In this document: positions 1-64,000 of the stretch, piece after piece
Position numbering within the stretch: position 1 is the stretch's first letter
How the letters are laid out: each line of letters begins with the position of its first letter
DNA from: a bacterium D16-56
Lineage (GTDB): Bacteria > Bacillota > Clostridia > Lachnospirales > Lachnospiraceae
Assembly (NCBI GenBank): GCA_003611875.1
Contig: RAYY01000014.1
Location: forward strand, 1 to 64,000
DNA length: 64,000 bases
Direction of reading: 5' to 3'
Position numbers and translations under genes: made by a program
Notes under the pieces: model-generated
Told to the model about the DNA's origin: nothing
Databases searched by the model: none
What the model saw: only the letters and a program-made list of their open reading frames with translations

Positions 1-51
1 CCAGTCTTCCTGATAATTGCCGCAACAAACTAAAAAAGTAAAACAGGTCTT

Positions 52-71
52 CCCCCGGTAAGCACTGGGGG
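52..71 (+). terminator. GC-rich hairpin, possible terminator
   Basis: The arms CCCCCGGT and ACTGGGGG enclose a 4-base loop and are followed on the plus strand by CTTTCTTATTTT, an imperfect T-tract. Read on the minus strand, the same hairpin lies about 240 bases into the leader transcribed from the promoter at 318-346 and is followed by a weaker T-run. It could act in either direction. The gene it serves lies beyond the left edge of the window. Confidence 0.4.
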
Positions 72-136
72 CTTTCTTATTTTGTCAAGGTACAGATGAT
101 TACCTACTTACTTTGTATGGGATGTCTCTCTGATCT

Positions 137-312
137 GCGGCAAAATAGCCGCTGTTATTTGGTTTTCTTGAATGTTTATCAGACAGAAACAAACGTGTCT
201 CTGGCTGAAACGTGGTGTCCAGGCTTAAGGAATCCTCCCTGCCCTGCGCTTCTGGCGTTTGGACCAGAACAAAAAGTGTGTGCGGTCTATGGACTGCATA
301 AATCAACTTTCA
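137..312 (-). ncRNA. Structured leader RNA, copy 1
   Basis: Predicted transcript from the minus-strand promoter at 318-346. From its 5' end it has a hairpin at 281-298 (TGC/GCA and GTC/GAC arms around one mismatch), an 11-base U-rich linker, a hairpin at 250-269 (TTCTGG/CCAGAA around TCCAAACG), and a further GCGGC/GCCGC hairpin at 137-152. The first two hairpins have the same order, spacing and loop core (AAACG) as the copy at 20764-20815, where the second stem is TTCCGG/CCGGAA. That is a compensatory C-G to U-A change. I do not recognise an RNA family. The 3' end is unknown. A 68-aa ORF across it on the same strand has no convincing ribosome site. No other gene is visible in positions 1-431. 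Confidence 0.45.
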
Positions 313-317
313 TGGTT

Positions 318-369
318 ATTTTAGCACTATATGTTGTGGTTGTCAATATTTTCCGAATATATATAGTGT
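318..369 (-). promoter_or_regulatory. Promoter with paired NrdR-box-like palindromes, copy 1
   Basis: On the minus strand there is a TTGACA -35 (346-341), a 17-base spacer and a TAAAAT -10 (323-318). The spacer is filled by a degenerate palindrome, GCACTATATGTTGTGG on the plus strand (324-339). A second, CGAATATATATAGTGT, lies at 354-369. Centre-to-centre spacing is 30 bp, exactly as in the copy at 20841-20886. The boxes resemble the NrdR consensus (ACACWATATATWGTGT), whose sites normally occur in pairs about three helical turns apart. A repressor bound here would occlude the polymerase site. Whether the true ligand is NrdR or an element-encoded factor is inference. Confidence 0.6.
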
Positions 370-431
370 TTCAAATAAAATACCTCCTATCATCTTCTAT
401 AAAGCATTCAACAGAAAATCCATCCTATAAA

Positions 432-1157
432 CTACTCTCTTATTCCTGAATAGATTACTGCCTCATCTATTTTGTACATCAACATGCTTGCAAACATTAG
501 GCGGCGCATGGCATCTCCCTTTTCTACTTCAATGTTGGCATGTGCCTTTGGATTACGGAGAGCAGACATTGCACCTGCAAGCATTTCCATGAACCCTTTT
601 TGAGTATTCGCACCTGATTCAGTAGTACGATCACCAAATTCAATCAATGGAGCATTCAAAGAAAATACTGTTTTCATTGCAGCGTCACCATCCGGTACTT
701 TATCATCTGGCCGTTTCTTGTGAAATAATTTTTTAACCCTATCATTGACTTCGATAAATGCGTCGCATGCTGCATTTGCATAGCTTCCATCCACATATAG
801 CTTCTTCGATACACGCTTAATATCTGGATGAATAAGACTCCACCAATCTTCTTGTATATTTGTATTCTGCTCTTTCAAAATATCTAAAACTCCAATGGCT
901 TGTCCAAGAGCAAACGGATTAATATAGATAACCCTAGTATTCCGATTAACAATATATTCATTAAAAAGTCTGTCCTTTATTTCAAGTAATCGGTTACCAA
1001 ATAATGGTTGACCACTTTCGATGTCTTTAACAATCCAAACAATTTCTTCATGGATTTTAACTACATCTGAATTAGACACAGGAAAATTTAATGCATTTGG
1101 TCGATTCCCCAAATTCCGGAGCCAATTACAAAGTCTATCAATTCTATTTATATCCAT
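432..1157 (-). CDS. TIGR02391/Ymh-family HEPN-like protein
   Basis: A 241-aa protein resembling the TIGR02391 (Hypoth_Ymh) family, seen in mobile elements and defence islands. Near the C-terminus the sequence RNPKAH (R201 to H206) matches the Rx4-6H signature of HEPN ribonucleases, in the usual setting of this family (a Gly/Ala-rich helix before it, a long helix after). A role as an RNase effector is therefore plausible but unproven. AGAGGGGATAAA precedes the ATG. It is the last gene of a probable operon behind the KAP NTPase, 90 bp away. The gene is markedly AT-rich compared with the element backbone, which suggests separate acquisition. Confidence 0.7.
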   Translation of the reverse strand: MDINRIDRLCNWLRNLGNRPNALNFPVSNSDVVKIHEEIVWIVKDIESGQPLFGNRLLEIKDRLFNEYIVNRNTRVIYINPFALGQAIGVLDILKEQNTNIQEDWWSLIHPDIKRVSKKLYVDGSYANAACDAFIEVNDRVKKLFHKKRPDDKVPDGDAAMKTVFSLNAPLIEFGDRTTESGANTQKGFMEMLAGAMSALRNPKAHANIEVEKGDAMRRLMFASMLMYKIDEAVIYSGIRE

Positions 1158-1247
1158 TTTATCCCCTCTATTTCATAATATTTATCTTCCGCAATCTACA
1201 CACTCTTTCATAATCTCCTAAATTGTTACCATCACTGTTATTTCACT

Positions 1248-3263
1248 TTATGCTCTATAATTCTCCACTTTCTCGACATCCTTTCTAAGCACATTTTCTA
1301 GCGAAGCCTTAATCCTTCCTAATTGCATTCGCTTTGTTCTACAAAAATCCTTCTGTTCAAGTCTTTCTATACAATTTAAAAAACTTTGCAAATATTCTCT
1401 TTCTTTTTCTATTATTTCATTAATGTAACCAGGTTTATAAATATCCAGAATACAACTATGGAAATAATGTATATCTTTTGTGCTTGAATTTTCAATTTGA
1501 TTTATTAACAATTCCATATCTATTTTAGATATAAATTCTTTATCTCTGAATATATTACTTCTATTCCTGTTCACATAATCATGAAGTTCTTCTCCCCAGC
1601 CATTACAATGCTTCATAATTTCATTTAACAATTCAGTTGTTTTATCTTTAAACATGCTATCCATTAAGGAATTCAATTCCTTTAATATTTCTTCCTCCCG
1701 TTGATTCATTTTATCATCATCCTCAAAATAGTATCTTCCACCAAAACTGATAGCATGATCTAATTGCTGTAAATTTGAATGCATACTTTTTAAAAACTCT
1801 TCCATATAGTTAGAAGAAAATCCAATCTGTTCTAACCTTAAAAGCAGAAAAATCATTCTCTCATATTCACTAACCTCATATTTGTTTTCAGATAATTCTT
1901 TTAAAATTGTTTCCAAATATTTTTCAATTTCTTCATCATCGAGTAAGTACCAGGATCCTTCCAATTTATAAAATGATGTATCATACTTGTTATTGATGTA
2001 TTGTTCCTCATACATTTTTAACATTCTTTCAACCCGGCACAAATCCAAATTTTCATATAAAACAAAGTCATCTACGAATCTAAAGGCTAATGGTGTAGCT
2101 AGAAGATCAGTTTTACTAAATTTCATATTTCCATATTCCTGTCTTTTTTCCCACTTAGCTTTATAAGTTCCCGCTTTATGGCATACACATATTTTAAAAC
2201 AATTCCGAAGAATACTGCTAAAAAATTTCTCCTTCGCTTGATTATCTAATTGATATATAGCTTTATACAATACTTCTATTTTTGATAAAAAAAATTGAAA
2301 TGTTCTTAAATTTTTGTGTTTAGATTCAGTCATGTACTGAACTAAAAATGATAAATCCGTTATCAATATATTCTTTAAATCAATATTAATGGAAGAACTG
2401 CGAATTAATGATTCAAAAATCTTCTCTAAATCCGGCGAATAATATAGCGTAGTTCCTATTAATTTTTCTCTCAACCTTTCATAAATTGCACTTTGACCAA
2501 ATAAAACATTTGCCCTTTCCTCCAATTGTTCAATCGAAATAGGAGTTTCCTGATCATCCGGTTTCGATACAAATAAAGCTGAGATGTCATTTTTTTCTGT
2601 ATTTGATGTCTTTCCAAATTCAATCTTATCACCATTAGCTGCTAGAAGGTACTGTATCCCCTTTACTTCTTCGCTTACACTTCTTCCTATTTCAAGTTGA
2701 TTTGCAACCAAAATAACTTTCATTTTCTCATGTTCTACAAAAGAATTAATATAACCTAATACTTCGTTTATCGGACAGTCACATCGTTCTAAATCATCAA
2801 AAATCAATATACTATTCGTTATGGACAGAAAATTACTCATAACTTTGGAAAGTTCTTTACTATCTACCTCTATATCCTTAATAAATGGTTTAGCAATATC
2901 AAAAGCAATAGGTATCATTGACGATACAATACCTGCCCCGCCTCTTAAAAGTTTGCCTATCCTTCTATCCTTTTTTAAATATATTTCCATATATAATTGC
3001 TTTGATATATCATCTAAAGACTTTATACCATAAAGCGTAGTATATATTACATTCTTCTTTTTATATCCTTTAATTTTTTTTGCTTTCTTATCTTCATGTT
3101 CCTTTAATCTTTCTTCCAAAGTATGTGTTACAAAATATGTTTTTCCACATCCCCATTCCCCATCAATCATAACTGCATAATCATATAAATGTTCATCAAC
3201 ATATCTCTCTATTATCTCAATAATTGATTCATCTGTTAAATTGTTTGTCCCACTATCTACCAT
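1248..3263 (-). CDS. KAP-type P-loop NTPase
   Basis: A 671-aa protein with an N-terminal P-loop NTPase domain. Walker A is GEWGCGKT at residues 35-42, and Walker B is ILIFDD at 152-157, followed by LERC. This is the arrangement of KAP-family NTPases (PF07693). About 450 further residues are alpha-helical and charged with no domain I recognise. Two hydrophobic patches near 105-125 could contact membrane, as in some KAP proteins, but are weak. GGGGAAGAA precedes the ATG. The gene starts 46 bp after the PIN toxin stop with no terminator between, so toxin pair, NTPase and Ymh protein may share one transcript. KAP NTPases are often found in anti-phage loci; that role here is inferred. Confidence 0.75.
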   Translation of the reverse strand: MVDSGTNNLTDESIIEIIERYVDEHLYDYAVMIDGEWGCGKTYFVTHTLEERLKEHEDKKAKKIKGYKKKNVIYTTLYGIKSLDDISKQLYMEIYLKKDRRIGKLLRGGAGIVSSMIPIAFDIAKPFIKDIEVDSKELSKVMSNFLSITNSILIFDDLERCDCPINEVLGYINSFVEHEKMKVILVANQLEIGRSVSEEVKGIQYLLAANGDKIEFGKTSNTEKNDISALFVSKPDDQETPISIEQLEERANVLFGQSAIYERLREKLIGTTLYYSPDLEKIFESLIRSSSINIDLKNILITDLSFLVQYMTESKHKNLRTFQFFLSKIEVLYKAIYQLDNQAKEKFFSSILRNCFKICVCHKAGTYKAKWEKRQEYGNMKFSKTDLLATPLAFRFVDDFVLYENLDLCRVERMLKMYEEQYINNKYDTSFYKLEGSWYLLDDEEIEKYLETILKELSENKYEVSEYERMIFLLLRLEQIGFSSNYMEEFLKSMHSNLQQLDHAISFGGRYYFEDDDKMNQREEEILKELNSLMDSMFKDKTTELLNEIMKHCNGWGEELHDYVNRNRSNIFRDKEFISKIDMELLINQIENSSTKDIHYFHSCILDIYKPGYINEIIEKEREYLQSFLNCIERLEQKDFCRTKRMQLGRIKASLENVLRKDVEKVENYRA

Positions 3264-3309
3264 TTCTTCCCCGCTATTTATTTATATATTTTTTATTTAG
3301 AATGATTAA

Positions 3310-3738
3310 TCACTCTATCTCCTTCTGATGAAAAAATTCTAAAAATTCACCCGGCTGGTATATCTCAATCAATGACTTTTCATAATCTTTTACATTCCTG
3401 GTAACAATACAATCCATTCCACAGCGAAGCGCAGTTTCGACCATAACTGCGTCCTCAAAATCAGTCATTCCTGAAGAAATTGCTTTCCGGCAATCAATCC
3501 CTGCTGTGTCTAACAGCTCAAACAGCATATACAGCCCACTCAATACCTTCCGTGTTTCCTTATCGCTGTGGAGATATTTATGGGTTAAATAATAAATATC
3601 CGTAGAGGCCTTTGCCGTGATAAATCCCTCAAACTGTCTGTTAGCAGCAAGAAGAAAGATTTCCTGTGCATTGTCCTTAAACGGAAGACGGGACTGCAGT
3701 GCGTCTATAATAATACAAGTATCAATCAAAGCTCTCAT
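3310..3738 (-). CDS. PIN-domain toxin (VapC-like)
   Basis: A 142-aa PIN-fold protein. The acidic residues expected of the metal site are visible: D6 in LIDTC, the D93/E95/D96 group in TDFEDA, and D118 in TRNVKDY. PIN toxins of type II systems are Mg-dependent RNases that cut tRNA or rRNA. The start codon overlaps the antitoxin stop as ATGA (3735-3738), the usual sign of translational coupling. It is read from the promoter at 3984-4012. Its target cannot be told from sequence. Confidence 0.85.
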   Translation of the reverse strand: MRALIDTCIIIDALQSRLPFKDNAQEIFLLAANRQFEGFITAKASTDIYYLTHKYLHSDKETRKVLSGLYMLFELLDTAGIDCRKAISSGMTDFEDAVMVETALRCGMDCIVTRNVKDYEKSLIEIYQPGEFLEFFHQKEIE

Positions 3739-3950
3739 ATTTTCCCCAGCCTTTCCTCACGGGCTTCCTCTAATGTCATTTCATCAGGAATAATCCCAAA
3801 TAAGGATTTCGCCACATCCACACGGTCCTGGTAAGGATTAGAAAGTTTCGCCACTATTTTCCCATTCCGCGTAATATAAATATCTTCTTTTTCTGCCATA
3901 AGAAGATATTTCCCCAAATTCATCTTCAATTCTGTTGCTGTAATAGACAC
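3735..3950 (-). CDS. Phd/YefM-type antitoxin
   Basis: About 71 aa, starting VSITATELKMNLGKYL and containing ITRNGKIVAKL, the hallmark of Phd/YefM antitoxins that dimerise, bind their own promoter and neutralise a toxin through a flexible C-terminus. I chose the GTG at 3950 because AGAGGTGA lies 5-6 bases upstream. An in-frame ATG at 3965 and a longer frame to 4088 exist but run into the promoter. The stop overlaps the PIN toxin start by 4 bases. Autorepression of the promoter just upstream is expected for the family; no clear operator was identified. Confidence 0.8.
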   Translation of the reverse strand: MSITATELKMNLGKYLLMAEKEDIYITRNGKIVAKLSNPYQDRVDVAKSLFGIIPDEMTLEEAREERLGKI

Positions 3951-3983
3951 AAAATCACCTCTCATTCTTTCTGCCTTATTATA

Positions 3984-4012
3984 ATTATACACATATCGAA
4001 CGGTAATATCAA
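3984..4012 (-). promoter_or_regulatory. Promoter of the antitoxin/PIN/KAP/Ymh unit
   Basis: Near-consensus sigma-A promoter: TTGATA (4012-4007), 17-base spacer, TATAAT (3989-3984). It ends about 33 bp before the chosen GTG start of the antitoxin, so it probably lies over the autoregulatory site. Confidence 0.7.
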
Positions 4013-4128
4013 CAAAATCGTGCGATTTTTTATCAATACCAAAAAACCTCCCCCGAATTTCCAAATCCAGGAGAGGCTTTCCATTCAAATCACCATACTT
4101 TTCTCAATCCATTCTTTGTTTCCTTCCC

Positions 4129-4851
4129 TTAACTCACTTTCCGCAGCCCATCACTTTCCCCATAAAACTGCACCAGATCCGCCACCTTCTGAATCTCCTT
4201 ATTCAGAAGATGAAACAGATTCGCAAAGTTCCCGACCCGATTCTGCCTGAAAGCATACTCCATCTCAAACGCCCGGATATAAGAATCCGCCCGACAGAAC
4301 ATCACAAACATATCCCGATCGCTTAAAAACATCCTTACCTTCCTATGGCACACATAACTATCCTTCTTGCAATACCGCCCGCCATTGGCGTTTCTCACGG
4401 CAACCCCGGCCCCATTCTGAATCTCCACGTACCAGGGATAATTCCGTTTATTTCCCTTCTGGTCCACATCATACCGGGCGATCTGCAGCTTTGTCACAAT
4501 GCTGTATCCCTTCTCATCCGGCTCCCCGAAAATCTTATCCTGGGAAAAGGCAAAATCAGGCAAATGACAGAACAACGCCGAATAGACATACCTGGCCTCC
4601 TCCGGGCTGATATTAGCATAAACGCTCACCGTCTTCTCCCCGGTGCCGCTGCTGTAATCCAGCATGTTCAGCCGGATCAGAGACCGCTCCCCCATTTCCG
4701 CCTTCTCCCCGGCCGCATGGATATGGGCCGGAAATAACTCAGACGCAGGTTTTAAGCTGTCCCACAATTCCAGCAGCGTCTTATCCGTCTTGCACACCGC
4801 GATCTGCCCGGATACCTCCTGTGACCAGTCTTTCTTCTCATTTTTCGCCAT
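4129..4851 (-). CDS. Hypothetical element protein, 240 aa
   Basis: A 240-aa soluble protein that I do not recognise. It begins MAKNEKKDWSQEVSGQ, with AGGAGGACTTT in front of the ATG. The middle is mixed alpha/beta with many Tyr and Phe residues. A C-terminal segment with CKKDSYVCHRKVRMFLSD and an aromatic/basic stretch could bind nucleic acid, but no motif proves it. It lies downstream of the VWA protein on the same strand, 124 bp away, with composition like the backbone rather than the AT-rich cargo to its left. It is therefore probably an accessory gene of the DNA-processing block. Confidence 0.6.
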   Translation of the reverse strand: MAKNEKKDWSQEVSGQIAVCKTDKTLLELWDSLKPASELFPAHIHAAGEKAEMGERSLIRLNMLDYSSGTGEKTVSVYANISPEEARYVYSALFCHLPDFAFSQDKIFGEPDEKGYSIVTKLQIARYDVDQKGNKRNYPWYVEIQNGAGVAVRNANGGRYCKKDSYVCHRKVRMFLSDRDMFVMFCRADSYIRAFEMEYAFRQNRVGNFANLFHLLNKEIQKVADLVQFYGESDGLRKVS

Positions 4852-4975
4852 AAAGTCCTCCTATTCTATGTATCACCCAATGCCTTCCTATGTCCGCCAG
4901 CCTGTCCAGCCACCTTCCAGTTATAGAACCGCAGTTTTCCAGTCCCTGTCAGGCTCCCCGAAACATACGCTTTCC

Positions 4976-7405
4976 TTACCGGATATATCGCAAAAGCAGC
5001 GCCGCCAGCTTCTGCGGCATAGTTCTGAGGTCTGAGATATTTAAAAAACTGTCCCCGTAAATATCTTCAATCACCTTCCTATCATCCCCAATAGCCGCCG
5101 AAAACAGCGTAACTCCCATTTTGTGAAGCTCTTGTTTCGCCCTTCTCAAATCCTCTTTTGCCGCTTCCCCTCCGTAGTTAAACCCAGCAGGGCTTCCGTC
5201 CGAAATCAGGGTTAAGATTTTCACCTCTTCCTCCTGTTTGGCCAAATGTTTCCCCATAAACCGCAGGGCAAGGCCGTCCCGATTGCATTGGCAGCTTCCC
5301 ATTCCCTGAATCCTCAAATGATCCTTCCCGTCCACGGAATCAAACTCAGCAAAAGAATACATGGCCACCCCTTCCCGGTAGCTGCCGCCAACAGACACAC
5401 TACAAGTAGAATGTCCGTAAACCGTAATGGGAATTGACAGCGACCTGCAGAACTCATAAAGAACCAGAGCCGCCTTCCTGGCCTGTCCGATCCGGTCATC
5501 AATCATCATAGAACCGGAGTTATCCACCAGGACGCCAAAGGCAACAGAAAATCCCTCCTCCGGCAAAATCCTCTTTTCAAAAATCTTCCCATCCTGCCGG
5601 TAAAGGTTCCTTCTGCTTAACCGTTTCCCCATGTAAAGGCCGGACATGACTCCCCCTTCCTTCCGGATCAGAATCTCCTCCACCGTCTGCCTCAAACGGC
5701 CGGCAGTCTTTTTAATTTCCGGTTCAATCGTTTTATATCCAGCCTCCATATCAGGCGTAATCTCCAGTTCCCGGTAAACCCTGATAGGAACGCCTTTGTG
5801 GATTCCCTCAGGAGACAATTCCTCCGCCTCAACTTCCAAATGCTTCTTTAACTTTATCTCCGCCTTCTTTCCATAAGCCTCCTCTGCTGCTTTGTTCAGG
5901 ATTTCCAAAAGATCCCTGCTGATCTCTCCGGTTCTGATACCGCCTCCCCGTCCAGGCAGGCCGACCTCTCCGCCCTGTTCTTCATTGCAATCATCCCCTT
6001 CACCCTGAGCAGCCAGCTGCCCAAGCCGAAGCAGAACGATGTGGGAAGGCGCTTTTGAACTGTCATTCCCATTCTTGCCGTTTTCTCCATTTTCGCCACT
6101 ATCACTGTTTTCATCTTCTCCTTCTTTCTCCTTGTCTGCCTCTCCCTGGTCTTCCTGAGAGCCGCCGTCTTCCGCCTCTGAACGTTTTCCCTGGGAAGAC
6201 TTTTCCTGAGAACTATTTTTCTCCCCGGCATTTCTTCCCTGTCCGCTCCCTTTCTGAGATTGCTCCTTCTCCTTTCCCTCATTCCGTCCGCTTTCACCCG
6301 GACTCTCGTTCCCCTCTTTTTCTGTCTGTCCATCCTGTTTCTCATTCTCTTCCTCTTGTCCATTTCCTTCCTGCCCAGGCTCTTTTTCGGAATCCAGGCT
6401 GCCATCCCAGCCCTCTATGGTTTTGCGCTCTCTGCGCCATCCTCCATATGCGCCGGATAAAGAACTTAGTTTCAGGTTCTCATTTAAGTATTCCCTGGCT
6501 TTCTTCTCCTGCTCATGCGGCGGCAGCTTCATAAAATCCCTGCCCAGATCAGCCCTTGCCCTTTGGATTGCCTTCTTGACATATTTCCATATCTTAAGCA
6601 GTAATTCATTGGCAGCCAGATACCGGATGTCCGGGTCGTCACTTCCCACCGCCTCGTCAATCCGGCTCCGACAGGCCGCAAGACAAGTCCGGTACTGCCT
6701 GTCATACGCCTTTTCCTCCTCTGTCTCACCGCTTCTGGCATACCGTAGAATCAAGTCGGTCATGATATCCAGACCATCGTTCTTTTCCGTCTTCCGGTCC
6801 GCAGCCGTGGGAATCTGCCCCAGAAGAGCCGCCGCATTCCTCTGAATAGACGTCCGGACGCTTCCCGGATACCTCTGGCACATTTTGCTCTCAATATACA
6901 CATCCTCCAATATGTTATTGAGATTAGAAGCTGTCGTGCCAATAACAGACACCGCCGCCTTGTCCCTCCGTCTTACAAACTGCTTTAATTCCTCCGCTGC
7001 CCTCTTTTCTGCCGGGGTCTGCCCCTCTGGCAGTCTTGGGAAAATACGCCCCTGAGAAAACCCGTTTGTATAGATCGTCCTCCGGTCAAAATCCGAATAG
7101 CGGATATGGCCGCACTCATGGGCAGTCAGGCCCTCATGGCTTGCCATTTTTTCCTTCCGATTCTGAAACTGCTCCGTCACGATGTTGGCCGTGTTTAAAT
7201 ATATGGTTCTTCCGTCCGTGAGAGCAATCCTGGAATCTTCCTCCTTTGTGTAGGCAAGAACCAGGCCCACGGCCTGGTTCCCTCCCAATACTCTCGCAAA
7301 TTTCCTTAAAGAATCCTGGTACGCCTTTGACAGAAACAATTCCTTATCTGTCATATGCTCCCGGACCTTTTTCACTTCTTTCCGCTTACTTTGTACTCCA
7401 TTCAT
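4976..7405 (-). CDS. VWA-domain protein with HExxH motif (CobT/NorD-like)
   Basis: An 809-aa protein in three parts. The N-terminal part carries HECGH at residues 96-100 in a TAHECGHIRYSD setting, like a zincin-type metal site. Residues about 340-440 are a very low-complexity linker of Glu, Lys, Gly, Ser and Gln. The C-terminal part is a von Willebrand A domain with the MIDAS motif DNSGS near residue 629. The layout resembles CobT/NorD-type partners of MoxR ATPases, and the MoxR-like gene lies directly upstream. Such pairs act as chaperones or metal inserters that remodel a target complex; the target here is unknown. GGGAGAAGCT precedes the ATG. Peptidase activity is not established, because many relatives keep only the fold. 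Confidence 0.75.
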   Translation of the reverse strand: MNGVQSKRKEVKKVREHMTDKELFLSKAYQDSLRKFARVLGGNQAVGLVLAYTKEEDSRIALTDGRTIYLNTANIVTEQFQNRKEKMASHEGLTAHECGHIRYSDFDRRTIYTNGFSQGRIFPRLPEGQTPAEKRAAEELKQFVRRRDKAAVSVIGTTASNLNNILEDVYIESKMCQRYPGSVRTSIQRNAAALLGQIPTAADRKTEKNDGLDIMTDLILRYARSGETEEEKAYDRQYRTCLAACRSRIDEAVGSDDPDIRYLAANELLLKIWKYVKKAIQRARADLGRDFMKLPPHEQEKKAREYLNENLKLSSLSGAYGGWRRERKTIEGWDGSLDSEKEPGQEGNGQEEENEKQDGQTEKEGNESPGESGRNEGKEKEQSQKGSGQGRNAGEKNSSQEKSSQGKRSEAEDGGSQEDQGEADKEKEGEDENSDSGENGENGKNGNDSSKAPSHIVLLRLGQLAAQGEGDDCNEEQGGEVGLPGRGGGIRTGEISRDLLEILNKAAEEAYGKKAEIKLKKHLEVEAEELSPEGIHKGVPIRVYRELEITPDMEAGYKTIEPEIKKTAGRLRQTVEEILIRKEGGVMSGLYMGKRLSRRNLYRQDGKIFEKRILPEEGFSVAFGVLVDNSGSMMIDDRIGQARKAALVLYEFCRSLSIPITVYGHSTCSVSVGGSYREGVAMYSFAEFDSVDGKDHLRIQGMGSCQCNRDGLALRFMGKHLAKQEEEVKILTLISDGSPAGFNYGGEAAKEDLRRAKQELHKMGVTLFSAAIGDDRKVIEDIYGDSFLNISDLRTMPQKLAALLLRYIR

Positions 7406-7491
7406 AGCTTCTCCCTTCTGCGTTGATGTTCCGGCTCTCTCCGTTTTTTATCATATGAATTTCTTCCGGCACATATAAAAACCGACTCTAA

Positions 7492-9327
7492 CTACGCAGC
7501 TTTCACACCGCCAGCTCCGCTCTCCACCTCAAACTTGGTAAGTATCTGGGTCTTATAGATTTCCTCCCTCTCTTCCGCCTCCGGTGCAGCCTTGGCAACC
7601 ACTGTCCGTTTCGCCGCACCGCAGATATCCTTCTGCACCAGAGAAGCCCATACCCAGTCCTCAAACTCCCGGTATCCGCACACCCCTCCGGTAATCATTT
7701 CCGTCCGGCAGTATTTCTGAATCTCACATACGGTCTCTGCCATTTTCTCCAAAGTCTTCCTCTCCATGCCGGACACCCGTTTCAGGACACGCTCCACCAT
7801 GCCCTTTGCCGTCAGAGGTTCACAGTAGTGAATCATCCGCATTCTGGACAGCACCGACTCATTAAATCCGCGGCAGCCCTTATAGCCCATGTTGGTAGTC
7901 AGAAGAATCACGGTCTCCGGATTCCTTCTCACCACCTCCCCGCTTGTAAGGGTAATGGCCGCCCCATCGTCCAACAGCCCGTTGAGCTTCACCAGGGTTC
8001 CCGGCTTTGTGATCACCGAAGGCTCCTGAATCTCAATCACAGAAGGTCTCCTGCAGGCAGTGACAATGCTGGATTCCACCATCACATAATCCTTCTCCCC
8101 CTGGCCGTTCTGAAAACCGGTCTGGTACATAGCCGACAGAATCCTCTGAAACGCCTCCTCCTGGCTGATCTCCTCCTCATAGTTTCCACAGACACGCTCC
8201 AGGGCGGAAGCCGGGTCCATAACCATGTCCTCAAAGGTAGGCAGCTCTACCTCCGGCCTGGCCTCTTTCCCCCCAATATTGGGAATCATAGTGGACACCA
8301 GGTCCGTCTCATCCGTCCCTTCACCGCAGGTAAAGAAATAGTAAGGCATTCCCAAAAGTTGGGCCACCATTTTGGCGTTGGTCGTCTTTCCCGTTCCGGA
8401 CTCCCCAGCGCTCATAAATACCCGCATGGGCGTGTGCAGCACTGCCTCCACAATCTCCGTCACCTCCACCGGAACCTGGTAGTTCTCTGGCAGGGCAGGA
8501 ACCAGATCCTTCTCCCGTTCATCCAATGGGAACTTTCGGTTATACCCGGATTTCAGTTCTCCAATAGTCCCGGAACTTTTCACCGCCTCTTTTCTCTCCA
8601 GCACCCGAAACGTCCCGTAATCCGTCCTGGTTACGGCGTAACGGCCGTTTTTCAGACGGACTGTGGGAATCACGGTCACATTTCCCGCCGCAATCTCATC
8701 ATTACGAAATGGGATTCCCGCCGCACCTAAGCTGTCCCGGTTCTCCAATCTCCGGTACAGGTTGTCACAGCATAAAAAAGCACACTCCATGGCAAGGTCC
8801 ATGTCTGGGAATCCTTTGTCCTTTTCTCTCACAAATGTCCGAAAGCTGTCCTCAAACTCCTGGTCATGAATAGGGCCTTGTACCATACTGCCATAAGCCA
8901 AAAGCAGAAACATTTCCTTCCCGCTGGCTCCGCTCTCCCCAATCCTGGGATATGGGGACAGCATCTCTCCCTTCTTGACAGCAGCCCTCCAGTTTCCCTT
9001 TTTCGGGTCATAAATGAAAATCCGTATCTCATCCGCAGCCCCGGAAGAATCCACCGTCTCCACATAATACCGGCAGATCTGCCCATTTTCCGTCTCCACT
9101 CCCATAGCGCCTTTGCTTTTCCCATTTATGATGTCAGCCGCCAGAAGCATTCCCCGGAGCGTGACACTGTTTAAAGTGGCCCGCCTTCCCCTTGTCATCT
9201 TGTTGTGGACAGACAGGCAGGATTCCTCCGTTGAATCCTTCTTTCCCCTTCTCAACACTTCCGTATCAAAAGGGGCCGGCATGGAACGGGTAAATGTCCA
9301 GTTCTCCAGAATCTTCGTCTTTCCCAT
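7492..9327 (-). CDS. MoxR-like AAA+ ATPase
   Basis: About 611 aa. The N-terminal 290 residues are an uncharacterised alpha/beta region. An AAA_5/MoxR-like ATPase follows, with Walker A GESGTGKT at about 308-315, a GEGTDETDLVS segment typical of MoxR proteins, and a sensor-1-like VILLTTNMGYKG. ATP hydrolysis should drive remodelling through the VWA partner encoded 87 bp downstream. I chose the ATG at 9327, preceded by AAGGAG 11 bases away; an upstream GTG at 9360 has a poorer setting. The pairing with a VWA protein is the main support for function; the client is unknown. Confidence 0.75.
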   Translation of the reverse strand: MGKTKILENWTFTRSMPAPFDTEVLRRGKKDSTEESCLSVHNKMTRGRRATLNSVTLRGMLLAADIINGKSKGAMGVETENGQICRYYVETVDSSGAADEIRIFIYDPKKGNWRAAVKKGEMLSPYPRIGESGASGKEMFLLLAYGSMVQGPIHDQEFEDSFRTFVREKDKGFPDMDLAMECAFLCCDNLYRRLENRDSLGAAGIPFRNDEIAAGNVTVIPTVRLKNGRYAVTRTDYGTFRVLERKEAVKSSGTIGELKSGYNRKFPLDEREKDLVPALPENYQVPVEVTEIVEAVLHTPMRVFMSAGESGTGKTTNAKMVAQLLGMPYYFFTCGEGTDETDLVSTMIPNIGGKEARPEVELPTFEDMVMDPASALERVCGNYEEEISQEEAFQRILSAMYQTGFQNGQGEKDYVMVESSIVTACRRPSVIEIQEPSVITKPGTLVKLNGLLDDGAAITLTSGEVVRRNPETVILLTTNMGYKGCRGFNESVLSRMRMIHYCEPLTAKGMVERVLKRVSGMERKTLEKMAETVCEIQKYCRTEMITGGVCGYREFEDWVWASLVQKDICGAAKRTVVAKAAPEAEEREEIYKTQILTKFEVESGAGGVKAA

Positions 9328-9441
9328 AGGTTCGTTTTCTCCTTCTTTCTTCAATATCACCAGAATTAAATTTCATTCTGCTATTCATGGCATTGGATTA
9401 TTTTCATCCTATTGTCTTTCCCAAAAATCCACTTGTTCTCT

Positions 9442-11670
9442 CTAAGCCGCCACTGAAGGCACCGCCCCCAGCCTCTGCCTCTCCATTTCCTTTTGCAGCC
9501 GCACAGCCAGAAGTGTATTTCTCTTCCCGGCGTCCGTGTTGGAGATCGCTATAGCAAGGGCCTGCCGGCTCCCCACCAAGTGGACTCTCATTTTCGCCCT
9601 GGTGACTCCGGTGTAATACACATTCCGTTTCAGCATAGGATAAAAGCACTTCAAAACCGGAATGATCACCACCGGATACTCGCCACCCTGGCTCTTATGG
9701 ACACTGGTGGCATAAGCATGGTCCAACACAGCCAGTTCCTCCTCCTGATAGTTCCTTGCTATATCCCCGAAACTGACTCTCATTTCCCTGCTCCCATCCG
9801 GCTGCATGGTAATCCCCGTTACCTGCCCGATGTCGCCGTTGGAAATCTCCTCCGTGTTCTGGGTCTGCATAACCTTGTCCCCGACCCGGCAAACCGCAGA
9901 GCCATACCGCCACTCCCCCTTGTCCAGAGCTCCCGGATTGGCAATCTCCTGCAAGCGCCGGTTGAGGGCATTCACTCCCGCCTCCGTATTGACCCTGAGA
10001 GGCGAAAGCACCTGAACCATGTCCGCGTTCCCTCCAAAATTCCCAAGCTCCTTTCTGTAAAGATCGCCGATAATCTGCGCCGCTTCCTTATCATCCTCCG
10101 CCTTATGGAACTGAAAATCCTCCCCGAACAGCAGGGATTTCTGATTCCGGTTGATCAGGTCCGCATTTAAGATAATCCGGGAATCCTTGGCCTGCCGAAA
10201 GAACACGTCCAGCACCGTAAATGGAATCGCCCCGGAGGCAATCAGCTCCTTAAACACGCTCCCCGGCCCCACAGACGGAAGCTGGTCCACGTCTCCCACC
10301 AGCACCAGCCTTGCCCCGCTTTTTATCCTGGAAAACAGGACGGCCGCCAGCCACATGTCTGCCATGGTAAATTCATCCGCGATTACCAGGTCTTCCTCCA
10401 GAATCTCATCCTCCGAAACTTCCTCATCCTCCCCAGTCAGATACAGGGCCTTGTGAATGGTAAGGGCCGGGTAGCCCGTACTCTCTGAAAGCCGTTTCCT
10501 GGCCCGTCCCGTGGGAGCGCAGAGAAGAACCTGCTTCCCCTGCTCCTTCCTCTCAAATATTTTCAAGATCACTCCCAGAACCGTTGTCTTTCCCTTTCCA
10601 GGTCCGCCTGTGATAATGGAAACCTGGGACTGAAACACCATGCGCACCGCTTCCTTCTGCCTCTCAGCCAGCACAATGCCAAGCTCCGCCTGGACCTCCT
10701 CCAGCTCCCGTTCCACATCAAAACCATTTCCACTCTCCCTTAAAAGCCGTACCAGGTTCCCGGCCGCTGTCTGCTCCGCCTCCCGGTTTTTATTGAGGAA
10801 AATGGCGTTTCCGTCTGCCTGCAGGGACTTCTCCTTCAGAACCATCTCATTCCCGGCCCGGATAATGGCAGAACGCTCCACTCTCCCCCGCCCGAAGCCC
10901 TTGTTTAAAAGATATTCCGCCTTTTGAACCACCGTCCCGCTGTCCAGATACAGATGTCCTTCCTTCTGGGCCTCCTCCAGCACAAACCGGACCGCCGCCT
11001 TCACCCGTTCCGGTGCCTCTGGTGAAAACCCGGCGCTGGCCCTTGCGATAGGGTCAACGGTGAGAAAACCGAAGCCCTTAATCTCACAGAGCCGGTAGGG
11101 ATTCTTCCGGATCAATTCCACCGCCTCCAGGCCAAAATGTTCCTTGATCTTCTCCGCCTTTTTGGGAGTCACCTTATAGGGCGCAAGGTAGGCCATTAAC
11201 TCCCGGATCTCCCCGCTTTCCCCGTAAGATTCCTTGATTGCCTCCAGCCTGGCTTCCGTAATTCCCTTAATCTCCAGCAGCCGTTCCGGCTCCTTGTCAA
11301 GAACCGCAAAGGTATTCTCCCCGAACCGGTCCACAATCTTTTCCGCCAGCACCGGCCCGATTCCTTTTACCATGGAAGACAGGTAACTGCTGATCCCCTG
11401 TCTGGTCTTTGGAAGAAGGACATGGAACCCTTCCACCTTCAACTGCTTTCCAAACCGTTCCTTGTCCTCCCAGGTTCCTTCCAGTTCGATATCCACATGC
11501 TCCAGATCAGGAAGTTCCATGCCCACTGCCGTAAAAGAGACCCATTTTCCCTGGTCCGCCTTAATTGCGGGCATTGGAATCTTCTCCCTTTCCCTTGTCC
11601 GGTAGACTGCCACCGTATACCCGTTTCCGGGGTTTTTGTAGTTCTGCCATTCATGCTGACACACAATCAT
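9442..11670 (-). CDS. RecD2/YrrC-like ATP-dependent DNA helicase
   Basis: A 742-aa superfamily 1B helicase. Residues about 90-190 hold tandem helix-hairpin-helix-like segments (VKGIGPVLAEKIV, LLEIKGITEARL), as in RecD2. Walker A is GGPGKGKTT near residue 355, with a Lys where most relatives have Thr. DEFTMAD forms motif II, and a UvrD_C_2-like C-terminus contains YATSVHKSQGGEYP. RecD2 proteins unwind DNA 5' to 3'. Element-borne copies are associated with replication and recombination. It sits between a small membrane protein and the MoxR/VWA pair, on the same strand. GGAGGGCAGAAGG precedes the ATG. Confidence 0.85.
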   Translation of the reverse strand: MIVCQHEWQNYKNPGNGYTVAVYRTREREKIPMPAIKADQGKWVSFTAVGMELPDLEHVDIELEGTWEDKERFGKQLKVEGFHVLLPKTRQGISSYLSSMVKGIGPVLAEKIVDRFGENTFAVLDKEPERLLEIKGITEARLEAIKESYGESGEIRELMAYLAPYKVTPKKAEKIKEHFGLEAVELIRKNPYRLCEIKGFGFLTVDPIARASAGFSPEAPERVKAAVRFVLEEAQKEGHLYLDSGTVVQKAEYLLNKGFGRGRVERSAIIRAGNEMVLKEKSLQADGNAIFLNKNREAEQTAAGNLVRLLRESGNGFDVERELEEVQAELGIVLAERQKEAVRMVFQSQVSIITGGPGKGKTTVLGVILKIFERKEQGKQVLLCAPTGRARKRLSESTGYPALTIHKALYLTGEDEEVSEDEILEEDLVIADEFTMADMWLAAVLFSRIKSGARLVLVGDVDQLPSVGPGSVFKELIASGAIPFTVLDVFFRQAKDSRIILNADLINRNQKSLLFGEDFQFHKAEDDKEAAQIIGDLYRKELGNFGGNADMVQVLSPLRVNTEAGVNALNRRLQEIANPGALDKGEWRYGSAVCRVGDKVMQTQNTEEISNGDIGQVTGITMQPDGSREMRVSFGDIARNYQEEELAVLDHAYATSVHKSQGGEYPVVIIPVLKCFYPMLKRNVYYTGVTRAKMRVHLVGSRQALAIAISNTDAGKRNTLLAVRLQKEMERQRLGAVPSVAA

Positions 11671-11718
11671 CCTTCTGCCCTCCGTTCTTTCTTATTACGT
11701 TCCTCCCACTGTGGAAAC

Positions 11719-11745
11719 GGCAGGCAACCCTCTGCGTCGCCTGCC
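11719..11745. repeat. Short hairpin with a 17-mer echoed at 50682
   Basis: GGCAGGC (11719-11725) pairs with GCCTGCC (11739-11745). The T-tract is poor, so it is at best a weak minus-strand terminator in front of the RecD-like gene. The left part, GGCAGGCAACCCTCTGC, recurs with two changes at 50682-50698 just upstream of the sigma-like gene. The meaning is unclear. Confidence 0.35.
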
Positions 11746-11769
11746 AGGTCGTTGGAGAACCCATTCCTC

Positions 11770-12402
11770 CTAAACTACCCATGTAAGATACAGATATTTC
11801 CCCTGATCCTCTGCCATAAATCCTTCATCATTAAGGAGTCCAACAAGAGTCTCCCGGTCAGCTTCGGAAAATCCCGGTATGGCCCCGGCTCTTCGGTAGC
11901 CTTTCCCGGTATGGAAGTTGCAGATCCCGTCTTTCCGTATCCAGAATTCACCAACCTCTTTCTTCATCAGCTTCATGGCAACCGCCATGATCTTATCCTT
12001 TCCCACTTCCTCATACCAGGCTGCTGTCCGGCTGCTCTTTGCCATGTCCTGTCCGGATGTCTCAGCCTCCGGTACCGTTTCCTGCATTTTCTCATCTAAG
12101 TCCTTTACAGGGTCAAAGGGCGTCTCCCTCCCATCCGGATTCACATTCCTAAATCCTGGGTCATACTCATATGGGTCTTCACTCTTTTCCTGCCTTTTTC
12201 CATGAGTTTCCCCATTTCCCCGAACCAGCTTAAGCCTCCACTTCTCCTTCACAAAAAAGTGGTAGACAGCCAGCGGAACCACCAGGGCCATACCCTGCAC
12301 CAGAACCCCAAGGATTATGGGAGCCGCCAACTGGATGATCACCATGCCAAATACACATGCCAGAATTATGATTCCGGTCTTTCTTATCTTCTCTATACTC
12401 AT
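11770..12402 (-). CDS. Small membrane-anchored protein, unknown
   Basis: A 210-aa protein. Two adjacent hydrophobic segments (about residues 9-28 and 30-50) probably form a membrane hairpin. A polar, acidic cytoplasmic region follows, with YEYDPGFRNVNPDGRETPFD and a C-terminal alpha/beta part containing FWIRKDGICNF and GLLNDEGFM. I do not recognise a family. It is the first gene after the terminator at 12495-12530, with AGAAGGAG upstream of its ATG, and leads into the RecD-like helicase. Membrane attachment of the element's DNA machinery is possible, but this is inference. Confidence 0.6.
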   Translation of the reverse strand: MSIEKIRKTGIIILACVFGMVIIQLAAPIILGVLVQGMALVVPLAVYHFFVKEKWRLKLVRGNGETHGKRQEKSEDPYEYDPGFRNVNPDGRETPFDPVKDLDEKMQETVPEAETSGQDMAKSSRTAAWYEEVGKDKIMAVAMKLMKKEVGEFWIRKDGICNFHTGKGYRRAGAIPGFSEADRETLVGLLNDEGFMAEDQGKYLYLTWVV

Positions 12403-12494
12403 AACGTTCTCCTTCTCTCTTATTGTTTTTTACTCTTACAGTCATGCCGCACTTCAGCACAAATAGTTTACTTTCATACTTCCAAATAAAAACA

Positions 12495-12530
12495 GGGCTG
12501 GCAGAACAGATCCCTCCATTCTGCCAGCCC
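12495..12530 (-). terminator. Strong intrinsic terminator after ssb
   Basis: A perfect 12-bp stem (GGGCTGGCAGAA with TTCTGCCAGCCC) is followed on the minus strand by TGTTTTTATTT. It lies 42 bp after the SSB stop and should end the transcript carrying the annealase, primase and SSB genes. Confidence 0.9.
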
Positions 12531-12571
12531 CATAAACCTGCTGTTGACTCTCCCCCTTTATCCCATCTTTT

Positions 12572-13444
12572 TTAATGGAAGGGAAGCCCCTCATCCTCAA
12601 TCCCGTCAGGAATACTCATAAAGCCGTCAGCATAGGCAGAGGCACCTCTCGCCGCCGTTCCTCTGGCTGCCCCGGACCTTCCGGCCGCTACTGCTCCCGA
12701 AGCTGCCCCTCTGATAGCGGTACGGTTCGCAGCCGTTCTCTGTCCGGCTGTTGCACTTCTGGCTCCCGCCTGTGCGCTCCCGTTTCCTCCTGCCTGTCCT
12801 GCTCCCTGGGCTGCTCCGCTTCCGGCGGTCCGGCCTGCTGCCCCTGTTCTTGCTGCCTGACCTGCTGTTCCAGCCGTTCCCGTCCTGGCTGCCTGGTTTG
12901 CCGCCTGAATAGTTCCCGTCCTTCCCGTTCCTGCCCGGCCTGACGGCTGGTTCACTCCTTCTCTGGCTGCCTGCCCTGTCCCCGCTGCCGCTGTGCGGCC
13001 TGCTGATTGGGACATTCCTGCACCCGATGTCCGGCCCGTTCTTTGGGCTGCTCCTACCCCTGCCGCCTGACCTCCGGTTCCTGCCATTCCTGCTGCCTCT
13101 GTCGGCAGCTCCTGTCCCTCATCCCGTTTTCCGTCCGCAAACTCAATGTTGTCCACATACAGGGAATTTCCATACACCTTCTCCCCATTCCGGTTGGTGT
13201 AATTGTTATTTCTCATTTTCCCGTTAATGGCAATGCGGATTCCCTTGTAAAGATGTTTTTCCGCAAATTCCGCCCTCTTGTCAAAGGCAACACAAGGGAA
13301 GAAATCCGCCGTTTCCTCTCCCTCCGCCGCTTTGTAATTCCGGTCCACCGCAAGGACAAACTTTGCTATGGCCATCTGGCTGTCCTGGGAATAACGGATC
13401 TCCGGGTCCCTGGTGACTCTTCCTACAAATGTACATAAATTCAT
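12572..13444 (-). CDS. ssb: Single-stranded DNA-binding protein with long Ala/Gly/Arg linker
   Basis: About 290 aa. Residues 1-105 form the SSB OB-fold (MNLCTFVGRVTRDPEI, the YGNSLYVDNIEF region). A roughly 165-aa low-complexity linker of Ala, Gly, Arg, Thr and Gln follows, then the acidic tip IEDEGLPFH, close to the usual DDDLPF interaction tail. SSB coats single-stranded DNA during transfer or recombination and recruits partners through its tip. Most SSB linkers are Gly/Gln/Pro-rich and much shorter, so this positively charged Ala/Arg linker is unusual. I chose the start at MNLC (13444) by homology, with a GAGGAG-type site upstream. It is the last gene before the terminator. Confidence 0.9.
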   Translation of the reverse strand: MNLCTFVGRVTRDPEIRYSQDSQMAIAKFVLAVDRNYKAAEGEETADFFPCVAFDKRAEFAEKHLYKGIRIAINGKMRNNNYTNRNGEKVYGNSLYVDNIEFADGKRDEGQELPTEAAGMAGTGGQAAGVGAAQRTGRTSGAGMSQSAGRTAAAGTGQAAREGVNQPSGRAGTGRTGTIQAANQAARTGTAGTAGQAARTGAAGRTAGSGAAQGAGQAGGNGSAQAGARSATAGQRTAANRTAIRGAASGAVAAGRSGAARGTAARGASAYADGFMSIPDGIEDEGLPFH

Positions 13445-13465
13445 TCTTTTTCTCCTCCTCATAAA

Positions 13466-13909
13466 TTAAAATATTTTCTTTCCAAATATCTTTTCTCCCT
13501 CTTCCGGAAACAGTTCCATAAACAGCTGTGCATACCGCCTATAACCAGCGTCATTCAGAACCATCTCCAAAGAAATTTCCGACCAAATCAGAAGCTCCTC
13601 CTCCGGCACATGGTACGGCCCAGTCTTAAACTCCCCGCCGCTCCAGTAAGGCTCACACGGTTTCACCATTTCCTTTAACTGGGAAATGCTCTCTGCCTCA
13701 CAGACGATACGGCTCTTTTTCTGTGCCATCCCCAGAACCAGTTCAAACAGGATTCCCCTTTCAGCCTCACCGGACGCCTTTCTCTTTATATCCGAAAGCG
13801 CCTCCACAATGGCCTTCTTTAACCGTTCCTCTTTCCTTTCATCCTCCAAAACCTGCCTTTTCCCATGACGGTATACCGCCTCCAAAAGCAGCCGCTCTGC
13901 AAAATACAT
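13466..13909 (-). CDS. Hypothetical protein overlapping the primase gene end
   Basis: A 147-aa mostly helical protein, rich in Glu and Lys in its first half (RQVLEDERKEERLKKAIVEA) and aromatic in its second. Its first 71 bases overlap the primase 3' end in another frame, starting at an ATG with GGAAATGGAAG upstream. The ssb start follows its stop by about 20 bp. Tight packing between primase and SSB suggests a role with them, but I recognise no family. Coding beyond the overlap looks normal, so I accept it as real. Confidence 0.6.
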   Translation of the reverse strand: MYFAERLLLEAVYRHGKRQVLEDERKEERLKKAIVEALSDIKRKASGEAERGILFELVLGMAQKKSRIVCEAESISQLKEMVKPCEPYWSGGEFKTGPYHVPEEELLIWSEISLEMVLNDAGYRRYAQLFMELFPEEGEKIFGKKIF

Positions 13910-15161
13910 CTTCCATTTCCTGCTCCCTTCTCAGTTTCAAATGTCCCCACCAGTAATCATCAATCCCCTTATAGTTTCCGTTCCAGGTTCCCTCCGGCCC
14001 GCAGTCCCAACGCTTCTGGATACAGCGCAGCCCCAGCCTGTGGCAGATCTCATAAAGTTTCCGGCACCCCTCCTGTATCTGGTCCCGCTTTGCTCTCTTA
14101 TGGGGGCAGGACAAAAAATCCTCATAGATTCCCGTCTCCCAGTCCGCACCCCCACACTTCTCACAGACCGGCTCCTTGTAATCTCCCTGACAGGAAACCG
14201 GCATAAGCTTGTCCATGTCATAATACTCATGAACTTCCTCAAGACCATTTTCCTTTAACTCCGCAAGGCTTTTTTCCAGCTCCTTGTACTGGTTCACCCC
14301 AGGCACCCCAAGAAAACTGTAACCGGACATGGCATAGGCCGCAGACGCTTTCAGGATTCCTTCCGTCACCCGCACCACCTTTCCATAAGGGTCCCCGAAA
14401 AATCCAACCGGGCTTCTGCTGCCTGTGCCCTCAGGTTTATTGGTGCTGCTGAACCACAGATATTTCCTTCCGTCATAAGGAGAATCCAGCCGGATCTGAA
14501 AACCGGTTATATACCCGCCAATACTCCGGACCGGACACAAAATCCCATGGTTACGGCCATAAAAGGCAGCGTCCCAGTTTCCCCGGCTGTTGACAAAAAA
14601 GCCTGGGATTCCCCTAAGGGAATGTCCCTCCTTCAATAACCTCCTGGCAATCCCTTCCGTACCGGAAACAGGCGTACTCCGAAACTGAAATTCCTCTATC
14701 TGCTCCCTGCCAAAGCCCCGGTTCAGAAGATTCCTTCTGTGGGATTCCGTCAATGTCAGAAGTTCCAGAAGGCTTTCATACACCCGGCTTCTTGCTTCAA
14801 AATCCGGTTCCTCCTGTTCCCTCCGGTCATAAACTGCAGGCGGCCGATAGGTTCTATGAGACACGGTGTCATACCCTGATTTCCCAAGAGCCTCCAAAAT
14901 CTCCCGGTAAGCCCTCTTGTAGCGGTCTTCCCCATAAATACCCTGCATTTCCGCATACAGGGTCAGCATGTTGCCCTGGGAGCCGCAGTTAAAGCAGCGG
15001 TATGTATTGCAGGGATTCCCGTCCTTCAAGACACGGAAATTCATTTTTCCCCGCCTGTCTCCGCAGAACGGACAGACAACATTAAAGGAATTTCCCTCCG
15101 TCAGCCTTTCAATCCCCAAAAGGTCTGCCACTTCTGAAATATCGAATTTCGGTTCATACAC
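13839..15161 (-). CDS. DNA primase-like protein, CHC2 zinc finger and Toprim
   Basis: A 440-aa protein. An N-terminal CHC2-type zinc finger contains CPFCG and, about 22 residues on, CFNCGSQGN. A Toprim-like domain near 260-320 has a Glu in VTEGILKA and the acidic pair in YYDMDK. A further CEKCGG near residue 335 suggests another metal site. The family makes RNA primers on single-stranded DNA, and mobile-element versions restart synthesis after conjugative or phage-like replication. It stands between the ERF annealase and SSB, which fits. At about 440 aa it is shorter than chromosomal DnaG and lacks an obvious helicase-binding domain. GAGGGTGT precedes the ATG. Confidence 0.8.
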   Translation of the reverse strand: MYEPKFDISEVADLLGIERLTEGNSFNVVCPFCGDRRGKMNFRVLKDGNPCNTYRCFNCGSQGNMLTLYAEMQGIYGEDRYKRAYREILEALGKSGYDTVSHRTYRPPAVYDRREQEEPDFEARSRVYESLLELLTLTESHRRNLLNRGFGREQIEEFQFRSTPVSGTEGIARRLLKEGHSLRGIPGFFVNSRGNWDAAFYGRNHGILCPVRSIGGYITGFQIRLDSPYDGRKYLWFSSTNKPEGTGSRSPVGFFGDPYGKVVRVTEGILKASAAYAMSGYSFLGVPGVNQYKELEKSLAELKENGLEEVHEYYDMDKLMPVSCQGDYKEPVCEKCGGADWETGIYEDFLSCPHKRAKRDQIQEGCRKLYEICHRLGLRCIQKRWDCGPEGTWNGNYKGIDDYWWGHLKLRREQEMEDVFCRAAAFGGGIPSWEKAGFGG

Positions 15162-15203
15162 CCTCTGGCTTTTCCTCCTTCATGTGTGGCTGTCTCTAAC
15201 CTC

Positions 15204-16679
15204 CTATGCCGCCATTGCTGCCTCTAAAAGAACCCTTGCCCCAATTCTCAGTTCCTCATTACGCCCCCGATAGGAGTTGACAAACCATTTCAGGTTCTGG
15301 ATTCCATCTTCCCCACTTCTGGCGATCTCTCCCAGGGTCTTCCCCCGGTAAAGCCCGCAGTTGCAGATCACGTTGCTGGCCTCCTCCACCGTCATGCCGC
15401 CCTGGCTTCCTGCCGTGTTTACAGGCGGCTGTACCGGATTGATTGGATTTGCCTGGTTTGCTGTATTAGGTCTGGCTGCATTGGGTTTGGCTGTATTGGG
15501 TCTGGCCGCTGTATTCGTCATGTTACCTGCACTGAACCTGTTAGGCGCATGAGACATTCCGGCTCCTGCCCCATTTGGCACATTCGCTGTATTCGCCGTA
15601 TTTACTGTATTCCCAGCATTTGCCCCATTCCTTGTCTCTGCCCCATTGGGCATATCTCCATGATTCGCCGTACTTATCGTATTTGCCGCCTGGGAAATAT
15701 TCCCCGCACCTGCTCCATTGCCCATATCTCCACGATTCGCCGCATTCCCCTGAACATTCCGGCTTCCCTTCTGAACATTCCTGCCACCATTGCCATTCGC
15801 CTTTGCACCCACAGAACTGGTTTCCGCCAAATTCAGCGGTTCTCCTGCGCTCTCCGGCAGCGTCACCATAGTCCCCTGGTCCGGTCCTATCAGGGATTGA
15901 TTTACAGAATAACCTTCCGGTTCTTCCGACAGATATTCCTCCGTCATTTCCTCCGATTGTTCCCCTGCTCTTTCTCCCCCATCCTGAAAACCGTCAGCCG
16001 CTTCCTGCAAACCATTTATCGCTTCACCTTCCACATTTCCTATCTCCCGGCCGAACACAGCTCCATTCTCTACGGGTTCCCCCGTTTCCTGAAATTCCTC
16101 TTCCGGCTCCCGAAATGCCGCCGTCTCCATGCCGCCTTCCTGGGGATACCCGTTCTCCTCCCCATAACTCCACGCTCCGTCTAAAGCCCCGTCCATTTCT
16201 CCCTGGCCCACATCAGAGCCTGGAACCACATTTCTCATATCCGGGTCGTCTCCGCCCTGGTTGATACAGAACTTATTTAACAGATAATATTTCAGACAGT
16301 ACGTCCACCCGCTTCCCTTTGCCTTCTCCGGCATCTGGTGAAAACCAATGGCATGGGCCGTCACCTGGAACTGATCCTCCCCATTCTCCCCATTAGTCCA
16401 CTGAAACGTCAGATCCGCCTCATAAATCCACATCTGGTACAGAGGAATAAACTCCACAAACATGGGATTTCCCCTCTCATCCTTCTTAGTGACTGTCTCC
16501 GATACGATGTCAAAATTAACCCCGTACTCATTCATAGCCGGCGTCAGATACCGGAAAATATCATCAATCTTCACAAAATCATAGCTCACTTCCTCACTGT
16601 ACGCCTGCTTCACCAGAGACGGAATCCTTGCCCGAATCCGCACCATTTTTTCCTGAAGCGTCAATCTCTTATTCTCCAT
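15204..16679 (-). CDS. erf: ERF-family single-strand annealing protein
   Basis: A 491-aa protein. Residues 1-155 match the ERF superfamily (PF04404), including the characteristic run from AHAIGFHQMPEKAKGSG to LKYYLLNKFCI and GGDDPD. Next comes an acidic region, then a long Asn/Ala/Thr/Gly-rich repetitive linker (about residues 290-425). The last 60 residues contain GLYRGKTLGEIA, which resembles the exonuclease X-like C-terminal motif found in some annealases. ERF proteins anneal complementary strands, usually with an exonuclease; a YqaJ nuclease is encoded two genes upstream. The linker is encoded by visibly repeated DNA at about 15,400-15,800. GGAGGAATGTGAT precedes the ATG. Confidence 0.85.
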   Translation of the reverse strand: MENKRLTLQEKMVRIRARIPSLVKQAYSEEVSYDFVKIDDIFRYLTPAMNEYGVNFDIVSETVTKKDERGNPMFVEFIPLYQMWIYEADLTFQWTNGENGEDQFQVTAHAIGFHQMPEKAKGSGWTYCLKYYLLNKFCINQGGDDPDMRNVVPGSDVGQGEMDGALDGAWSYGEENGYPQEGGMETAAFREPEEEFQETGEPVENGAVFGREIGNVEGEAINGLQEAADGFQDGGERAGEQSEEMTEEYLSEEPEGYSVNQSLIGPDQGTMVTLPESAGEPLNLAETSSVGAKANGNGGRNVQKGSRNVQGNAANRGDMGNGAGAGNISQAANTISTANHGDMPNGAETRNGANAGNTVNTANTANVPNGAGAGMSHAPNRFSAGNMTNTAARPNTAKPNAARPNTANQANPINPVQPPVNTAGSQGGMTVEEASNVICNCGLYRGKTLGEIARSGEDGIQNLKWFVNSYRGRNEELRIGARVLLEAAMAA

Positions 16680-16750
16680 ATCACATTCCTCCTAGTATAA
16701 TATGTAGCGCCCCCTCACCGAAGGTTCGGCGGCAGGACGTTGGAAGGCCT

Positions 16751-17164
16751 TTATAAAATGCTGTGCATTTGCCTTCCTCCTTGTATATGGCCCTGGTACT
16801 CCAGAACAATCCTCTGTACCCTTTCCCTGATCATTTGAACCAGACCTTCCACCTTCCCCATATCCGGCTCCTGAAAAAGAGCCACACTCAGCTGGTGTTT
16901 TACGCCTGCCTCATTTACCACGCCGTTTAACTCCCTGCACAGGTCCGGAACTTCATCCCGGCAAAAATACCCTCCCATGCCGCTAAAAACAGCCTCTTTC
17001 ATATAGGTCTCCGCCTTTGCCTGAATCTCCCTCAAAAGCTCCCCATATCCCTTCCTGTACGCGCTCTTAAGCACTTCCACTCCAACCTGGTCCAGATTCC
17101 GCTTCAGCCGCTTTAACAACACCTCCAGCTCCAACCGTAAAAATCCCTGCTCACTGGCAGTCAA
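16751..17164 (-). CDS. Hypothetical helical protein between annealase and nuclease
   Basis: About 137 aa, largely helical (LELEVLLKRLKRNLDQVGVEV, then an EGLVQMIRERVQRI segment). I place the start at the TTG at 17164 because GGAGGG lies 5-6 bases upstream. A longer frame to 17230 overlaps the YqaJ gene without a ribosome site. No family recognised. It sits between two recombination genes and may belong to the same complex; that is inference only. Confidence 0.6.
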   Translation of the reverse strand: MTASEQGFLRLELEVLLKRLKRNLDQVGVEVLKSAYRKGYGELLREIQAKAETYMKEAVFSGMGGYFCRDEVPDLCRELNGVVNEAGVKHQLSVALFQEPDMGKVEGLVQMIRERVQRIVLEYQGHIQGGRQMHSIL

Positions 17165-17186
17165 ACAATCCCTCCTTTCTCTGCCT

Positions 17187-18215
17187 TTATCCGGCCTTCT
17201 CCTGCTTAATATAAAAACTCCGGGACACACTGGTCTTTGCGTACTCCTTGCAGATATCCGGGTGCAGAATCCCCATGGCCTCCAGACTCTCCTTGTTAAT
17301 GGAAGTAGTCACCCGCCTGGTATACCCTGCCTGATACCGCACGTCCCCCAGAACCAGCACGCCCCTCTCCGCCCCTTTCAAAGCCTCCTGAACCGGGGCA
17401 TAGGCGCTTTTCATCCGTTCCTCAATCTCCTTAGACTGCTTATCCAGCTCCGATTTCCGTTTCTTCAAGTCCAGGTATTCTGTCACACATCCCGAAAGCT
17501 CCTTTGGCAGCTCCACCACCTGGGAATCCTTCACCCCCAGCCGGTCCCGGATACTCCGAAGCACCAGCTGTACAGGCTCCGTGTACTCCGGCGGTTTCCC
17601 TTCCCTCACGCAATGGTTCCAGAACCAGTCCTCCTGCTCAATCAGTTCCTCCTCCAGATCCAGGTCACGGACCATGCTCCGCATGATAAAGGCATTCTCA
17701 TTGTTTCCATGAAGACACAGGAAAATGACGCCCTTCACATTGGTCACCGCCATATAATGCCTCCCCTGCAGCTCATAATGCCTGGGAATCCCGCCGTCCT
17801 CCCATTCCTCCATGTGGAAGGAAAAAGAAGTCTTACACTCAATAATGTAGATTTCCCCATTGACCTCCACAAAAAAATCCACATTTGCCAGCATAAACGG
17901 GTAATCCGGGTGGCGGAACATTTTCCGAACCGCATAAGGCCTAAGCCCCGTCTTTTTCATAAAAATCTGCACCACCAGTTCCTCCAGCCGCTTCCCGATC
18001 TCCTTGGCGACCCACCCTTCATCTTCGGATTCCGGGTCCTTGCCAAACATCTTTTCCTCATATAAATCCCTGGCTGTCTTCCACGGCGAAATGCCAAACA
18101 CCGCCGCCACGTCACTGCCGCCGATTCCCCGGTAACGGTACTCCTTCCACTCCTTCTCCGTCAGCTTTGTTATGTCCTCCACTACTACTTCCGGCTCATA
18201 GTTTCGGCCTGCCAT
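17187..18215 (-). CDS. YqaJ-family viral recombinase-type exonuclease
   Basis: A 342-aa protein with the YqaJ/lambda-exonuclease-like fold. The N-terminal RGIGGSDVAAVFGISPW is diagnostic. The catalytic D-(E/Q)xK core is visible in NVDFFVEVNGEIY and IIECKT. Helices after residue 230 may form a coiled coil (LDLKKRKSELDKQSKEIEER). Such enzymes resect DNA ends to give 3' tails for annealing by an ERF, RecT or Beta protein. The ERF gene two positions downstream gives a complete two-component recombination pair. AGGAAGAGAGGGC precedes the ATG. Confidence 0.85.
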   Translation of the reverse strand: MAGRNYEPEVVVEDITKLTEKEWKEYRYRGIGGSDVAAVFGISPWKTARDLYEEKMFGKDPESEDEGWVAKEIGKRLEELVVQIFMKKTGLRPYAVRKMFRHPDYPFMLANVDFFVEVNGEIYIIECKTSFSFHMEEWEDGGIPRHYELQGRHYMAVTNVKGVIFLCLHGNNENAFIMRSMVRDLDLEEELIEQEDWFWNHCVREGKPPEYTEPVQLVLRSIRDRLGVKDSQVVELPKELSGCVTEYLDLKKRKSELDKQSKEIEERMKSAYAPVQEALKGAERGVLVLGDVRYQAGYTRRVTTSINKESLEAMGILHPDICKEYAKTSVSRSFYIKQEKAG

Positions 18216-18325
18216 GCCCTCTCTTCCTCCTTTCCGGCAGAATCAGGCAGCCGCACTTGTTCCAATCCTGCGAACAGCCACAGCACGCCCCGACTCTGCC
18301 TTTCTTTCCTCTGCACCTTGTCCCT

Positions 18326-18580
18326 TTAATACCGGACTTCCCCAGGAATGTCATACTCCTTAAAGGGAAAGGCAAGGCACCGTGAAACCTTTTCCTCCAG
18401 ATCCGTCAGCGCCCGGACGCCTGCCCCTTCGCTCTGGGCCAGAAATATGCACTCACAGATTCCGCAGTACACCTCATATCCGTTGCAGCCTCCAAACCCG
18501 TGGCCCGCCTTAAAAAGCTCCGCCGTCTTGGCTGTCAGTCCCACTCCGATACCTGCCTTTTTCATCACCCTGGCAATCAC
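18326..18580 (-). CDS. Small Cys-containing hypothetical protein
   Basis: About 84 aa with GGCNGYEVYCGICECIF, whose clustered Cys residues could bind metal, and an otherwise mixed fold. The start is uncertain. The frame opens with a GTG (18580), an ATG lies at 18565, and a CTG overlaps the stop of the gene before it at 18595, with GGAG just upstream. Its size and its fit between two real genes on the same strand support it. Function unknown. Confidence 0.5.
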   Translation of the reverse strand: MIARVMKKAGIGVGLTAKTAELFKAGHGFGGCNGYEVYCGICECIFLAQSEGAGVRALTDLEEKVSRCLAFPFKEYDIPGEVRY

Positions 18581-18594
18581 ATTTGCCGGGTAAG

Positions 18595-19452
18595 TCAGAT
18601 ACTCCGAAACAGCCCCGAAAGTCCTTCCACCGCTTCCCGGTACCTGGCAAAGACCTGGCTTAAATTCCGTGAAAAATCCGCAAGACTGGCTCCTCCGGAA
18701 TGCTCCAGCCTCAGCGCGTCTCCAAGAACCAGCGGCCTTCTCTCCTTCCCCATAAGCAGGGAATAGAAAATATTTGCTCCACTGACTCCCACATCAGAAG
18801 AATGCACCTTAATCTGGGCCGACAGCTCCGGGTCCGCCACCTGTCCATACTGCAAAAGCATATCCCGGTAAGTGTCCAGGAGCCTCCTGTCCTGAATCTC
18901 CCAGGAAGCCGTCACCAGCCAGTGGTCAAAATACCCCGAAAGAAACCGGACCCTTTCATACTGCTCCTCCATGTGGATTGCCGATGCCTCAAATAATTCC
19001 GGCATAGGCAGCACAGCATAGTCGCTTTTGTCACCGCCGTGGACCGCCCTGGCCTTTCCCTCATGAATCCGTACCAGGGCATTTCCTTTTGTCACCTCCA
19101 GGCAGTCATTTAACACCCTGGCCAGCTTCCCTCTGCCTAAATCCTGAAGGGCATACCCGGAAATGCGGGCCCGGTTCTCCAAAGTCTTAATGGCCGTTGC
19201 CCCTAAAGGATAATGTTCCTCCCCCACCTTTAAAAGAAGCCCCGTGTTGGCCCTGGTGTCCTGTAAGATATCCGCCCCTTCTTTTTCTGCCTCAATCTCC
19301 CGGCAGAGTTCCGGGGATTCCGCCAAAGAAAACACCTGAATCTCATTGGTGGGAAACACTCTCCAGCACCCGCGCTCCTCAATCTCATCCAAAAACTCCA
19401 GGAATCCCTCCTTCTCCGGAAAAGCCGCCGAAAAATCATCCTGATAATTCAT
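18595..19452 (-). CDS. Hypothetical protein, 285 aa, perhaps DUF932-like
   Basis: A 285-aa soluble protein that begins MNYQDDFSAAFPEKEGF. Segments such as LGATAIKTLENRARISG, LARVLNDCLEV and VRIHEGKARAVHGGDKSDY recall DUF932 phage/plasmid-like proteins, but I cannot confirm the match. It lies between small unknown genes at the head of the annealase/exonuclease operon, where DUF932 proteins are often found. No catalytic motif is evident. It starts 15 bp downstream of the small gene at 19467 and shares its composition. Confidence 0.5.
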   Translation of the reverse strand: MNYQDDFSAAFPEKEGFLEFLDEIEERGCWRVFPTNEIQVFSLAESPELCREIEAEKEGADILQDTRANTGLLLKVGEEHYPLGATAIKTLENRARISGYALQDLGRGKLARVLNDCLEVTKGNALVRIHEGKARAVHGGDKSDYAVLPMPELFEASAIHMEEQYERVRFLSGYFDHWLVTASWEIQDRRLLDTYRDMLLQYGQVADPELSAQIKVHSSDVGVSGANIFYSLLMGKERRPLVLGDALRLEHSGGASLADFSRNLSQVFARYREAVEGLSGLFRSI

Positions 19453-19466
19453 GTCATGCCCTCCGC

Positions 19467-19601
19467 TTAAAAGTCCACCAGCACCGCAACCACATGGCCC
19501 GCCTGGACAACAAACTCATAACCATCCTCATACATTTCCATGATCTCCTGTATGGACAGACCGTCTCTCCCAGGGTTCTCCCATTTTGCTTCCCGCTTCA
19601 T
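19467..19601 (-). CDS. Small hypothetical protein, 44 aa
   Basis: A 44-aa product, starting MKREAKWENPGRDGL and ending VAVLVDF. I chose the ATG at 19601 because AAGGAAGGG lies upstream; the longer frame to 19691 runs back into the DUF5688 gene. It has the look of small element-borne proteins of unknown role in this family of elements. The DUF5688 gene ends 82 bp upstream. Confidence 0.5.
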   Translation of the reverse strand: MKREAKWENPGRDGLSIQEIMEMYEDGYEFVVQAGHVVAVLVDF

Positions 19602-19683
19602 TCGTTTTCCCTTCCTTTCTTTGGTTTGATATGGTTTTTCAAGGACATATCCCAAGATTTGAAATATGTCCAAAGTACCCTCT

Positions 19684-20631
19684 CTAATCAAAAATCATCT
19701 TGTAGTCATCCGTTGCAATACACAGCTTTCCTTCCTTATGGTCATAAAAATAGACACTGTCTGACAGTGCCATTTCGTTTTCAGGTTCCTCCTGATTCAT
19801 TTCTTTAACAATCTCCCTCCACTGCTGTATGCTTTTTGTGCTTCCACAGGCGGGAAGGATCATCACCTCATTGATACTGCTTGGAATCACAAGGACATCA
19901 TCCCTCCATGCCCAGGCAATCCGTTCCAAAAGGCCGTCATACAGAATCACGGAAGCCCCATAAAGCCCATACTGATTGGTGAGAACAAAGGCTGACACTC
20001 CCTTATAGGTATGTTTCAGCAGATACCCTTCCATGTCTTTTAAGGATTCTTCCTCTCCCTCTTTATTCTCCCCAACCGCGTCCTCCGGGGTCAGGAGTAG
20101 AGGCACACCAAGCCTGGGTGTATTTTCTTTGGCGATCTGAAAGATCTCCTCCTTGCTTACCTTCCACACTTCCAGGTCATGATTGCTAATCACACGGTAA
20201 TTGGTATCCCCACCCGGTGTCTCCACAAGGTAAAATACGATTGCCATATCCAGGTATGGCTCCCAGGGAATATGCTTTAGAGCCTCCTCATTTCCCTCCA
20301 TTCGTTCCAGAGCATAGACGATCCGTTCCTTCATCCTCTCAAACCATTCGCCAGCCAGCAGTTCCCTGCGCAGTGCGCTCCGCTTTTCCAAGTATCTTTC
20401 CACAAGGAAACCAGCCTCTTCCTTAAGGCCGATTCCAGTCTTAAGCCGCTGTACCTTTCCTGGCCCCAAATTCAGGAGAATCCCAGTACGCTCCCTGTTT
20501 TTCACAATGCCGATCTGGACTTTTCCCGCAGAGTTCAGCACCGGCTTATCTACTTTTGTCACCTGGTACTCCTCTCCCAAACGTTCCCGGAGCTTGTTAA
20601 ACAGCTCCTGTAACCATTTCTCTGATTCCAT
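19684..20631 (-). CDS. DUF5688 family protein
   Basis: A 315-aa protein matching the DUF5688 family, commonly carried by Clostridia integrative elements. Recognisable segments are the start MESEKWLQELFNKLRERLG, YRVISNHDLEVWKVSKEEI, and ASVILYDGLLERIAW with the late SSINEVMILPA. No function is established for the family. I chose the ATG at 20631, preceded by GGGGAGAAGAA; a longer frame to 20733 runs into the upstream terminator. It is the first gene of the block running to the annealase and SSB, directly after the leader RNA and terminator at 20657-20828, so its expression is probably controlled by readthrough. Confidence 0.75.
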   Translation of the reverse strand: MESEKWLQELFNKLRERLGEEYQVTKVDKPVLNSAGKVQIGIVKNRERTGILLNLGPGKVQRLKTGIGLKEEAGFLVERYLEKRSALRRELLAGEWFERMKERIVYALERMEGNEEALKHIPWEPYLDMAIVFYLVETPGGDTNYRVISNHDLEVWKVSKEEIFQIAKENTPRLGVPLLLTPEDAVGENKEGEEESLKDMEGYLLKHTYKGVSAFVLTNQYGLYGASVILYDGLLERIAWAWRDDVLVIPSSINEVMILPACGSTKSIQQWREIVKEMNQEEPENEMALSDSVYFYDHKEGKLCIATDDYKMIFD

Positions 20632-20656
20632 TTCTTCTCCCCTTTCTTTTAGGCGC

Positions 20657-20700
20657 AAAAAAATAAGGCACCAGAAACTCATAAAAATTTCTGATACCTT
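20657..20700 (-). terminator. Strong intrinsic terminator within the leader
   Basis: On the minus strand AAGGTATCAGAAA pairs along all 13 positions (with G-U pairs) with TTTCTGGTGCCTT, followed by a T-rich tract with seven consecutive T. It lies 26 bp before the DUF5688 start, so transcription from the upstream promoter must pass it to reach the operon. Confidence 0.85.
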
Positions 20701-20828
20701 ACTTAACAGGCAGACTTTCTGCCTGGTTTGCACATATGTAGGCTCTTTGCCTGAAATTTTGACTTCCGGCGTTTTACCGGAACAAAAGCATTTGGTGTGG
20801 TTCTTGTGAACACACAGAAATCAATGTC
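20657..20828 (-). ncRNA. Structured leader RNA or small RNA, copy 2
   Basis: Predicted roughly 170-nt transcript from the promoter at 20835-20863 to the terminator T-tract. Hairpins in order are GTGTG/CACAC plus TTC/GAA with one bulge (20795-20815); TTCCGG/CCGGAA around TAAAACG (20764-20782); AGGC/GCCT; CAGGCAG/CTGCCTG; then the terminator. The first two, and the roughly 12-base U-rich link between them, are shared with copy 1 at 250-298, with a compensatory change in stem two. It may be an attenuating leader for DUF5688 and the recombination genes, or a free small RNA. No family recognised. Apart from this and the promoter, positions 20632-20925 hold no gene. Confidence 0.55.
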
Positions 20829-20834
20829 ACGTTC

Positions 20835-20886
20835 ATTGTAACACTATATATTGTGTTTGTCAATTTCAATTTTCTATATATTGTAT
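20835..20886 (-). promoter_or_regulatory. Promoter with paired NrdR-box-like palindromes, copy 2
   Basis: On the minus strand there is a TTGACA -35 (20863-20858), a 17-base spacer and a TACAAT -10 (20840-20835). The spacer is occupied by ACACTATATATTGTGT (20841-20856), an exact fit to the NrdR-box consensus as I know it. A weaker box, TTTCTATATATTGTAT, lies at 20871-20886 with centres 30 bp apart. The same geometry occurs at 318-369. Repression through these boxes would silence the leader and probably the DUF5688-to-ssb block. The repressor itself is not in the window. Confidence 0.75.
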
Positions 20887-20925
20887 TTTATAATCAAAAT
20901 GCCATAAAATCATAATACCATATAA

Positions 20926-21606
20926 CTATTTTAGCTGCTTAATGATCTCTCCAATCATTTTTCCTGCATATGTAATTCTATACGCATAAGATTTTTCTCT
21001 AAATACTCTGCCATATTTAGACATATCCTGCCCATAATCAATCTCTCTATCAATCAGACCTAATCCAACTAATCTATTGTAGGACGTTAAATCAAAGCCA
21101 AGTCCTTTAGAACTATCGGGCTTACTATAATCATAAAATCCAAGAAGCATATCCATGTCATAGGAAAACATTCGATTCACTATTTCAGTAAACAAACAGA
21201 ATCTTTCCCAATTAATACGCCTATTTAGGTATTCATTATATAATCTTCCTAATATTCTCGCTTTTTTAACGCTATCCATATCATCAAGATATACAGAAAG
21301 AAATTCTATTTCATCATAAACCCATTTCTCATTATTATGGATAGCATTCTTTCTTTTACTAATCTCTTCTTCTTCAACATCATAATTATTAAACGCTTTT
21401 ACGAAATTAAAAAATTTCCTCAGCAAGAATTTTTCTTTTATTGCGATAGATGTTTTTGTTATAGCACAGACAGTCTTTACAATTGGTATCTCTCTCAATA
21501 TTTCATTATCTGTAATAGAATCTAATCCTAATTCCAAAAAATCCATAGACAAATCTTTCATATCATCATTAAATAATGATTCTGCCATTGGGATTACTAC
21601 ATCCAT
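20926..21606 (-). CDS. Hypothetical AT-rich cargo protein, 226 aa
   Basis: A 226-aa protein not matched to a family I can name. An N-terminal stretch (LREIPIVKTVCAITKTSIAI) is hydrophobic/amphipathic, recalling small proteins of defence islands that sit on membranes. The rest is helical and charged, with FFNFVKAFNNYD and a C-terminal YRITYAGKMIGEII resembling a winged-helix tail. GGAGAAGGAAACCA precedes the ATG. AT-rich composition and position between the element backbone and other cargo suggest acquired DNA. It may pair with the membrane gene 138 bp upstream. Confidence 0.6.
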   Translation of the reverse strand: MDVVIPMAESLFNDDMKDLSMDFLELGLDSITDNEILREIPIVKTVCAITKTSIAIKEKFLLRKFFNFVKAFNNYDVEEEEISKRKNAIHNNEKWVYDEIEFLSVYLDDMDSVKKARILGRLYNEYLNRRINWERFCLFTEIVNRMFSYDMDMLLGFYDYSKPDSSKGLGFDLTSYNRLVGLGLIDREIDYGQDMSKYGRVFREKSYAYRITYAGKMIGEIIKQLK

Positions 21607-21744
21607 TGGTTTCCTTCTCCTTCAGCTTAAATTTACTTTATACTAAAATTATTACCACTAAGTGAAAGGTACTCACTATATCCTCTTATCAAATCGTTAT
21701 TCGTCTAAATCTAAAAGTCTCATTAAGGCCACCTTTTCCTCATA

Positions 21745-22230
21745 TTAATTCGGGATCTCTATCATTTTTTCAATTTTATAAAGCAATTTACGAAAATCAA
21801 TCAAAATCGGAATTTCAAATGGATATAATTCCGGTTCATCTATTGGAAGTTTTATCTTAAGAAGCATTGTATGTATATCTTCAAGCTCCTTTAATGGTAA
21901 ATCATTGCGTTCTATATAACAAGAAACCTTTTGTGTCAAATCCGTAAGACCAGCAATATTCCCATATCGAATATCACCAATTTCATCAACATATTGATCC
22001 GTTCTGGGCAAAGAGTTCTGCCAACTACTTATCTGTTTTTGGCTTTCTAATTCAGCATTAATTTTAGCCAACATCTGAGTAGTATCAGCGTCTTTCTCCT
22101 TCAAACTCTTTTCTAATTCCAAATGTATATCATGAGCTGTTTTCTTATTACTTCTATAGCTTATATAGGCTACTACTATTGGAACAACAATAACAAGAAT
22201 GTCTTTTATGGCGATAATATAAGTTTCCAT
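21745..22230 (-). CDS. Single-pass membrane protein, unknown
   Basis: About 161 aa. An N-terminal transmembrane helix (residues about 5-23, IIAIKDILVIVVPIVVAYIS) is followed by a coiled-coil-like stretch (LELEKSLKEKDADTTQML) and a helical domain. The ATG at 22230 follows GGGAGGATAATT. The longer frame from a TTG at 22290 overlaps the gene upstream and is less likely. AT-rich, like its downstream neighbour. No recognised family; a sensor or anchor is conceivable. Confidence 0.6.
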   Translation of the reverse strand: METYIIAIKDILVIVVPIVVAYISYRSNKKTAHDIHLELEKSLKEKDADTTQMLAKINAELESQKQISSWQNSLPRTDQYVDEIGDIRYGNIAGLTDLTQKVSCYIERNDLPLKELEDIHTMLLKIKLPIDEPELYPFEIPILIDFRKLLYKIEKMIEIPN

Positions 22231-22286
22231 AATTATCCTCCCAAATGGAACTTCTAGTATTTTACCTAACTTATTCACTTTTCTTC

Positions 22287-23009
22287 TCAACCAAGTACCT
22301 TTAACATATCTTTCCTTGCAGCCTTCGTAAAATGTTGTTGAAACTGCCCCAAAATCCTTTCCTTTGATTCCTCTGGTTCTTCCTTATAAGCCACAGAAAC
22401 CACATCATATCCCCACAGACTCTCCGGCGTAGCATACACCGACACCGGCCACCCATATTCTTCACCCTTTTTATTCATCTTACGCCTGAAATCCCTCTGA
22501 ATAAGATAGGTCTGCATTTGCAGTTCTGTCACAATACCCTCAAAGTTCTTTTCCCCATTCTTCCCAAATCCTGCAGCCTTCTTTAATTCAAAAGAATATA
22601 GTTCTTTCTGCTGTTCAAACTGGTCCATAATCTTCTTACAACGGATACTTGCCAGTTCATCCTCCCACCGGCTGTCAAAATCATATCCCTGCCTTCTGTA
22701 ATTGGCAAAATACGGAAACCATTTCTTAGAAATAAATCCCGCCTTTTTGTTAAAAAACTTCCCATAAGCCACCGTGCCCGTCCTTGCAATGATCTCCCGC
22801 CATTCCCAAGGGTCCTGCTCCCTGTCTCCTGTCCACCAAAACCGTGGAGATGTATGCTCTTCCGCTGAAAAACCTTCAATCTCATTTCTAAACAGCGGAA
22901 GAAATCCCACCTCGTCAATCCAGTTAATCAGCTCCTGGTAACTGCGGATTCGGTAAGGATTGTCCCAATCCAGTCCATGCATGACCCACTCACCATTCTC
23001 TACTGCCAT
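22287..23009 (-). CDS. AlkZ-related protein
   Basis: A 240-aa protein resembling the AlkZ-related group: NEIEGFSAEEHTSPRFWWTG, DPWEWREIIARTGTVAYGKFF and FEGIVTELQMQTYLI are the parts I recognise. AlkZ/YcaQ proteins are winged-helix glycosylases that unhook DNA crosslinks. This short group lacks evident full glycosylase features, and its activity is unknown. GGGGAAAAACGT precedes the ATG. Its base composition is intermediate between the backbone and the AT-rich genes on both sides, so it may be a separate insertion. I am fairly sure of the group and unsure of the role. Confidence 0.6.
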   Translation of the reverse strand: MAVENGEWVMHGLDWDNPYRIRSYQELINWIDEVGFLPLFRNEIEGFSAEEHTSPRFWWTGDREQDPWEWREIIARTGTVAYGKFFNKKAGFISKKWFPYFANYRRQGYDFDSRWEDELASIRCKKIMDQFEQQKELYSFELKKAAGFGKNGEKNFEGIVTELQMQTYLIQRDFRRKMNKKGEEYGWPVSVYATPESLWGYDVVSVAYKEEPEESKERILGQFQQHFTKAARKDMLKVLG

Positions 23010-23093
23010 ACGTTTTTCCCCAATACTCTTTCATTTTTCCAAATATTGATCTTCATTTATCCTAATGTCATCCCATATTTATTCATTGCTATT

Positions 23094-24230
23094 TTAATCA
23101 GCATTCATAATAAATACCTCTGCCAGCTTTTCAAATATAGCCAGTTCCATCTTTGTTTTTAATGTCCGTATATTATCATATCTACCCGCATGCTCAATAA
23201 ACCATTTCTGTATATCTGTATTACTTATAACCTTCCGCTCATCCTCATCCAAAATGTCGGTTATTTCAGAGAACCATTTATTGATGATTACTATTTTCTG
23301 ATCCTTATCAAGCTCGCCATATTCTATACAACTTCCAATTCTTGAATACATAGCCGGCCCCAATGCATTTTTAATTTCTTTATCACTCATAAAATTAGAT
23401 GTACAAAGAAAAATTGTATGCCTCAGATCAACTTCATAATTTGTATCCACATACCTTCCTTCATCAAACAACTCATAAAACGCATTATAAAAAGTTGAAT
23501 TCACCTTATCAAATTCATCAATTAAAATCACATTAGATTCCCTCGACAGCATATCACGCGCAAAACTTGTCTTTGAATGTTCCGCACCAAATACATAATT
23601 ATATGCCTCTTGTGTCTGCATCATTGAAAATTGAATTCTTAATAGTTCCCCTCCTAACGATCTGCTTATGCTTTTTGCTGTCTCCGTTTTTCCCACTCCA
23701 GAAGGTCCATACAGCATAAATACAGCTGGTTTCTCACTTTTTTCTTTTGTCAATCTATAAAGGCCAGTAATTAGCTGTTTTTTACATTGTTCCTGGCCTA
23801 AAATATTTTCATTAAGATTCCTGAATATTCTTTTTAGGATATCTACATTTATTTTAGCATATTCGGATTTTAGATATTCAATATCATCTCCAAATTCAGT
23901 TCTCAAACTATTTAATACCAGCTTAGGCGGATTATGAACAAACAAATTTTCAACATCATAATTAAGATTAATTATTTGCGTAAAATTAGACAACGTATGC
24001 TCCAATACCGATCCAAAATCATCCGCTTTACACACAACACAGTTTGCACCTATTTTCTTTTTTAAAAATATTTCTTTTACACCAGATTCTGTAGGATGAA
24101 GTCGGGCATTATAATGCTGAATAAGCTCCATAAAAGTAACAACTTCATCATTCTCCCTATCAATCCGTTCTTCCAACAACTTGTTAAAATCTTTTTTAGA
24201 ACCTGTAAAAACAATCACATTATCTATCAT
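23094..24230 (-). CDS. AAA+ ATPase (ClpB/ClpX-like) of the five-gene cassette
   Basis: About 378 aa. The first 140 residues are an unknown alpha/beta domain, with EEFRID-like charged helices. The AAA+ module follows: a clamp-like NENILGQEQCKKQL, Walker A GPSGVGKT (about 175-182), Walker B VILIDE (about 234-239), a sensor-1 TSN and arginine-finger region SRIGSCIEY. This is the AAA_2/Clp-type second domain. There is no protease or ClpN domain. The ATG at 24230 follows GGAGTTGAAGCAG and overlaps the DUF6414 stop by 11 bases. Its likely job is ATP-driven remodelling of a cassette partner or an invader protein; that is inference. Confidence 0.75.
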   Translation of the reverse strand: MIDNVIVFTGSKKDFNKLLEERIDRENDEVVTFMELIQHYNARLHPTESGVKEIFLKKKIGANCVVCKADDFGSVLEHTLSNFTQIINLNYDVENLFVHNPPKLVLNSLRTEFGDDIEYLKSEYAKINVDILKRIFRNLNENILGQEQCKKQLITGLYRLTKEKSEKPAVFMLYGPSGVGKTETAKSISRSLGGELLRIQFSMMQTQEAYNYVFGAEHSKTSFARDMLSRESNVILIDEFDKVNSTFYNAFYELFDEGRYVDTNYEVDLRHTIFLCTSNFMSDKEIKNALGPAMYSRIGSCIEYGELDKDQKIVIINKWFSEITDILDEDERKVISNTDIQKWFIEHAGRYDNIRTLKTKMELAIFEKLAEVFIMNAD

Positions 24231-25047
24231 CTGCTTCAACTCCTGCTAATAGTACATCATAGACATCCAGTCTCTTACTTTTAGAATTCTCCGGATTCGG
24301 AGCTTCCTGTTCGCCTGCATGGTAGTCTGGATTGTCCTTTGCTGTATTATAGAAATCAATATCCAATTCTTTATTAACATTTAATTGTTCCAGCGTAGTC
24401 GTTCCTACCTTAATTGCATAAATGCTGAGATTCATCTTAAGCAAGTCATTAATCTTATAATTGTTCTTTAATGAATTAATGTTAAACCTTAAAACTACTT
24501 TGCTTTTCCCTTTAGTCCCAATAAATTCGTAGTACCCTTTCGCAGACCTCAAAGCGTTATCTAATTTCTCTACAGCTATGTCAAATTCTCCTGCCGGTAT
24601 ACCTAAATCTCCTTTAAACATTGAGAGATAGGGCGACACCATAACTATGTAGGACAATGAATCCTTTTCCACTGAAATTGTATATCCCTGAAACTTTTTA
24701 ATACTTCCCTGCTTTAATCTTCCACCCTTATCAGTCGCTTTCCCGTCAATAATCCCTAAAAAATCTGTCAAAATTGTATTCTTAACAATGTTCTTAGCCA
24801 TCTTATTTGTGTTCAAGGTAATCCCCATTGTTGCTTCTGCCGAAGCTTGTGCTTCCAGTCCCAGTAACGCCTTAAATATACCGCTTATTCCAGCCTTTCC
24901 TCCTGCTGATGTATCCGCCTCGCCACTTTTTTCAGACTCTTTAAGTAATTGCGTTGTTTTTTCTAATTCTCCTCCTGCTATTATCTGCACATAATCCGTC
25001 ACAGAATCTTCATCAAAGTAAACTACCTTACAAATCGTATTCTCCAT
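24220..25047 (-). CDS. DUF6414 family protein
   Basis: A 275-aa protein that I assign to DUF6414, with the start KVVYFDEDSVTDYVQIIAGG, then KKFQGYTISVEKDSLSYIVM. A Gly/Ala-rich stretch near residues 45-75 could lie on or in a membrane. The family has no known function but often occurs near AAA+ ATPases and other defence-type genes. AAGGGATAAG precedes the ATG. It overlaps the AAA+ gene downstream, so the two are probably coupled. Confidence 0.65.
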   Translation of the reverse strand: MENTICKVVYFDEDSVTDYVQIIAGGELEKTTQLLKESEKSGEADTSAGGKAGISGIFKALLGLEAQASAEATMGITLNTNKMAKNIVKNTILTDFLGIIDGKATDKGGRLKQGSIKKFQGYTISVEKDSLSYIVMVSPYLSMFKGDLGIPAGEFDIAVEKLDNALRSAKGYYEFIGTKGKSKVVLRFNINSLKNNYKINDLLKMNLSIYAIKVGTTTLEQLNVNKELDIDFYNTAKDNPDYHAGEQEAPNPENSKSKRLDVYDVLLAGVEADDR

Positions 25048-25114
25048 CTTATCCCTTCTCTACCTATTGTTTAATCCTATTAATGTCTCTGCCCAGCAAA
25101 CACTCAAAATATCT

Positions 25115-25675
25115 CTATATCTTCCCCCATACAACCTCATTTAAGGAAATACGACCATCCTCCATTCTGATTGTTTGCATTTTCAAAAGCTGACTAATTA
25201 TCTCTTGGAAATCAAAAATATCATTTTTTCCTTTCTCTTTAACTATATTCTGAACCTTTTCAATCACCCTTTCCTCCTCTACATAATGATCATATGCCTT
25301 CATCTGATCCAACACATATACAACAGCCGCACTGTTCTCATCCAGTTTTCTTACCCCTACCTTTCCTGCAAATATAAACGCATTCAGAGCAAGTTGAATA
25401 TAGTTGAAAATACTCTCCGGCATACTGACCGATACAGCCAGTTCGATTCCCGCAGAAATCAGTTTCTTTAAATCCAGCTTTATATTTCCAGGCTTTAAGG
25501 AAAACGAGTTGGTTCCGAGAAAAATCATATCCTTTCTGTGAACTTCAGGAATGATTTCTAAATACTGTTCCATAATCTCCACACCAAAAATATCATCTAC
25601 GTTTAATTCCTGTGACAACTCCCTTAAATACTCTCTTGTCTCTCTATCCAGCCTCTCCGCTTTTTCCCTGTTCAT
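25115..25675 (-). CDS. Hypothetical protein of the five-gene cassette, 187 aa
   Basis: About 187 aa, starting MNREKAERLDRETREYL, chosen because GGAGAGAGT precedes this ATG. Most of it is alpha-helical. The middle is hydrophobic (LKKLISAGIELAVSVSMP, then FNYIQLALNAFIFAG), and the C-terminus ends in QTIRMEDGRISLNEVVW, like a small winged-helix or beta hairpin. No recognised family. The start lies inside the 3' end of the metallopeptidase-like gene (32-base overlap), indicating coupled translation. Confidence 0.65.
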   Translation of the reverse strand: MNREKAERLDRETREYLRELSQELNVDDIFGVEIMEQYLEIIPEVHRKDMIFLGTNSFSLKPGNIKLDLKKLISAGIELAVSVSMPESIFNYIQLALNAFIFAGKVGVRKLDENSAAVVYVLDQMKAYDHYVEEERVIEKVQNIVKEKGKNDIFDFQEIISQLLKMQTIRMEDGRISLNEVVWGKI

Positions 25676-26729
25676 ACTCTCTCCGCTTTTCCCTCTTTCT
25701 CTCCGGATCAATAATAGATTCCAACTTTCCCAACTGCTTTTTCATCAGCAGCTGCGTCCGATACTCATCATAAACATCTAAAAAACCGTTATATAGCCGA
25801 TTCCCCTCTTCTGTATCCAATTCATAAATATCCTCATAAGGGATTTTAAAAATATTCTCTTTTCTTTTCTGAATCTCAGGGTGCGTCTCCGTTTCAACAT
25901 AAGCCTGATATAATACCCTATCCGTGTAATAGATCAAATCTACATAATCCATAAACATAACCGGTGCCAAAAATGTGTATTCCTCCAAAAGCCTTTCGTT
26001 TCGGCTCTGTCTTTTTCCGTCAATAATCATTTTCAGCACAATATCATACGCTATGGCATCCGCCTGAAATTCCTCCTGGCGGCTCTGTTTCTTTGTCTGT
26101 CTGCTTAATCCGCCTTTTTTATCATGGTTTAAATATATATGGGCCAGTTCATGGGCCAAATTGAATGCGGTAATGGTCCAATAACAATCTTCTGCAAGAT
26201 TGATTACCTGGAGATCCCCGTTGACTGCTCTTAGCAAAGTTTCTGACGCATTGGCATCCGGCAGCCTTCCCAAAATGCTTACATCATTTAATGTGTACAA
26301 AGCATGAATAAAGCCAAATCCGTAAATCTCCAGATTATCAAACTCTTTGGTCCACTTAAAGATAGACAGGAAAAAAGAAAGAACTGCCGCTTCATATAAT
26401 TCGTCTATATGGATGAAACTATTTTCGCCTTCTTTTTCCCCTTCACAAACATAGCTGGAAATATTTCCCTGATAACGGTTGTTCAGCTCTACTTTGCTGT
26501 CAGAAAATTCATACTCCTTCCTGAAAAAATATTGAATCTGTTCCAACATCTTTTCCAAGCTGTACTTTTCCAAATTTTCTTTTATTAATTTCTCTGAGAA
26601 CTGGTCTTTTGGAAGATATTCAAGGATTTTCTTCATTCCATAACTTAAATCTTTCGCCCGGATTCCTCCATATTTTAAAAGCTCATACTTATTAGGAATC
26701 AGGAAACGAAGCATTCCCCATTCTTTCAT
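25644..26729 (-). CDS. HExxH metallopeptidase-like protein (ImmA/IrrE-like)
   Basis: A 361-aa protein with HELAH at residues 193-197 in FNLAHELAHIYLNH and a downstream EEFQADAIAYD (219-229) that supplies a likely third zinc ligand. This is the gluzincin-like pattern of ImmA/IrrE and related M78/M48-type enzymes. The first 180 residues are helical and unassigned; the last 120 are charged. ImmA/IrrE enzymes cut repressors to switch on genes after DNA damage or invasion, so it could trigger a response to phage. No XRE repressor is encoded in the cassette, however. The start overlaps the stop of the 49-aa gene as ATGA. Confidence 0.7.
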   Translation of the reverse strand: MKEWGMLRFLIPNKYELLKYGGIRAKDLSYGMKKILEYLPKDQFSEKLIKENLEKYSLEKMLEQIQYFFRKEYEFSDSKVELNNRYQGNISSYVCEGEKEGENSFIHIDELYEAAVLSFFLSIFKWTKEFDNLEIYGFGFIHALYTLNDVSILGRLPDANASETLLRAVNGDLQVINLAEDCYWTITAFNLAHELAHIYLNHDKKGGLSRQTKKQSRQEEFQADAIAYDIVLKMIIDGKRQSRNERLLEEYTFLAPVMFMDYVDLIYYTDRVLYQAYVETETHPEIQKRKENIFKIPYEDIYELDTEEGNRLYNGFLDVYDEYRTQLLMKKQLGKLESIIDPERKREKRREYEQGKSGEAG

Positions 26730-26875
26730 CGTATCTCTAACCTCTCCCTCAATCGTTCTCTTGCCTGTTCTATGCTAAAAGTTTCAGCCCCGTTTATACG
26801 TTCCTCTTCAGCCCGAAGCACCCTTTTCCGAAGTTTTAACATTTGATATCTTTCCTCAAATCCCTTAATACTCAT
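26726..26875 (-). CDS. Small 49-aa protein heading the cassette
   Basis: A 49-aa protein starting MSIKGFEERYQMLKLRKRV and containing RAEEERINGAETFSIEQA, a pattern typical of small element or antitoxin-type proteins in Firmicutes (helix, then RLNGA-like turn, then a basic helix). It could be a RelB-like antitoxin fragment or a regulator of the metallopeptidase; neither is proven. The stop overlaps the next ATG by 4 bases. The promoter at 26946-26974 serves it. Confidence 0.6.
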   Translation of the reverse strand: MSIKGFEERYQMLKLRKRVLRAEEERINGAETFSIEQARERLRERLEIR

Positions 26876-26945
26876 AAATGCCAGCGTCACTTTCTCATAT
26901 TTTTTTATTGTAAATCAGTACTTTTGTCCTCCCCCATGATATAAA

Positions 26946-26974
26946 ATTATATCTTTATATTTCAATGATGTAAA
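26946..26974 (-). promoter_or_regulatory. Promoter of the five-gene cassette
   Basis: TTTACA (26974-26969), 17-base spacer, TATAAT (26951-26946) on the minus strand, about 70 bp before the 49-aa gene. No gene lies in the intergenic stretch 26876-27019. Confidence 0.7.
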
Positions 26975-27019
26975 GTTTTTATTTATTCTTCTCTTCCCTG
27001 CCGGAATCATATCTTTTGC

Positions 27020-27532
27020 CTATATATTAGTGGTTTCAGGGGCTCTCTCCTGAATTTTTCGATAAACAATACCAAACCTCTCCCCATCATACCCCTCCGA
27101 ACTAACAAACATCACCCTCCCCCGTTCTTTCCTCTGCACCACACTCCTCCCCTCCCCAGAAATCCGTACATAAAATCCCTTTCCTCTTTTCCCTTCAATC
27201 AGCCCCTCAATCTCCTCAAAATAAATCCTGCAAGACTCATACTCCCCATCCCGAAACGGCTGCACCGCCACAAAGCAGTCCCTCTGAACCTCCAAAAAGC
27301 AGTTTGCAATCGGCATAATCTGCCTCTGAATCCCCTGATACACCACCCAAACCACCACAAAAGCACCAGCAGCCATTCCCACAATAACTATCCCACAAAT
27401 TCTCCAGCACCCATCCCCAATCATCAACAGCCCCACAGACGCCAAAATCCCCAATAACGGAAAAAGAAGGAGCAGCCGCTCCTTCCAGTCCATTCTCCTA
27501 TACATCATTTCCTCAGACGGTTCCAATCTCAT
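27020..27532 (-). CDS. Membrane protein with two transmembrane helices
   Basis: A 170-aa protein with two adjacent hydrophobic segments (LLLLFPLLGILASVGLLMIG and IVIVGMAAGAFVVVWVVYQG), then a soluble domain with VRISGEGRSVVQRKERG and FGIVYRKIQERAP. No family recognised. It lies directly downstream of the zinc-finger gene (16 bp), with backbone-like composition, so it belongs to the element rather than to the AT-rich cassette it borders. Confidence 0.6.
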   Translation of the reverse strand: MRLEPSEEMMYRRMDWKERLLLLFPLLGILASVGLLMIGDGCWRICGIVIVGMAAGAFVVVWVVYQGIQRQIMPIANCFLEVQRDCFVAVQPFRDGEYESCRIYFEEIEGLIEGKRGKGFYVRISGEGRSVVQRKERGRVMFVSSEGYDGERFGIVYRKIQERAPETTNI

Positions 27533-27548
27533 TCGTTACGTTCCTCCC

Positions 27549-28037
27549 TCACGCTGCTCTCCCTCTCCGATTCCCATTCCAGTTCTCCATCACCTTCTCA
27601 CACTCCCTGATCGTCTCCTCACACAGATAATCCGAAAAATACCCGATATGGGTCTCCTCATACGGCAGATTCAGCCTCCCCGAAAGCCACACATACACCC
27701 CGTCCCGGCTCATACACCCAGCCTTCACAATCCGGTCAATGGCCCTGTGGGCACGAATCCTCTTATTCCGAAGCTCCGAATCCGCCAACATCCCCTTAGG
27801 CTTTTTCGTCCCCTCATGAACTCCCACATAAGCCCCGCACGCCGGATAGCCGCTGCACACATACAAAAGGCTCCCCTCCACAATGGTATTCTCCCCATAC
27901 ACATACTCCGCTGGCCGCAAAACCGAAACCCTTCCGCAATAAGGACAAACCGGAGCCCTCACCGCCTTTCCCTCTTTCTTCCGTTCATACCCGCTCTTAT
28001 ATCCACTAATCCTCACGCCATTTCTCCTGTTCTTCAT
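27549..28037 (-). CDS. DUF3268-type zinc-finger protein
   Basis: A 162-aa protein. CPYCGRVS near residue 31 and YVCSGYPACGAYVGVHEG near residue 65 form a four-Cys zinc ribbon, as in DUF3268/zinc-finger-containing proteins. The C-terminal half is helical, with MSRDGVYVWLSGRLNL and a conserved-looking HIGYFSDYLC. It probably binds nucleic acid or a partner protein. It lies 207 bp after the giant adhesin stop; no strong terminator separates them. It forms a likely pair with the membrane gene downstream. Confidence 0.65.
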   Translation of the reverse strand: MKNRRNGVRISGYKSGYERKKEGKAVRAPVCPYCGRVSVLRPAEYVYGENTIVEGSLLYVCSGYPACGAYVGVHEGTKKPKGMLADSELRNKRIRAHRAIDRIVKAGCMSRDGVYVWLSGRLNLPYEETHIGYFSDYLCEETIRECEKVMENWNGNRRGRAA

Positions 28038-28244
28038 TCCGCACTTCCCCTTTCCTTATCAATAATCACAGCCCTCTGCCAGCCCCTTCCCACATCACCA
28101 GATCCGCCAGAACAGCCCTCTCTCTGCCATCTAATTCCATTCTAAAAAATCCCCCTTCCAAATTTCAAGGGCATTTCCAAAAAACTTTCCTTACAGGGAG
28201 AAAGCCCCTCTTCCCCGGCTCCCTCCCTCCTATCAAATCACTTA

Positions 28245-31200
28245 TCAGGCAGCACCCATCCGCCTCTTTTTCCTATAATGGACATATCCAGCCGTCCCGG
28301 CACCGGCACCCACGCCGGTAATCCCGATCACCGCCGCCAGCACCATTCCGTTCCCCTTTTTCGGCACATACACCCCCACCGCTTTCATGGTATACTGAAC
28401 CGTCCCTGCCTCACTCCCCCCTTCCTTTACATAAGCAGAAACATACCGCACCCCCATTTCCTCCGGGAACACCGCACGCCCCACATAAGTCACCGTACAG
28501 TCCCGCACCAGCTTTTTCCCCTTAGCCACCGCCTTCCTGCACCGTATCCCATTTCCGTCCTCATAAGCCTCCCCGTCCCAAGAAACCGAATCCACCTGAT
28601 AATCCTTATCACTGGCCCCAATCAATGCCAGAAGCTCCTTCTCATGCCCCGTAAAATCAGGAACATCCCCATCCAGCGTAAACACTTTATCCCCAAGCCA
28701 GTACCCTTCCAAACCATACTCATGAAACGTAACCGGAAAAGAAAACGTATTCTCCCAGCGTTCCTCCCCCGATTCCTGCCGGTCAGCCGCTGCCATCACT
28801 TCCATTTCCTGCCCCGTGCCCTCATCCGTCACGGTCACAGAAATCTTAGAAGGAATCCTGTCCAGTGCCTCCACGGCCTCATACACCACCTCCTCCGTCA
28901 CCGGAACCTCATGAGCCGGAATCGCCATTTCCTCCAGCCGGCTCTCCGCCAGACGATAGATTACCCCGTCCTTCTCATAAGTCTCCTCCGGCTTGTACTT
29001 CTCCGCCACATCCTTCAAAAACGGGCTGCTGGTAAGTTCCAACGTCTCCTCACCGCCTCCAGCCTGCTCTTCCTTCACCACCTCCGTGCGGATTTCCGAG
29101 AGACGGTAAGCCGTACCGTCCCTCTCAATCTCCTTCTCAAACAGCTTCTGAGCCTCATCCGAATCCGGATTCTCCGTAACATACTGGTGTTCCTCATACA
29201 GATTCTCCAAAACCTCACCCTCTGTATTAGAAGCCGCCTTCACCGTAAAAGCCGGAACGCCTGCCGCCAGGAATACTGCCAGAAGAAATGCCCCAGAACA
29301 CCTTGTAAACTCCCTAGCCTTCTTACCATGTTTCCCGCAATCCTTCCCCCGGTTTCTTTTCTTCCCTATCTCTTTCCATCTCCGGCCCAAACCACCGGAC
29401 GCTCCGCCGCCTTCCGGCGGCGTCCCATCATCCCCTTTCTTCCTTTTCCTTCTCCAAAACACCATTCCAACGAATCCTATCACAGAAGCCAGCCACACCG
29501 CAAACAGCCCTGCCAGTCCGCTGGTGTCCCCAGTCTTCGGCGCATGCAGAAGTTCTCCCACAGTCACATCACCGTCACCTTTCCGCTTTGTCTCATAGGA
29601 AGCCGTAATCCTCCCATAATGCTTCCGGTCCGTAATGGTACAGTCACCAAGGATACTCCCGTCCTCAAACACAGTAAAAGAAAATACCGTCTCATTCAGT
29701 TCATACCCCTCAGGAGCCACAACCTCCCTAAAAGAATACTCCCCAGGCTCCGGAACCTCAAAATACACCTTCCCGTTCTCATCACTGGTTCCCTTAAAGA
29801 CCTCATTTCCGTCCTTATCCGTGATCTCAATCTCCGCTCCCGGCAGTTCCTCCGAGGTAGTCACATCCTCCTTGGAAATAATCACCGTGGTTTTCTTATA
29901 GTCAGGAACCGTATCCTCCCCGGCCACCTTCCCGTCTGTCCCAACCACAAACTGATACACATTCCCATTAAGGTAATACCCCTCCGGCGCCTTCGTTTCC
30001 TTAAAGGAGTAACTCCCGCTTCCCGGCCTCTTAAACCTCACCGTTCCGTCCATACCCGTCACGCCCTCAAAATACACACTGCCGTCCGGTTTATAGACCG
30101 TAATCGTGGCTCCCGCTAACCGCTTTCCCGTAGCCCCGTCCACCTTATACAGCTCCATATACTCTCTGTCCGGCTTCGGCCTGTCTCCTCCTCCACCGCC
30201 GCCCGAATGGCGGATCTTATAATTCTTCACCACAAACTCCTGAACCCCTTCCGTTTCCTTCACCTCAATCTCCTGAGGCTCCATTTTCCGATACCCGGAA
30301 GGCGCTTTCAGCTCTCTCACCGTATACCGCCCGCTCTCCAGGCCCTTGAATGCCTCTGCCTGTCCTTCCCTGGACACCCATTCCCGGATCACCTTTCCGT
30401 CCCGGTTACGCACCAGCTGCAACGTTGCCCCGCCTAACAGCTTCCCAGTGTCGCCGTCCGACTTCCCGATCTCCGCCTGAATGGGCTGGTTCCGAATCAC
30501 AACCGTCTGCATGGCCTCATCTTCCCGGATCTCAACCACCATATCCTTCATGGGCGCAAATCCAACCGGCGCTTTCTTCTCCCGGATGACATAAGTTCCC
30601 GCATGGATTCCTACAAACCTCTCCGGCTCCTTCCCGGAAACCCATTCCCGGATCACCGTCTCATCCTTGGTCCCGGCCTTCTCAACCAGCTGCAGCACGG
30701 CCCCTTCTAAGGGTTCCCCGCTCACTCCGTCTGTCTTCCGGAAATCCACTATAATCCTCTCATCTTCCATAACCACCTCTTTCTTCGCCTCCGTTTCCGT
30801 CACCTCAAAGGTCAGGCTCTTCGCAACCGCATACCCCTCCGGCGCTTTCCTCTCCTCCAGGGTATAACTTCCCGGCGCTAACCCCTTAAACACCTCCGGC
30901 ACCTGGCCGCTGACCCACTCCCGGATCACCGCCTGGTCCGAATTTCTCACAAGCCTCATGACAGCACCCGCCAGAATCTTCCCGCTCTCCTTATCCTTCT
31001 TCACCACATCCACTTCCAGCTTCTGATTCACAACCACAAAGGTCTGCACACCCGGAACATTGGTCACCACGATCTCCTGAGGCTTAGAAAGAATCAGATA
31101 CCCTTCCGGTGCCTTCACCTCTTTCAGCACATACTTCCCAGGTACAAGCCCCAAAATCCTCTCCGGCTTCTCCCCCGAAGTCCAGCCCGCAACCCTTTCC

Positions 31201-34200
31201 CCCTTCTCATTCCAAAGCTCCAGAACCGCCCCGGCCACAAACTCCCTGGTCTCCATGTCCCGTTTCTCCACCGACACTTCGATCTTCTTATTTTCCAAGG
31301 TAAAAGTCTGAACCCAGTAATCCTTAACCACCGTCAGCTTAAACGGCTCCTTCGGCAACTGATACCCTTCCGGCGCCTCCAGCTCCTTCACCAGATATTC
31401 CCCGACAGGAAGCCCCAGAAATTCCTTGGTCCCAGTCTCATCCGTCACCCACTCCCGGACAACCCGGCCATCTAAAACAGAAATCAACTGCAGCTTCGCT
31501 CCCGCCAAAGGCTCCTTACTCTCCGAATCCGCCTTCACAATCTCCGTCTTCGTATCATCATCAAACATTTCCACCAGCGGAATCTCCTCCACGGTCATGT
31601 TCTCCTTCACCGTAAAATACACCTTCTCCGCCACCAGATACCCCTCCGGCGCCCTGGTCTCAATCAGCACATACTCCCCAGGCGTCAGGTATTCGATCTC
31701 ATGAGGCTCATCCATGGAAATCCAACTCTCCACCACGTCCCCCTCAACCTTCACGATCTCCCCGTCCTCCCCGGAAGTCTCCGTCACCCTTCTTACCTCC
31801 AGGCTGGCTCCCGGAAGTTCCTCCTTGGTTGTCAACGCCTTCTTAGAAACAATCACCTTGCTGGGAGCGTCCAATGCCTGATACTCATAGGTCAGCCTGT
31901 GATACCGGTCTGTATTCACATTAAACTGGAAAGTATGTACCCTTGTATCCAGCAGATACCCTTCCGGCGCCTTCACCTCCTGGACGCTGAAACGGTACAG
32001 ACTCACAGCCCCGTCCTCTCCTATTGAACCTACGGGAACTTCACTGCTCACTGCCCGTCCCGCTTCATCCGTAATCAAAATCACCGACACATTGGTATCC
32101 AGATTGGTGAACTTAAACCTGGCCCCTTCCAGTTTCTCCTCCGGCCTCTTCTCATCCGCCTTTACGATTTCCAACTGGCCCATAACCAGCTCATCCACCA
32201 GTTCAAACCGCTGCACCTCCATAGTATCCACAATGGCAAAGGGCAGCTCCACGGCACGCACATACCCAAAAGGCGTCTGCTCCTCCACAAAATAATAAGA
32301 GCCAGCCACCGGATTCTGAAGCTCATGAGGCCTCACATCCCCCACTTCATACCCTTTTGGAATCCGTCCCGCTTCCAGATCCTTTTTCGTATACCTTCCG
32401 TCAGACCCGGAAATCCACCGGTCCACCAGGTAAGATTCATCATACTCCATAGCCGGAATCAGTTCCCCCTTATCATCCCTCAAAAGGTTTCCCTCCGTAT
32501 CCGTCACAAACAGAAGATTCCCGGCTTCATCCTTTATCTGTTCTTTAGGAATGCCGCCGTCCTCCTTTGCCCGGTACACCGACACCCTGGCTCCGGCCAG
32601 TTCCTTTCCGCCAGCCACATTCACCTTGGAAAGCAGCACCCGGATCGGCTTATCCTCCATGGTAAAGGACTGCACCCGTTCCTTAGATCCCACATCCAGA
32701 ACCGGCACATACACCGGGTCCGCCAGAAGATACCCCATAGGCGCCTTCTCCTCCACCAGCACATATTTCCCCACCGGCAGATACTCAAACTGCAGGGCCC
32801 CGGTCTCTGTCACATAGCACACCGCCTGCTCCGTCCCAGGAATGCGCTTCACCTCATAATCATAAGCCGTATAACTGTGGCCTCCCGGAACCGTAACCGA
32901 ATGGGCTGTTTTCCTCACCTCACTGCCGTCATCCGTCTGCCACTTATAAACCGCCTTCTCCCCGTCATACCGAATCTTCCCATTTTCATCATACAACGGC
33001 TCCCCGGCCTCATTCAGCATAGCCGGATAAAGGGCCAGCTCCGCCCTGTGTTCATTGTCCATGGCCTTCCCCGTAACGGCGTCCGTTTTCAGCACCTCCA
33101 CCGCCGTATGGTCGTCCTCCATGACAAATCCCTGTACCTTGCCGGTCTCCAGAATGGTCACTTCCACATCCTCCGAAGTCACATACCCGGCCTCCGTGGG
33201 AACCCTGACCTCCCGCAGAATGTAATCCCCCGGCATGATATGGTCAATCCAGTGAGGCTTTCCACCCTCAGAAACCCAGGTCTCCGCCATGATCTCCTTT
33301 CCGTCCATATCCCGGAGAATCTCCAAATGCCACCCTCTGTCCGAATCGTCATACACCCGGTACGCCTCATAGAGCGTCAGCGTGGCCCCTGCAATCTCCT
33401 CCCTGGAAGTCATGTCCAGCTTGGATACCTCCAGCTTCGTGTAATCATCCTCCATGGTAAAGGACTGCAGATCACCCGTATCCCTCACAATCAGCCCCAA
33501 AGCCACAGACTGGACATACCCGTCTGCCAATGGAGCCGCCGTCTCCTCCAGGATATAAGCCCCCTGCTTCACCCTGGCGATCTCAAAAGCTCCCTCTTCC
33601 GGTGTCACCCACTCATTTTCCAGCCAGGTTACCCCTCCGTCCTCATAATAAACCGGCAGCCCGTTCTCATCCACCACAGGCTTCAAGTCCGTATTAATGG
33701 TCTGCTTCCCGTTCTCATCCACAAACACTTCCACGGACTGGGAAATGATCTTGTCCCCGTTTTCATCCAGCGGCCACACAATCACAGCCCCGTTACCGTC
33801 CGTCACATAAGCCATGCCCGTCTCCGAATCCACCATGCACAGCCGGTTCCCCCAGTCGTCCAAGCCATACAAAATCCCGGTCTCCGTATCCAGCTCCGTT
33901 GGGTCATAATCCAGATCAAACCGCCATAGCTTCACCGGCGGGTTCTTCTCCTGGGTAATATCCCATTCCTCCCGCTTATTCTTATCCGTTCCGGTCTTCC
34001 TTATATCCGTATCCACCCCGGTCTCATACGCCGTGATGTCCGTCACCGAATCAAACAGGTTCCGGACAACCCTCACACCCTCATACTCATGTTCCCCTGT
34101 CCGCTTCACTTCCAGACCTTCATATAAGGTAAGAGTAGCATTCGCCACATAGGGATTCCCCTTCTGCTCCAGACTTCTGGTAACAAACCCAAATCCTGCA

Positions 34201-37200
34201 AACTCCCCGTTAGGCCGGTACTGAAGCTCCACATCCCCCCTGGCCTTTAACTGTTCCTCTGTTCCCTCCACCCGGTAAGTCAGGCTGTCCTGCCTCTTTT
34301 CCACCTTGTGAATCTCAATCCTGGTAGGAGCGTCCTTCACAACAATCTGGTGCATGTCCTCCGCCACGGTCTTCCCATCCGCCCCAACGGGACGCATGTA
34401 CTGGTACTTCACCGCCTGAACCTTCTTGTCTTTATTTCCTTCCTCATAATACTCCACCTTATCGCTGTACACCGTAAAGGCAATGGGCTTGGACTTCACA
34501 TACCCGACCGGCGCTTCCACCTCCACCAGCACATAGGCCCCAGCCCCTAAAGGCTGATAAGTCTCCAGATACCCCACAATCTGCTTCTCCGTGTGGACAC
34601 TCCCATCCGGCCCGGTCACTTCCCCGTCCCGAACCGTAGAGTAGGCCTTAAAAATGCCAACCTCCGCCCCGGTATCATCCTGCATAAAAATCTGTTCCTT
34701 TTCATCATACAGAGGCACCCCGTTCCCATCAAACAGGATATCCCCGCTTCCCGTCACGCCATCGGCTCCATCCCCACTGACATCACGCTTTGCCGCATAA
34801 ATCTTAAACAAGGCCCCGTCATGGAGAATGTTCTCCCCGGTTTCCGAATCCAGCTTCTCAATCCGCAGCCTGGAACTGTAAAGCTCATTTTCAAAATCCG
34901 TGTTGGAAAAGGAAACGAAATTAAACCCGCCGTTCCCCTCATACCCCGGCTCCCTGTTCCCAATATCTCCATTGTCATTGATAACCTCCCCATACCTGGG
35001 GTCCAAAACACTCCAGGGAATCAAAGCCTTTGCAAACTTCCGGTCAACCGCTGTGGATTTCCCGGTCATGGTCTCCACCCCGTCCAGGGTCACGCCATAA
35101 TCCGTAATCTTCCCGTCCCGGTCATAATAAGTCTCATAATACACCCCTTCCTTCGTGCCTGCGTCCTCACTGACCGAACCATAATGATAATATTCCGCCA
35201 CCGTCTCATTCTGGCAGTCCCTCACACTGTCCGGCTCCTGCCCGTACTTAAACACCTCAAAATCCCCGTCATGGTTGTGGGCGTAAATGATGTGGGTCTC
35301 CTCATTAAACCGGATCTGGTAACGCTCCATAAGCTGCTCCGGCGTCAGCCTGGAATCGTAGAGATATTCTGGGGCCGGAACCTTGTCATGAACCGTCCCA
35401 TCTTTATCTACCTGGGGAATAAATGGTATTTCCACTTCTTTGGGAGAATCAATGGCATAGGCCTTCTGAGGAATCTTGGTAGGCTGTTGCTCCACCAGCA
35501 CGTACACACCATAAGGCAGCATACGGCTCTGCCCCCAGTAATCATCCGAACCGCCTCCCCGGCTGGCATGAACCGTTGTCATATCCTCATCCACGTCATA
35601 CTTCTCCATATCCCATTCCAGAGCCAGGTCAGAAGCAAAGATTGGATTCTCCTTAAAGAATCCCTCATAGTCATAGGAGCCGTCCTCTTTTTCCTTCAGC
35701 TTCCCAGTCTCTTCCAGGTCAGACCGAAGATACAGCTTAAAATAAAATCCCGGCAGCGTCTTTGTCTCCTGCTTCCCGTTATAGCCCCCGAACAGCACCG
35801 TAAATGGGTCCCTGTGAATCTCATAAGTATTATGCTCATAGGAATCCAGTGCAATATCCTTTGTTACTTTAATCGCCTGCTTGATAACCCTCTCCAAGAC
35901 GACAATCGGACGCACCCTGGTATCTGAATCCTCATAAGCCTGGTACTGTCCCGGATACAGGAGCACCGCATATTTCACATAGGAACCCTCATCCAGTTCC
36001 TCCTTCCTGGTACTCACATTCACCGCCGCTTCCCGATACCGGCTGATCTCCCCATCAACCACAACCCGGAAGGTCTTTTTGCTGTTTTCTGTGCCAAAGT
36101 TCTCCCCTGATGTATCCATATGAACCACGGAATGGTTCTTATCTCTGTCAAAAGGTACCTTCACTGGCGTCAGAATCTCCTCAAAGGTCAGCGTCTCCTG
36201 GGTCGTGTACTGGGGCACTGTCTCCATAACCGGAACCTTCTGTCCCTGGGAATCCAGGATAAACTCTCCCTCTCCATAAGTTTCATACACAGGGCTGTAA
36301 ACCGCCTTTAAGCGTATTTCCCCGGCTGCAAGTGCCTCTCTGTCCAGCTCCCTCTTCTCCACCGTAAACCGGTATCCGTCCCTCTCATACTGATCCGCTT
36401 CATAAACCACGTAGTAATAACCATTCTCATATTCCCTGCGGACCACCAGACAGCCAGTCCCCTTATCATAGATCGCATTCCGGTTCCCAATCCCTTTATA
36501 GCCATAGCGGATTCTTGTGTGCCAACTTCCGCCCTTCTGACTAATCTCATCCACCTCATAAGCGTCCCAGAAACTGTCCGAAGCACAGTACTGAAGAATT
36601 TCCTCAATCCTCTCCCCATTGGTCTGCCCCGACAGCTTTAAAAGAGTCCACGGTCCATCCGTCAGGCCACCTTTATACCCGGAATTTAAAAGAGCCGAAG
36701 ACACTTCCTGCAGGATATAATCCTGATTCATAGCCCCCGATTCCTCTAAAGCCATATCGGAAGGGGCCTCTCTCTCAATCGCAGACACATACCGGTTCAG
36801 CCGGTTGACCGCCGTAACCGTTTCTATAAAAGGCTTGTCAGAATAGACTACATCCCCCTGGGAATCCCTCTTTATGATCTTGTTCCCGTCACTGTCCAGC
36901 TTGTACTCCCCGCCTTTGGCTGTCTGGTAGATAATATTTCCCGCAGAGTCCCGTTTCTCCACCCGGCTGCTCCCGGTGGCTACCTGCTCCGTCTTTGTGC
37001 CCTCTTTCTCTGTCACCTCATAGACCGTCACACCCTCCGGCAGCCCGGATAAAAACACATCAAAACCCTTGGTATTAAAATAATCCACCGTAAAGTCATA
37101 GGAATTTCCCTCCCACTCATTAATCCGGTGGAAGAATCCTTCCGTATGGGCACTTCCTGACTCTGCAAGCACCACCGGCTTTCCCGTGCGGTTGCTCTCT

Positions 37201-40200
37201 GTTAAGTTCTTCCCTGTCCTGGAAAGTTCGTACCCTTCCGAACGGGAAATCTCCTCCACATAATAACTGCCAAGCAGCAGGGGCCTTCCAATCCAGCCAT
37301 TCCCGTTCTTCTCTACGTTATCAGAATAGAGGTTTGGCACGTTCTTAGATGTCTCCGAGGTCTCCGTAATAACCATAAAAGAAGCGTCCCCGTTTTTGTC
37401 CGTAGCGGCAATGGAGACCAACTCTCCCGCCGAGAAAACCTTCCCGGTCTTCCCATCCGGGTGGATGATGTTCTCCGCCGCATAAAGCCCGTACACAGCT
37501 CCCTCCAAAGTAGCGTCTGCCTGGGATTTTCCGTAGCTGTCCTCCCCATCCTGCTCATAAAGTTCCATGTCTCTCTTATTGATATGAAGCTCTCCTTCTG
37601 TCCGGTGATCCTTCACCACATAGGAATATCCGGTGTAATCGGACGGATAGGACGACTGACTAATAGGCGGCACTTCGCTTTCCTCCTGGACTCCGTCCCA
37701 CTCCCAGCTTCCGCCGGAGCCGTCCCCATCTTCGTCATCATCCTCCGATATCTCCATAGGGCGATTCACAGCAAAGAATGAGGGAACCGCATTGGAAGGC
37801 GTGGCAAAGTCAAACCATTCCCTGGCATTGGAAGCTGTAGCAGGAATCAGGTCATTGATTAACTCCATGTCCTGTTCTTCATCCTGCCACTCCGGTTCCT
37901 CCATTTCCCTCCCAGATATTCCCTGGGAATCCTTACTTTTAACAGTATTCTCTGACTGGACCTGACCGGATTCTTCCGTTTCCACTTCTGTTGGCGTTAT
38001 CTCCGGCTCTGTTTCCTTTATAGATTCTTCCTCTGCCTTTTCCGATTCCTCCGGCTCTGTTGTATCTAACTCCTCTTTCTCTAATTCCTCATTACCAGGA
38101 TTTAATTCGCCAGATTGAGATTCCCCTTGTACTTCTCCGTTCTCTCCGGCCTCACCCGTTTCTTTATGGTTCTCCTGCTGTTCCCCCTTTTCTTCTTTTT
38201 GACTCACCTTCTCCAAGTCCCTAATCGTTCCAGATGATTCCATTTCACCTGATTTTGTTTCCACTCCCTTTGTCTCATCAGGCTCCATTTCTTCCGTCTC
38301 TGATTTCGTTCCGCCGCTTTCCCTTTTCTCCATGGCCCCGGCGTCATTTCTTTGCCCCAAATCCATTCTTTCTTTTTCAGAACCTGTTTCCGAAGATTCC
38401 ACGGCCGCCTGAACCTGTCTCCGTTCCTTCAAAGACAGACTCACCTTCGGAGTTTCCAAAGTTTCTGCCGAATCCGCACCTTTTCTCCCATTTTCCTCTT
38501 TCTTATTCCCCAGATAATGGCCGGTAATCTCCCCGTTCCCCTCTACCTGGGAAGACATAAACTCCACGATCTCAACAGGAAGATCATCATTGTGCAGGTC
38601 ATGAAGGATATAGCCCTTCCTTGCCTGAATTTCCCGCACCGTATAAATCCGCTTTAAACGGATAAAGGTCTCCCACGCCTGATTCCGGTCAGCCTCCATA
38701 TCATCCCTGGCCGCCCCTTCATCAATGGAGTGGAAATCACAGTTCTGCTCACACCAGTCCACACACTGCTGCCAGGCCTCCCAGGCTTCCCGTTCCAGAC
38801 GTTCATTTTCCTCATCCGCCTCATCATCCTCCCCATCACTCTCCACATAATGAATAATTGGGTCCGAGTGACCGCCGCAATAGGTTTTCGTGTAGTCATA
38901 GGTCTTCTGATCCGAATGCTCAAAGCGGCCATTCCCATCCGTGGTAATCTCACTCTGACAAACACTTAAACTTTCAAATCCCCCTTCCGATGTAGCCACA
39001 CTTTTGCGAAACTGTTCTTCCTCCAGATTCGTTCCGTCAAGCTGGGAAAAATCAAACCGCTCCAGAATCTCAAAGGCAGAATCCTCCAGGGTCTTCCCCG
39101 TCTCATCGCACCGCTTTTCCAGTTCTATCTTATAATCCCGTTTAAAAGTCTCCTCATGAAGATACTGGGTATAAGGAATCTCATAGCTTCCATCCCCAGT
39201 CTCCGTATGGGTATTCCCCTTTCCAAAGGACAGCCATACCTCCCAGGTCTGCTGCTCCCCGGCCATGGTGATCATAGCCTGCTTTCCCTCCACTGCGCTG
39301 CCCTCTGTCCAGCCATCGGGATACCATATCTTAAAGGTATTGGGCTTCACCCAGTATTTCGCGCCGCCAGAGCCCTCCTCAAAATGCCCCTTCACCAGAC
39401 CAATATCCGGGTTTCCGGTGGTACAGATAAATGTCACACCATCTGCCTCCCTTGTAAAACTCCACCCTTCCGGCAGGTCGTAGACTAAGGTAGACTGCCG
39501 CCAGTCAAAACCCTCACCATATTTCAATGAAATGGTGTAGGTCCCATCATCATTCAGGGTCATTTCATGTACAGGAGCCGTACTTTTATATTTAGAGGCA
39601 AACGGCGGTACAGCCCCTTCCTCCACCGCTCCGTTAGTCTGGTTAAAAAACTGCTCCAAGGCCCCTCTTGTCTGTGCCGCCAGCACCGGACTTTTCAGGT
39701 TCACCATAAGCACTTCCATCTGATTTCTGAAATCATCCAGCCCTGCCCAGTTACCGGACATAATCGCCCAGGTAGCACACTGGCCAAGGATATAATGACC
39801 CTGCCCCACTTTTCCCACGTTACCCTGATATCCCTCAAAGTTCCCCGAAGAAGACAAAGCATACCACAAAATCTCCGCCTCCTCCCTGGTTAACCCAAGT
39901 GGCAGGTTATCCCCATCCAAATCCAGGTCATAGGTTACAAGGGTTCCTCCCGTCCCGGTACGCATAGACTTGTTTGGTTCCAGACAATAGCCAGGAGCCG
40001 GCCGGCCTCCCTCCACATTCGTCAAGCCATAGGGCCATAAACCCACCCGGTTATGGTTTTTTCCGTAGAAAGGAAAACTGGCCCCCGGCTTTAACAGGTT
40101 GCTGGAATCATAATATGCAAAGCTGCTGCTCCTTCCCTGTGTCTCCGCCCCAAAAGCAGAGATAGAACCTAAATCCAGACCCAAAAAAGGCTGAACCGTA

Positions 40201-40268
40201 AGAATCACTGCCAGTAAAAAGGCGATTCCACGTTTCAGCCTCTGAAAAAGATGATTAAATCGTGTCAT
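28245..40268 (-). CDS. Giant thioester/Cna-B surface adhesin
   Basis: About 4,007 aa from the ATG at 40268 (GAGGG upstream). Order: a signal peptide; a thioester domain with Cys95 (GYCLEP) and Gln163 (GQCATWAI), the pair that forms an internal Cys-Gln thioester able to bond host or cell surfaces; an acidic linker near 640-810 with ATASNA and ATPSNA motifs; a long array of SpaA/Cna-B-like domains, of which at least 14 end in KAPEGY-like strands; then APKTGD, a hydrophobic segment and RRKRKK, as in sortase substrates (near 3577). The frame then continues about 400 residues through a second signal-like segment and a further exported domain to a C-terminal transmembrane helix. Such proteins serve contact in integrative-element transfer or colonisation. 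Confidence 0.85.
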   Translation of the reverse strand: MTRFNHLFQRLKRGIAFLLAVILTVQPFLGLDLGSISAFGAETQGRSSSFAYYDSSNLLKPGASFPFYGKNHNRVGLWPYGLTNVEGGRPAPGYCLEPNKSMRTGTGGTLVTYDLDLDGDNLPLGLTREEAEILWYALSSSGNFEGYQGNVGKVGQGHYILGQCATWAIMSGNWAGLDDFRNQMEVLMVNLKSPVLAAQTRGALEQFFNQTNGAVEEGAVPPFASKYKSTAPVHEMTLNDDGTYTISLKYGEGFDWRQSTLVYDLPEGWSFTREADGVTFICTTGNPDIGLVKGHFEEGSGGAKYWVKPNTFKIWYPDGWTEGSAVEGKQAMITMAGEQQTWEVWLSFGKGNTHTETGDGSYEIPYTQYLHEETFKRDYKIELEKRCDETGKTLEDSAFEILERFDFSQLDGTNLEEEQFRKSVATSEGGFESLSVCQSEITTDGNGRFEHSDQKTYDYTKTYCGGHSDPIIHYVESDGEDDEADEENERLEREAWEAWQQCVDWCEQNCDFHSIDEGAARDDMEADRNQAWETFIRLKRIYTVREIQARKGYILHDLHNDDLPVEIVEFMSSQVEGNGEITGHYLGNKKEENGRKGADSAETLETPKVSLSLKERRQVQAAVESSETGSEKERMDLGQRNDAGAMEKRESGGTKSETEEMEPDETKGVETKSGEMESSGTIRDLEKVSQKEEKGEQQENHKETGEAGENGEVQGESQSGELNPGNEELEKEELDTTEPEESEKAEEESIKETEPEITPTEVETEESGQVQSENTVKSKDSQGISGREMEEPEWQDEEQDMELINDLIPATASNAREWFDFATPSNAVPSFFAVNRPMEISEDDDEDGDGSGGSWEWDGVQEESEVPPISQSSYPSDYTGYSYVVKDHRTEGELHINKRDMELYEQDGEDSYGKSQADATLEGAVYGLYAAENIIHPDGKTGKVFSAGELVSIAATDKNGDASFMVITETSETSKNVPNLYSDNVEKNGNGWIGRPLLLGSYYVEEISRSEGYELSRTGKNLTESNRTGKPVVLAESGSAHTEGFFHRINEWEGNSYDFTVDYFNTKGFDVFLSGLPEGVTVYEVTEKEGTKTEQVATGSSRVEKRDSAGNIIYQTAKGGEYKLDSDGNKIIKRDSQGDVVYSDKPFIETVTAVNRLNRYVSAIEREAPSDMALEESGAMNQDYILQEVSSALLNSGYKGGLTDGPWTLLKLSGQTNGERIEEILQYCASDSFWDAYEVDEISQKGGSWHTRIRYGYKGIGNRNAIYDKGTGCLVVRREYENGYYYVVYEADQYERDGYRFTVEKRELDREALAAGEIRLKAVYSPVYETYGEGEFILDSQGQKVPVMETVPQYTTQETLTFEEILTPVKVPFDRDKNHSVVHMDTSGENFGTENSKKTFRVVVDGEISRYREAAVNVSTRKEELDEGSYVKYAVLLYPGQYQAYEDSDTRVRPIVVLERVIKQAIKVTKDIALDSYEHNTYEIHRDPFTVLFGGYNGKQETKTLPGFYFKLYLRSDLEETGKLKEKEDGSYDYEGFFKENPIFASDLALEWDMEKYDVDEDMTTVHASRGGGSDDYWGQSRMLPYGVYVLVEQQPTKIPQKAYAIDSPKEVEIPFIPQVDKDGTVHDKVPAPEYLYDSRLTPEQLMERYQIRFNEETHIIYAHNHDGDFEVFKYGQEPDSVRDCQNETVAEYYHYGSVSEDAGTKEGVYYETYYDRDGKITDYGVTLDGVETMTGKSTAVDRKFAKALIPWSVLDPRYGEVINDNGDIGNREPGYEGNGGFNFVSFSNTDFENELYSSRLRIEKLDSETGENILHDGALFKIYAAKRDVSGDGADGVTGSGDILFDGNGVPLYDEKEQIFMQDDTGAEVGIFKAYSTVRDGEVTGPDGSVHTEKQIVGYLETYQPLGAGAYVLVEVEAPVGYVKSKPIAFTVYSDKVEYYEEGNKDKKVQAVKYQYMRPVGADGKTVAEDMHQIVVKDAPTRIEIHKVEKRQDSLTYRVEGTEEQLKARGDVELQYRPNGEFAGFGFVTRSLEQKGNPYVANATLTLYEGLEVKRTGEHEYEGVRVVRNLFDSVTDITAYETGVDTDIRKTGTDKNKREEWDITQEKNPPVKLWRFDLDYDPTELDTETGILYGLDDWGNRLCMVDSETGMAYVTDGNGAVIVWPLDENGDKIISQSVEVFVDENGKQTINTDLKPVVDENGLPVYYEDGGVTWLENEWVTPEEGAFEIARVKQGAYILEETAAPLADGYVQSVALGLIVRDTGDLQSFTMEDDYTKLEVSKLDMTSREEIAGATLTLYEAYRVYDDSDRGWHLEILRDMDGKEIMAETWVSEGGKPHWIDHIMPGDYILREVRVPTEAGYVTSEDVEVTILETGKVQGFVMEDDHTAVEVLKTDAVTGKAMDNEHRAELALYPAMLNEAGEPLYDENGKIRYDGEKAVYKWQTDDGSEVRKTAHSVTVPGGHSYTAYDYEVKRIPGTEQAVCYVTETGALQFEYLPVGKYVLVEEKAPMGYLLADPVYVPVLDVGSKERVQSFTMEDKPIRVLLSKVNVAGGKELAGARVSVYRAKEDGGIPKEQIKDEAGNLLFVTDTEGNLLRDDKGELIPAMEYDESYLVDRWISGSDGRYTKKDLEAGRIPKGYEVGDVRPHELQNPVAGSYYFVEEQTPFGYVRAVELPFAIVDTMEVQRFELVDELVMGQLEIVKADEKRPEEKLEGARFKFTNLDTNVSVILITDEAGRAVSSEVPVGSIGEDGAVSLYRFSVQEVKAPEGYLLDTRVHTFQFNVNTDRYHRLTYEYQALDAPSKVIVSKKALTTKEELPGASLEVRRVTETSGEDGEIVKVEGDVVESWISMDEPHEIEYLTPGEYVLIETRAPEGYLVAEKVYFTVKENMTVEEIPLVEMFDDDTKTEIVKADSESKEPLAGAKLQLISVLDGRVVREWVTDETGTKEFLGLPVGEYLVKELEAPEGYQLPKEPFKLTVVKDYWVQTFTLENKKIEVSVEKRDMETREFVAGAVLELWNEKGERVAGWTSGEKPERILGLVPGKYVLKEVKAPEGYLILSKPQEIVVTNVPGVQTFVVVNQKLEVDVVKKDKESGKILAGAVMRLVRNSDQAVIREWVSGQVPEVFKGLAPGSYTLEERKAPEGYAVAKSLTFEVTETEAKKEVVMEDERIIVDFRKTDGVSGEPLEGAVLQLVEKAGTKDETVIREWVSGKEPERFVGIHAGTYVIREKKAPVGFAPMKDMVVEIREDEAMQTVVIRNQPIQAEIGKSDGDTGKLLGGATLQLVRNRDGKVIREWVSREGQAEAFKGLESGRYTVRELKAPSGYRKMEPQEIEVKETEGVQEFVVKNYKIRHSGGGGGGDRPKPDREYMELYKVDGATGKRLAGATITVYKPDGSVYFEGVTGMDGTVRFKRPGSGSYSFKETKAPEGYYLNGNVYQFVVGTDGKVAGEDTVPDYKKTTVIISKEDVTTSEELPGAEIEITDKDGNEVFKGTSDENGKVYFEVPEPGEYSFREVVAPEGYELNETVFSFTVFEDGSILGDCTITDRKHYGRITASYETKRKGDGDVTVGELLHAPKTGDTSGLAGLFAVWLASVIGFVGMVFWRRKRKKGDDGTPPEGGGASGGLGRRWKEIGKKRNRGKDCGKHGKKAREFTRCSGAFLLAVFLAAGVPAFTVKAASNTEGEVLENLYEEHQYVTENPDSDEAQKLFEKEIERDGTAYRLSEIRTEVVKEEQAGGGEETLELTSSPFLKDVAEKYKPEETYEKDGVIYRLAESRLEEMAIPAHEVPVTEEVVYEAVEALDRIPSKISVTVTDEGTGQEMEVMAAADRQESGEERWENTFSFPVTFHEYGLEGYWLGDKVFTLDGDVPDFTGHEKELLALIGASDKDYQVDSVSWDGEAYEDGNGIRCRKAVAKGKKLVRDCTVTYVGRAVFPEEMGVRYVSAYVKEGGSEAGTVQYTMKAVGVYVPKKGNGMVLAAVIGITGVGAGAGTAGYVHYRKKRRMGAA
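29405..29422. other. GC hairpin at the junction inside the adhesin frame
   Basis: CGCCGCC and GGCGGCG enclose a 4-base loop, just after the first transmembrane/basic tail of the adhesin and before the second signal-like segment. There is no T-tract, so it is not a normal terminator. It sits exactly where two proteins seem to be joined. An in-frame TTG with GGAG upstream follows shortly after on the minus strand and could allow separate translation of the downstream part. Confidence 0.4.
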
Positions 40269-40293
40269 ATTTTCCCTCATTTCCAAAAGAAAA

Positions 40294-40319
40294 GGCACAC
40301 CCACGTCCGCAGATGTGCC
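40294..40319 (-). terminator. Terminator or attenuator before the adhesin gene
   Basis: GGCACA pairs with TGTGCC around a 14-base loop, followed on the minus strand by TTTTCTTTT. It lies 26 bp before the adhesin ATG and 45 bp after the transglutaminase stop. It could limit readthrough or serve as an attenuator. Confidence 0.6.
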
Positions 40320-40330
40320 CAATCACTATA

Positions 40331-40340
40331 TTTTTTTTTT
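40331..40340. repeat. Homopolymer tract of ten T (A10 on the coding strand)
   Basis: A run of ten T between the transglutaminase and adhesin genes. On the minus strand it reads A10 followed by TATAGT. Tracts of this length can slip during replication and change promoter spacing. No clear -35 is visible at the right distance, so a promoter function is uncertain. Confidence 0.5.
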
Positions 40341-40363
40341 GATTCCCCACTTCATGGAGTGGT

Positions 40364-41254
40364 TTAATTATATTTCGGATTCTGAATCTGAATCCCACAG
40401 TTTGCACAAGGCCGCCCTGTCTCCCGGTTTCCGAAGGTATTTTTATGCCCACAATACGGACATTCCGCCTTCTGCCTCCCAAGGTAAAAATCCGCAGAAG
40501 TCCCAATGGTAGAAGCGTCAATCACCATGTCTTCCCCGTCCACATAAACCGCATTCCACATATGGGCTCCATCCTCCCGGATTCCACATTTCAGGCCCAC
40601 CACATTAGCAAGCAGCTTATAGGTCCTGGCAAAACCAACACATTTTCCGGTTCCTGTAACAAGGATACTGTATGCCTCATCATCCGCCTGCATATATTTT
40701 CCCTCATGATAGACTGCCCTGCCTGTGATCTCCTCATAAACCTTCTTTGCCTTCTCATAATCACTGGCTCCATAGTCGAATCCGGTCAAAAACATGCAGA
40801 CTTCCTCATATACGGCCTTATTCTTTTCGGAAAGCTCTGAAACAGGAGTAATTCCTCTGACCGCCGACATCACCAGAGTATCATTTACCCCGGCATAATC
40901 TGTTGTTTCATCAAAGATAAACGTCTGCCACTTCGGGTCATAAAAATACGGACAGTTATCATAAGGCGTCCTCACGTACCCTCCCGTAACCTGTCTCTCC
41001 GTCACCCAGCTGCCATCCCCGCCTACAAGATACCCGTCCGGCGTGGTAGTATCCGCCATCATAATCCCGTCCCCATCCAGATAATAATACACGCCCTGAT
41101 CCAGAACCCACTCCGACCTGGCATAATTCCCATCATCCTTCCGATAACGCCACCCCGAAGATGTCTCCTCAAAGGTTCCCGCAAACACGGACATTGGACA
41201 GCCAAACACCAGCAGACATAAAACCACCAGACTCCATAATTTCCTTTTGTTCAT
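40364..41254 (-). CDS. Secreted transglutaminase-like protein with cell-wall repeats and zinc ribbon
   Basis: About 296 aa. The signal peptide is followed by choline-binding-type repeats (GWRYRKDDGNYARSEWV, VYYYLDGDGIM). A transglutaminase-like domain has Cys in GTGKCVGFARTY, His in DGAHMWNAV and Asp in DMVIDAST, the expected catalytic triad. The C-terminal CPYCGHKNTF and CANCGIQI make a zinc ribbon, unusual for a secreted protein. The family hydrolyses or crosslinks peptide bonds. It lies upstream of the giant adhesin and may process or crosslink surface proteins, which is inference. GGAGG lies 8 bases before the ATG at 41254; a GTG nine bases upstream overlaps it. Confidence 0.75.
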   Translation of the reverse strand: MNKRKLWSLVVLCLLVFGCPMSVFAGTFEETSSGWRYRKDDGNYARSEWVLDQGVYYYLDGDGIMMADTTTPDGYLVGGDGSWVTERQVTGGYVRTPYDNCPYFYDPKWQTFIFDETTDYAGVNDTLVMSAVRGITPVSELSEKNKAVYEEVCMFLTGFDYGASDYEKAKKVYEEITGRAVYHEGKYMQADDEAYSILVTGTGKCVGFARTYKLLANVVGLKCGIREDGAHMWNAVYVDGEDMVIDASTIGTSADFYLGRQKAECPYCGHKNTFGNRETGRPCANCGIQIQNPKYN

Positions 41255-41348
41255 GCAAAACACCTCCTTCTGTAATCATCATATCGAATCCGGTCATTCA
41301 ATGTCGAGGGCATTTCAGATTTATTTTCTTACAGAAGTCTTAAGATTA

Positions 41349-41393
41349 AAAAGAGGAAAGCTCAACCCTCACAAGTTAAGACTTCCCTCTTTT
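41349..41393 (-). terminator. Terminator after the zeta toxin
   Basis: AAAAGAGGGAAG pairs with CTTTCCTCTTTT (12 bp, one G-U), followed on the minus strand by further T. It lies 69 bp after the toxin stop and separates it from the transglutaminase gene. Confidence 0.75.
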
Positions 41394-41461
41394 CATCAAA
41401 TACTATGCCTTTTCCTATCCCACTTCATGACAGGCTCACACCACATAATCTACTGCTCCAC

Positions 41462-42142
41462 TTACTGGTTTTCCTTTCTCATTTCCTTAATCATCTCCAC
41501 GACATCCTGTTCATCTCTCAGGCCGGCCTTCTCAGCCTCACCCCGGAACGCTTCCTGTGTCTCCTGCCAAATAGCCATAAACCCATCATCCAGCCACTTC
41601 CTATACCACATCGGGACATTCCGGGATACTTTTATGGCCTCACCATTTTTATATATAGCGAATCTCCTGAACTGTGCCGTATTGTCATATAACGCTGCCA
41701 GATCACAGAATCCCAAAACCTTTTTCAGATTCCTCAGACTCTCCTCATACCGCCTGTCAACATCCCGGTCAGGAATCCCATGGCCTCCCATTTTTACCCG
41801 CTGGGCAATGCGCTGCTTAGCAATCTGCGAGGAATCCACTCCCACATAATGCATTTCGATCATATATCCGGCCTCTTTTGCCCTCTGTATGGTTTTTATA
41901 ATTGAATGGCCACACAGGGTTGTCTCCTGATTAAAAGCAACCCCCTGCAATAAATAATCATTAAGACGGGCCACCGCGATTTTGCCCGCCTTCATCAAAT
42001 CAGAAGTATTCCTCCAGTCCCCAAACTCCCGAAGAATCTCATCCGTGTTAATCCTGGGCATGCTGTTTTTATATCGGGTAGTCCGGTATAATGTGGATTT
42101 TCCGGCGCCATTTACTCCAGCATATAAAATATACCGCTTCAT
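41462..42142 (-). CDS. Zeta-toxin-family kinase
   Basis: A 226-aa P-loop protein with Walker A GVNGAGKS at residues 9-16, an INTDEI segment and later AVARLNDYLLQG and FNQETTL, as in zeta toxins. Zeta toxins phosphorylate UDP-N-acetylglucosamine or related sugars and block wall synthesis. The short gene directly upstream, whose stop abuts this ATG, is the probable antitoxin. Element-borne zeta pairs stabilise the element in its host. GGAG lies 9 bases before the ATG, inside the antitoxin gene end. Confidence 0.8.
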   Translation of the reverse strand: MKRYILYAGVNGAGKSTLYRTTRYKNSMPRINTDEILREFGDWRNTSDLMKAGKIAVARLNDYLLQGVAFNQETTLCGHSIIKTIQRAKEAGYMIEMHYVGVDSSQIAKQRIAQRVKMGGHGIPDRDVDRRYEESLRNLKKVLGFCDLAALYDNTAQFRRFAIYKNGEAIKVSRNVPMWYRKWLDDGFMAIWQETQEAFRGEAEKAGLRDEQDVVEMIKEMRKENQ

Positions 42143-42322
42143 TTAGAACTCCTTCTGGGCAATGACTTCTCTCTGCTTCCTCTGCAGAATGAAATCACTT
42201 AACAGTGAAAAGAACTCTCCCTCTTCCTCTGTCTCCGCATTCAGCACCAGTTCCATGGTTTCCTCTATATCCATATCCCTGCATGTATTGTATAATTTTT
42301 TTGCCGCCTCTATCCCGGACAT
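42143..42322 (-). CDS. Probable epsilon-like antitoxin
   Basis: A 59-aa acidic helical protein (start MSGIEAAKKLYNTC, then EETMELVLNAETEEEGEFF). Antitoxins paired with zeta toxins are usually short acidic helix bundles of this size. The ATG at 42322 follows GGAGGTGTGGTT. Its stop is immediately followed by the toxin start. The promoter at 42374-42402 is upstream. Sequence similarity to classical epsilon is not evident; the assignment is by position and size. Confidence 0.65.
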   Translation of the reverse strand: MSGIEAAKKLYNTCRDMDIEETMELVLNAETEEEGEFFSLLSDFILQRKQREVIAQKEF

Positions 42323-42373
42323 AACCACACCTCCTCATATCCAACAGCCATTCACCATACCACTTCTTAACCT

Positions 42374-42402
42374 ATTATACACAAAACAGGGCCAAATGAA
42401 AA
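42374..42402 (-). promoter_or_regulatory. Promoter of the zeta toxin-antitoxin pair
   Basis: TTTTCA (42402-42397), 17-base spacer, TATAAT (42379-42374) on the minus strand. The -10 is consensus; the -35 matches 4 of 6. It lies about 50 bp upstream of the antitoxin start. Confidence 0.6.
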
Positions 42403-42417
42403 GTACCGGTTAACATG

Positions 42418-45400
42418 TTACTGCACCCACACCCCCTTCCCATCCACCTGATACCCGTCCGGCGTCTTCCGGTTCACAAACATGGCTCCCCTGGTCCCGT
42501 CAGAAACCGTATTAAAATAATACCATTTCCCTTCAATCAGGTTCCACCCCGTAACCATGCGCCCCTTCGTGCCATCACTCACAGGATTCAAGTAATACAC
42601 ATGCCTGTCCGTATCCGTAAACCATCCGGTCTCCATATACCCACGCTCATCAAAATGATACCACTCCAGCACGCCATTATAGCTCAACTGCTTCCAGCAG
42701 GCCTTCGGATAACTCCCATCCTGATACTGATACCACCAGCCTGTAGAATCCTGCTTCCAGCTCCCCTGTGTCTGCCCCATAGCCCCCGGACCGCCTGTAG
42801 CAGTTGACGATCCTCTATAAGAACTGCCGGAACCTCCCCCGGAAGAACTCCCTCCGGAGCTTCCTCCTGAACTGCCTCCGGAAGAAGTGCCGGGACGTGT
42901 GGTCTGATCTGTCGTCTTAAACTCCACCTTCACCTTGCACTGGGCCGTCTTCTGCCCGTCCTCCGTAGTCACCGTCACAACGGTCTCCCTGCTCCCGGCC
43001 GCCGTAGACAAGGCATAACGGTTCTTTGCCAGATTGGCAGCGTCCTTAGCCTCCAGATCAAGAATCCATTTGCCGTCCCGCTTAACCGTCACCACACCGT
43101 CTTCCGAAACCGCAGCCACTGTACTGTCCGTCACACTGTATTTCACTGCCTTGTTCTGGGCCTCTGCCGGCGCCACCACAGCCCCGATCCTCTGATCCTC
43201 TGTCACCTTGTACTCAACCTTGGGACTAGTCCTGCTCCCGGTCAGAACCTTCTCCACAGAAAACTTCAACTCCGCCTGATTTACCGACAACTTCTCCACA
43301 CGAACCACCGTCCGGTCCACAGTCTTAAAAGACAGATTCACCGCACACACTGCCTGCTTCTCCCCGTCTTTTGTCGTAACCGTCACATAAGACGACCGGC
43401 TGCCCGCCGCCTCCTGTTTCGCATACGGATTCTCCTTGTTCTTCTCCTTCTCCGCCTCAATCAGCTCCCCAATCCACTTGGCATTCTCCCTGGCGCTCAC
43501 CATGCCCTCCTGGTCCACACGCAGCACATCCGAATCCCCTGGGCTCCAGATCACTTCCTTATTATCCGCATACTCCGGCGAAATAGTTTCATACAACCGC
43601 CTGGAAGGAGTAACCGTATAACTTTCCTTCGGATTCCTCCGGTCCCCCTCCAGAGTTCTGGTAATCTCAAAAGCCAGTTCCGCCTGGTCCAGCTTCACAT
43701 CCGCCACCGGAACCACCGTATCATCTGTGATCTTAAAATCCACCGTCACAAACGCGCTTGCCCTTTTCTGCCCTGCCTCCGTTGTCACGGTCACTGTGGC
43801 ATAATCCTTTGCTTCCGTAGTAATCTTCTTAGACGGATACAATTCCTGATTGGCCACCCCGGCCTTAATCAGTTCCTGAATCCATTTGGCCGACTGATTG
43901 ACAGATACCTCCCCATTCTCATCCACCTTGATGATATCTGTGGAAGAACCATCCGTATCCTTCACATTCCAGACCACGTTCTTATTAGCCGCCGAATCTG
44001 GAATAATGGCAGCGGTCAGCCTCTGCGGGTCCGTCACCTTCCAGCCGATCTGGGGATTCCACCGGGAACCGTTCCGAATCTGCTCCACCTCAAAGACCAG
44101 TTCCCCCTTGTCCAGCACCACGCCATTCGTCATGGCACGATACTGAGCCGAAATGGTAATGTTCTCCTCCGGCATAGTAAATGCCACCTCCGAAGCATTG
44201 GCAGGAATCAGCTCCTTCGTGTCAAAATCATCCGCCGTCCACATCAAAGAATCCGGCACCAGTTCATAGTAAACCGGCGGCTCCGCCTCCCCCTGATTCA
44301 CCGGGCTTGTATACACCAGAACCTTGGTCCCCGCTGCCACTGCCCCAGGATTAGCCCAGTCAATCTCTTTAGCAAAGTTATTCTGCGCCTCCAAAATCGA
44401 AAGCTTCCCATGGTCAATGGCAGGAATAGACACCAGATATCCCCTTACCGGGTCCCCCGTCTTGCTTGGGGCCACATGGTGGACATTCTCTTTCCCAATT
44501 CCCAGAACCCCTTCCTCCAGCTCCTCATAAAAATACCGGCTGGTCTGCTTGGTAAATCCCCCCATCTGATAAAGGCTAAAATCCCTCTGGTTAGAATAAT
44601 AAGCCCCAATATGGTGTTCCAGACGAATCTGGGGCGTCAGCTTGTTCCCAAACGGATTCAGGGAATACTTGTCCTCACTGTCCGTATACAGATAGGCCAG
44701 GTCATCCCCCAATTCCACCGTCCCACTCTCAATAAATCCCACAAACAGCCCCGCTGTCTTCAAGGTACTGGAAGTAGAAGCCCCAATGGTTCCCGCAAAC
44801 CTCCCGTTCTTCACTTGGCCGCTCTGGAGCCTTCCAACCAAACCTCCGATGTAATCCGCAGAAGTGCTTCCCACCTTGCCTTCCACATAGGAGTTGTACA
44901 CCTCCGTCTCATAAATATTTCCCGCAATACCCCCTACATACCCTTCCGAATACAGGGCGCTGTAGCTGTCCGTGGTATCACTGGTGCAGTCACTGATAAA
45001 GGAACCTCTGGCCGACCCGCAGATTCCCCCTGCAAATGCCTCCTGGCTTCCGCTGGTATCCGTACCACCCAAAACCCCCGCTGTATTGACACACTCCAGA
45101 ATCGCGCTGTCATAGGCCTCCCCCACAACACCGCCCATAACACCGGTTCCCCGAACCTGCCCCTTCACATTACAGTTTCGGATTGTGCTGTCATTACTTT
45201 CCCCGGCCAGAATCCCTGCCTTGCTGCGGGCATTCACCTGGCCGTCCACCACCAGATTCTCAACCGTGGCCCCATGAAGGCTCCCAAAAAGCCCCGCATA
45301 ATCCTGGGTCGTATCACTGATCTTCAGATTGTACACCCGGTATCCCTGGCCGTCAAAATTTCCCTTAAATGGCTTCGGTTCCGAATCCCCCAATTCCGTA

Positions 45401-46101
45401 AAATATCCAATGGGCAGCCATGAGGCCGAATCGCTTAAGGAAATATCCCTGGACAGAGTGAAATAACACCCTTCATACCCGTCCACTTCCTCATTGGCCA
45501 CGTTGTAGGCCAGGAGCTTTAAATCCTTGGCGGAGTTGATCTGATAGGGATTCTCCTTGGTTCCTTCCCCGTCAAAATGGTCGCTCATCTCCATGCCGCC
45601 CCAGATACTGGCCCTGCGGAGCGACATCACGGCATTAGAAGCTGTTGCCACCCGAAGTTCTGTCTCTGATTCCAGTTCCTTTGCCGCCTTTTTATAAGAA
45701 CTGTCAAAAACAGCAGAACCACGAATCCTCTCCCCTGTACCGTCCAAGGCCTCCTTTTCATCCGGTTCCCCTTCCTGTCCGGCTCCCGTCTTAGGTTCCG
45801 CCTGGGAAGGCGTGGCAATCCTCACCAGATTCTTCCACTCCGGACTTCTGCCGCTTTCCTTTTCCCATTCTCCTTCTCTGTCGCTACCGCTGTCACTATA
45901 CCCCAGCAGACTGCCTGCCAAAATCCCATCCTGCCCCACATTCTCACCGGCATAGACACCCCTTGTTCCTGAAACCAGCTCACTTCCATACACAACACCA
46001 TTTCCTGTGATTCCCACCGCTGAAAATACCGGGCTCATGCCCATAGCCGCAATTAACACCCAGGCCGGCACCGCCGCCTGATATCTTGTCCTCTTTTTCA
46101 T
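42418..46101 (-). CDS. Large surface protein with GLUG, Big-like and choline-binding repeats
   Basis: About 1,227 aa. Signal peptide first, then a Ser/Glu-rich region with ATPSQA and ATASNA. A beta-helix-type region with GLUG-like repeats follows (for example AGLFGSLHGATVENLVVDG and GGVVGEAYDSA). Three tandem Big-like repeats of about 125 residues each contain a KWI(Q/G/L) helix and end in VTVTTE/KDG. A Ser/Gly linker leads to C-terminal choline-binding-type repeats (STGWWYQYQDGSYPKACW, GWNLIEGKWYYFN). It probably binds the cell wall by the last part and displays the rest. AAAGGAG precedes the ATG. It shares the ATxSNA motif with the giant adhesin. Confidence 0.8.
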   Translation of the reverse strand: MKKRTRYQAAVPAWVLIAAMGMSPVFSAVGITGNGVVYGSELVSGTRGVYAGENVGQDGILAGSLLGYSDSGSDREGEWEKESGRSPEWKNLVRIATPSQAEPKTGAGQEGEPDEKEALDGTGERIRGSAVFDSSYKKAAKELESETELRVATASNAVMSLRRASIWGGMEMSDHFDGEGTKENPYQINSAKDLKLLAYNVANEEVDGYEGCYFTLSRDISLSDSASWLPIGYFTELGDSEPKPFKGNFDGQGYRVYNLKISDTTQDYAGLFGSLHGATVENLVVDGQVNARSKAGILAGESNDSTIRNCNVKGQVRGTGVMGGVVGEAYDSAILECVNTAGVLGGTDTSGSQEAFAGGICGSARGSFISDCTSDTTDSYSALYSEGYVGGIAGNIYETEVYNSYVEGKVGSTSADYIGGLVGRLQSGQVKNGRFAGTIGASTSSTLKTAGLFVGFIESGTVELGDDLAYLYTDSEDKYSLNPFGNKLTPQIRLEHHIGAYYSNQRDFSLYQMGGFTKQTSRYFYEELEEGVLGIGKENVHHVAPSKTGDPVRGYLVSIPAIDHGKLSILEAQNNFAKEIDWANPGAVAAGTKVLVYTSPVNQGEAEPPVYYELVPDSLMWTADDFDTKELIPANASEVAFTMPEENITISAQYRAMTNGVVLDKGELVFEVEQIRNGSRWNPQIGWKVTDPQRLTAAIIPDSAANKNVVWNVKDTDGSSTDIIKVDENGEVSVNQSAKWIQELIKAGVANQELYPSKKITTEAKDYATVTVTTEAGQKRASAFVTVDFKITDDTVVPVADVKLDQAELAFEITRTLEGDRRNPKESYTVTPSRRLYETISPEYADNKEVIWSPGDSDVLRVDQEGMVSARENAKWIGELIEAEKEKNKENPYAKQEAAGSRSSYVTVTTKDGEKQAVCAVNLSFKTVDRTVVRVEKLSVNQAELKFSVEKVLTGSRTSPKVEYKVTEDQRIGAVVAPAEAQNKAVKYSVTDSTVAAVSEDGVVTVKRDGKWILDLEAKDAANLAKNRYALSTAAGSRETVVTVTTEDGQKTAQCKVKVEFKTTDQTTRPGTSSGGSSGGSSGGSSSGGGSGSSYRGSSTATGGPGAMGQTQGSWKQDSTGWWYQYQDGSYPKACWKQLSYNGVLEWYHFDERGYMETGWFTDTDRHVYYLNPVSDGTKGRMVTGWNLIEGKWYYFNTVSDGTRGAMFVNRKTPDGYQVDGKGVWVQ

Positions 46102-46301
46102 CATATGCTCCTTTTACTTTCTATTTTTTATTTTCCTGCCCCAGATAACCCAGAAACCAGAATTTGTCCCGAAACACTCACCATCTTTGGTGCCTCACAC
46201 TCTCACCCCATAACCCTCTATAGGCCGATTGTCCCACAGCATTAGCATACTCTCAGAAATGTCCAGGCAATGCCTTCATTCCAGGTTCTCAATAAGCAAG
46301 A

Positions 46302-46332
46302 AAATGAGCCGCCCTCAAAAGACAGCCCATTT
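46302..46332 (-). terminator. Terminator after the DUF6273 gene
   Basis: AAATGGGCTG pairs at all 10 positions (with G-U pairs) with CGGCTCATTT, followed on the minus strand by TTCTTGCTTATT. It lies 46 bp after the DUF6273 stop. The rest of the gap 46102-46377 shows no gene. Confidence 0.7.
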
Positions 46333-46377
46333 CCTTCATCTATTATCATGTACCCCCGGACTCTCACTCCCGAAGGC

Positions 46378-47613
46378 TCACTCCTGCACCGCCACAAAAG
46401 CAGGCCGGTTCCCGATCCGGTCATTGTCCACCTGCTCTGGGGCCACTCTCCCGTCATAGGTCACCGCGTAACACAGCTTCCCGTCCCTGGCTGCCGGAGT
46501 CCTCAGCCAGTACCCCATAACATGGCTTCCTGCCAGGTTAAAATTATCCGTCTCCGAGCCATCCAGTTTCCACAGATACTTCCCATACCGGATCGCCTCC
46601 TCTAAAGACAGGCAAAACAACATATCCTCCGTCTTATTTCCCGGCTGCCTCCGTTTGGTAAACTTCCGCTCCGAAATCATATAATCAGAACTTTTCCCCG
46701 CATAAGTATACCCGGCCGTGGTCTCTGCCCTGGCAATCCCTTCCGAATCCGCCAGCCCCTCCTTAAGCCAGCCTCTCAAGTCAGAAGCCTCCCAGCCATT
46801 GTGATTTTCGTCAAACACGCTCTCATCACCGCCGATAATGGAATCACACAGAAACAAGGCCCCGGCCCGATTCATCCCTGCGTCACAGTAGTTAGGGTCC
46901 ACACACCGGAAGGTATAAGACTTTCCATGAATCATCCTCTCCTGGGTATCCCCCTCATACCAGATCTTTCCCTGCCCGGTATCCGCCTTCTCCCGTCCCA
47001 GCACGAAAGCCGGACGGATTCCCGCTTCGGTCAGGGAGACCCGGCTGGAAGCAATATGCCCGTTGTACTGCACCAGATACGCCTGGTTGGTGGTATTCTC
47101 CCGTTTGGAACGTGTCCAGTAATACCGCATTCCCCTCCTTGGCGTCCATACCTTCCGGACAATCTCCTTATAAACCGGATTCTTCACCTCATCAATAGAC
47201 AGACAGAACACCTTATCCGAAACCGAATCCCCGGTCTCCGGCAGATTCACTGCCGTAAGCTCCTCCGTCACGGAAAGGGTATCAGCAAAATACTGGTTCA
47301 GCCAGGTTCTCACATCAGAGGTTCCATAATCATTGTCCGCCAATCCATACCGAACAGAAAGGGCATAAGGAATCACCTCATCCGCCACAAACAGATATCC
47401 GCCCTGATAATCCGAATCCAGGCAGGTAAATCCCATGGTCTCAAATCCATCCGAAAGCCCGGTCTCCACCTGCAGCCCGTCCCCTTTCCGATACCGGTCT
47501 GCCTCCCTGGTCTCTGCATGGGCGGAAAACCCTAAAAGAAAACTGACCGCCGAACAGGTAAGAAAAACCGCCGCCAGCGCATGCTTCCTTTTCATGCGTA
47601 TCACCGGCCTCAT
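46378..47613 (-). CDS. Secreted protein with two DUF6273 domains
   Basis: A 411-aa protein with a signal peptide, then two similar DUF6273 domains (about residues 45-205 and 215-411). Each domain has a CLSIDE/CLSLEE segment, an [22 protein letters not shown] pair, and a conserved [16 protein letters not shown] end. DUF6273 domains occur in secreted and surface proteins of gut Firmicutes and have no known function. The ATG overlaps the stop of the cold-shock gene as ATGA (47610-47613), so the two are coupled. A second ATG, 18 bases in, is an alternative. Confidence 0.7.
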
Positions 47614-48092
47614 GCCGTCTCCTCCGTATTTTCGGCATCCTTATCCTCTGCCCTGGCTTTCCGTCTGCCGCCCCTGGCTCCCTTTGCCTTTTCGCTCTCA
47701 CTCCCTTCCAGTCCTTCGGCCTCATCTTCCATGCCTGGCCCTTCTGTTCCCTGATCTTCTGTCCCTAATCCTTCAAGTTCCGCATCTTCCCATCCCGGTT
47801 CTCCCGTATTCTGGCCGCTGCCATATGCCACCGCTTCTCCGTCTCCACTGCTTTCCCCGGTCCCCAGTCCTTCCTCTCCGGATTCTTCCGCCACAGATAC
47901 AAACCTGGCAAGGCACCGTCCCTTTTCATCCTCTCCAGGCATAAAGGACACGGTCTGACCGTCACGGAGCTTCTTAAATCCTTCCCTCTGAATCTCCGAA
48001 TAATGGACGAAATAATCCATGCCCTCCTCATCCGTAATAAATCCGAAACCCTTTCTCACATCAAACCACTTTACAATTCCTCTCATTTCCAT
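47610..48092 (-). CDS. Cold-shock-domain protein with acidic tail
   Basis: About 160 aa. Residues 1-68 form a cold-shock domain, with [17 protein letters not shown] (RNP1-like) and YFVHYSEI (RNP2-like). The remaining 90 residues are a low-complexity acidic Gly/Glu tail ending with a basic [12 protein letters not shown]. Cold-shock domains bind single-stranded nucleic acid. GAGGAGAACTTG precedes the ATG at 48092; the frame upstream to 48269 has no ribosome site. Position next to an S1-like gene suggests that RNA or single-stranded DNA handling is a theme here. Confidence 0.75.
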
Positions 48093-48213
48093 ATGACAAG
48101 TTCTCCTCTCAAAAATTATTTTATTGTTAAATTTCGTTTTCTGCTTCACTACACAGAAAAAGACAGATTTTCCAAACCCCATAAGTCCCGAAAAACCTGC
48201 CCTTTCCCTAATC

Positions 48214-49092
48214 TTATCCCCGCTTAATAATCCTGGTAATGATCCCTTCGGCCACCTCCCTCTCCTCATTGATCCTGGTCACCAGAAATCCCACTTCATC
48301 CCCCTGCCCAGGCAGACTTGCCGTGTTGCAGGAGTGGGCCACCGCATTGACCCGGCAGTTCAGGCAGAGAAAGAAGGTTCCCCGGTAAACATCTGTCACC
48401 TTCCCCACATACTTCCCCTGCTTCTTAAGCCGCATTAGGTTCTCCTTATTGACATTGGCCTTAGCTTCCCTGGCGCTGACCTCCACCTTCATGGCCTCAA
48501 CCGAATCCCCGGAAATCTTCTTTACCATGACATTCACCACATCCCCTGTGGCAAACTTCTCATTGGCATCCGACAGCCATTCCCAGGTCATATCCCTAGC
48601 CTTTAAAGAACACTCAATGCCAAACACCTCCAGCCGGACCGCCTTGGGAGCCACGGCGATCACCCTGGCCTCCACCACACGCCCCGGCATGATCATAGGC
48701 GGTCCGTCCTGGGAAGGCAGATAGAACTGCTGCCGCTTCCGAAGCATAGCCTCCCTCCTGGAAGCCGCCACACTGCCGGTTCCCTCGTCCAGATCCCGGA
48801 CAATAAAGTCCAGTTCCGCCCCCAGCATGTTGTTGGCAAGCCTGGTCTGCCGGTTCACCAGATCAGAGTTTTCCCTTCCGTCCCCTTCCAGGTTAATCAT
48901 CATCTCCTCCATAGGAATCAGAACCCGGCAGCCTTTGTAGTAGATCACAGCCACCACCCAGCCGCCCTCCAGCCTCTCAATCCCGCTTAAAGGCCCGGAC
49001 AGAATCTTCCTTGTCCTCTGGGCATTCATCAACTCATGCCACACCAGCTCATCCTGGTTCTTCGCCTCTGCCGCAGCGCCCCCTGCGTCCAC
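48214..49092 (-). CDS. S1-like RNA-binding-domain protein
   Basis: A 292-aa protein with the pattern of repeated S1/OB domains: [39 protein letters not shown], and [16 protein letters not shown]. Proteins of this kind occur in Clostridia integrative elements and may bind RNA. The only usable start in the open frame is the GTG at 49092, with GGGGA about 9 bases upstream. However, the frame continues upstream in phase to an ATG with a much better ribosome site, interrupted by one TAG at 49138-49140. The original gene was probably about 29 codons longer. Confidence 0.65.
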
Positions 49093-49137
49093 AGTCAGAA
49101 TCCCCGCCGGACGGCTCCTGGAGCGTACAACGCCTTC

Positions 49138-49185
49138 CTACACTCCCACCGCCACACGGCTTTTACTTTCTTCCTTCATGGGCAT
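49138..49185 (-). other. Short in-frame leader ORF ending in TAG
   Basis: ATG at 49185 (or 49179, MKEESKSRVAVGV) with AGGTGG upstream, ending at a TAG at 49140-49138. It is in the same frame as the S1-like gene, with 15 sense codons between the TAG and the GTG at 49092. It could be the true start of that gene cut off by a nonsense mutation, or a leader peptide allowing reinitiation. Confidence 0.5.
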
Positions 49186-49244
49186 ACCACCTTTCTTTTT
49201 TTCATTCCGATTCCCCGGATTCTCCAAAAACTGCCTGAAAACAC

Positions 49245-49273
49245 AAAAAGAGCAGCCCTATGAAAAGCTGCTC
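49245..49273 (-). terminator. Terminator upstream of the S1-like gene
   Basis: GAGCAGC pairs with GCTGCTC around a 10-base loop, followed on the minus strand by TTTTTGTGTTTT. It should stop transcripts coming from the membrane pseudogene region. Confidence 0.8.
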
Positions 49274-49426
49274 TCCGTGAACCCGTTGATTCAGAAATCT
49301 GATGATACCATTATAAAACATTTGAAATTGCAAGTCAATTCTTCAGGAAATGCAATGTGGTTTCATTTCGGTTCCAATTTCGTCCCATTTTACCTACAGC
49401 CTATAATTTCTCTGAATTGCAGCCTC

Positions 49427-49768
49427 CTACCTGTGCAAAAAAGATAATTCGATGTTGATTAGCAGCAATACAATCAATACATAAACGACCATGCTTTTCA
49501 TATCTAAATATTGCTTCATGGAAGCTTGTCCAAAATCCTGCAGAACTTTAACAAACATACCACAGACTATACCTATAGCCGCAAAACCATTCGTTCTCAA
49601 TCTGCTATAGCACTTTTTATGTAATAAGAAAGTCTGCATATAAAAGTATATTATGAGTCATAACATCTGGTATATTGTAAACATTTCAACGGGCCAGTGA
49701 AAAGGGAAGCATATCATAGTTTCAAATACAGTGCCACACAAAGCTATCGAAATAATATTCTTTTTCAT
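49427..49768 (-). pseudogene. Small membrane protein gene with an internal TGA
   Basis: From the ATG at 49768 the frame reads 36 codons (MKKNIISIALCGTVFETM and on), hits a TGA at 49660-49658, then continues in the same frame for 76 more codons to 49427. The product would be about 113 aa with several hydrophobic segments (FAAIGIVCGMFVKVL, MVVYVLIVLLLINI), probably a 3-4 helix membrane protein. One substitution would restore the full frame, so this looks like a recent nonsense mutation. GGAGAATTTT lies 23 bases before the ATG, better placed for an ATC codon at 49789, so the original start may also be lost. The flanks, 49274-49426 and 49769-49955, show no gene. Confidence 0.55.
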
Positions 49769-49955
49769 GTTTAATATGGTCTGGATAAAATTCTCCTTTC
49801 TCTTTACCCTTTTCTTTTTTATAGTAAACAATCTTTATAAACTTCAGCTAACAAATCCCTAAACAATTTCTAACATTTAGGAGAAACCTATATATCCATA
49901 TTTTGATAGCATTAAAATCCCCTCAGTCTTCCCACCCCTTTTAACCTCACGAAAA

Positions 49956-49978
49956 GAGCAGCCCATAAAAGACTGCTC
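49956..49978 (-). terminator. Terminator after the sigma/HTH pair
   Basis: GAGCAG pairs with CTGCTC around an 11-base loop, followed on the minus strand by TTTTCG. It lies 25 bp after the stop of the HTH gene. A sister hairpin with a similar core occurs at 49250-49273. Confidence 0.7.
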
Positions 49979-50002
49979 CCAAATCGTACCACGATAAAAC
50001 TA

Positions 50003-50218
50003 TCACTGCTGTTTCTTCCCAGACTTCATAGCCTTCTCCAAACAAAATCCTTGGATACAGCCTAAAAACGTAATCGAAAGCTCCTGATAAAGATCCTCAC
50101 AAAATCTTCCGCCTACCATAGAACGGCTGATGAGCAAAGGACGATACTGCAAAAATAGTTCCTCCATTGCTTTCAGATCTCCAGTTTTGGCCCAATACAA
50201 CAATTCCTCCGTATTCAT
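50003..50218 (-). CDS. Small HTH_16-type protein
   Basis: A 71-aa protein starting MNTEELLYWAKTGDLKAME, typical of the HTH_16 helix-turn-helix proteins that accompany sigma-like factors in Tn916-family elements (the Orf8 position). The ATG at 50218 overlaps the stop of the sigma-like gene as ATGA and has GGGAG upstream. It probably works with the sigma-like protein to switch on element genes. Confidence 0.75.
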   Translation of the reverse strand: MNTEELLYWAKTGDLKAMEELFLQYRPLLISRSMVGGRFCEDLYQELSITFLGCIQGFCLEKAMKSGKKQQ

Positions 50219-50640
50219 TCTTTCTCCCACCCTTTCTTCATCTTCTTACGGGCATACGAATAGGAGGAGGCAATCTTTTCCGCCTTTTCACCCATCACTA
50301 TTCCAATCTCCGCAAAAGTAAATCCCCGGTACACTTTCGCAAACACCACCAGAACCTCAAAATCCGTCAGACAGGAAAACGCCGTCCACAAAGGCTCCCC
50401 CAGACAGACTCTCATACTGGTCTTGATCATCTCTGCCTCCCAGGGCATCTCCTCCGGCGCTTTCACCAATGCCGTCTCCACTTCCTCCCCTGTCTCCTCT
50501 TTAGAATACAACGGTTCCACTTCTGCCGGCACTTCCATCCTCTCCCATCTCTGCTGCTTCTTTATATAATCCCTCTTAGAGCGCTTCAGTGCTTTCTCCA
50601 CATACCTGGTAAAACTGCCCTTTATAACATCTTCATTCAT
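50215..50640 (-). CDS. Sigma-70 region 4-like factor
   Basis: A 141-aa protein. The C-terminal half has a helix-turn-helix typical of sigma region 4 (FTFAEIGIVMGEKAEKIASS, then YARKKMKK). The N-terminal half is helical and basic, without region 2. This matches the Orf7-type factors of Tn916/Tn1549-like elements, which promote excision and transfer gene expression. Its divergence from an XRE regulator gene is the Tn916 orf9/orf7/orf8 pattern. GGAGGGTAAGGA precedes the ATG. Confidence 0.75.
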   Translation of the reverse strand: MNEDVIKGSFTRYVEKALKRSKRDYIKKQQRWERMEVPAEVEPLYSKEETGEEVETALVKAPEEMPWEAEMIKTSMRVCLGEPLWTAFSCLTDFEVLVVFAKVYRGFTFAEIGIVMGEKAEKIASSYSYARKKMKKGWEKE

Positions 50641-50755
50641 TCCTTACCCTCCGGTCTTTAAAATTTTCTAAATTCCGAAAAGGCAGGCGGCCCTCTGCAC
50701 CAGATAAGATATCTTCCCTTTTTAATAAGGGTATATAGTATCAGTTGAAAAATAA

Positions 50756-50784
50756 AAAAGGAACAGCACCATACCGTTCCTTTT
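50756..50784. terminator. Bidirectional-looking hairpin
   Basis: AAAAGGAAC pairs with GTTCCTTTT around an 11-base loop. On the minus strand it is followed by TTATTTTTC, a good tail; on the plus strand the tail is poor. If the palindromic promoter region at 50864-50895 also fires leftward, this hairpin would end a short RNA of about 100 bases before the sigma-like gene. The gap 50641-50946 contains no other gene. Confidence 0.55.
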
Positions 50785-50863
50785 AGCAAACCATTCTGAT
50801 ATTGTTGTGTATCCCCTTTACTTTCCCTGGGAAAGCAGCTTTTCTCCCTAATACATATACCTC

Positions 50864-50895
50864 ACTATAATCACCAATAAATTGGTGATTATAGT
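50864..50895. promoter_or_regulatory. Perfect palindrome, operator of the XRE regulator
   Basis: ACTATAATCACCAAT and ATTGGTGATTATAGT form a perfect 15-bp inverted repeat with a 2-base centre. Each arm contains TATAAT read outward from opposite strands, so the palindrome can overlap divergent -10 elements. It lies between the XRE regulator (right) and the sigma-like operon (left), and is probably the regulator's own operator. No clear -35 is visible. Confidence 0.75.
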
Positions 50896-50946
50896 TTATA
50901 TCTAATTTCCCATTTACCAATTACACTTAAGGAGAGGTGATACCAC

Positions 50947-51270
50947 ATGAAAAGTCCAGATCATCAGCTGGGCTATCGGCTCAAGGCGGCCCGGATAGCC
51001 AAAAATCTGACACAAGAAAAACTTGCAGAAGCCATTGACGTTTCTGCCACATACATAGCAGAGATTGAAAACAAACGGACCATCCCCAGCGCTGCCGTCC
51101 TGATCTCCCTTTGCAGATACCTGAATGTTTCCATAGATGACATTATTTTCCAGACAGAATCTGACTCCGCAAAAAGCATTACCAGATTGCTGTCTGAGTG
51201 TAGTGAAAAACAGCTTCAGTTTATTCAAGCCATGATAGAGACCATGCTCCAGGTCGGACTGCACGAATAA
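50947..51270 (+). CDS. XRE-family transcriptional regulator
   Basis: A 107-aa protein, one of the few genes on the plus strand. Residues about 8-63 form a Cro/CI-type helix-turn-helix (LGYRLKAARIAKNLTQEKLA, then VSATYIAEIENKRTIPS). A short helical C-terminus follows, probably for dimer formation. AGGAGAGGTGATACCAC precedes the ATG. By position and size it matches the Orf9-type repressor of Tn916-like elements, expected to bind the palindrome just upstream and hold down the sigma/HTH genes. Confidence 0.85.
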   Translation: MKSPDHQLGYRLKAARIAKNLTQEKLAEAIDVSATYIAEIENKRTIPSAAVLISLCRYLNVSIDDIIFQTESDSAKSITRLLSECSEKQLQFIQAMIETMLQVGLHE

Positions 51271-51374
51271 CTCCCCCTGATATAGTTTTAATCCCCCAAC
51301 TTCTCTTTACCTTCTCCCTTTCTTCTCCAAGGCACTCTTTTTCCCTTACAGATTTCTGAAATATTCTTTAACAA

Positions 51375-51404
51375 AAAAGCAGCCTAAAAATCCCGGCTGC
51401 TTTT
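51375..51404. terminator. Bidirectional terminator between convergent genes
   Basis: AAAAGCAGCC and GGCTGCTTTT form a 10-bp stem around a 10-base loop with T-runs on both sides. It lies between the XRE gene (plus strand) and the winged-helix gene (minus strand), which converge here. Confidence 0.85.
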
Positions 51405-51445
51405 ATCCAACTCCACGATCTGACAATATTCCAACTGTCATTCCC

Positions 51446-51763
51446 CTATTTTCTAAATTTATATCCCCTCCCACGAATGGTAATAATAAAATCCGTTCTC
51501 CCAGAATAAGCCTCCAGTTTTTTTCGTATCCTGGATATGGTTATCTCGACCGTATGATAATCCACCCGTTCCCCATCCTCTGTGATCTGCTCATAGATCT
51601 GTCTTTTAGAGAATACCTGCCCCTGATATTTTAAGAGCAAATATAAAAGCTGAAACTCACGGTTAGTCAAAGGGATCTCTTCTCCAAAATAATATACTGT
51701 CTGCTCCAGAGGATTTATCTTTAAATTCTGGTATTCCAATCCATCCATTTCCTTTTTCAACAT
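51446..51763 (-). CDS. Stand-alone OmpR/PhoB-type winged-helix protein
   Basis: A 105-aa protein made only of the DNA-binding effector domain of OmpR/PhoB regulators: LTNREFQLLYLLLKYQGQVF, then a recognition helix region VDYHTVEITISRIRKKLE, then FIITIRGRGYKFRK. There is no receiver domain. It has its own ATG with GGAGGAG upstream, so it is not a simple fragment of a longer reading frame here, though it may descend from one. It could regulate the lipoprotein cluster upstream. The 288 bp between it and the first flavodoxin gene hold no convincing gene. Confidence 0.75.
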   Translation of the reverse strand: MLKKEMDGLEYQNLKINPLEQTVYYFGEEIPLTNREFQLLYLLLKYQGQVFSKRQIYEQITEDGERVDYHTVEITISRIRKKLEAYSGRTDFIITIRGRGYKFRK

Positions 51764-52051
51764 GCTACTCCTCCATTGATCTTATACAGCCCCTTCCCCC
51801 AAATGATACTGTCTTCCATTATCAAGAATATAGATAACATCTATTTCTACAAAATTCCATTTTCTCTCAGCCATTCCGTAATTACACCTATATTCAGAAA
51901 TTTACAGTCAGGCCGCTGGCAGACTCTATTGTTCCTCCAATACCATAACAAAGCAGATTAACCCTCTGAAATAGAATTCTCTCCAGATAATGAATCATAT
52001 GCGAGCCGGAATCCCAAATGAGACCCGGCTCCTTTTACCGTTTTTTCAGGC

Positions 52052-52795
52052 TTACTGCTCCAGCCCAAGTCCTGACACCCAGTTTCTGACATCTTCCTCT
52101 GATACACCGGAACTAAAACGTATTCCCTCCTGCCAGTCCCCGCCTCCCGCTTTTTCTTCCAGAAGTTCTCCGCTTTCTCCAAAGCCGGAGCTGGCGGAAG
52201 TACAGAACGGGATCACGGTTTTTCCGGCAAAGTCATTCGTTTCCACAAAACTGTCTACCGGCCATGCGGCGATTCCCCACCATATGGGATATCCGATAAA
52301 CACGGTTTCATATACATCCCAGTCCTCCACTTCCACAGATACCAGTTCCACATTCCGCTGCTCCTCATTCTCATGCTCCCTGCTTACCCGGCTGTCAGCA
52401 TTGGTGTAATTCAGATCATCACTGGTATAGGGATTTACAGGCTCCAGTTCAAATAAGTCGGCTCCCATTTCATCAGCGATCACATTCGCCACATCTTCTG
52501 TGTGTCCGCTTGCAGAATAATAGACAACCAGTGTTTTTCCTCCCTGGGGCGCATCCTTCTTTGCGCTCTCTGATTCAATGGCAATGCTTGTACCTGTTTT
52601 TTCCAGGGCTCCTTCTGTTTCGCCACCATTTCCTCCTGTCTCAGACGCATTTGTACTCTTTTCTTCCTGTACCGCTGCAGCACCCTGGGGTTCTCTGTTT
52701 TGGTCAGACGGCGTGTCCGAATTTCCACAGCCAGACAAGATACCAATAGCCATTACTCCTGCCGTCATCGCTACAATCCATTTATTTGCTTTCAT
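52052..52795 (-). CDS. Exported flavodoxin-like lipoprotein 1
   Basis: A 247-aa protein. The signal peptide ends in a lipobox (GILSGC), a Ser/Glu linker follows, then a flavodoxin fold from about residue 85. The FMN phosphate loop is SASGHT, and the isoalloxazine-side loop is GYPIWWGIAAWPVDSF. Flavodoxins normally work in the cytoplasm, so lipid anchoring outside the membrane is unusual. Three relatives occur in the next 7 kb. GGAGGAAGATTG precedes the ATG. It is the last gene of the cluster before the winged-helix regulator. Confidence 0.8.
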   Translation of the reverse strand: MKANKWIVAMTAGVMAIGILSGCGNSDTPSDQNREPQGAAAVQEEKSTNASETGGNGGETEGALEKTGTSIAIESESAKKDAPQGGKTLVVYYSASGHTEDVANVIADEMGADLFELEPVNPYTSDDLNYTNADSRVSREHENEEQRNVELVSVEVEDWDVYETVFIGYPIWWGIAAWPVDSFVETNDFAGKTVIPFCTSASSGFGESGELLEEKAGGGDWQEGIRFSSGVSEEDVRNWVSGLGLEQ

Positions 52796-52897
52796 CAATC
52801 TTCCTCCTCTTATACAAAACCTTTCATCAAAATATGCTTATGCGGAAGCCAGTCACATGTTTTCCTGTCAGATTTCCCGCCTCCCGGAACAGACTTT

Positions 52898-54523
52898 CTA
52901 ATATTCATAATCCGGAACCAAAATAGAGAGAAGTTCCTGATCATGATGATAAACAAGTTCCGGCTCCACATCCAAAAGCATGGTTGCCCCGCTTTCTCTG
53001 GTATAAGGCTCCCATTCCGGGATTTTGCCTGCCCCTGGTCTCCCTGTCCTGGCAAAGTTTATCCATGCCTGGCTTACCTGCTCTGCCAGCTCCTGCTCTT
53101 CCCCGCTGCCGCTTACACGTTGAAACACATAAGGAATCTCGGCTCCATGGTAGGAATTGCCGTAGGTAAACACATAAGCATAGACCGGAGCCGCCTTCTG
53201 ATCTGCCTTGTGGGACATAATCTTTAAAAGCGGCAGACGAATGGTTGTGGTATCTACCTGTTCCGCTGTCAGTTCCGTCTTATCCGGGTACGCTTCGCGG
53301 AGTGCCGTCTCCAGTTCTTTTGTAGGCTCTATAGGAGCCGTCTCAAAAAAACCGCTCCATTCGTTTAAATTGCTGCCGATTAAAAGTGGTATATCCGCTC
53401 CCGCCTCCGCAAAGGAATCCTCTGTCACCGGGTTTGTGGGAAGGAAATCTCCATCCACCACTGGTTCCCAGTCCATAGAATAGCCGCCGCCCAGGGCTGC
53501 CGGAAGTTTCAGCTCTTCCCCTGTTTCCTGGAGGGCCTCCATGGCCGCTGTTTCCAACTCCTCTACGGGAACCGTCTGAATATCTTCAATATTATCCTCC
53601 GTAATATCCAGTCTTTTAAGGATATGTTCGGTCAGCCTTGTACTGGCCTCCTGGCTGTTGAAAATAACTCCCATGGTCTCCGTAGCGCCGCTCTGAACAA
53701 TCCCCTTATGGAACAGTCCTTCCGCATAGGGAGAAGTCATCAGAGCCAGAACCTTTGCGCCGCCGCCCGACTGTCCAAATACGGTTACATTGTCAGGATC
53801 ACCTCCAAACGCCTCGATATTATCCTGAATCCATTCTAGGGAATCCACGATATCCCGGATTCCTACATTGGCGGAATCCTTATATTTCTCCCCATAGGCA
53901 GACAGGTCCAGGTAGCCTAACACATTGAGCCGATGGTTCACCGAAACCACCACCACGTCCCCGCTGCGGCTTAAATTTTCACCGTCATATCCCTCCTCAT
54001 TGGCAGAACCGGTGGAAAAACCGCCGCCGTGAAGCCATACCATGACCGGGCGTTTTTCTCCGTCATTTACACCGGGCGTCCAGATATTCAGATTCTGGCT
54101 GTTATTGTCTGTGCCATCCTGATTTCCTGCCTGCCCCAGACCGGAAATTGCTCCCTGGGGAGAGATGGGGCCATAGGAATCTGCTATACGTATCCCTTCC
54201 CAGGCTGTCACCTCCGCCGCAGGGACAAATCGTTCCTCCGCCTGGGCATAGGGAATACCAAGATACCGGGAGATACCATCCTCATCGGTTCCCTGTACCA
54301 GACCAGCCGTAGTCTGCACCACAGTCCCCCCGTTTTCATTTTCTTCTGAAGCCGTATTTGCTTCATCGGCAGTTTCTTCTGTAGGTTCTGCCTGCCCTCT
54401 GCTTTCCGTCTGCTGTATACTTTCCGTCTGTCCTGCGGCAGTATTGGTTTTGCCACAGGCCGTCAGGCTAAAAGCCATGGCCCCGGCCAGTGCAGCCGCA
54501 AGTATTTGTTTTCTCTTTCTCAT
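52898..54523 (-). CDS. Type-B carboxylesterase lipoprotein
   Basis: About 541 aa. The lipobox FSLTAC follows the signal peptide. The carboxylesterase fold has the oxyanion loop WLHGGGF, the nucleophile elbow GQSGG (Ser near residue 250, versus GESAG in most relatives), an acid candidate in IGSNLNEWSGF, and a His in NSYHGAEIPYVF. It should hydrolyse esters outside the cell; the substrate is unknown. The chosen start at 54523 gives the signal peptide directly (MRKRKQILAAALAGAM). A second esterase follows upstream, 22 bp away. Confidence 0.8.
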   Translation of the reverse strand: MRKRKQILAAALAGAMAFSLTACGKTNTAAGQTESIQQTESRGQAEPTEETADEANTASEENENGGTVVQTTAGLVQGTDEDGISRYLGIPYAQAEERFVPAAEVTAWEGIRIADSYGPISPQGAISGLGQAGNQDGTDNNSQNLNIWTPGVNDGEKRPVMVWLHGGGFSTGSANEEGYDGENLSRSGDVVVVSVNHRLNVLGYLDLSAYGEKYKDSANVGIRDIVDSLEWIQDNIEAFGGDPDNVTVFGQSGGGAKVLALMTSPYAEGLFHKGIVQSGATETMGVIFNSQEASTRLTEHILKRLDITEDNIEDIQTVPVEELETAAMEALQETGEELKLPAALGGGYSMDWEPVVDGDFLPTNPVTEDSFAEAGADIPLLIGSNLNEWSGFFETAPIEPTKELETALREAYPDKTELTAEQVDTTTIRLPLLKIMSHKADQKAAPVYAYVFTYGNSYHGAEIPYVFQRVSGSGEEQELAEQVSQAWINFARTGRPGAGKIPEWEPYTRESGATMLLDVEPELVYHHDQELLSILVPDYEY

Positions 54524-54545
54524 GATTCTAACCTTCCTCTCTGCC

Positions 54546-55490
54546 CTATGATTCATGTTCGCCAAAGAGCCATCCCATGATCTCGCTGTCTCTGCTAAAC
54601 AGTCCTGCGCCTCCGCCATGCTGATTTTTCATGCCTTTGTCTGTAAAGTAAGCCCCAGGTTTTATATCCAGCACCACGAAACGGTCTATTTCTGTTTCCG
54701 AAAGCCCTTCTGCTTCATAAAGACTGCGTATCTCCCTATATGCCCTGTCAAATGGTTCCGATCCATAATATTCGTCCGATTCCCCGGTCACAAAGTATAC
54801 CGGAGTTTTGGCCCCTGCAATTGTCTGGTATCCTCCGTCCCACCGGGAGCTGCACATCAGCGCTGCCGTATAAAGTTCCGGGCGCCTGTCAAGCACCAGG
54901 GAAAGGGTTTCTCCGCCGCCGGAATACCCGCTAATATAGACCTGTTCCCTTTGAACATTGTAGTGTTCCAGAAAATACTCGGTCAGCGCAATCGTTTTTC
55001 TGGCAGATGTTTCACCCCAATCCTCCAGCTGCGGCGCAAGGATGATCATATCTTTCCGGTAATTTTGTGCTTCAAACCCAAATTCCTCTGTCCGAAGGTT
55101 CATGGCAGATCCCTGAAAGTAAAGCCCCTGATAGCCGGGAAGGGTAATGTAAAGGCTGTATGCCTTGCCGCCGTCATATCCGTCAGGAATAAAAACGCAG
55201 TAATGGATATCGCCCAGTTCATGGGAATGCAGTACGCTGTCCACCACAAAATCACGGTAATTTTCCGTACCTTCCGTTACATAGCTACTGTCTCGCTCTC
55301 CCAACTCCCCGCCTTCCTCCATTCTCTCTGTTTCCGGTATATGTTTCCCTGCCCCTGTTTCCGTTTTCTCTGTCATTTCTACTGAAATCTCACTTTTTGC
55401 CTCTTTTGCGGCATCATCTCCCCCATAGGCGCCAACACATCCTGTCAATGTCAAGAGTGTCAGACCAAACATCCATGCCTGCCACACCAT
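54546..55490 (-). CDS. Alpha/beta-hydrolase lipoprotein
   Basis: A 314-aa protein. Lipobox LTLTGC. A hydrolase fold follows, with GYSGGG (Ser near residue 188) in YISGYSGGGETLSL, an acidic region in VTGESDEYYGSEPF, and a His candidate in KNQHGGGAGLF. It resembles poly(3-hydroxybutyrate) depolymerase-like or peptidase-type esterases. An exported ester or acyl hydrolase is the safest call. AAGGTGTGAT precedes the ATG. Likely co-transcribed with the carboxylesterase downstream. Confidence 0.75.
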   Translation of the reverse strand: MVWQAWMFGLTLLTLTGCVGAYGGDDAAKEAKSEISVEMTEKTETGAGKHIPETERMEEGGELGERDSSYVTEGTENYRDFVVDSVLHSHELGDIHYCVFIPDGYDGGKAYSLYITLPGYQGLYFQGSAMNLRTEEFGFEAQNYRKDMIILAPQLEDWGETSARKTIALTEYFLEHYNVQREQVYISGYSGGGETLSLVLDRRPELYTAALMCSSRWDGGYQTIAGAKTPVYFVTGESDEYYGSEPFDRAYREIRSLYEAEGLSETEIDRFVVLDIKPGAYFTDKGMKNQHGGGAGLFSRDSEIMGWLFGEHES

Positions 55491-55542
55491 ATCACACCTT
55501 CTTTCGGTTTCCTATTCTTCCATCAGTTTTTCTTTTCAAAGT

Positions 55543-57261
55543 TTAATCATCTGATTCCACGTCTTTTTCTGCAGGAAGCGCCGCATATTCCTCTTCCGTA
55601 ATCCGGTCAAACCATGTAAGGCCTGCCAGTTCCGGATTGGTATTTACCGCAATATGCCCAAAGCTGGCGTCTGCGCTGCCGCCATGCCAGTGTTTCACTC
55701 CCGGCGGGCACAAGGCCACCTCCCCCGGATAGAGAACCTGCACAGGCTCCCCCTCCATCTGATGATAGCCGATTCCGTCAGTGGCAATAAGGATCTGGCC
55801 GCCCTCATGGGTATGCCAGTTATTAATCACCCCAGGTTCAAAAACCACATAATGAAGATCCGGCGCTCCCGCGGCATTATCCGCTCCGATTAAAGATGAC
55901 ACATAAGCCAGGCCGCTGAACGTGTCAAATGCTGCCGCCTGTTCTGCTCGCTGAAACATAAGCATATCGTCTGGTTTCACCCTGCGTCCTGTATATTCCT
56001 GAGTCTCCAGATTGTTATACTGTTCATCCGTAACCGGCTCCTCCAAAGGCGCCGCTCCCTCCTCCGGCACATAATGGGAATCAAAAATCACGATCTGGGA
56101 AAACCAGCTGTCGGGCGCTGCCCCATGCCAGTGTTTCACTCCCGGCTCAATATCCACCACGTCTCCCGGCCTTAAGATCTGGGCCGGTTTCCCTTCTTCC
56201 TGATAGAACCCTTTGCCTCCCGTAATCAGAAGCACCATTCCCCCGTGGCTGTGCCAGCTGCTTCTGGCTCCCGGCTCAAAGGTGAGGTGGTTGGTCTGAG
56301 GGAAATGGTAGGTTTCATCATTGGCGATCATCATCTCGATATAGGCATTCCCTGTAAAGGAATCCGATTCGATCCTCTGCCCTAAAGGAAAGGGAAGTTC
56401 TGCGGAAGAAGCTGCTGCTGTTTCCAAAACCGCAGTCTCCTGGAGCAAGGCTTCCTGCGATCTTTCCTGCAATGCCAGACCCTTTGCCCAGTCTGTCACT
56501 GTTTTCGCGCTGTCTGCCACATCATTTCTGGAGATCACCAGCGCATCCTCATAAATCTGTGCTTCCGGCTCCAGCTCTGAGATGGTGTCAATGGTTCGGG
56601 ACGCTCCGCTTCCCCCATGGGTGACAAAAGGAATCACGGTCTTGCCTCCGAAATCATATTCCTCCAGGAAAGAATACAGGGGCATCGGCAAGTCTCCCCA
56701 CCAGTTAGGATAGCCCAGCAGAATGGTTTCGTACTGGTCTAAATTCTCTATATGCGAGGCAAGCTGGGGCCGGGCGTCTTCGTCCTGCTCGTCAGCCGCC
56801 TGATCCACCAGCGGGTCATGATCCAGAGGATAGCCGTCCACGGTCTCGATACGGAACATATCACCTCCTATGGTTTCCCGGATCAGTTCTGCCACGTACT
56901 CCGTATTGCCCATTTTTTCCCCGTCACGTACTACAATACTTGCTCCGGCCACCGCATCCACTCCCGATATGTCCACATCTTCAGGAACGGAAAAATACAC
57001 GATCAGTACACCGGACTCCCCTGATGAATCACCACTTTCCAAATCTTTCCCATTTTGTACACGGTCTGTATTTTGAAGTGCGGTTTCTGCGTCCCGGCTG
57101 TTACCTGATACAGTCAATTCGTCCCCGGCACTTTCTCTTCCTTCTGTCATCTGTGCCTGTACGGCTGCCGCGTTCGGTGTGTTCCTTTCTCCTGACCCGC
57201 TACAGCCGGCAGCCGCCGAAGCAAGAGCCATGCACATCAAAAGTACTGCTGCTTTCTTCAT
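55543..57261 (-). CDS. Exported flavodoxin-double cupin fusion lipoprotein
   Basis: A 572-aa protein. Lipobox ASAAAGC. Residues about 85-260 are flavodoxin-like, with GYPNWWGDLPMPLYSF and a replaced phosphate loop containing GEKMGNTEYVAEL. Two cupin domains follow, at about 300-400 (WHSHGG, then KHWHG) and about 450-550 (WHTHEGG, then KHWHG). Each has the two conserved His clusters of a metal site. The cupin pairs resemble carboxymuconolactone/quercetinase-like small cupins. Joining a flavin-type and a metal-type domain on one exported protein suggests a redox enzyme. No such fusion is known to me. AGAAAGGAAAATGTATC precedes the ATG. Confidence 0.8.
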   Translation of the reverse strand: MKKAAVLLMCMALASAAAGCSGSGERNTPNAAAVQAQMTEGRESAGDELTVSGNSRDAETALQNTDRVQNGKDLESGDSSGESGVLIVYFSVPEDVDISGVDAVAGASIVVRDGEKMGNTEYVAELIRETIGGDMFRIETVDGYPLDHDPLVDQAADEQDEDARPQLASHIENLDQYETILLGYPNWWGDLPMPLYSFLEEYDFGGKTVIPFVTHGGSGASRTIDTISELEPEAQIYEDALVISRNDVADSAKTVTDWAKGLALQERSQEALLQETAVLETAAASSAELPFPLGQRIESDSFTGNAYIEMMIANDETYHFPQTNHLTFEPGARSSWHSHGGMVLLITGGKGFYQEEGKPAQILRPGDVVDIEPGVKHWHGAAPDSWFSQIVIFDSHYVPEEGAAPLEEPVTDEQYNNLETQEYTGRRVKPDDMLMFQRAEQAAAFDTFSGLAYVSSLIGADNAAGAPDLHYVVFEPGVINNWHTHEGGQILIATDGIGYHQMEGEPVQVLYPGEVALCPPGVKHWHGGSADASFGHIAVNTNPELAGLTWFDRITEEEYAALPAEKDVESDD

Positions 57262-57345
57262 GATACATTTTCCTTTCTTATGTTTTCGCCATATGGCCTT
57301 ATTGATATCCCTTCGGGTTTTCCTTTATGGTATTACCATAACAAA

Positions 57346-57371
57346 ATTGAGACCTCAAAAGAAGTCTCAAT
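57346..57371 (-). terminator. Terminator or operator after the flavodoxin-cyclophilin gene
   Basis: ATTGAGAC pairs with GTCTCAAT around a 10-base loop, followed on the minus strand by TTTTGTT. It begins 8 bp after the stop of the gene at 57379, so it is probably a terminator. A second small palindrome, TTATGGT/ACCATAA, follows on the left and could be an operator for the fusion gene. Confidence 0.6.
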
Positions 57372-57378
57372 TGGTTCA

Positions 57379-58170
57379 TCAGTTTATACTTAAACGTGTT
57401 ATCTTAATGCCGCCCTCATACTCTTCAAATATCCGGACATCGTCCAGAACCTTTCCCAGCGTATAGACCGGAACCACGGTCCGCTCCACATTGTCACGGA
57501 AAAACAGCGCTACGGCAGCACCCTCCGGCCAGTAGGCAAGCCCCCCAAGTTCCAGCATTCTGGTACGGCTGTCTGGCTCTGCCAATGCTTTCTCCAGATT
57601 AAATGCTTTCGCAAAATCAGCGGGTTCATAGAGAGAAACCTCCAAAGGAAGCCCCTCGGCCAGCTCTTCTGAAATCTTATTATGGAACAGCACGCCGGTC
57701 AGTTCTGTTTCTCCCCTGTCCGCTGCTCCCGCCGCGCCAAATGGGATCACCGTCTTTCCCTCTAATTCCGTTTTGGTCAAAAATGCCTTCACCGCCGGCG
57801 GCAGTTCCCCATTCCACAGGCATGTCCCGATATAGACCGTGTCATACCGTTCCAGATCCTCTATGTTCCATTCCAGTTCCGGGAGGACTCCCTGGTCCTG
57901 CTCCTGCCTGACACGTTCTGTTCTCACCCTGTCATCTTCCGGGTAAACAGTGACCGTGTCCAGCCGGACGCCCTGCCCCCCTGTCATATCGCTGATCTCC
58001 CGGGCCATCTGCTCCACTTCCCCTGAAAAAGAATAATAAACCACCAGAGGCGCATCCGGCACCATTGTTCCAGAATCTTCCCCTACTGTCAGACTGCCTC
58101 CCTCCGCGGCACATCCGGATAAAAGACTCGCGACAAGAAGTAACGGCAAGAATCGGTTTCCTGGTTTCAT
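57379..58170 (-). CDS. Exported flavodoxin-like protein with cyclophilin-like C-terminus
   Basis: A 263-aa protein. Lipobox LLSGC. Residues about 40-175 are flavodoxin-like (VVYYSFSGEVEQMAREI; the WW loop is replaced by GTCLWNGELPPAV). The last 75 residues, with LAYWPEGAAVALFFRD and YTLGKVLDD, match the cyclophilin-like fold (DUF369). The start overlaps the DUF4405 gene stop as ATGA (58167-58170), which couples this exported redox-type protein to a membrane protein. Confidence 0.75.
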   Translation of the reverse strand: MKPGNRFLPLLLVASLLSGCAAEGGSLTVGEDSGTMVPDAPLVVYYSFSGEVEQMAREISDMTGGQGVRLDTVTVYPEDDRVRTERVRQEQDQGVLPELEWNIEDLERYDTVYIGTCLWNGELPPAVKAFLTKTELEGKTVIPFGAAGAADRGETELTGVLFHNKISEELAEGLPLEVSLYEPADFAKAFNLEKALAEPDSRTRMLELGGLAYWPEGAAVALFFRDNVERTVVPVYTLGKVLDDVRIFEEYEGGIKITRLSIN

Positions 58171-58838
58171 GCCTTATGTTCCTTTCTTTTCATGTTAAAA
58201 ATAAAGTTTGTCACATTTACGATCAGAATGATCATTGCCAGGTAATCCATAACAAAGAAAAAGACGGACTGCTGATCAAAAATCGCGAATTCATTCTTCA
58301 TCCATAAGAACGAAAGGATCTCATGCCGGTAAAAGGCATAAATCCCATAAACGGAAACCGCCCATCCAACAGCGGAAAGCATCCGTTTTCCTTCCGTCTC
58401 CCCTTTTCCGAAGGTATTGCCCATTCTTCTTTTCATTCCATCCCAGTGCATTCCCATATGAACCGCCATCAGAAGGAATCCCCAGTACGCACAGAGGATA
58501 TGTACACGCCTTGCCAGGGCCCTTCCTCCGCGAATGGGTAGAAAATCAAACACATACCGCGACATGATGACACCGCTGATAAAAAGTGCTGACATGAGTG
58601 CAATTGTTAAAAAGTTCAAAGCCGTCCCAAACAAGCGTCTGGAATTGTACTTTCCTTTTCCAACGGCTCCAAACCATCTGCGGTTTAAAAGATTGTGGCA
58701 CAGAACCAGCAGCACCATAACCGTTCCCGTCCCTTCATGATGTTGCTGTCCTGTGATCACATAGCCCATTTGGTTTAGCAGCAGCAAAAACAGGGCTCCG
58801 TCAACCATTCCTTTCCATGAGATTTTATTTCTGCCCAT
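58167..58838 (-). CDS. DUF4405 membrane protein, possible haem carrier
   Basis: A 223-aa protein with about 5-6 transmembrane segments. His residues lie within or next to helices (LCHNLLNRRWF, RRVHILCAYWGFLLMAVHMG), as in cytochrome b561-like and other DUF4405 proteins that may bind haem. It lies between two exported flavodoxin genes and overlaps one. It could carry electrons across the membrane to them, which is inference. GGAGGGCAGGAGA precedes the ATG. Confidence 0.7.
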   Translation of the reverse strand: MGRNKISWKGMVDGALFLLLLNQMGYVITGQQHHEGTGTVMVLLVLCHNLLNRRWFGAVGKGKYNSRRLFGTALNFLTIALMSALFISGVIMSRYVFDFLPIRGGRALARRVHILCAYWGFLLMAVHMGMHWDGMKRRMGNTFGKGETEGKRMLSAVGWAVSVYGIYAFYRHEILSFLWMKNEFAIFDQQSVFFFVMDYLAMIILIVNVTNFIFNMKRKEHKA

Positions 58839-58861
58839 TCTCCTGCCCTCCTTTGTCTCTC

Positions 58862-59608
58862 TTAAAAATCCAGACTGCGCACCCAGTCCGCAATATCGTC
58901 CCCGGCCTCTGCCACATTCCGCTCACTGACCGTAAACCCGTCTGTGAGTACCTTTGCACCCGGCTCTAATTCCGTAATCGTTTCAATGGTGCCGGAAAAC
59001 CGGCTGCCGTTATGGGAATTAAAGGGAATGATGGTCTTTCCCACAAAATCGTACTCGTCAAAAAAGCTGTACATCACCTGGGGCAGATCATACCACCAGG
59101 TCGGATAGCCTACAAACACCACATCGTACTGGTCAAGATTCTCAATATGATTTGTAATCTCCGGCCTTGTATCCTGCTCCTGCTCCTCTGCCGCATAATC
59201 GATGAGTTTGCCCCCATCTCCCGGATAGTCTACAGCGGTCTGAATGGAGAACAGTTCTCCGCCTGTTTCCTCCTGAATTAATTTCGCCAAATGCTGGAGC
59301 CGTCCCTCCGCCCCGCCATTTACAGTGACCACGCTGGCTGAGGACACCGCATCCACATCGCTGTTTTCAGCTACGGCAAAATATGCAATTAAAATGTTGT
59401 TTCCGCTGCCATCTCTCTGTGTAAATTCTGTATCTTCCGTATCCTGCACAGGCTGCAAAGCCGTCTGTCCGGCAGGGTACTGCACAGATTCTTCTGACCC
59501 TGTTTTTGGTAGCTGGGAATCTGCCGTTTTATTGCCGCACCCAGCCAGCACAGCAGCTGCAATCACTCCTGGCAGCAAATATCCAATCCATAAATTCTTC
59601 CCTCTCAT
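58862..59608 (-). CDS. Exported flavodoxin-like lipoprotein 4
   Basis: A 248-aa protein. Lipobox AAVLAGC. The flavodoxin-like domain has GYPTWWYDLPQVMYSF, as in the fusion protein, but the phosphate loop is changed (VNGGAEGRLQHLAKL). It is thus a sister of the N-terminal half of the fusion protein at 55543. The ATG at 59608 gives a clean signal peptide (MRGKNLWIGYLLPG). The longer frame to 59674 is not needed. Confidence 0.75.
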   Translation of the reverse strand: MRGKNLWIGYLLPGVIAAAVLAGCGNKTADSQLPKTGSEESVQYPAGQTALQPVQDTEDTEFTQRDGSGNNILIAYFAVAENSDVDAVSSASVVTVNGGAEGRLQHLAKLIQEETGGELFSIQTAVDYPGDGGKLIDYAAEEQEQDTRPEITNHIENLDQYDVVFVGYPTWWYDLPQVMYSFFDEYDFVGKTIIPFNSHNGSRFSGTIETITELEPGAKVLTDGFTVSERNVAEAGDDIADWVRSLDF

Positions 59609-59709
59609 ATTCTGTCTCCTTCCTTTTTCATGTTCCATCATATGCATAAAAAATATCAGGGGCGTGCCAGCCAAAAGGCTCGTGCGCCCCAGTTACCTGC
59701 CGCAGATCA

Positions 59710-60612
59710 TTACACTACCAGATTCACAAGCAGCCCGACAGAAAAAGCAAACACCATAACAAACGCCAGATAGATCACAAAATTCTTCATGCCCAGCACA
59801 ATTTTCAATGCCCCCAGATTGGTGATCTTGGTAGACGGGCCGGTAATCATAAAGGCCGCCGCAATCCCCATACTCATCCCATCTATGAGCCACGCCTGTA
59901 GAAGCGGAATGGTTCCTCCTCCGCAGGCGTAGAGCGGAACTCCCACCGTAGCCGCCATAAGCACTCCAAATGCCTCATTTCCTCCAAAGAGGCCCGTCAT
60001 CAGATTTTCAGGAACATACCGCTGAAACAGTGCAGAAAGCAGAATGCCAAACAGAAAATACGGCCCGGTCACCCGGATATTCCTCCCGATATTTTTAAGC
60101 AGGCGCAAAAACCCATTGGGATCTGTGTCGTGATTATGAGGATCATCAAAATACTCAAAACGAAAAAACGGCTTTCCCTTGCCTATCCGGCAGAGCAAAA
60201 GACCTGCCAGAATTCCGCATAAAAATGAGGAAAGCACCCGCACAGCCAGGGCGGTCACTCCTAAAGCTGTGCTGTACACGATCAGCTGCGGGTTTAGGAG
60301 AATGGAACACATCATAAAAGACGCAAGCCATTCATCCCGCATTCCGCTTCTGGAAAAGGAAGCCGCCAGGGGAATGGTTCCATACATACAAAGAGGAGAG
60401 GCGATCCCCAGCAGGCTTGCGGGGATAATTCCCACAAGCCCCATTTTGCTGCTGCTCATAGAATGAAGCAGTCCGTGAATCCGCTCCTTCAAAAAAACCG
60501 ATACCAGGGAGCCGAGAACGATCCCCAACGCCCAGTACCCGAAGATCTGCCGCAGCTGTATGTCAAAATAATACCAGAGATAAACGAATTCCCTATGCAG
60601 CACGTCAATCAT
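59710..60612 (-). CDS. PF03773-type permease
   Basis: A 300-aa membrane protein with about eight hydrophobic segments and the motif IASPLCMYGTIPLA, then GVPLYACGGGTIPL, typical of the ArsP/DUF318 permease family (PF03773). Some members export organoarsenicals; most are uncharacterised. It overlaps the DUF362 gene stop by 8 bases, with an ATG at 60612 (a GTG precedes it), so the two are co-translated. A link to the redox lipoproteins is possible but unproven. Confidence 0.75.
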   Translation of the reverse strand: MIDVLHREFVYLWYYFDIQLRQIFGYWALGIVLGSLVSVFLKERIHGLLHSMSSSKMGLVGIIPASLLGIASPLCMYGTIPLAASFSRSGMRDEWLASFMMCSILLNPQLIVYSTALGVTALAVRVLSSFLCGILAGLLLCRIGKGKPFFRFEYFDDPHNHDTDPNGFLRLLKNIGRNIRVTGPYFLFGILLSALFQRYVPENLMTGLFGGNEAFGVLMAATVGVPLYACGGGTIPLLQAWLIDGMSMGIAAAFMITGPSTKITNLGALKIVLGMKNFVIYLAFVMVFAFSVGLLVNLVV

Positions 60613-61750
60613 CACAGTTCACCAACCGATAGGTTCTGGTTCCAAGACCAATCTCTTCCCCGTGCTCCAGAACGTGAATGGCGTTCCGGGATTCCATCCG
60701 CTCAATCAGGGACGCGGTATCATCCTTTGAGGCATAGATTAGATCCACACACGCCTGGTCAAGAGCCACCGGGTCCGTGGAGGCAAGAATCCCAATATCA
60801 TGCATATCTGGTTCAGACGGATTTCCATCACAGTCACAGTCAATGGACAGCCGGTTCATAACACTGATATATAAAATATTTCCGTCCAGGGCGTCCACCA
60901 CGGATTTTCCCGCCTCAGCCATGCTTTCCGTAAATGGGTCCTGTTCGCCGCCCCACGGACTGGTACGGCTTGCCCCGGCTGTGTGGATCAGGCATTTCCC
61001 TTCCTGGGAGCCAAGGCCAATGGATATATTTTTGATGGCGCCGCCAAAGCCTGCCATGGCATGTCCCTTAAAATGGGAAAGCACCAGGTATCCGTCATAT
61101 TCCGGGAAATGGGCGCCCACCAGATTCTCCGTAAGACGTGTTCCCCCTTCCACCGGCAATGACACGGAACCGTTCTCATCCATAACGACAAAATCAGCAA
61201 TCGCCGTAAATCCATGATCCTCTGCCACCTGGTAGTGCATGGCCGTGCCGGAGCGCTGTCCGCCGTAAGCCGTATTATTCTCAACAATCGTGCCATTTAC
61301 CTGACGGACCAGCTCCGCAATCAGAGCCGGGTCCAGGTAGTTGCTTGCCGGAGGCTCGCCGGTGGACAGCTTCACAGCAATCTTGTCACCGGTAAGCTCC
61401 GCGCCAAGAGCCGCGTATATATCCACCATAGCCTGAGAACTGATATCCGATGTGAAATACACAGCCGATTCCCCGCCTTTATCCTGATGTTCCAACGCCG
61501 AAAGCCCAATCACCTCGCCGCCGTTGGTCCGGACACTCTCTGCTGTAACAGTCTCCCCATTCTCCTCTGCCTCTACACTCTCCTCTGGAGCTGCTTCCGT
61601 ACCCGAAACGTTTTTTGCCTCACTCACAGACTCTGACTGCATGGCTTTAGTCTGACTCACAAGAGTCTCCTGTGTCTGGCTGCCGCAGCCCGCTAATAAC
61701 CCGGAAACCAGAAATACCGCCGCGCCTTTGCTTATGATTTTAAATTTCAT
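60605..61750 (-). CDS. DUF362-family lipoprotein
   Basis: A 381-aa protein. Lipobox GLLAGC, then a Glu/Ser-rich linker, then a DUF362 domain (IAVKLSTGEPPASNYL, YLVLSHFKGHAMAGFGGAIK, and TDPVALDQACVDL). DUF362 proteins are often joined to ferredoxins; this one has none. Function unknown; exported and in the same run as the flavodoxins. AGGAG precedes the ATG. Confidence 0.75.
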   Translation of the reverse strand: MKFKIISKGAAVFLVSGLLAGCGSQTQETLVSQTKAMQSESVSEAKNVSGTEAAPEESVEAEENGETVTAESVRTNGGEVIGLSALEHQDKGGESAVYFTSDISSQAMVDIYAALGAELTGDKIAVKLSTGEPPASNYLDPALIAELVRQVNGTIVENNTAYGGQRSGTAMHYQVAEDHGFTAIADFVVMDENGSVSLPVEGGTRLTENLVGAHFPEYDGYLVLSHFKGHAMAGFGGAIKNISIGLGSQEGKCLIHTAGASRTSPWGGEQDPFTESMAEAGKSVVDALDGNILYISVMNRLSIDCDCDGNPSEPDMHDIGILASTDPVALDQACVDLIYASKDDTASLIERMESRNAIHVLEHGEEIGLGTRTYRLVNCDD

Positions 61751-61808
61751 CTCCTGTTGTCTCCCTTCTCTTAATCCCCTGCTGTCTCAAACTCCTGTCT
61801 GCGGATTC

Positions 61809-62258
61809 TCAAATGCCTTTTCCCAGCTTATCCGCCTCGCCTTTGTTTGTGGCCATCCCACCGTACTCCATACCATAAAGCGCCGCAAAACGCTTCATGG
61901 TATATTCTCCGGCCTCCATCATCCACTTCTCCGGTGACGCGCCCTGGAATAAAAAGTAAAGGGTCCTTCCCGAAAGCTCCCCGTATTCCATCAGGCCATA
62001 AAACCGGTCCAGTACATTCCGCACAGAGCCGCAGATATTGTGCCAGTACAGCGGGGAACCGACTACGATCACATGGGCTTCCTTCATCTTTGCGGTCACC
62101 TGGTTCAGCTGGTCGTCCTCAAAAGCCTGTCCATAACTTCCAATCCGGTACTCAGTCAGATTCAGCGTCTCATACTCCTTCCCTTTCAGAAGCGCGGCTG
62201 CCAGAGCCGCTGTATTTCCGTTCTTGTTGGGACTTCCGTTGATAAATAAAATACTCAT
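61809..62258 (-). CDS. NADPH-dependent FMN reductase-like protein
   Basis: A 149-aa cytoplasmic-looking protein with the flavodoxin-like fold of FMN reductases: MSILFINGSPNKNGNTAALA and GSPLYWHNICGSVRNVLDR. It is shorter than the usual 180 residues at the C-terminus. It may be the source of reduced flavin or electrons for the exported proteins encoded downstream; that is inference. GAGAGGAAAAATCGAA precedes the ATG. Confidence 0.75.
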   Translation of the reverse strand: MSILFINGSPNKNGNTAALAAALLKGKEYETLNLTEYRIGSYGQAFEDDQLNQVTAKMKEAHVIVVGSPLYWHNICGSVRNVLDRFYGLMEYGELSGRTLYFLFQGASPEKWMMEAGEYTMKRFAALYGMEYGGMATNKGEADKLGKGI

Positions 62259-62310
62259 TTCGATTTTTCCTCTCTTTCTGTCTCTGTCAAAAGATAACGA
62301 ATGCCTGGTG

Positions 62311-63519
62311 TTAGTTCAGCCCTCTCTCTGCCAGCCAGGCTTCAATATGGTCCGCAATCTCCTGATTATTCATTTCCTGAAACATGAAATGGCTGTTGCC
62401 CGTGATTCCCTCCTGGGGCAGATCTACAACCGTACAGTCTCCGCCGTCCGCGTTATAGGCTTCGGCAAAAGCAAAGGCCGCGTCCTTTACATTTTTCCAG
62501 AACTGGGAGGAATGGATATCCTCCGGTCCGTTCTCAATGTAGTCGCCGAAGTAAACGGCAATGGGGATTTTCGCATCCAAAAGTCTCTGGTAATATTCCG
62601 AGCCGATCTCCGGAGTTCCGCCTGGCTCAATAGCTACAATCGCTGATATGTTCTCTACCGGGGTAGCCCACCCCACCCTGCTCCCCTGGGAATGGGTAAT
62701 ATAGATGGCCTTGTTTCCCGTCATCTCATAAACATCTTCCATCACCTGGCCCAGAGCCTGGCCGTCCATTCCCTCATCATAGGAACCGGTGTTGGGCGTC
62801 ATCTGGCGGAAAAACTGATCCTGGGCCTCATCTCCCTCCGGGAACTGGGAACCCTCATACCGTTCCGGCGCCACCCGCCCGATCCTAAAATGGGTGTACC
62901 ACGCCTGGTCGCCCGGCATATATTCCTTGGAATCCTCACTCCAGGTATCAATGCCGTCCGTAGTCATGGCTGCTGTGGAACCTGCTTCTCCCCGTCTGGG
63001 CTGGTCCACCAGAAACGCGCTGTGCCCTTTTTTCAGGAATATGTCCGACCAGCCCTCTCTCCCGTCAGGCGTAGTCATCCAGCCCATCCTGGACTGTCCA
63101 TAGCCATGAAGATAGACAATGGGGTTTCCATTATCATTGACCGGAATCTGATAAAGCACATTGGCATGGTCTACATGGGCGGTATTCCCTGCCCTGGTGG
63201 AATCCAGCCAGTTCTGGGTCTCATCATACTCTCCCTCAACCGGCTCCGTAACCGTGCCGCCGGAAGAAAACATCCCCTGCTTTGCGATAGCCAGCGCCCC
63301 CTCCGGCGCCAAAGGCACATCCGTCTCCCCGGCTTCCTCTAAAGCTGTAGTTTCCGCTTCGGTTGTTTCCGGAGCTGTCGTTTCAGAAGACTGTGTCGTC
63401 TCTGGAGCCGCTGTCGCTGCTGTCGTGGCCGCCTGGGAACCGTTGCCCCCACAGCCGGTCATAAGGACCATCCCTGCCGCAGCCATAGCTGCCATTCTCA
63501 TTAACGTTTGTTTTCTCAT
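62311..63519 (-). CDS. Alpha/beta-hydrolase lipoprotein
   Basis: A 402-aa protein. Lipobox LMTGC, then a Thr/Glu/Ala linker with ETTAPETTEAETTA, then a hydrolase fold with a YLHGYGQSR oxyanion-like loop, the elbow ITHSQGSRVG (Ser near residue 277), and a C-terminal His in GNSHFMFQ. Exported esterase/lipase-like; substrate unknown. Two more hydrolases lie at 52898 and 54546. GAGAGAGGATATAAGACT precedes the ATG. Confidence 0.8.
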   Translation of the reverse strand: MRKQTLMRMAAMAAAGMVLMTGCGGNGSQAATTAATAAPETTQSSETTAPETTEAETTALEEAGETDVPLAPEGALAIAKQGMFSSGGTVTEPVEGEYDETQNWLDSTRAGNTAHVDHANVLYQIPVNDNGNPIVYLHGYGQSRMGWMTTPDGREGWSDIFLKKGHSAFLVDQPRRGEAGSTAAMTTDGIDTWSEDSKEYMPGDQAWYTHFRIGRVAPERYEGSQFPEGDEAQDQFFRQMTPNTGSYDEGMDGQALGQVMEDVYEMTGNKAIYITHSQGSRVGWATPVENISAIVAIEPGGTPEIGSEYYQRLLDAKIPIAVYFGDYIENGPEDIHSSQFWKNVKDAAFAFAEAYNADGGDCTVVDLPQEGITGNSHFMFQEMNNQEIADHIEAWLAERGLN

Positions 63520-63656
63520 AGTCTTATATCCTCTCTCTTAAATTATTTGTGATACCGGAGCAGAAGGGCCGAAAATCAGCAGATTCATTATAACCACTCT
63601 CTGCCACACACAGAAGTCACTTTTTGTTACCCTGTATCAACCGAAAGGTATCTGCT

Positions 63657-64000
63657 TTATTGATCTGTGTTCTCTTCCCAAAACGCCACAGCCCGGTTGA
63701 TCCATCCCTCTGCCACGGTTCCTTCCCCCAGGCCAAAGCCATGAGAAAGGCCGTCAAAAACTTCAATCTCCCCGGCAGTCCCATTGGCCCTGATCCCCTT
63801 GATCCGGCGCTCCATGGTTCTGTACGAAGCGATTCCGTCATTGACGCCTACACATGCATAGGTGGGAGGCTCGTTCCCATATACTTCCGACAGCCCCGTA
63901 TACTGCATGATCACCGCCCCCGGAGCCGGATACTCCTTCTCCCCAAAAGCGGCCGTTCCATAGGAACCAAGCCATGCCGCCATTCTCGCCCCCGCAGAGC
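63657..64000 (-). CDS. Alpha/beta hydrolase, C-terminal part (cut by window edge)
   Basis: The frame reads to the right edge without a start. Residues at the edge, SAGARMAAWLG, are the end of a GxSAG nucleophile elbow, and GLSHGFGLG provides the His. The family is the hormone-sensitive-lipase/dienelactone-type hydrolases. The N-terminal two-thirds lie outside the window. Positions 63520-63656 hold no gene. Confidence 0.75.
   Translation of the reverse strand, partial: SAGARMAAWLGSYGTAAFGEKEYPAPGAVIMQYTGLSEVYGNEPPTYACVGVNDGIASYRTMERRIKGIRANGTAGEIEVFDGLSHGFGLGEGTVAEGWINRAVAFWEENTDQ

Follow-up and report, generated by a model that had tools for sequence, protein, structure and literature searches.

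The window, by which is meant the whole stretch of 64,000 nucleotides analysed here, contains two promoters that are each followed by a sequence able to fold into two hairpins. The question raised by this locus is what such a repeated leader does between a promoter and its genes. The reading favoured here, with a probability of roughly 0.57, is that the leader is a candidate cis-acting RNA for processive antitermination, like put of HK022.

The two leaders of the window and their surroundings

Both copies lie on the minus strand, and the features which concern them are the following:

318-346, minus strand: copy 1 promoter (TTGACA 346-341, 17 bp spacer, TAAAAT 323-318), read from the sequence
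243-306, minus strand: copy 1 leader RNA core, 60.4 bits with model R1, whose training set includes copy 1
281-298, minus strand: copy 1 hairpin 1, TGC-A-GTC-CATA-GAC-C-GCA, with one A/C mismatch, based on covariation
250-269, minus strand: copy 1 hairpin 2, TTCTGG/CCAGAA, based on covariation
20835-20863, minus strand: copy 2 promoter (TTGACA 20863-20858, 17 bp, TACAAT 20840-20835)
20757-20824, minus strand: copy 2 leader RNA core, 69.7 bits with model R1, whose training set includes copy 2
20796-20816, minus strand: copy 2 hairpin 1, UGUG-U-GUUC-ACAA-GAAC-CACA, based on covariation
20764-20782, minus strand: copy 2 hairpin 2, TTCCGG/CCGGAA, based on covariation
20663-20702, minus strand: intrinsic terminator of copy 2, after the leader and before the first gene, with a hairpin of -21.9 kcal/mol and a T tract behind it
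19684-20631, minus strand: first gene behind copy 2, DUF5688, start ATG at 20631 placed by eye
4129-20631, minus strand: co-directional replication/recombination genes behind copy 2
12492-12533, minus strand: strong intrinsic terminator within this gene run, directly 3' of the SSB gene, -32.3 kcal/mol
1-111, no strand assigned: repeated sequence at the contig start, interrupting the terminator hairpin of copy 1

The spacer of the copy 1 promoter holds the operator-like sequence ATATAGTG, and that of copy 2 the palindromic, operator-like ACACTATATATTGTGT at 20841-20856; the same promoter is seen in homologues. The original prediction of a structured leader behind both promoters, with the two hairpin 2 stems listed above and a terminator at the end of copy 2, was thus borne out. 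The 11-12 nt link that it placed between the hairpins was found in copy 1 (11 nt), but copy 2 has 13 nt by the pair boundaries used here. A pattern built on hairpin 2 and on the copy 1 spacing had a single match, copy 1 itself, against 0.00 matches expected in shuffles, so this hairpin is not a product of chance.

The genes behind copy 2, which presumably form one operon, encode DUF5688, YqaJ, ERF, CHC2 zinc finger, SSB, RecD2-like, AAA and VWA proteins, as well as unknowns. The repeat at the contig start is found at seven places in the genome, five of them at the first base of a contig, and is probably an insertion-sequence end; no transposase was seen. In two relatives (L132 and L040) the hairpin that it interrupts is uncut. 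Two further copies of the leader exist in the same genome. The third (G000:C55:98778-98849, minus strand) lies on the contig of the window, outside the window, and precedes type IV secretion genes; it is about 78 kb away and is possibly part of the same element. The fourth lies on contig C195.

Conservation, classes and spread of the leader

The larger alignment and covariance model that had been proposed as a check of the prediction have been built, and strong covariation was found in 28 distinct leaders. Compensatory changes affect 9 of the 12 modelled pairs, and hairpin 2 is completely paired in all 28. The predicted compensatory base change is real, the pair in question being C-G in 23 homologues and U-A in five. 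When arms were swapped between leaders, the own arms paired better in 20,000 of 20,000 permutations, in hairpin 1 as in hairpin 2; these counts are inflated by relatedness, and the outcome was unchanged with 13 representatives of less than 0.82 similarity. For hairpin 2 this test leans towards own pairing, because the arm was picked among regular-expression candidates partly by its pairing; the analysis of compensatory changes is independent of that choice. Moreover, the covariance model recovered divergent copies outside its training set, including the third copy of this genome, and the covariation holds in such copies too. A functional structure kept by compensation, as originally claimed for RNA or single-stranded DNA, is therefore well supported, with one exception in the detail: the AAACG loop core is confined to the two copies of the window and a small number of close relatives, and is not a feature of the family. 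In hairpin 1 the sequence is free and the pairing is kept, and G-U pairs are tolerated in the leader stems. Minimum-energy folds of full leaders keep hairpin 2 and the terminator in most cases and lose hairpin 1 in several; single-sequence folding is insufficient by itself to prove hairpin 1.

A promoter-leader pattern was also used to scan genome contigs. Among the at least 119 stretches listed, 15 belong to the type of the window (class B) and 64 to a sister class A, and 40 were assumed to be chance matches. The class B core measures 62-72 nt and lies directly behind the promoter, with a spacing partly fixed by the search pattern. In related elements, as many as three class B leaders stand at the heads of operons; two to three per contig, all in one direction, were found on G301:C75, G310, G305:C8, G306, G299 and the contig of the window. 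The first gene varies, being DUF5688 in two operons and SSB or genes associated with type IV secretion elsewhere. A MobA-type relaxase was not found on contigs G000:C55, G305:C8 and G301:C75, so the assignment of a transfer module there rests on TraG/VirB4-like and coupling-protein domains. The predicted architecture of class A is a closed multiloop with one to three hairpins, of which RNAalifold returned only the invariant closing stem from 34 leaders (37 minus three atypical ones removed beforehand). The inner hairpins of class A differ in number.

Of 250 genomes sampled from the family, 2 showed the leader in a filtered search that recovered only two of the four copies of the genome under study, and in the genus 5 of 24 genomes have it; we count this rarity against the antitermination reading. 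The exact hairpin 2 pattern had no match beyond the own genome in 299 genomes of the family, and viral contigs matched neither this pattern nor the promoter-leader pattern. BLAST comparison of the copies with plasmids and phages gave only short matches in the promoter region, two of which (OY725878 and MT836821) pointed to class A. The prediction had linked the leader to no known RNA class, and this holds against Rfam 15, which at the gathering threshold gave no family on the window or on 16 loci. At E values up to 1, searches with copy 2 and with one leader of class A gave nothing or matches far below the cut-offs; the matches of copy 2, which were to antisense, sRNA and microRNA families, were dismissed as chance.

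Terminators, alternative explanations and proposed mechanism

A strong intrinsic terminator, here a terminator-like hairpin with an energy of -12 kcal/mol or lower and a T tract, follows 28 of 30 leaders within 200 nt, as against 12 of 600 control windows. Its T tract lies 67-148 nt past the core, and both its sequence and its distance vary. At one locus (L161) the hairpin counted is another one near the contig end, the homologous hairpin being without a full T tract. Since the leader follows promoters and a terminator almost always comes next, it probably enables the polymerase to read through. Inside the operons, 14 terminators were counted on the sense strand (leader terminators removed) and 13 on the antisense strand of five regions, the scan of two of them, G306 and G299, being limited to the sense strand; as there is no enrichment, the strong signal is limited to the leader terminators. 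In both the own element and G305, the SSB gene is followed by a co-directional terminator. G301 has one about 0.2 kb past its SSB frame, and G310 has one whose T tract is weaker; none was found behind SSB in G299 (-8.5 kcal/mol), and in G306 no SSB frame was found.

The position before the first gene and the lack of internal enrichment would also suit conditional attenuation at the leader terminator alone, for which a single terminator suffices and in which a protein of the element or the host, or a ligand, would bind hairpins 1 and 2 and leave the polymerase without lasting change. We regard this as not very likely, given the variable terminators and the pairing tests. The terminator's own arms were equalled in none of 20,000 permutations, whereas leader and terminator arms show no covariation: pairings at least as good as the own arose in 12,516 (5' arm) and 7,422 (3' arm) of 20,000 permutations with 13 representatives, and in 10,520 and 3,065 with all 22 leaders. 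Leader and terminator thus pair independently, which argues against attenuation by base pairing, and a search for mutually exclusive pairing between them found none. Processive antitermination that depends on a protein, as in the nut or LoaP (NusG-paralogue) type, with the hairpin recruiting a host or element protein that travels with the polymerase, is unlikely. LoaP leaders, too, combine a hairpin with a leader terminator in long operons, as described in the available part of PMC12691694; at least two NusG-family matches occur in eight of nine genomes bearing the leader; and the contig of the window codes for an S1-domain protein, which has matches in 10 of 11 genomes examined. However, contigs G000:C55, G305:C8, G301:C75 and G299:C8 have no NusG-family match, the S1 gene is not close to the leaders in Hungatella hathewayi (strain DSM 13479 has three copies of the leader in its genome), and a UNCG loop occurs in one of 28 leaders (UUCG, hairpin 1 of L064). 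The leader-bearing G307 has no NusG-family match at all, not even NusG itself, so that this draft is probably incomplete there.

It is very unlikely that the hairpins serve to make the mRNA more stable at its 5' end or to shield that end from nucleases, the terminators merely insulating operons: hairpin 1 does lie close to the presumed transcript start with its pairing kept and its sequence free, but the conserved hairpin 2 with its fixed flanks, and a terminator standing after the very promoter it would block, are left unexplained. Least to be expected is a single-stranded DNA structure for conjugative transfer, such as a single-strand promoter or leading-region signal. Conservation by itself cannot separate RNA from single-stranded DNA, and the downstream genes (SSB, recombination) resemble what we take to be leading-region genes; nevertheless, a normal duplex promoter with an operator-like site lies directly upstream, G-U pairs are tolerated and the terminator is functional only as RNA. 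The site just behind the promoter, with a terminator next, favours RNA.

In the antitermination reading, a repressible promoter would start transcription a few nucleotides before UUGAUUU, and the nascent RNA would fold into hairpin 1, the U-rich link and hairpin 2 (of the UUUGUUCCGG..CCGGAAG type). By itself or together with a protein, this fold would be captured by the transcribing RNA polymerase, which would then ignore the leader terminator and others inside the long operon. Transcripts from other starts would lack the RNA and stop at the terminator, so that the operons of the element (replication/recombination, DUF5688-PAPS and type IV secretion) would stay silent until de-repressed and then be read through together. 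We thus infer transcription and repression at the promoter, binding to the polymerase, processive readthrough and a regulatory purpose. As a tentative extension, classes B and A may form a new antiterminator family with a common repressible promoter, a shared switch for several operons of mobile elements, conjugative ones among them, in Lachnospiraceae and Oscillospiraceae, and a Gram-positive counterpart of put that loads on the host polymerase at each operon head with no element-encoded protein.

Comparison with known antitermination systems

Few RNA-based processive antiterminators are known; the available excerpts of PMC11658703, PMC8955417 and PMC9378689 name put, EAR, conAn2 and canT. 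If the proposal is true, another short, structurally defined antiterminator RNA exists in many gut Clostridia, providing a handle on the silencing and joint switching of operons in very large conjugative elements, and, through its small size, a convenient part for terminator readthrough. Given the covariation, stem-swap tests are simple.

The EAR element of Bacillus eps operons acts in processive antitermination as RNA only, also within the Bacillota; it is larger than the present leader, which matched no Rfam family in the loci searched. The other systems are compared as described in the available parts of the cited papers. In canT of Tn916, an antitermination RNA of an integrative and conjugative element, activity resides in 452 nt (PMC11658703); readthrough of terminators ahead of transfer genes is its feature and is proposed for the leader, but the core is here only 62-72 nt, the comparison being of descriptions and not of sequences. 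The conAn system of the pLS20 conjugation operons, made up of the ConAn1 protein and the conAn2 RNA (PMC8955417), likewise places an antitermination RNA at the head of Gram-positive conjugation operons with internal terminators; the present leader differs in being repeated across operons, with no constant protein gene behind it among the operons inspected. The LoaP-dependent dfn leader has a hairpin with a UNCG tetraloop, then an intrinsic terminator in a long operon (PMC12691694); this order is shared, unlike the loop and the NusG-family gene, as seen above.

Finally, HK022 putRNA consists of about 70 nt with two stem-loops, one such RNA behind each early promoter, and binds the zinc-binding domain of the RNA polymerase beta' subunit, suppressing termination (PMC9378689). 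The comparison is again of descriptions and not of sequences, and the leader differs in its link of at least 11 nt in both window copies and in its occurrence in conjugative-type elements of Clostridia. As with putL and putR, the RNA is compact (about 70 nt, two stem-loops) and heads more than one operon of a mobile element; putL also lies directly behind its promoter, and put acts in cis on terminators. The two-hairpin leader of this large conjugative-type element of gut Clostridia is thus probably an RNA antiterminator, with no Rfam match in the loci searched.

Leaders of the window and their host element

Both leaders of the window lie on the minus strand, each directly behind a sigma-70 promoter, and the two promoters are near-identical, with a ATATAGTG-type operator-like site in the spacer of each. 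Hairpin 1 is followed in both copies by a U-rich link and then by hairpin 2; the original prediction gave a link of 11-12 bases, and by the pair boundaries used here it measures 11 nt in copy 1 and 13 nt in copy 2. The terminator expected behind copy 2 is present (-21.9 kcal/mol), and the DUF5688 gene 3' of it is the first in a long series of replication and recombination genes that all point the same way. Copy 1 continues past the contig end, its terminator hairpin being cut by a repeated sequence (window 1-111). This repeat has seven occurrences across the own genome, of which five open a contig at base 1, and is probably the end of an insertion sequence, with no transposase seen. Downstream of the counterpart of copy 1 in the related locus L040 there are genes for an HTH-like, another DUF5688 and a PAPS-reductase-domain protein.

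A palindromic ACACTATATATTGTGT site (window 20841-20856) overlaps the promoter and is also found upstream of several leaders, and a second, CTATATATAG-like site lies upstream of many; these sites are the probable operator of a putative shared repressor. Within the gene run, a GA-cis RNA (RF02987, 54 bits) is located at window 16699-16784 on the minus strand, directly upstream of the ERF recombinase gene.

The host element is tentatively read as ICE-like and conjugative. TraG/VirB4-like and SLT-C39 proteins are encoded near the far end of the own contig (G000:C55), a piece of a T4SS coupling protein on the related contig G305:C8, and tyrosine or serine recombinases, identified by eye from sequence, close to where the gene run stops in H. 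hathewayi (G310) and G305. A MobA-type relaxase was not found on the own contig, G305:C8 or G301:C75, and no transfer genes were seen by eye in the 60 kb past the adhesin gene of H. hathewayi. The window itself encodes a 4025-aa protein with 12 SpaA/prealbumin-like stretches (28245-40322, minus strand), likely a giant surface adhesin, which has a 4028-aa relative in G305:C8. In H. hathewayi, group II intron matches (locus L128, 1218-1522) directly follow a leader terminator and precede a reverse transcriptase-looking ORF. Locus L143 has short repeated units of CCTTGTGCCATGGTGGCAGAAAG type (about 16400-16830, minus strand).

Two leader classes and their distribution

A degenerate pattern (the promoter plus UGAUUU) was scanned across the genome contigs and matched at least 119 stretches, sorted into classes by script and by eye. 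Among the matches listed, 15 carry the leader type of the window (class B), 64 a sister type that shares the promoter (class A) and 40, taken as chance matches, neither. Class A leaders, hosted mostly by Lachnospiraceae and Oscillospiraceae going by record titles, start in most cases with UGUAAUUGAUUUUUGUGCG and contain a UGUGC/GCACA stem, invariant in 34 aligned leaders, which encloses one to three variable hairpins; the stem is followed in most by CGYUGUUAAGUUUGUAU, most have the conserved UGUUAAGUUUGUAU, and a terminator comes next. They often precede SSB or YqaJ/RecD2-like genes (examples are L008, L009, L030 and L052 among the 64 genome-contig loci, and also L005 and L006).

A covariance model of the class B leader (R1), trained on 19 leaders and run over the window and 106 loci, recovered the training copies, the near-identical L016 and L063, and five more distant matches at E <= 0.001, of which H. 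effluvii (L141) has two and C. citroniae (L137), L032 and the own contig one each. The copies on the own contig are placed as follows:

Window 269-250, minus strand: hairpin 2 of copy 1
Window 20782-20764, minus strand: hairpin 2 of copy 2
G000:C55:98778-98849, minus strand: third own copy, the divergent R1 match

Searches of whole genomes with R1 gave matches in 5 of the 24 genomes that represent the own genus, among them the own genome with one further copy (the fourth) on contig C195, in both genomes searched from the genus of H. hathewayi, and in 2 of 250 in a family sample, where stricter filters recovered just two of the four own copies. Class B copies within a contig all point one way (three each on G301:C75, in H. 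hathewayi, on G299:C8 and on the own contig; two each on G305:C8 and G306:C1) and are spaced by 2.8-20.5 kb; the exception is the third own copy, at a distance of 78 kb from the second and ahead of T4SS-region genes. The three copies on the own contig are likely part of one element.

Covariation of the hairpins and the terminators behind them

The compensatory change noticed between the two copies extends to larger alignments, both sides having changed in 7 of 12 pairs in the training alignment and in 9 of 12 among 29 copies (28 distinct) aligned to R1. In the latter, which is fitted to the structure, 92.7% of the cells are paired vs 33.1-52.3% when partners are shifted by 1-3 columns; for hairpin 2, pairing holds in every cell. 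The count of further pair types is not above shuffles in either alignment; the other four covariation measures exceed all 500 shuffles. Furthermore, in an alignment-free swap test, scoring each 5' arm against its own 3' arm and those of other leaders, own arms were best in 20,000 of 20,000 permutations for each hairpin, with 28 distinct leaders and also with 13 representatives; control stretches 3' of hairpin 2 gave no own-arm gain. An earlier run on 18 leaders had 0 and 15 of 20,000 permutations reaching the own value. Hairpin 2 variants include TTCCGG/CCGGAA, TTCTGG/CCAGAA, TTCCAG/CTGGAA, TTCCTG/CAGGAA, TTCTGA/TCAGGA and TCCCAG/CTGGGA, among others. The AAACG once proposed as loop core is no core motif, since loops differ in length and sequence among leaders.

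If any hairpin with a folding energy of -12 kcal/mol or lower and a T tract counts as a terminator, 28 of 30 leaders (near-identical copies included) have one in the 200 nt that follow their core, vs 12 of 600 random same-strand windows from the same element regions; only copy 1 of the window and L032:6222 (-7.8 kcal/mol) lack it. The two arms of the terminator covary (0 of 20,000 permutations) and show no covariation with leader arms, so that leader and terminator form distinct modules, and a switch of the classical kind, in which they would pair alternatively, is unlikely. Inside the gene runs of five regions, once leader terminators are removed, strong terminators show no sense excess (14 sense vs 13 antisense). 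In the own element and in G305, a strong one comes immediately after the SSB gene; in G301 it follows the SSB frame at a distance of about 0.2 kb, the one in G310 has a weaker T tract, and G299 has none there.

Proposed mechanism and known systems

The put-like arrangement, together with the RNA antiterminators known from conjugative elements (conAn, PMC8955417; canT, PMC11658703), led to the proposal of processive antitermination by the nascent RNA, given a probability of about 57%. Once transcribed, the nascent leader would act on RNA polymerase, alone or with a protein, giving terminator readthrough at a distance. Two findings make a LoaP-type system less likely: just one leader has the UNCG hairpin, and no NusG-family gene is present on contigs G000:C55, G305:C8, G301:C75 and G299:C8. 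Cold-shock-domain and S1-domain proteins adjoin each other at window 47610-49092 (minus strand); the latter, which is matched in 10 of the 11 genomes checked for it, may serve as an RNA-binding partner.

In agreement with the original prediction, which linked the leaders to no known RNA class, no Rfam 15 family matched those of the window and 16 loci, nor, with a relaxed threshold, copy 2 or one class A leader; in five class A loci that were searched, Rfam likewise gave no match. By title and abstract, no paper describing them was found in the antitermination, ICE, DUF5688 and Lachnospiraceae literature, searched mostly outside subscription journals. The RNA antiterminator is, as a kind, already known; what appears to be new is the leader family, with two classes, and the use of such a leader at several operons of a single element.

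The closest arrangement is that of HK022 putL/putR (PMC9378689), where a two-hairpin RNA of ~70 nt stands by the start of more than one operon, in each case before a terminator. Likewise, the class B leader comprises ~70 nt and two hairpins, heads several operons just after the predicted start, and nearly always precedes a terminator.
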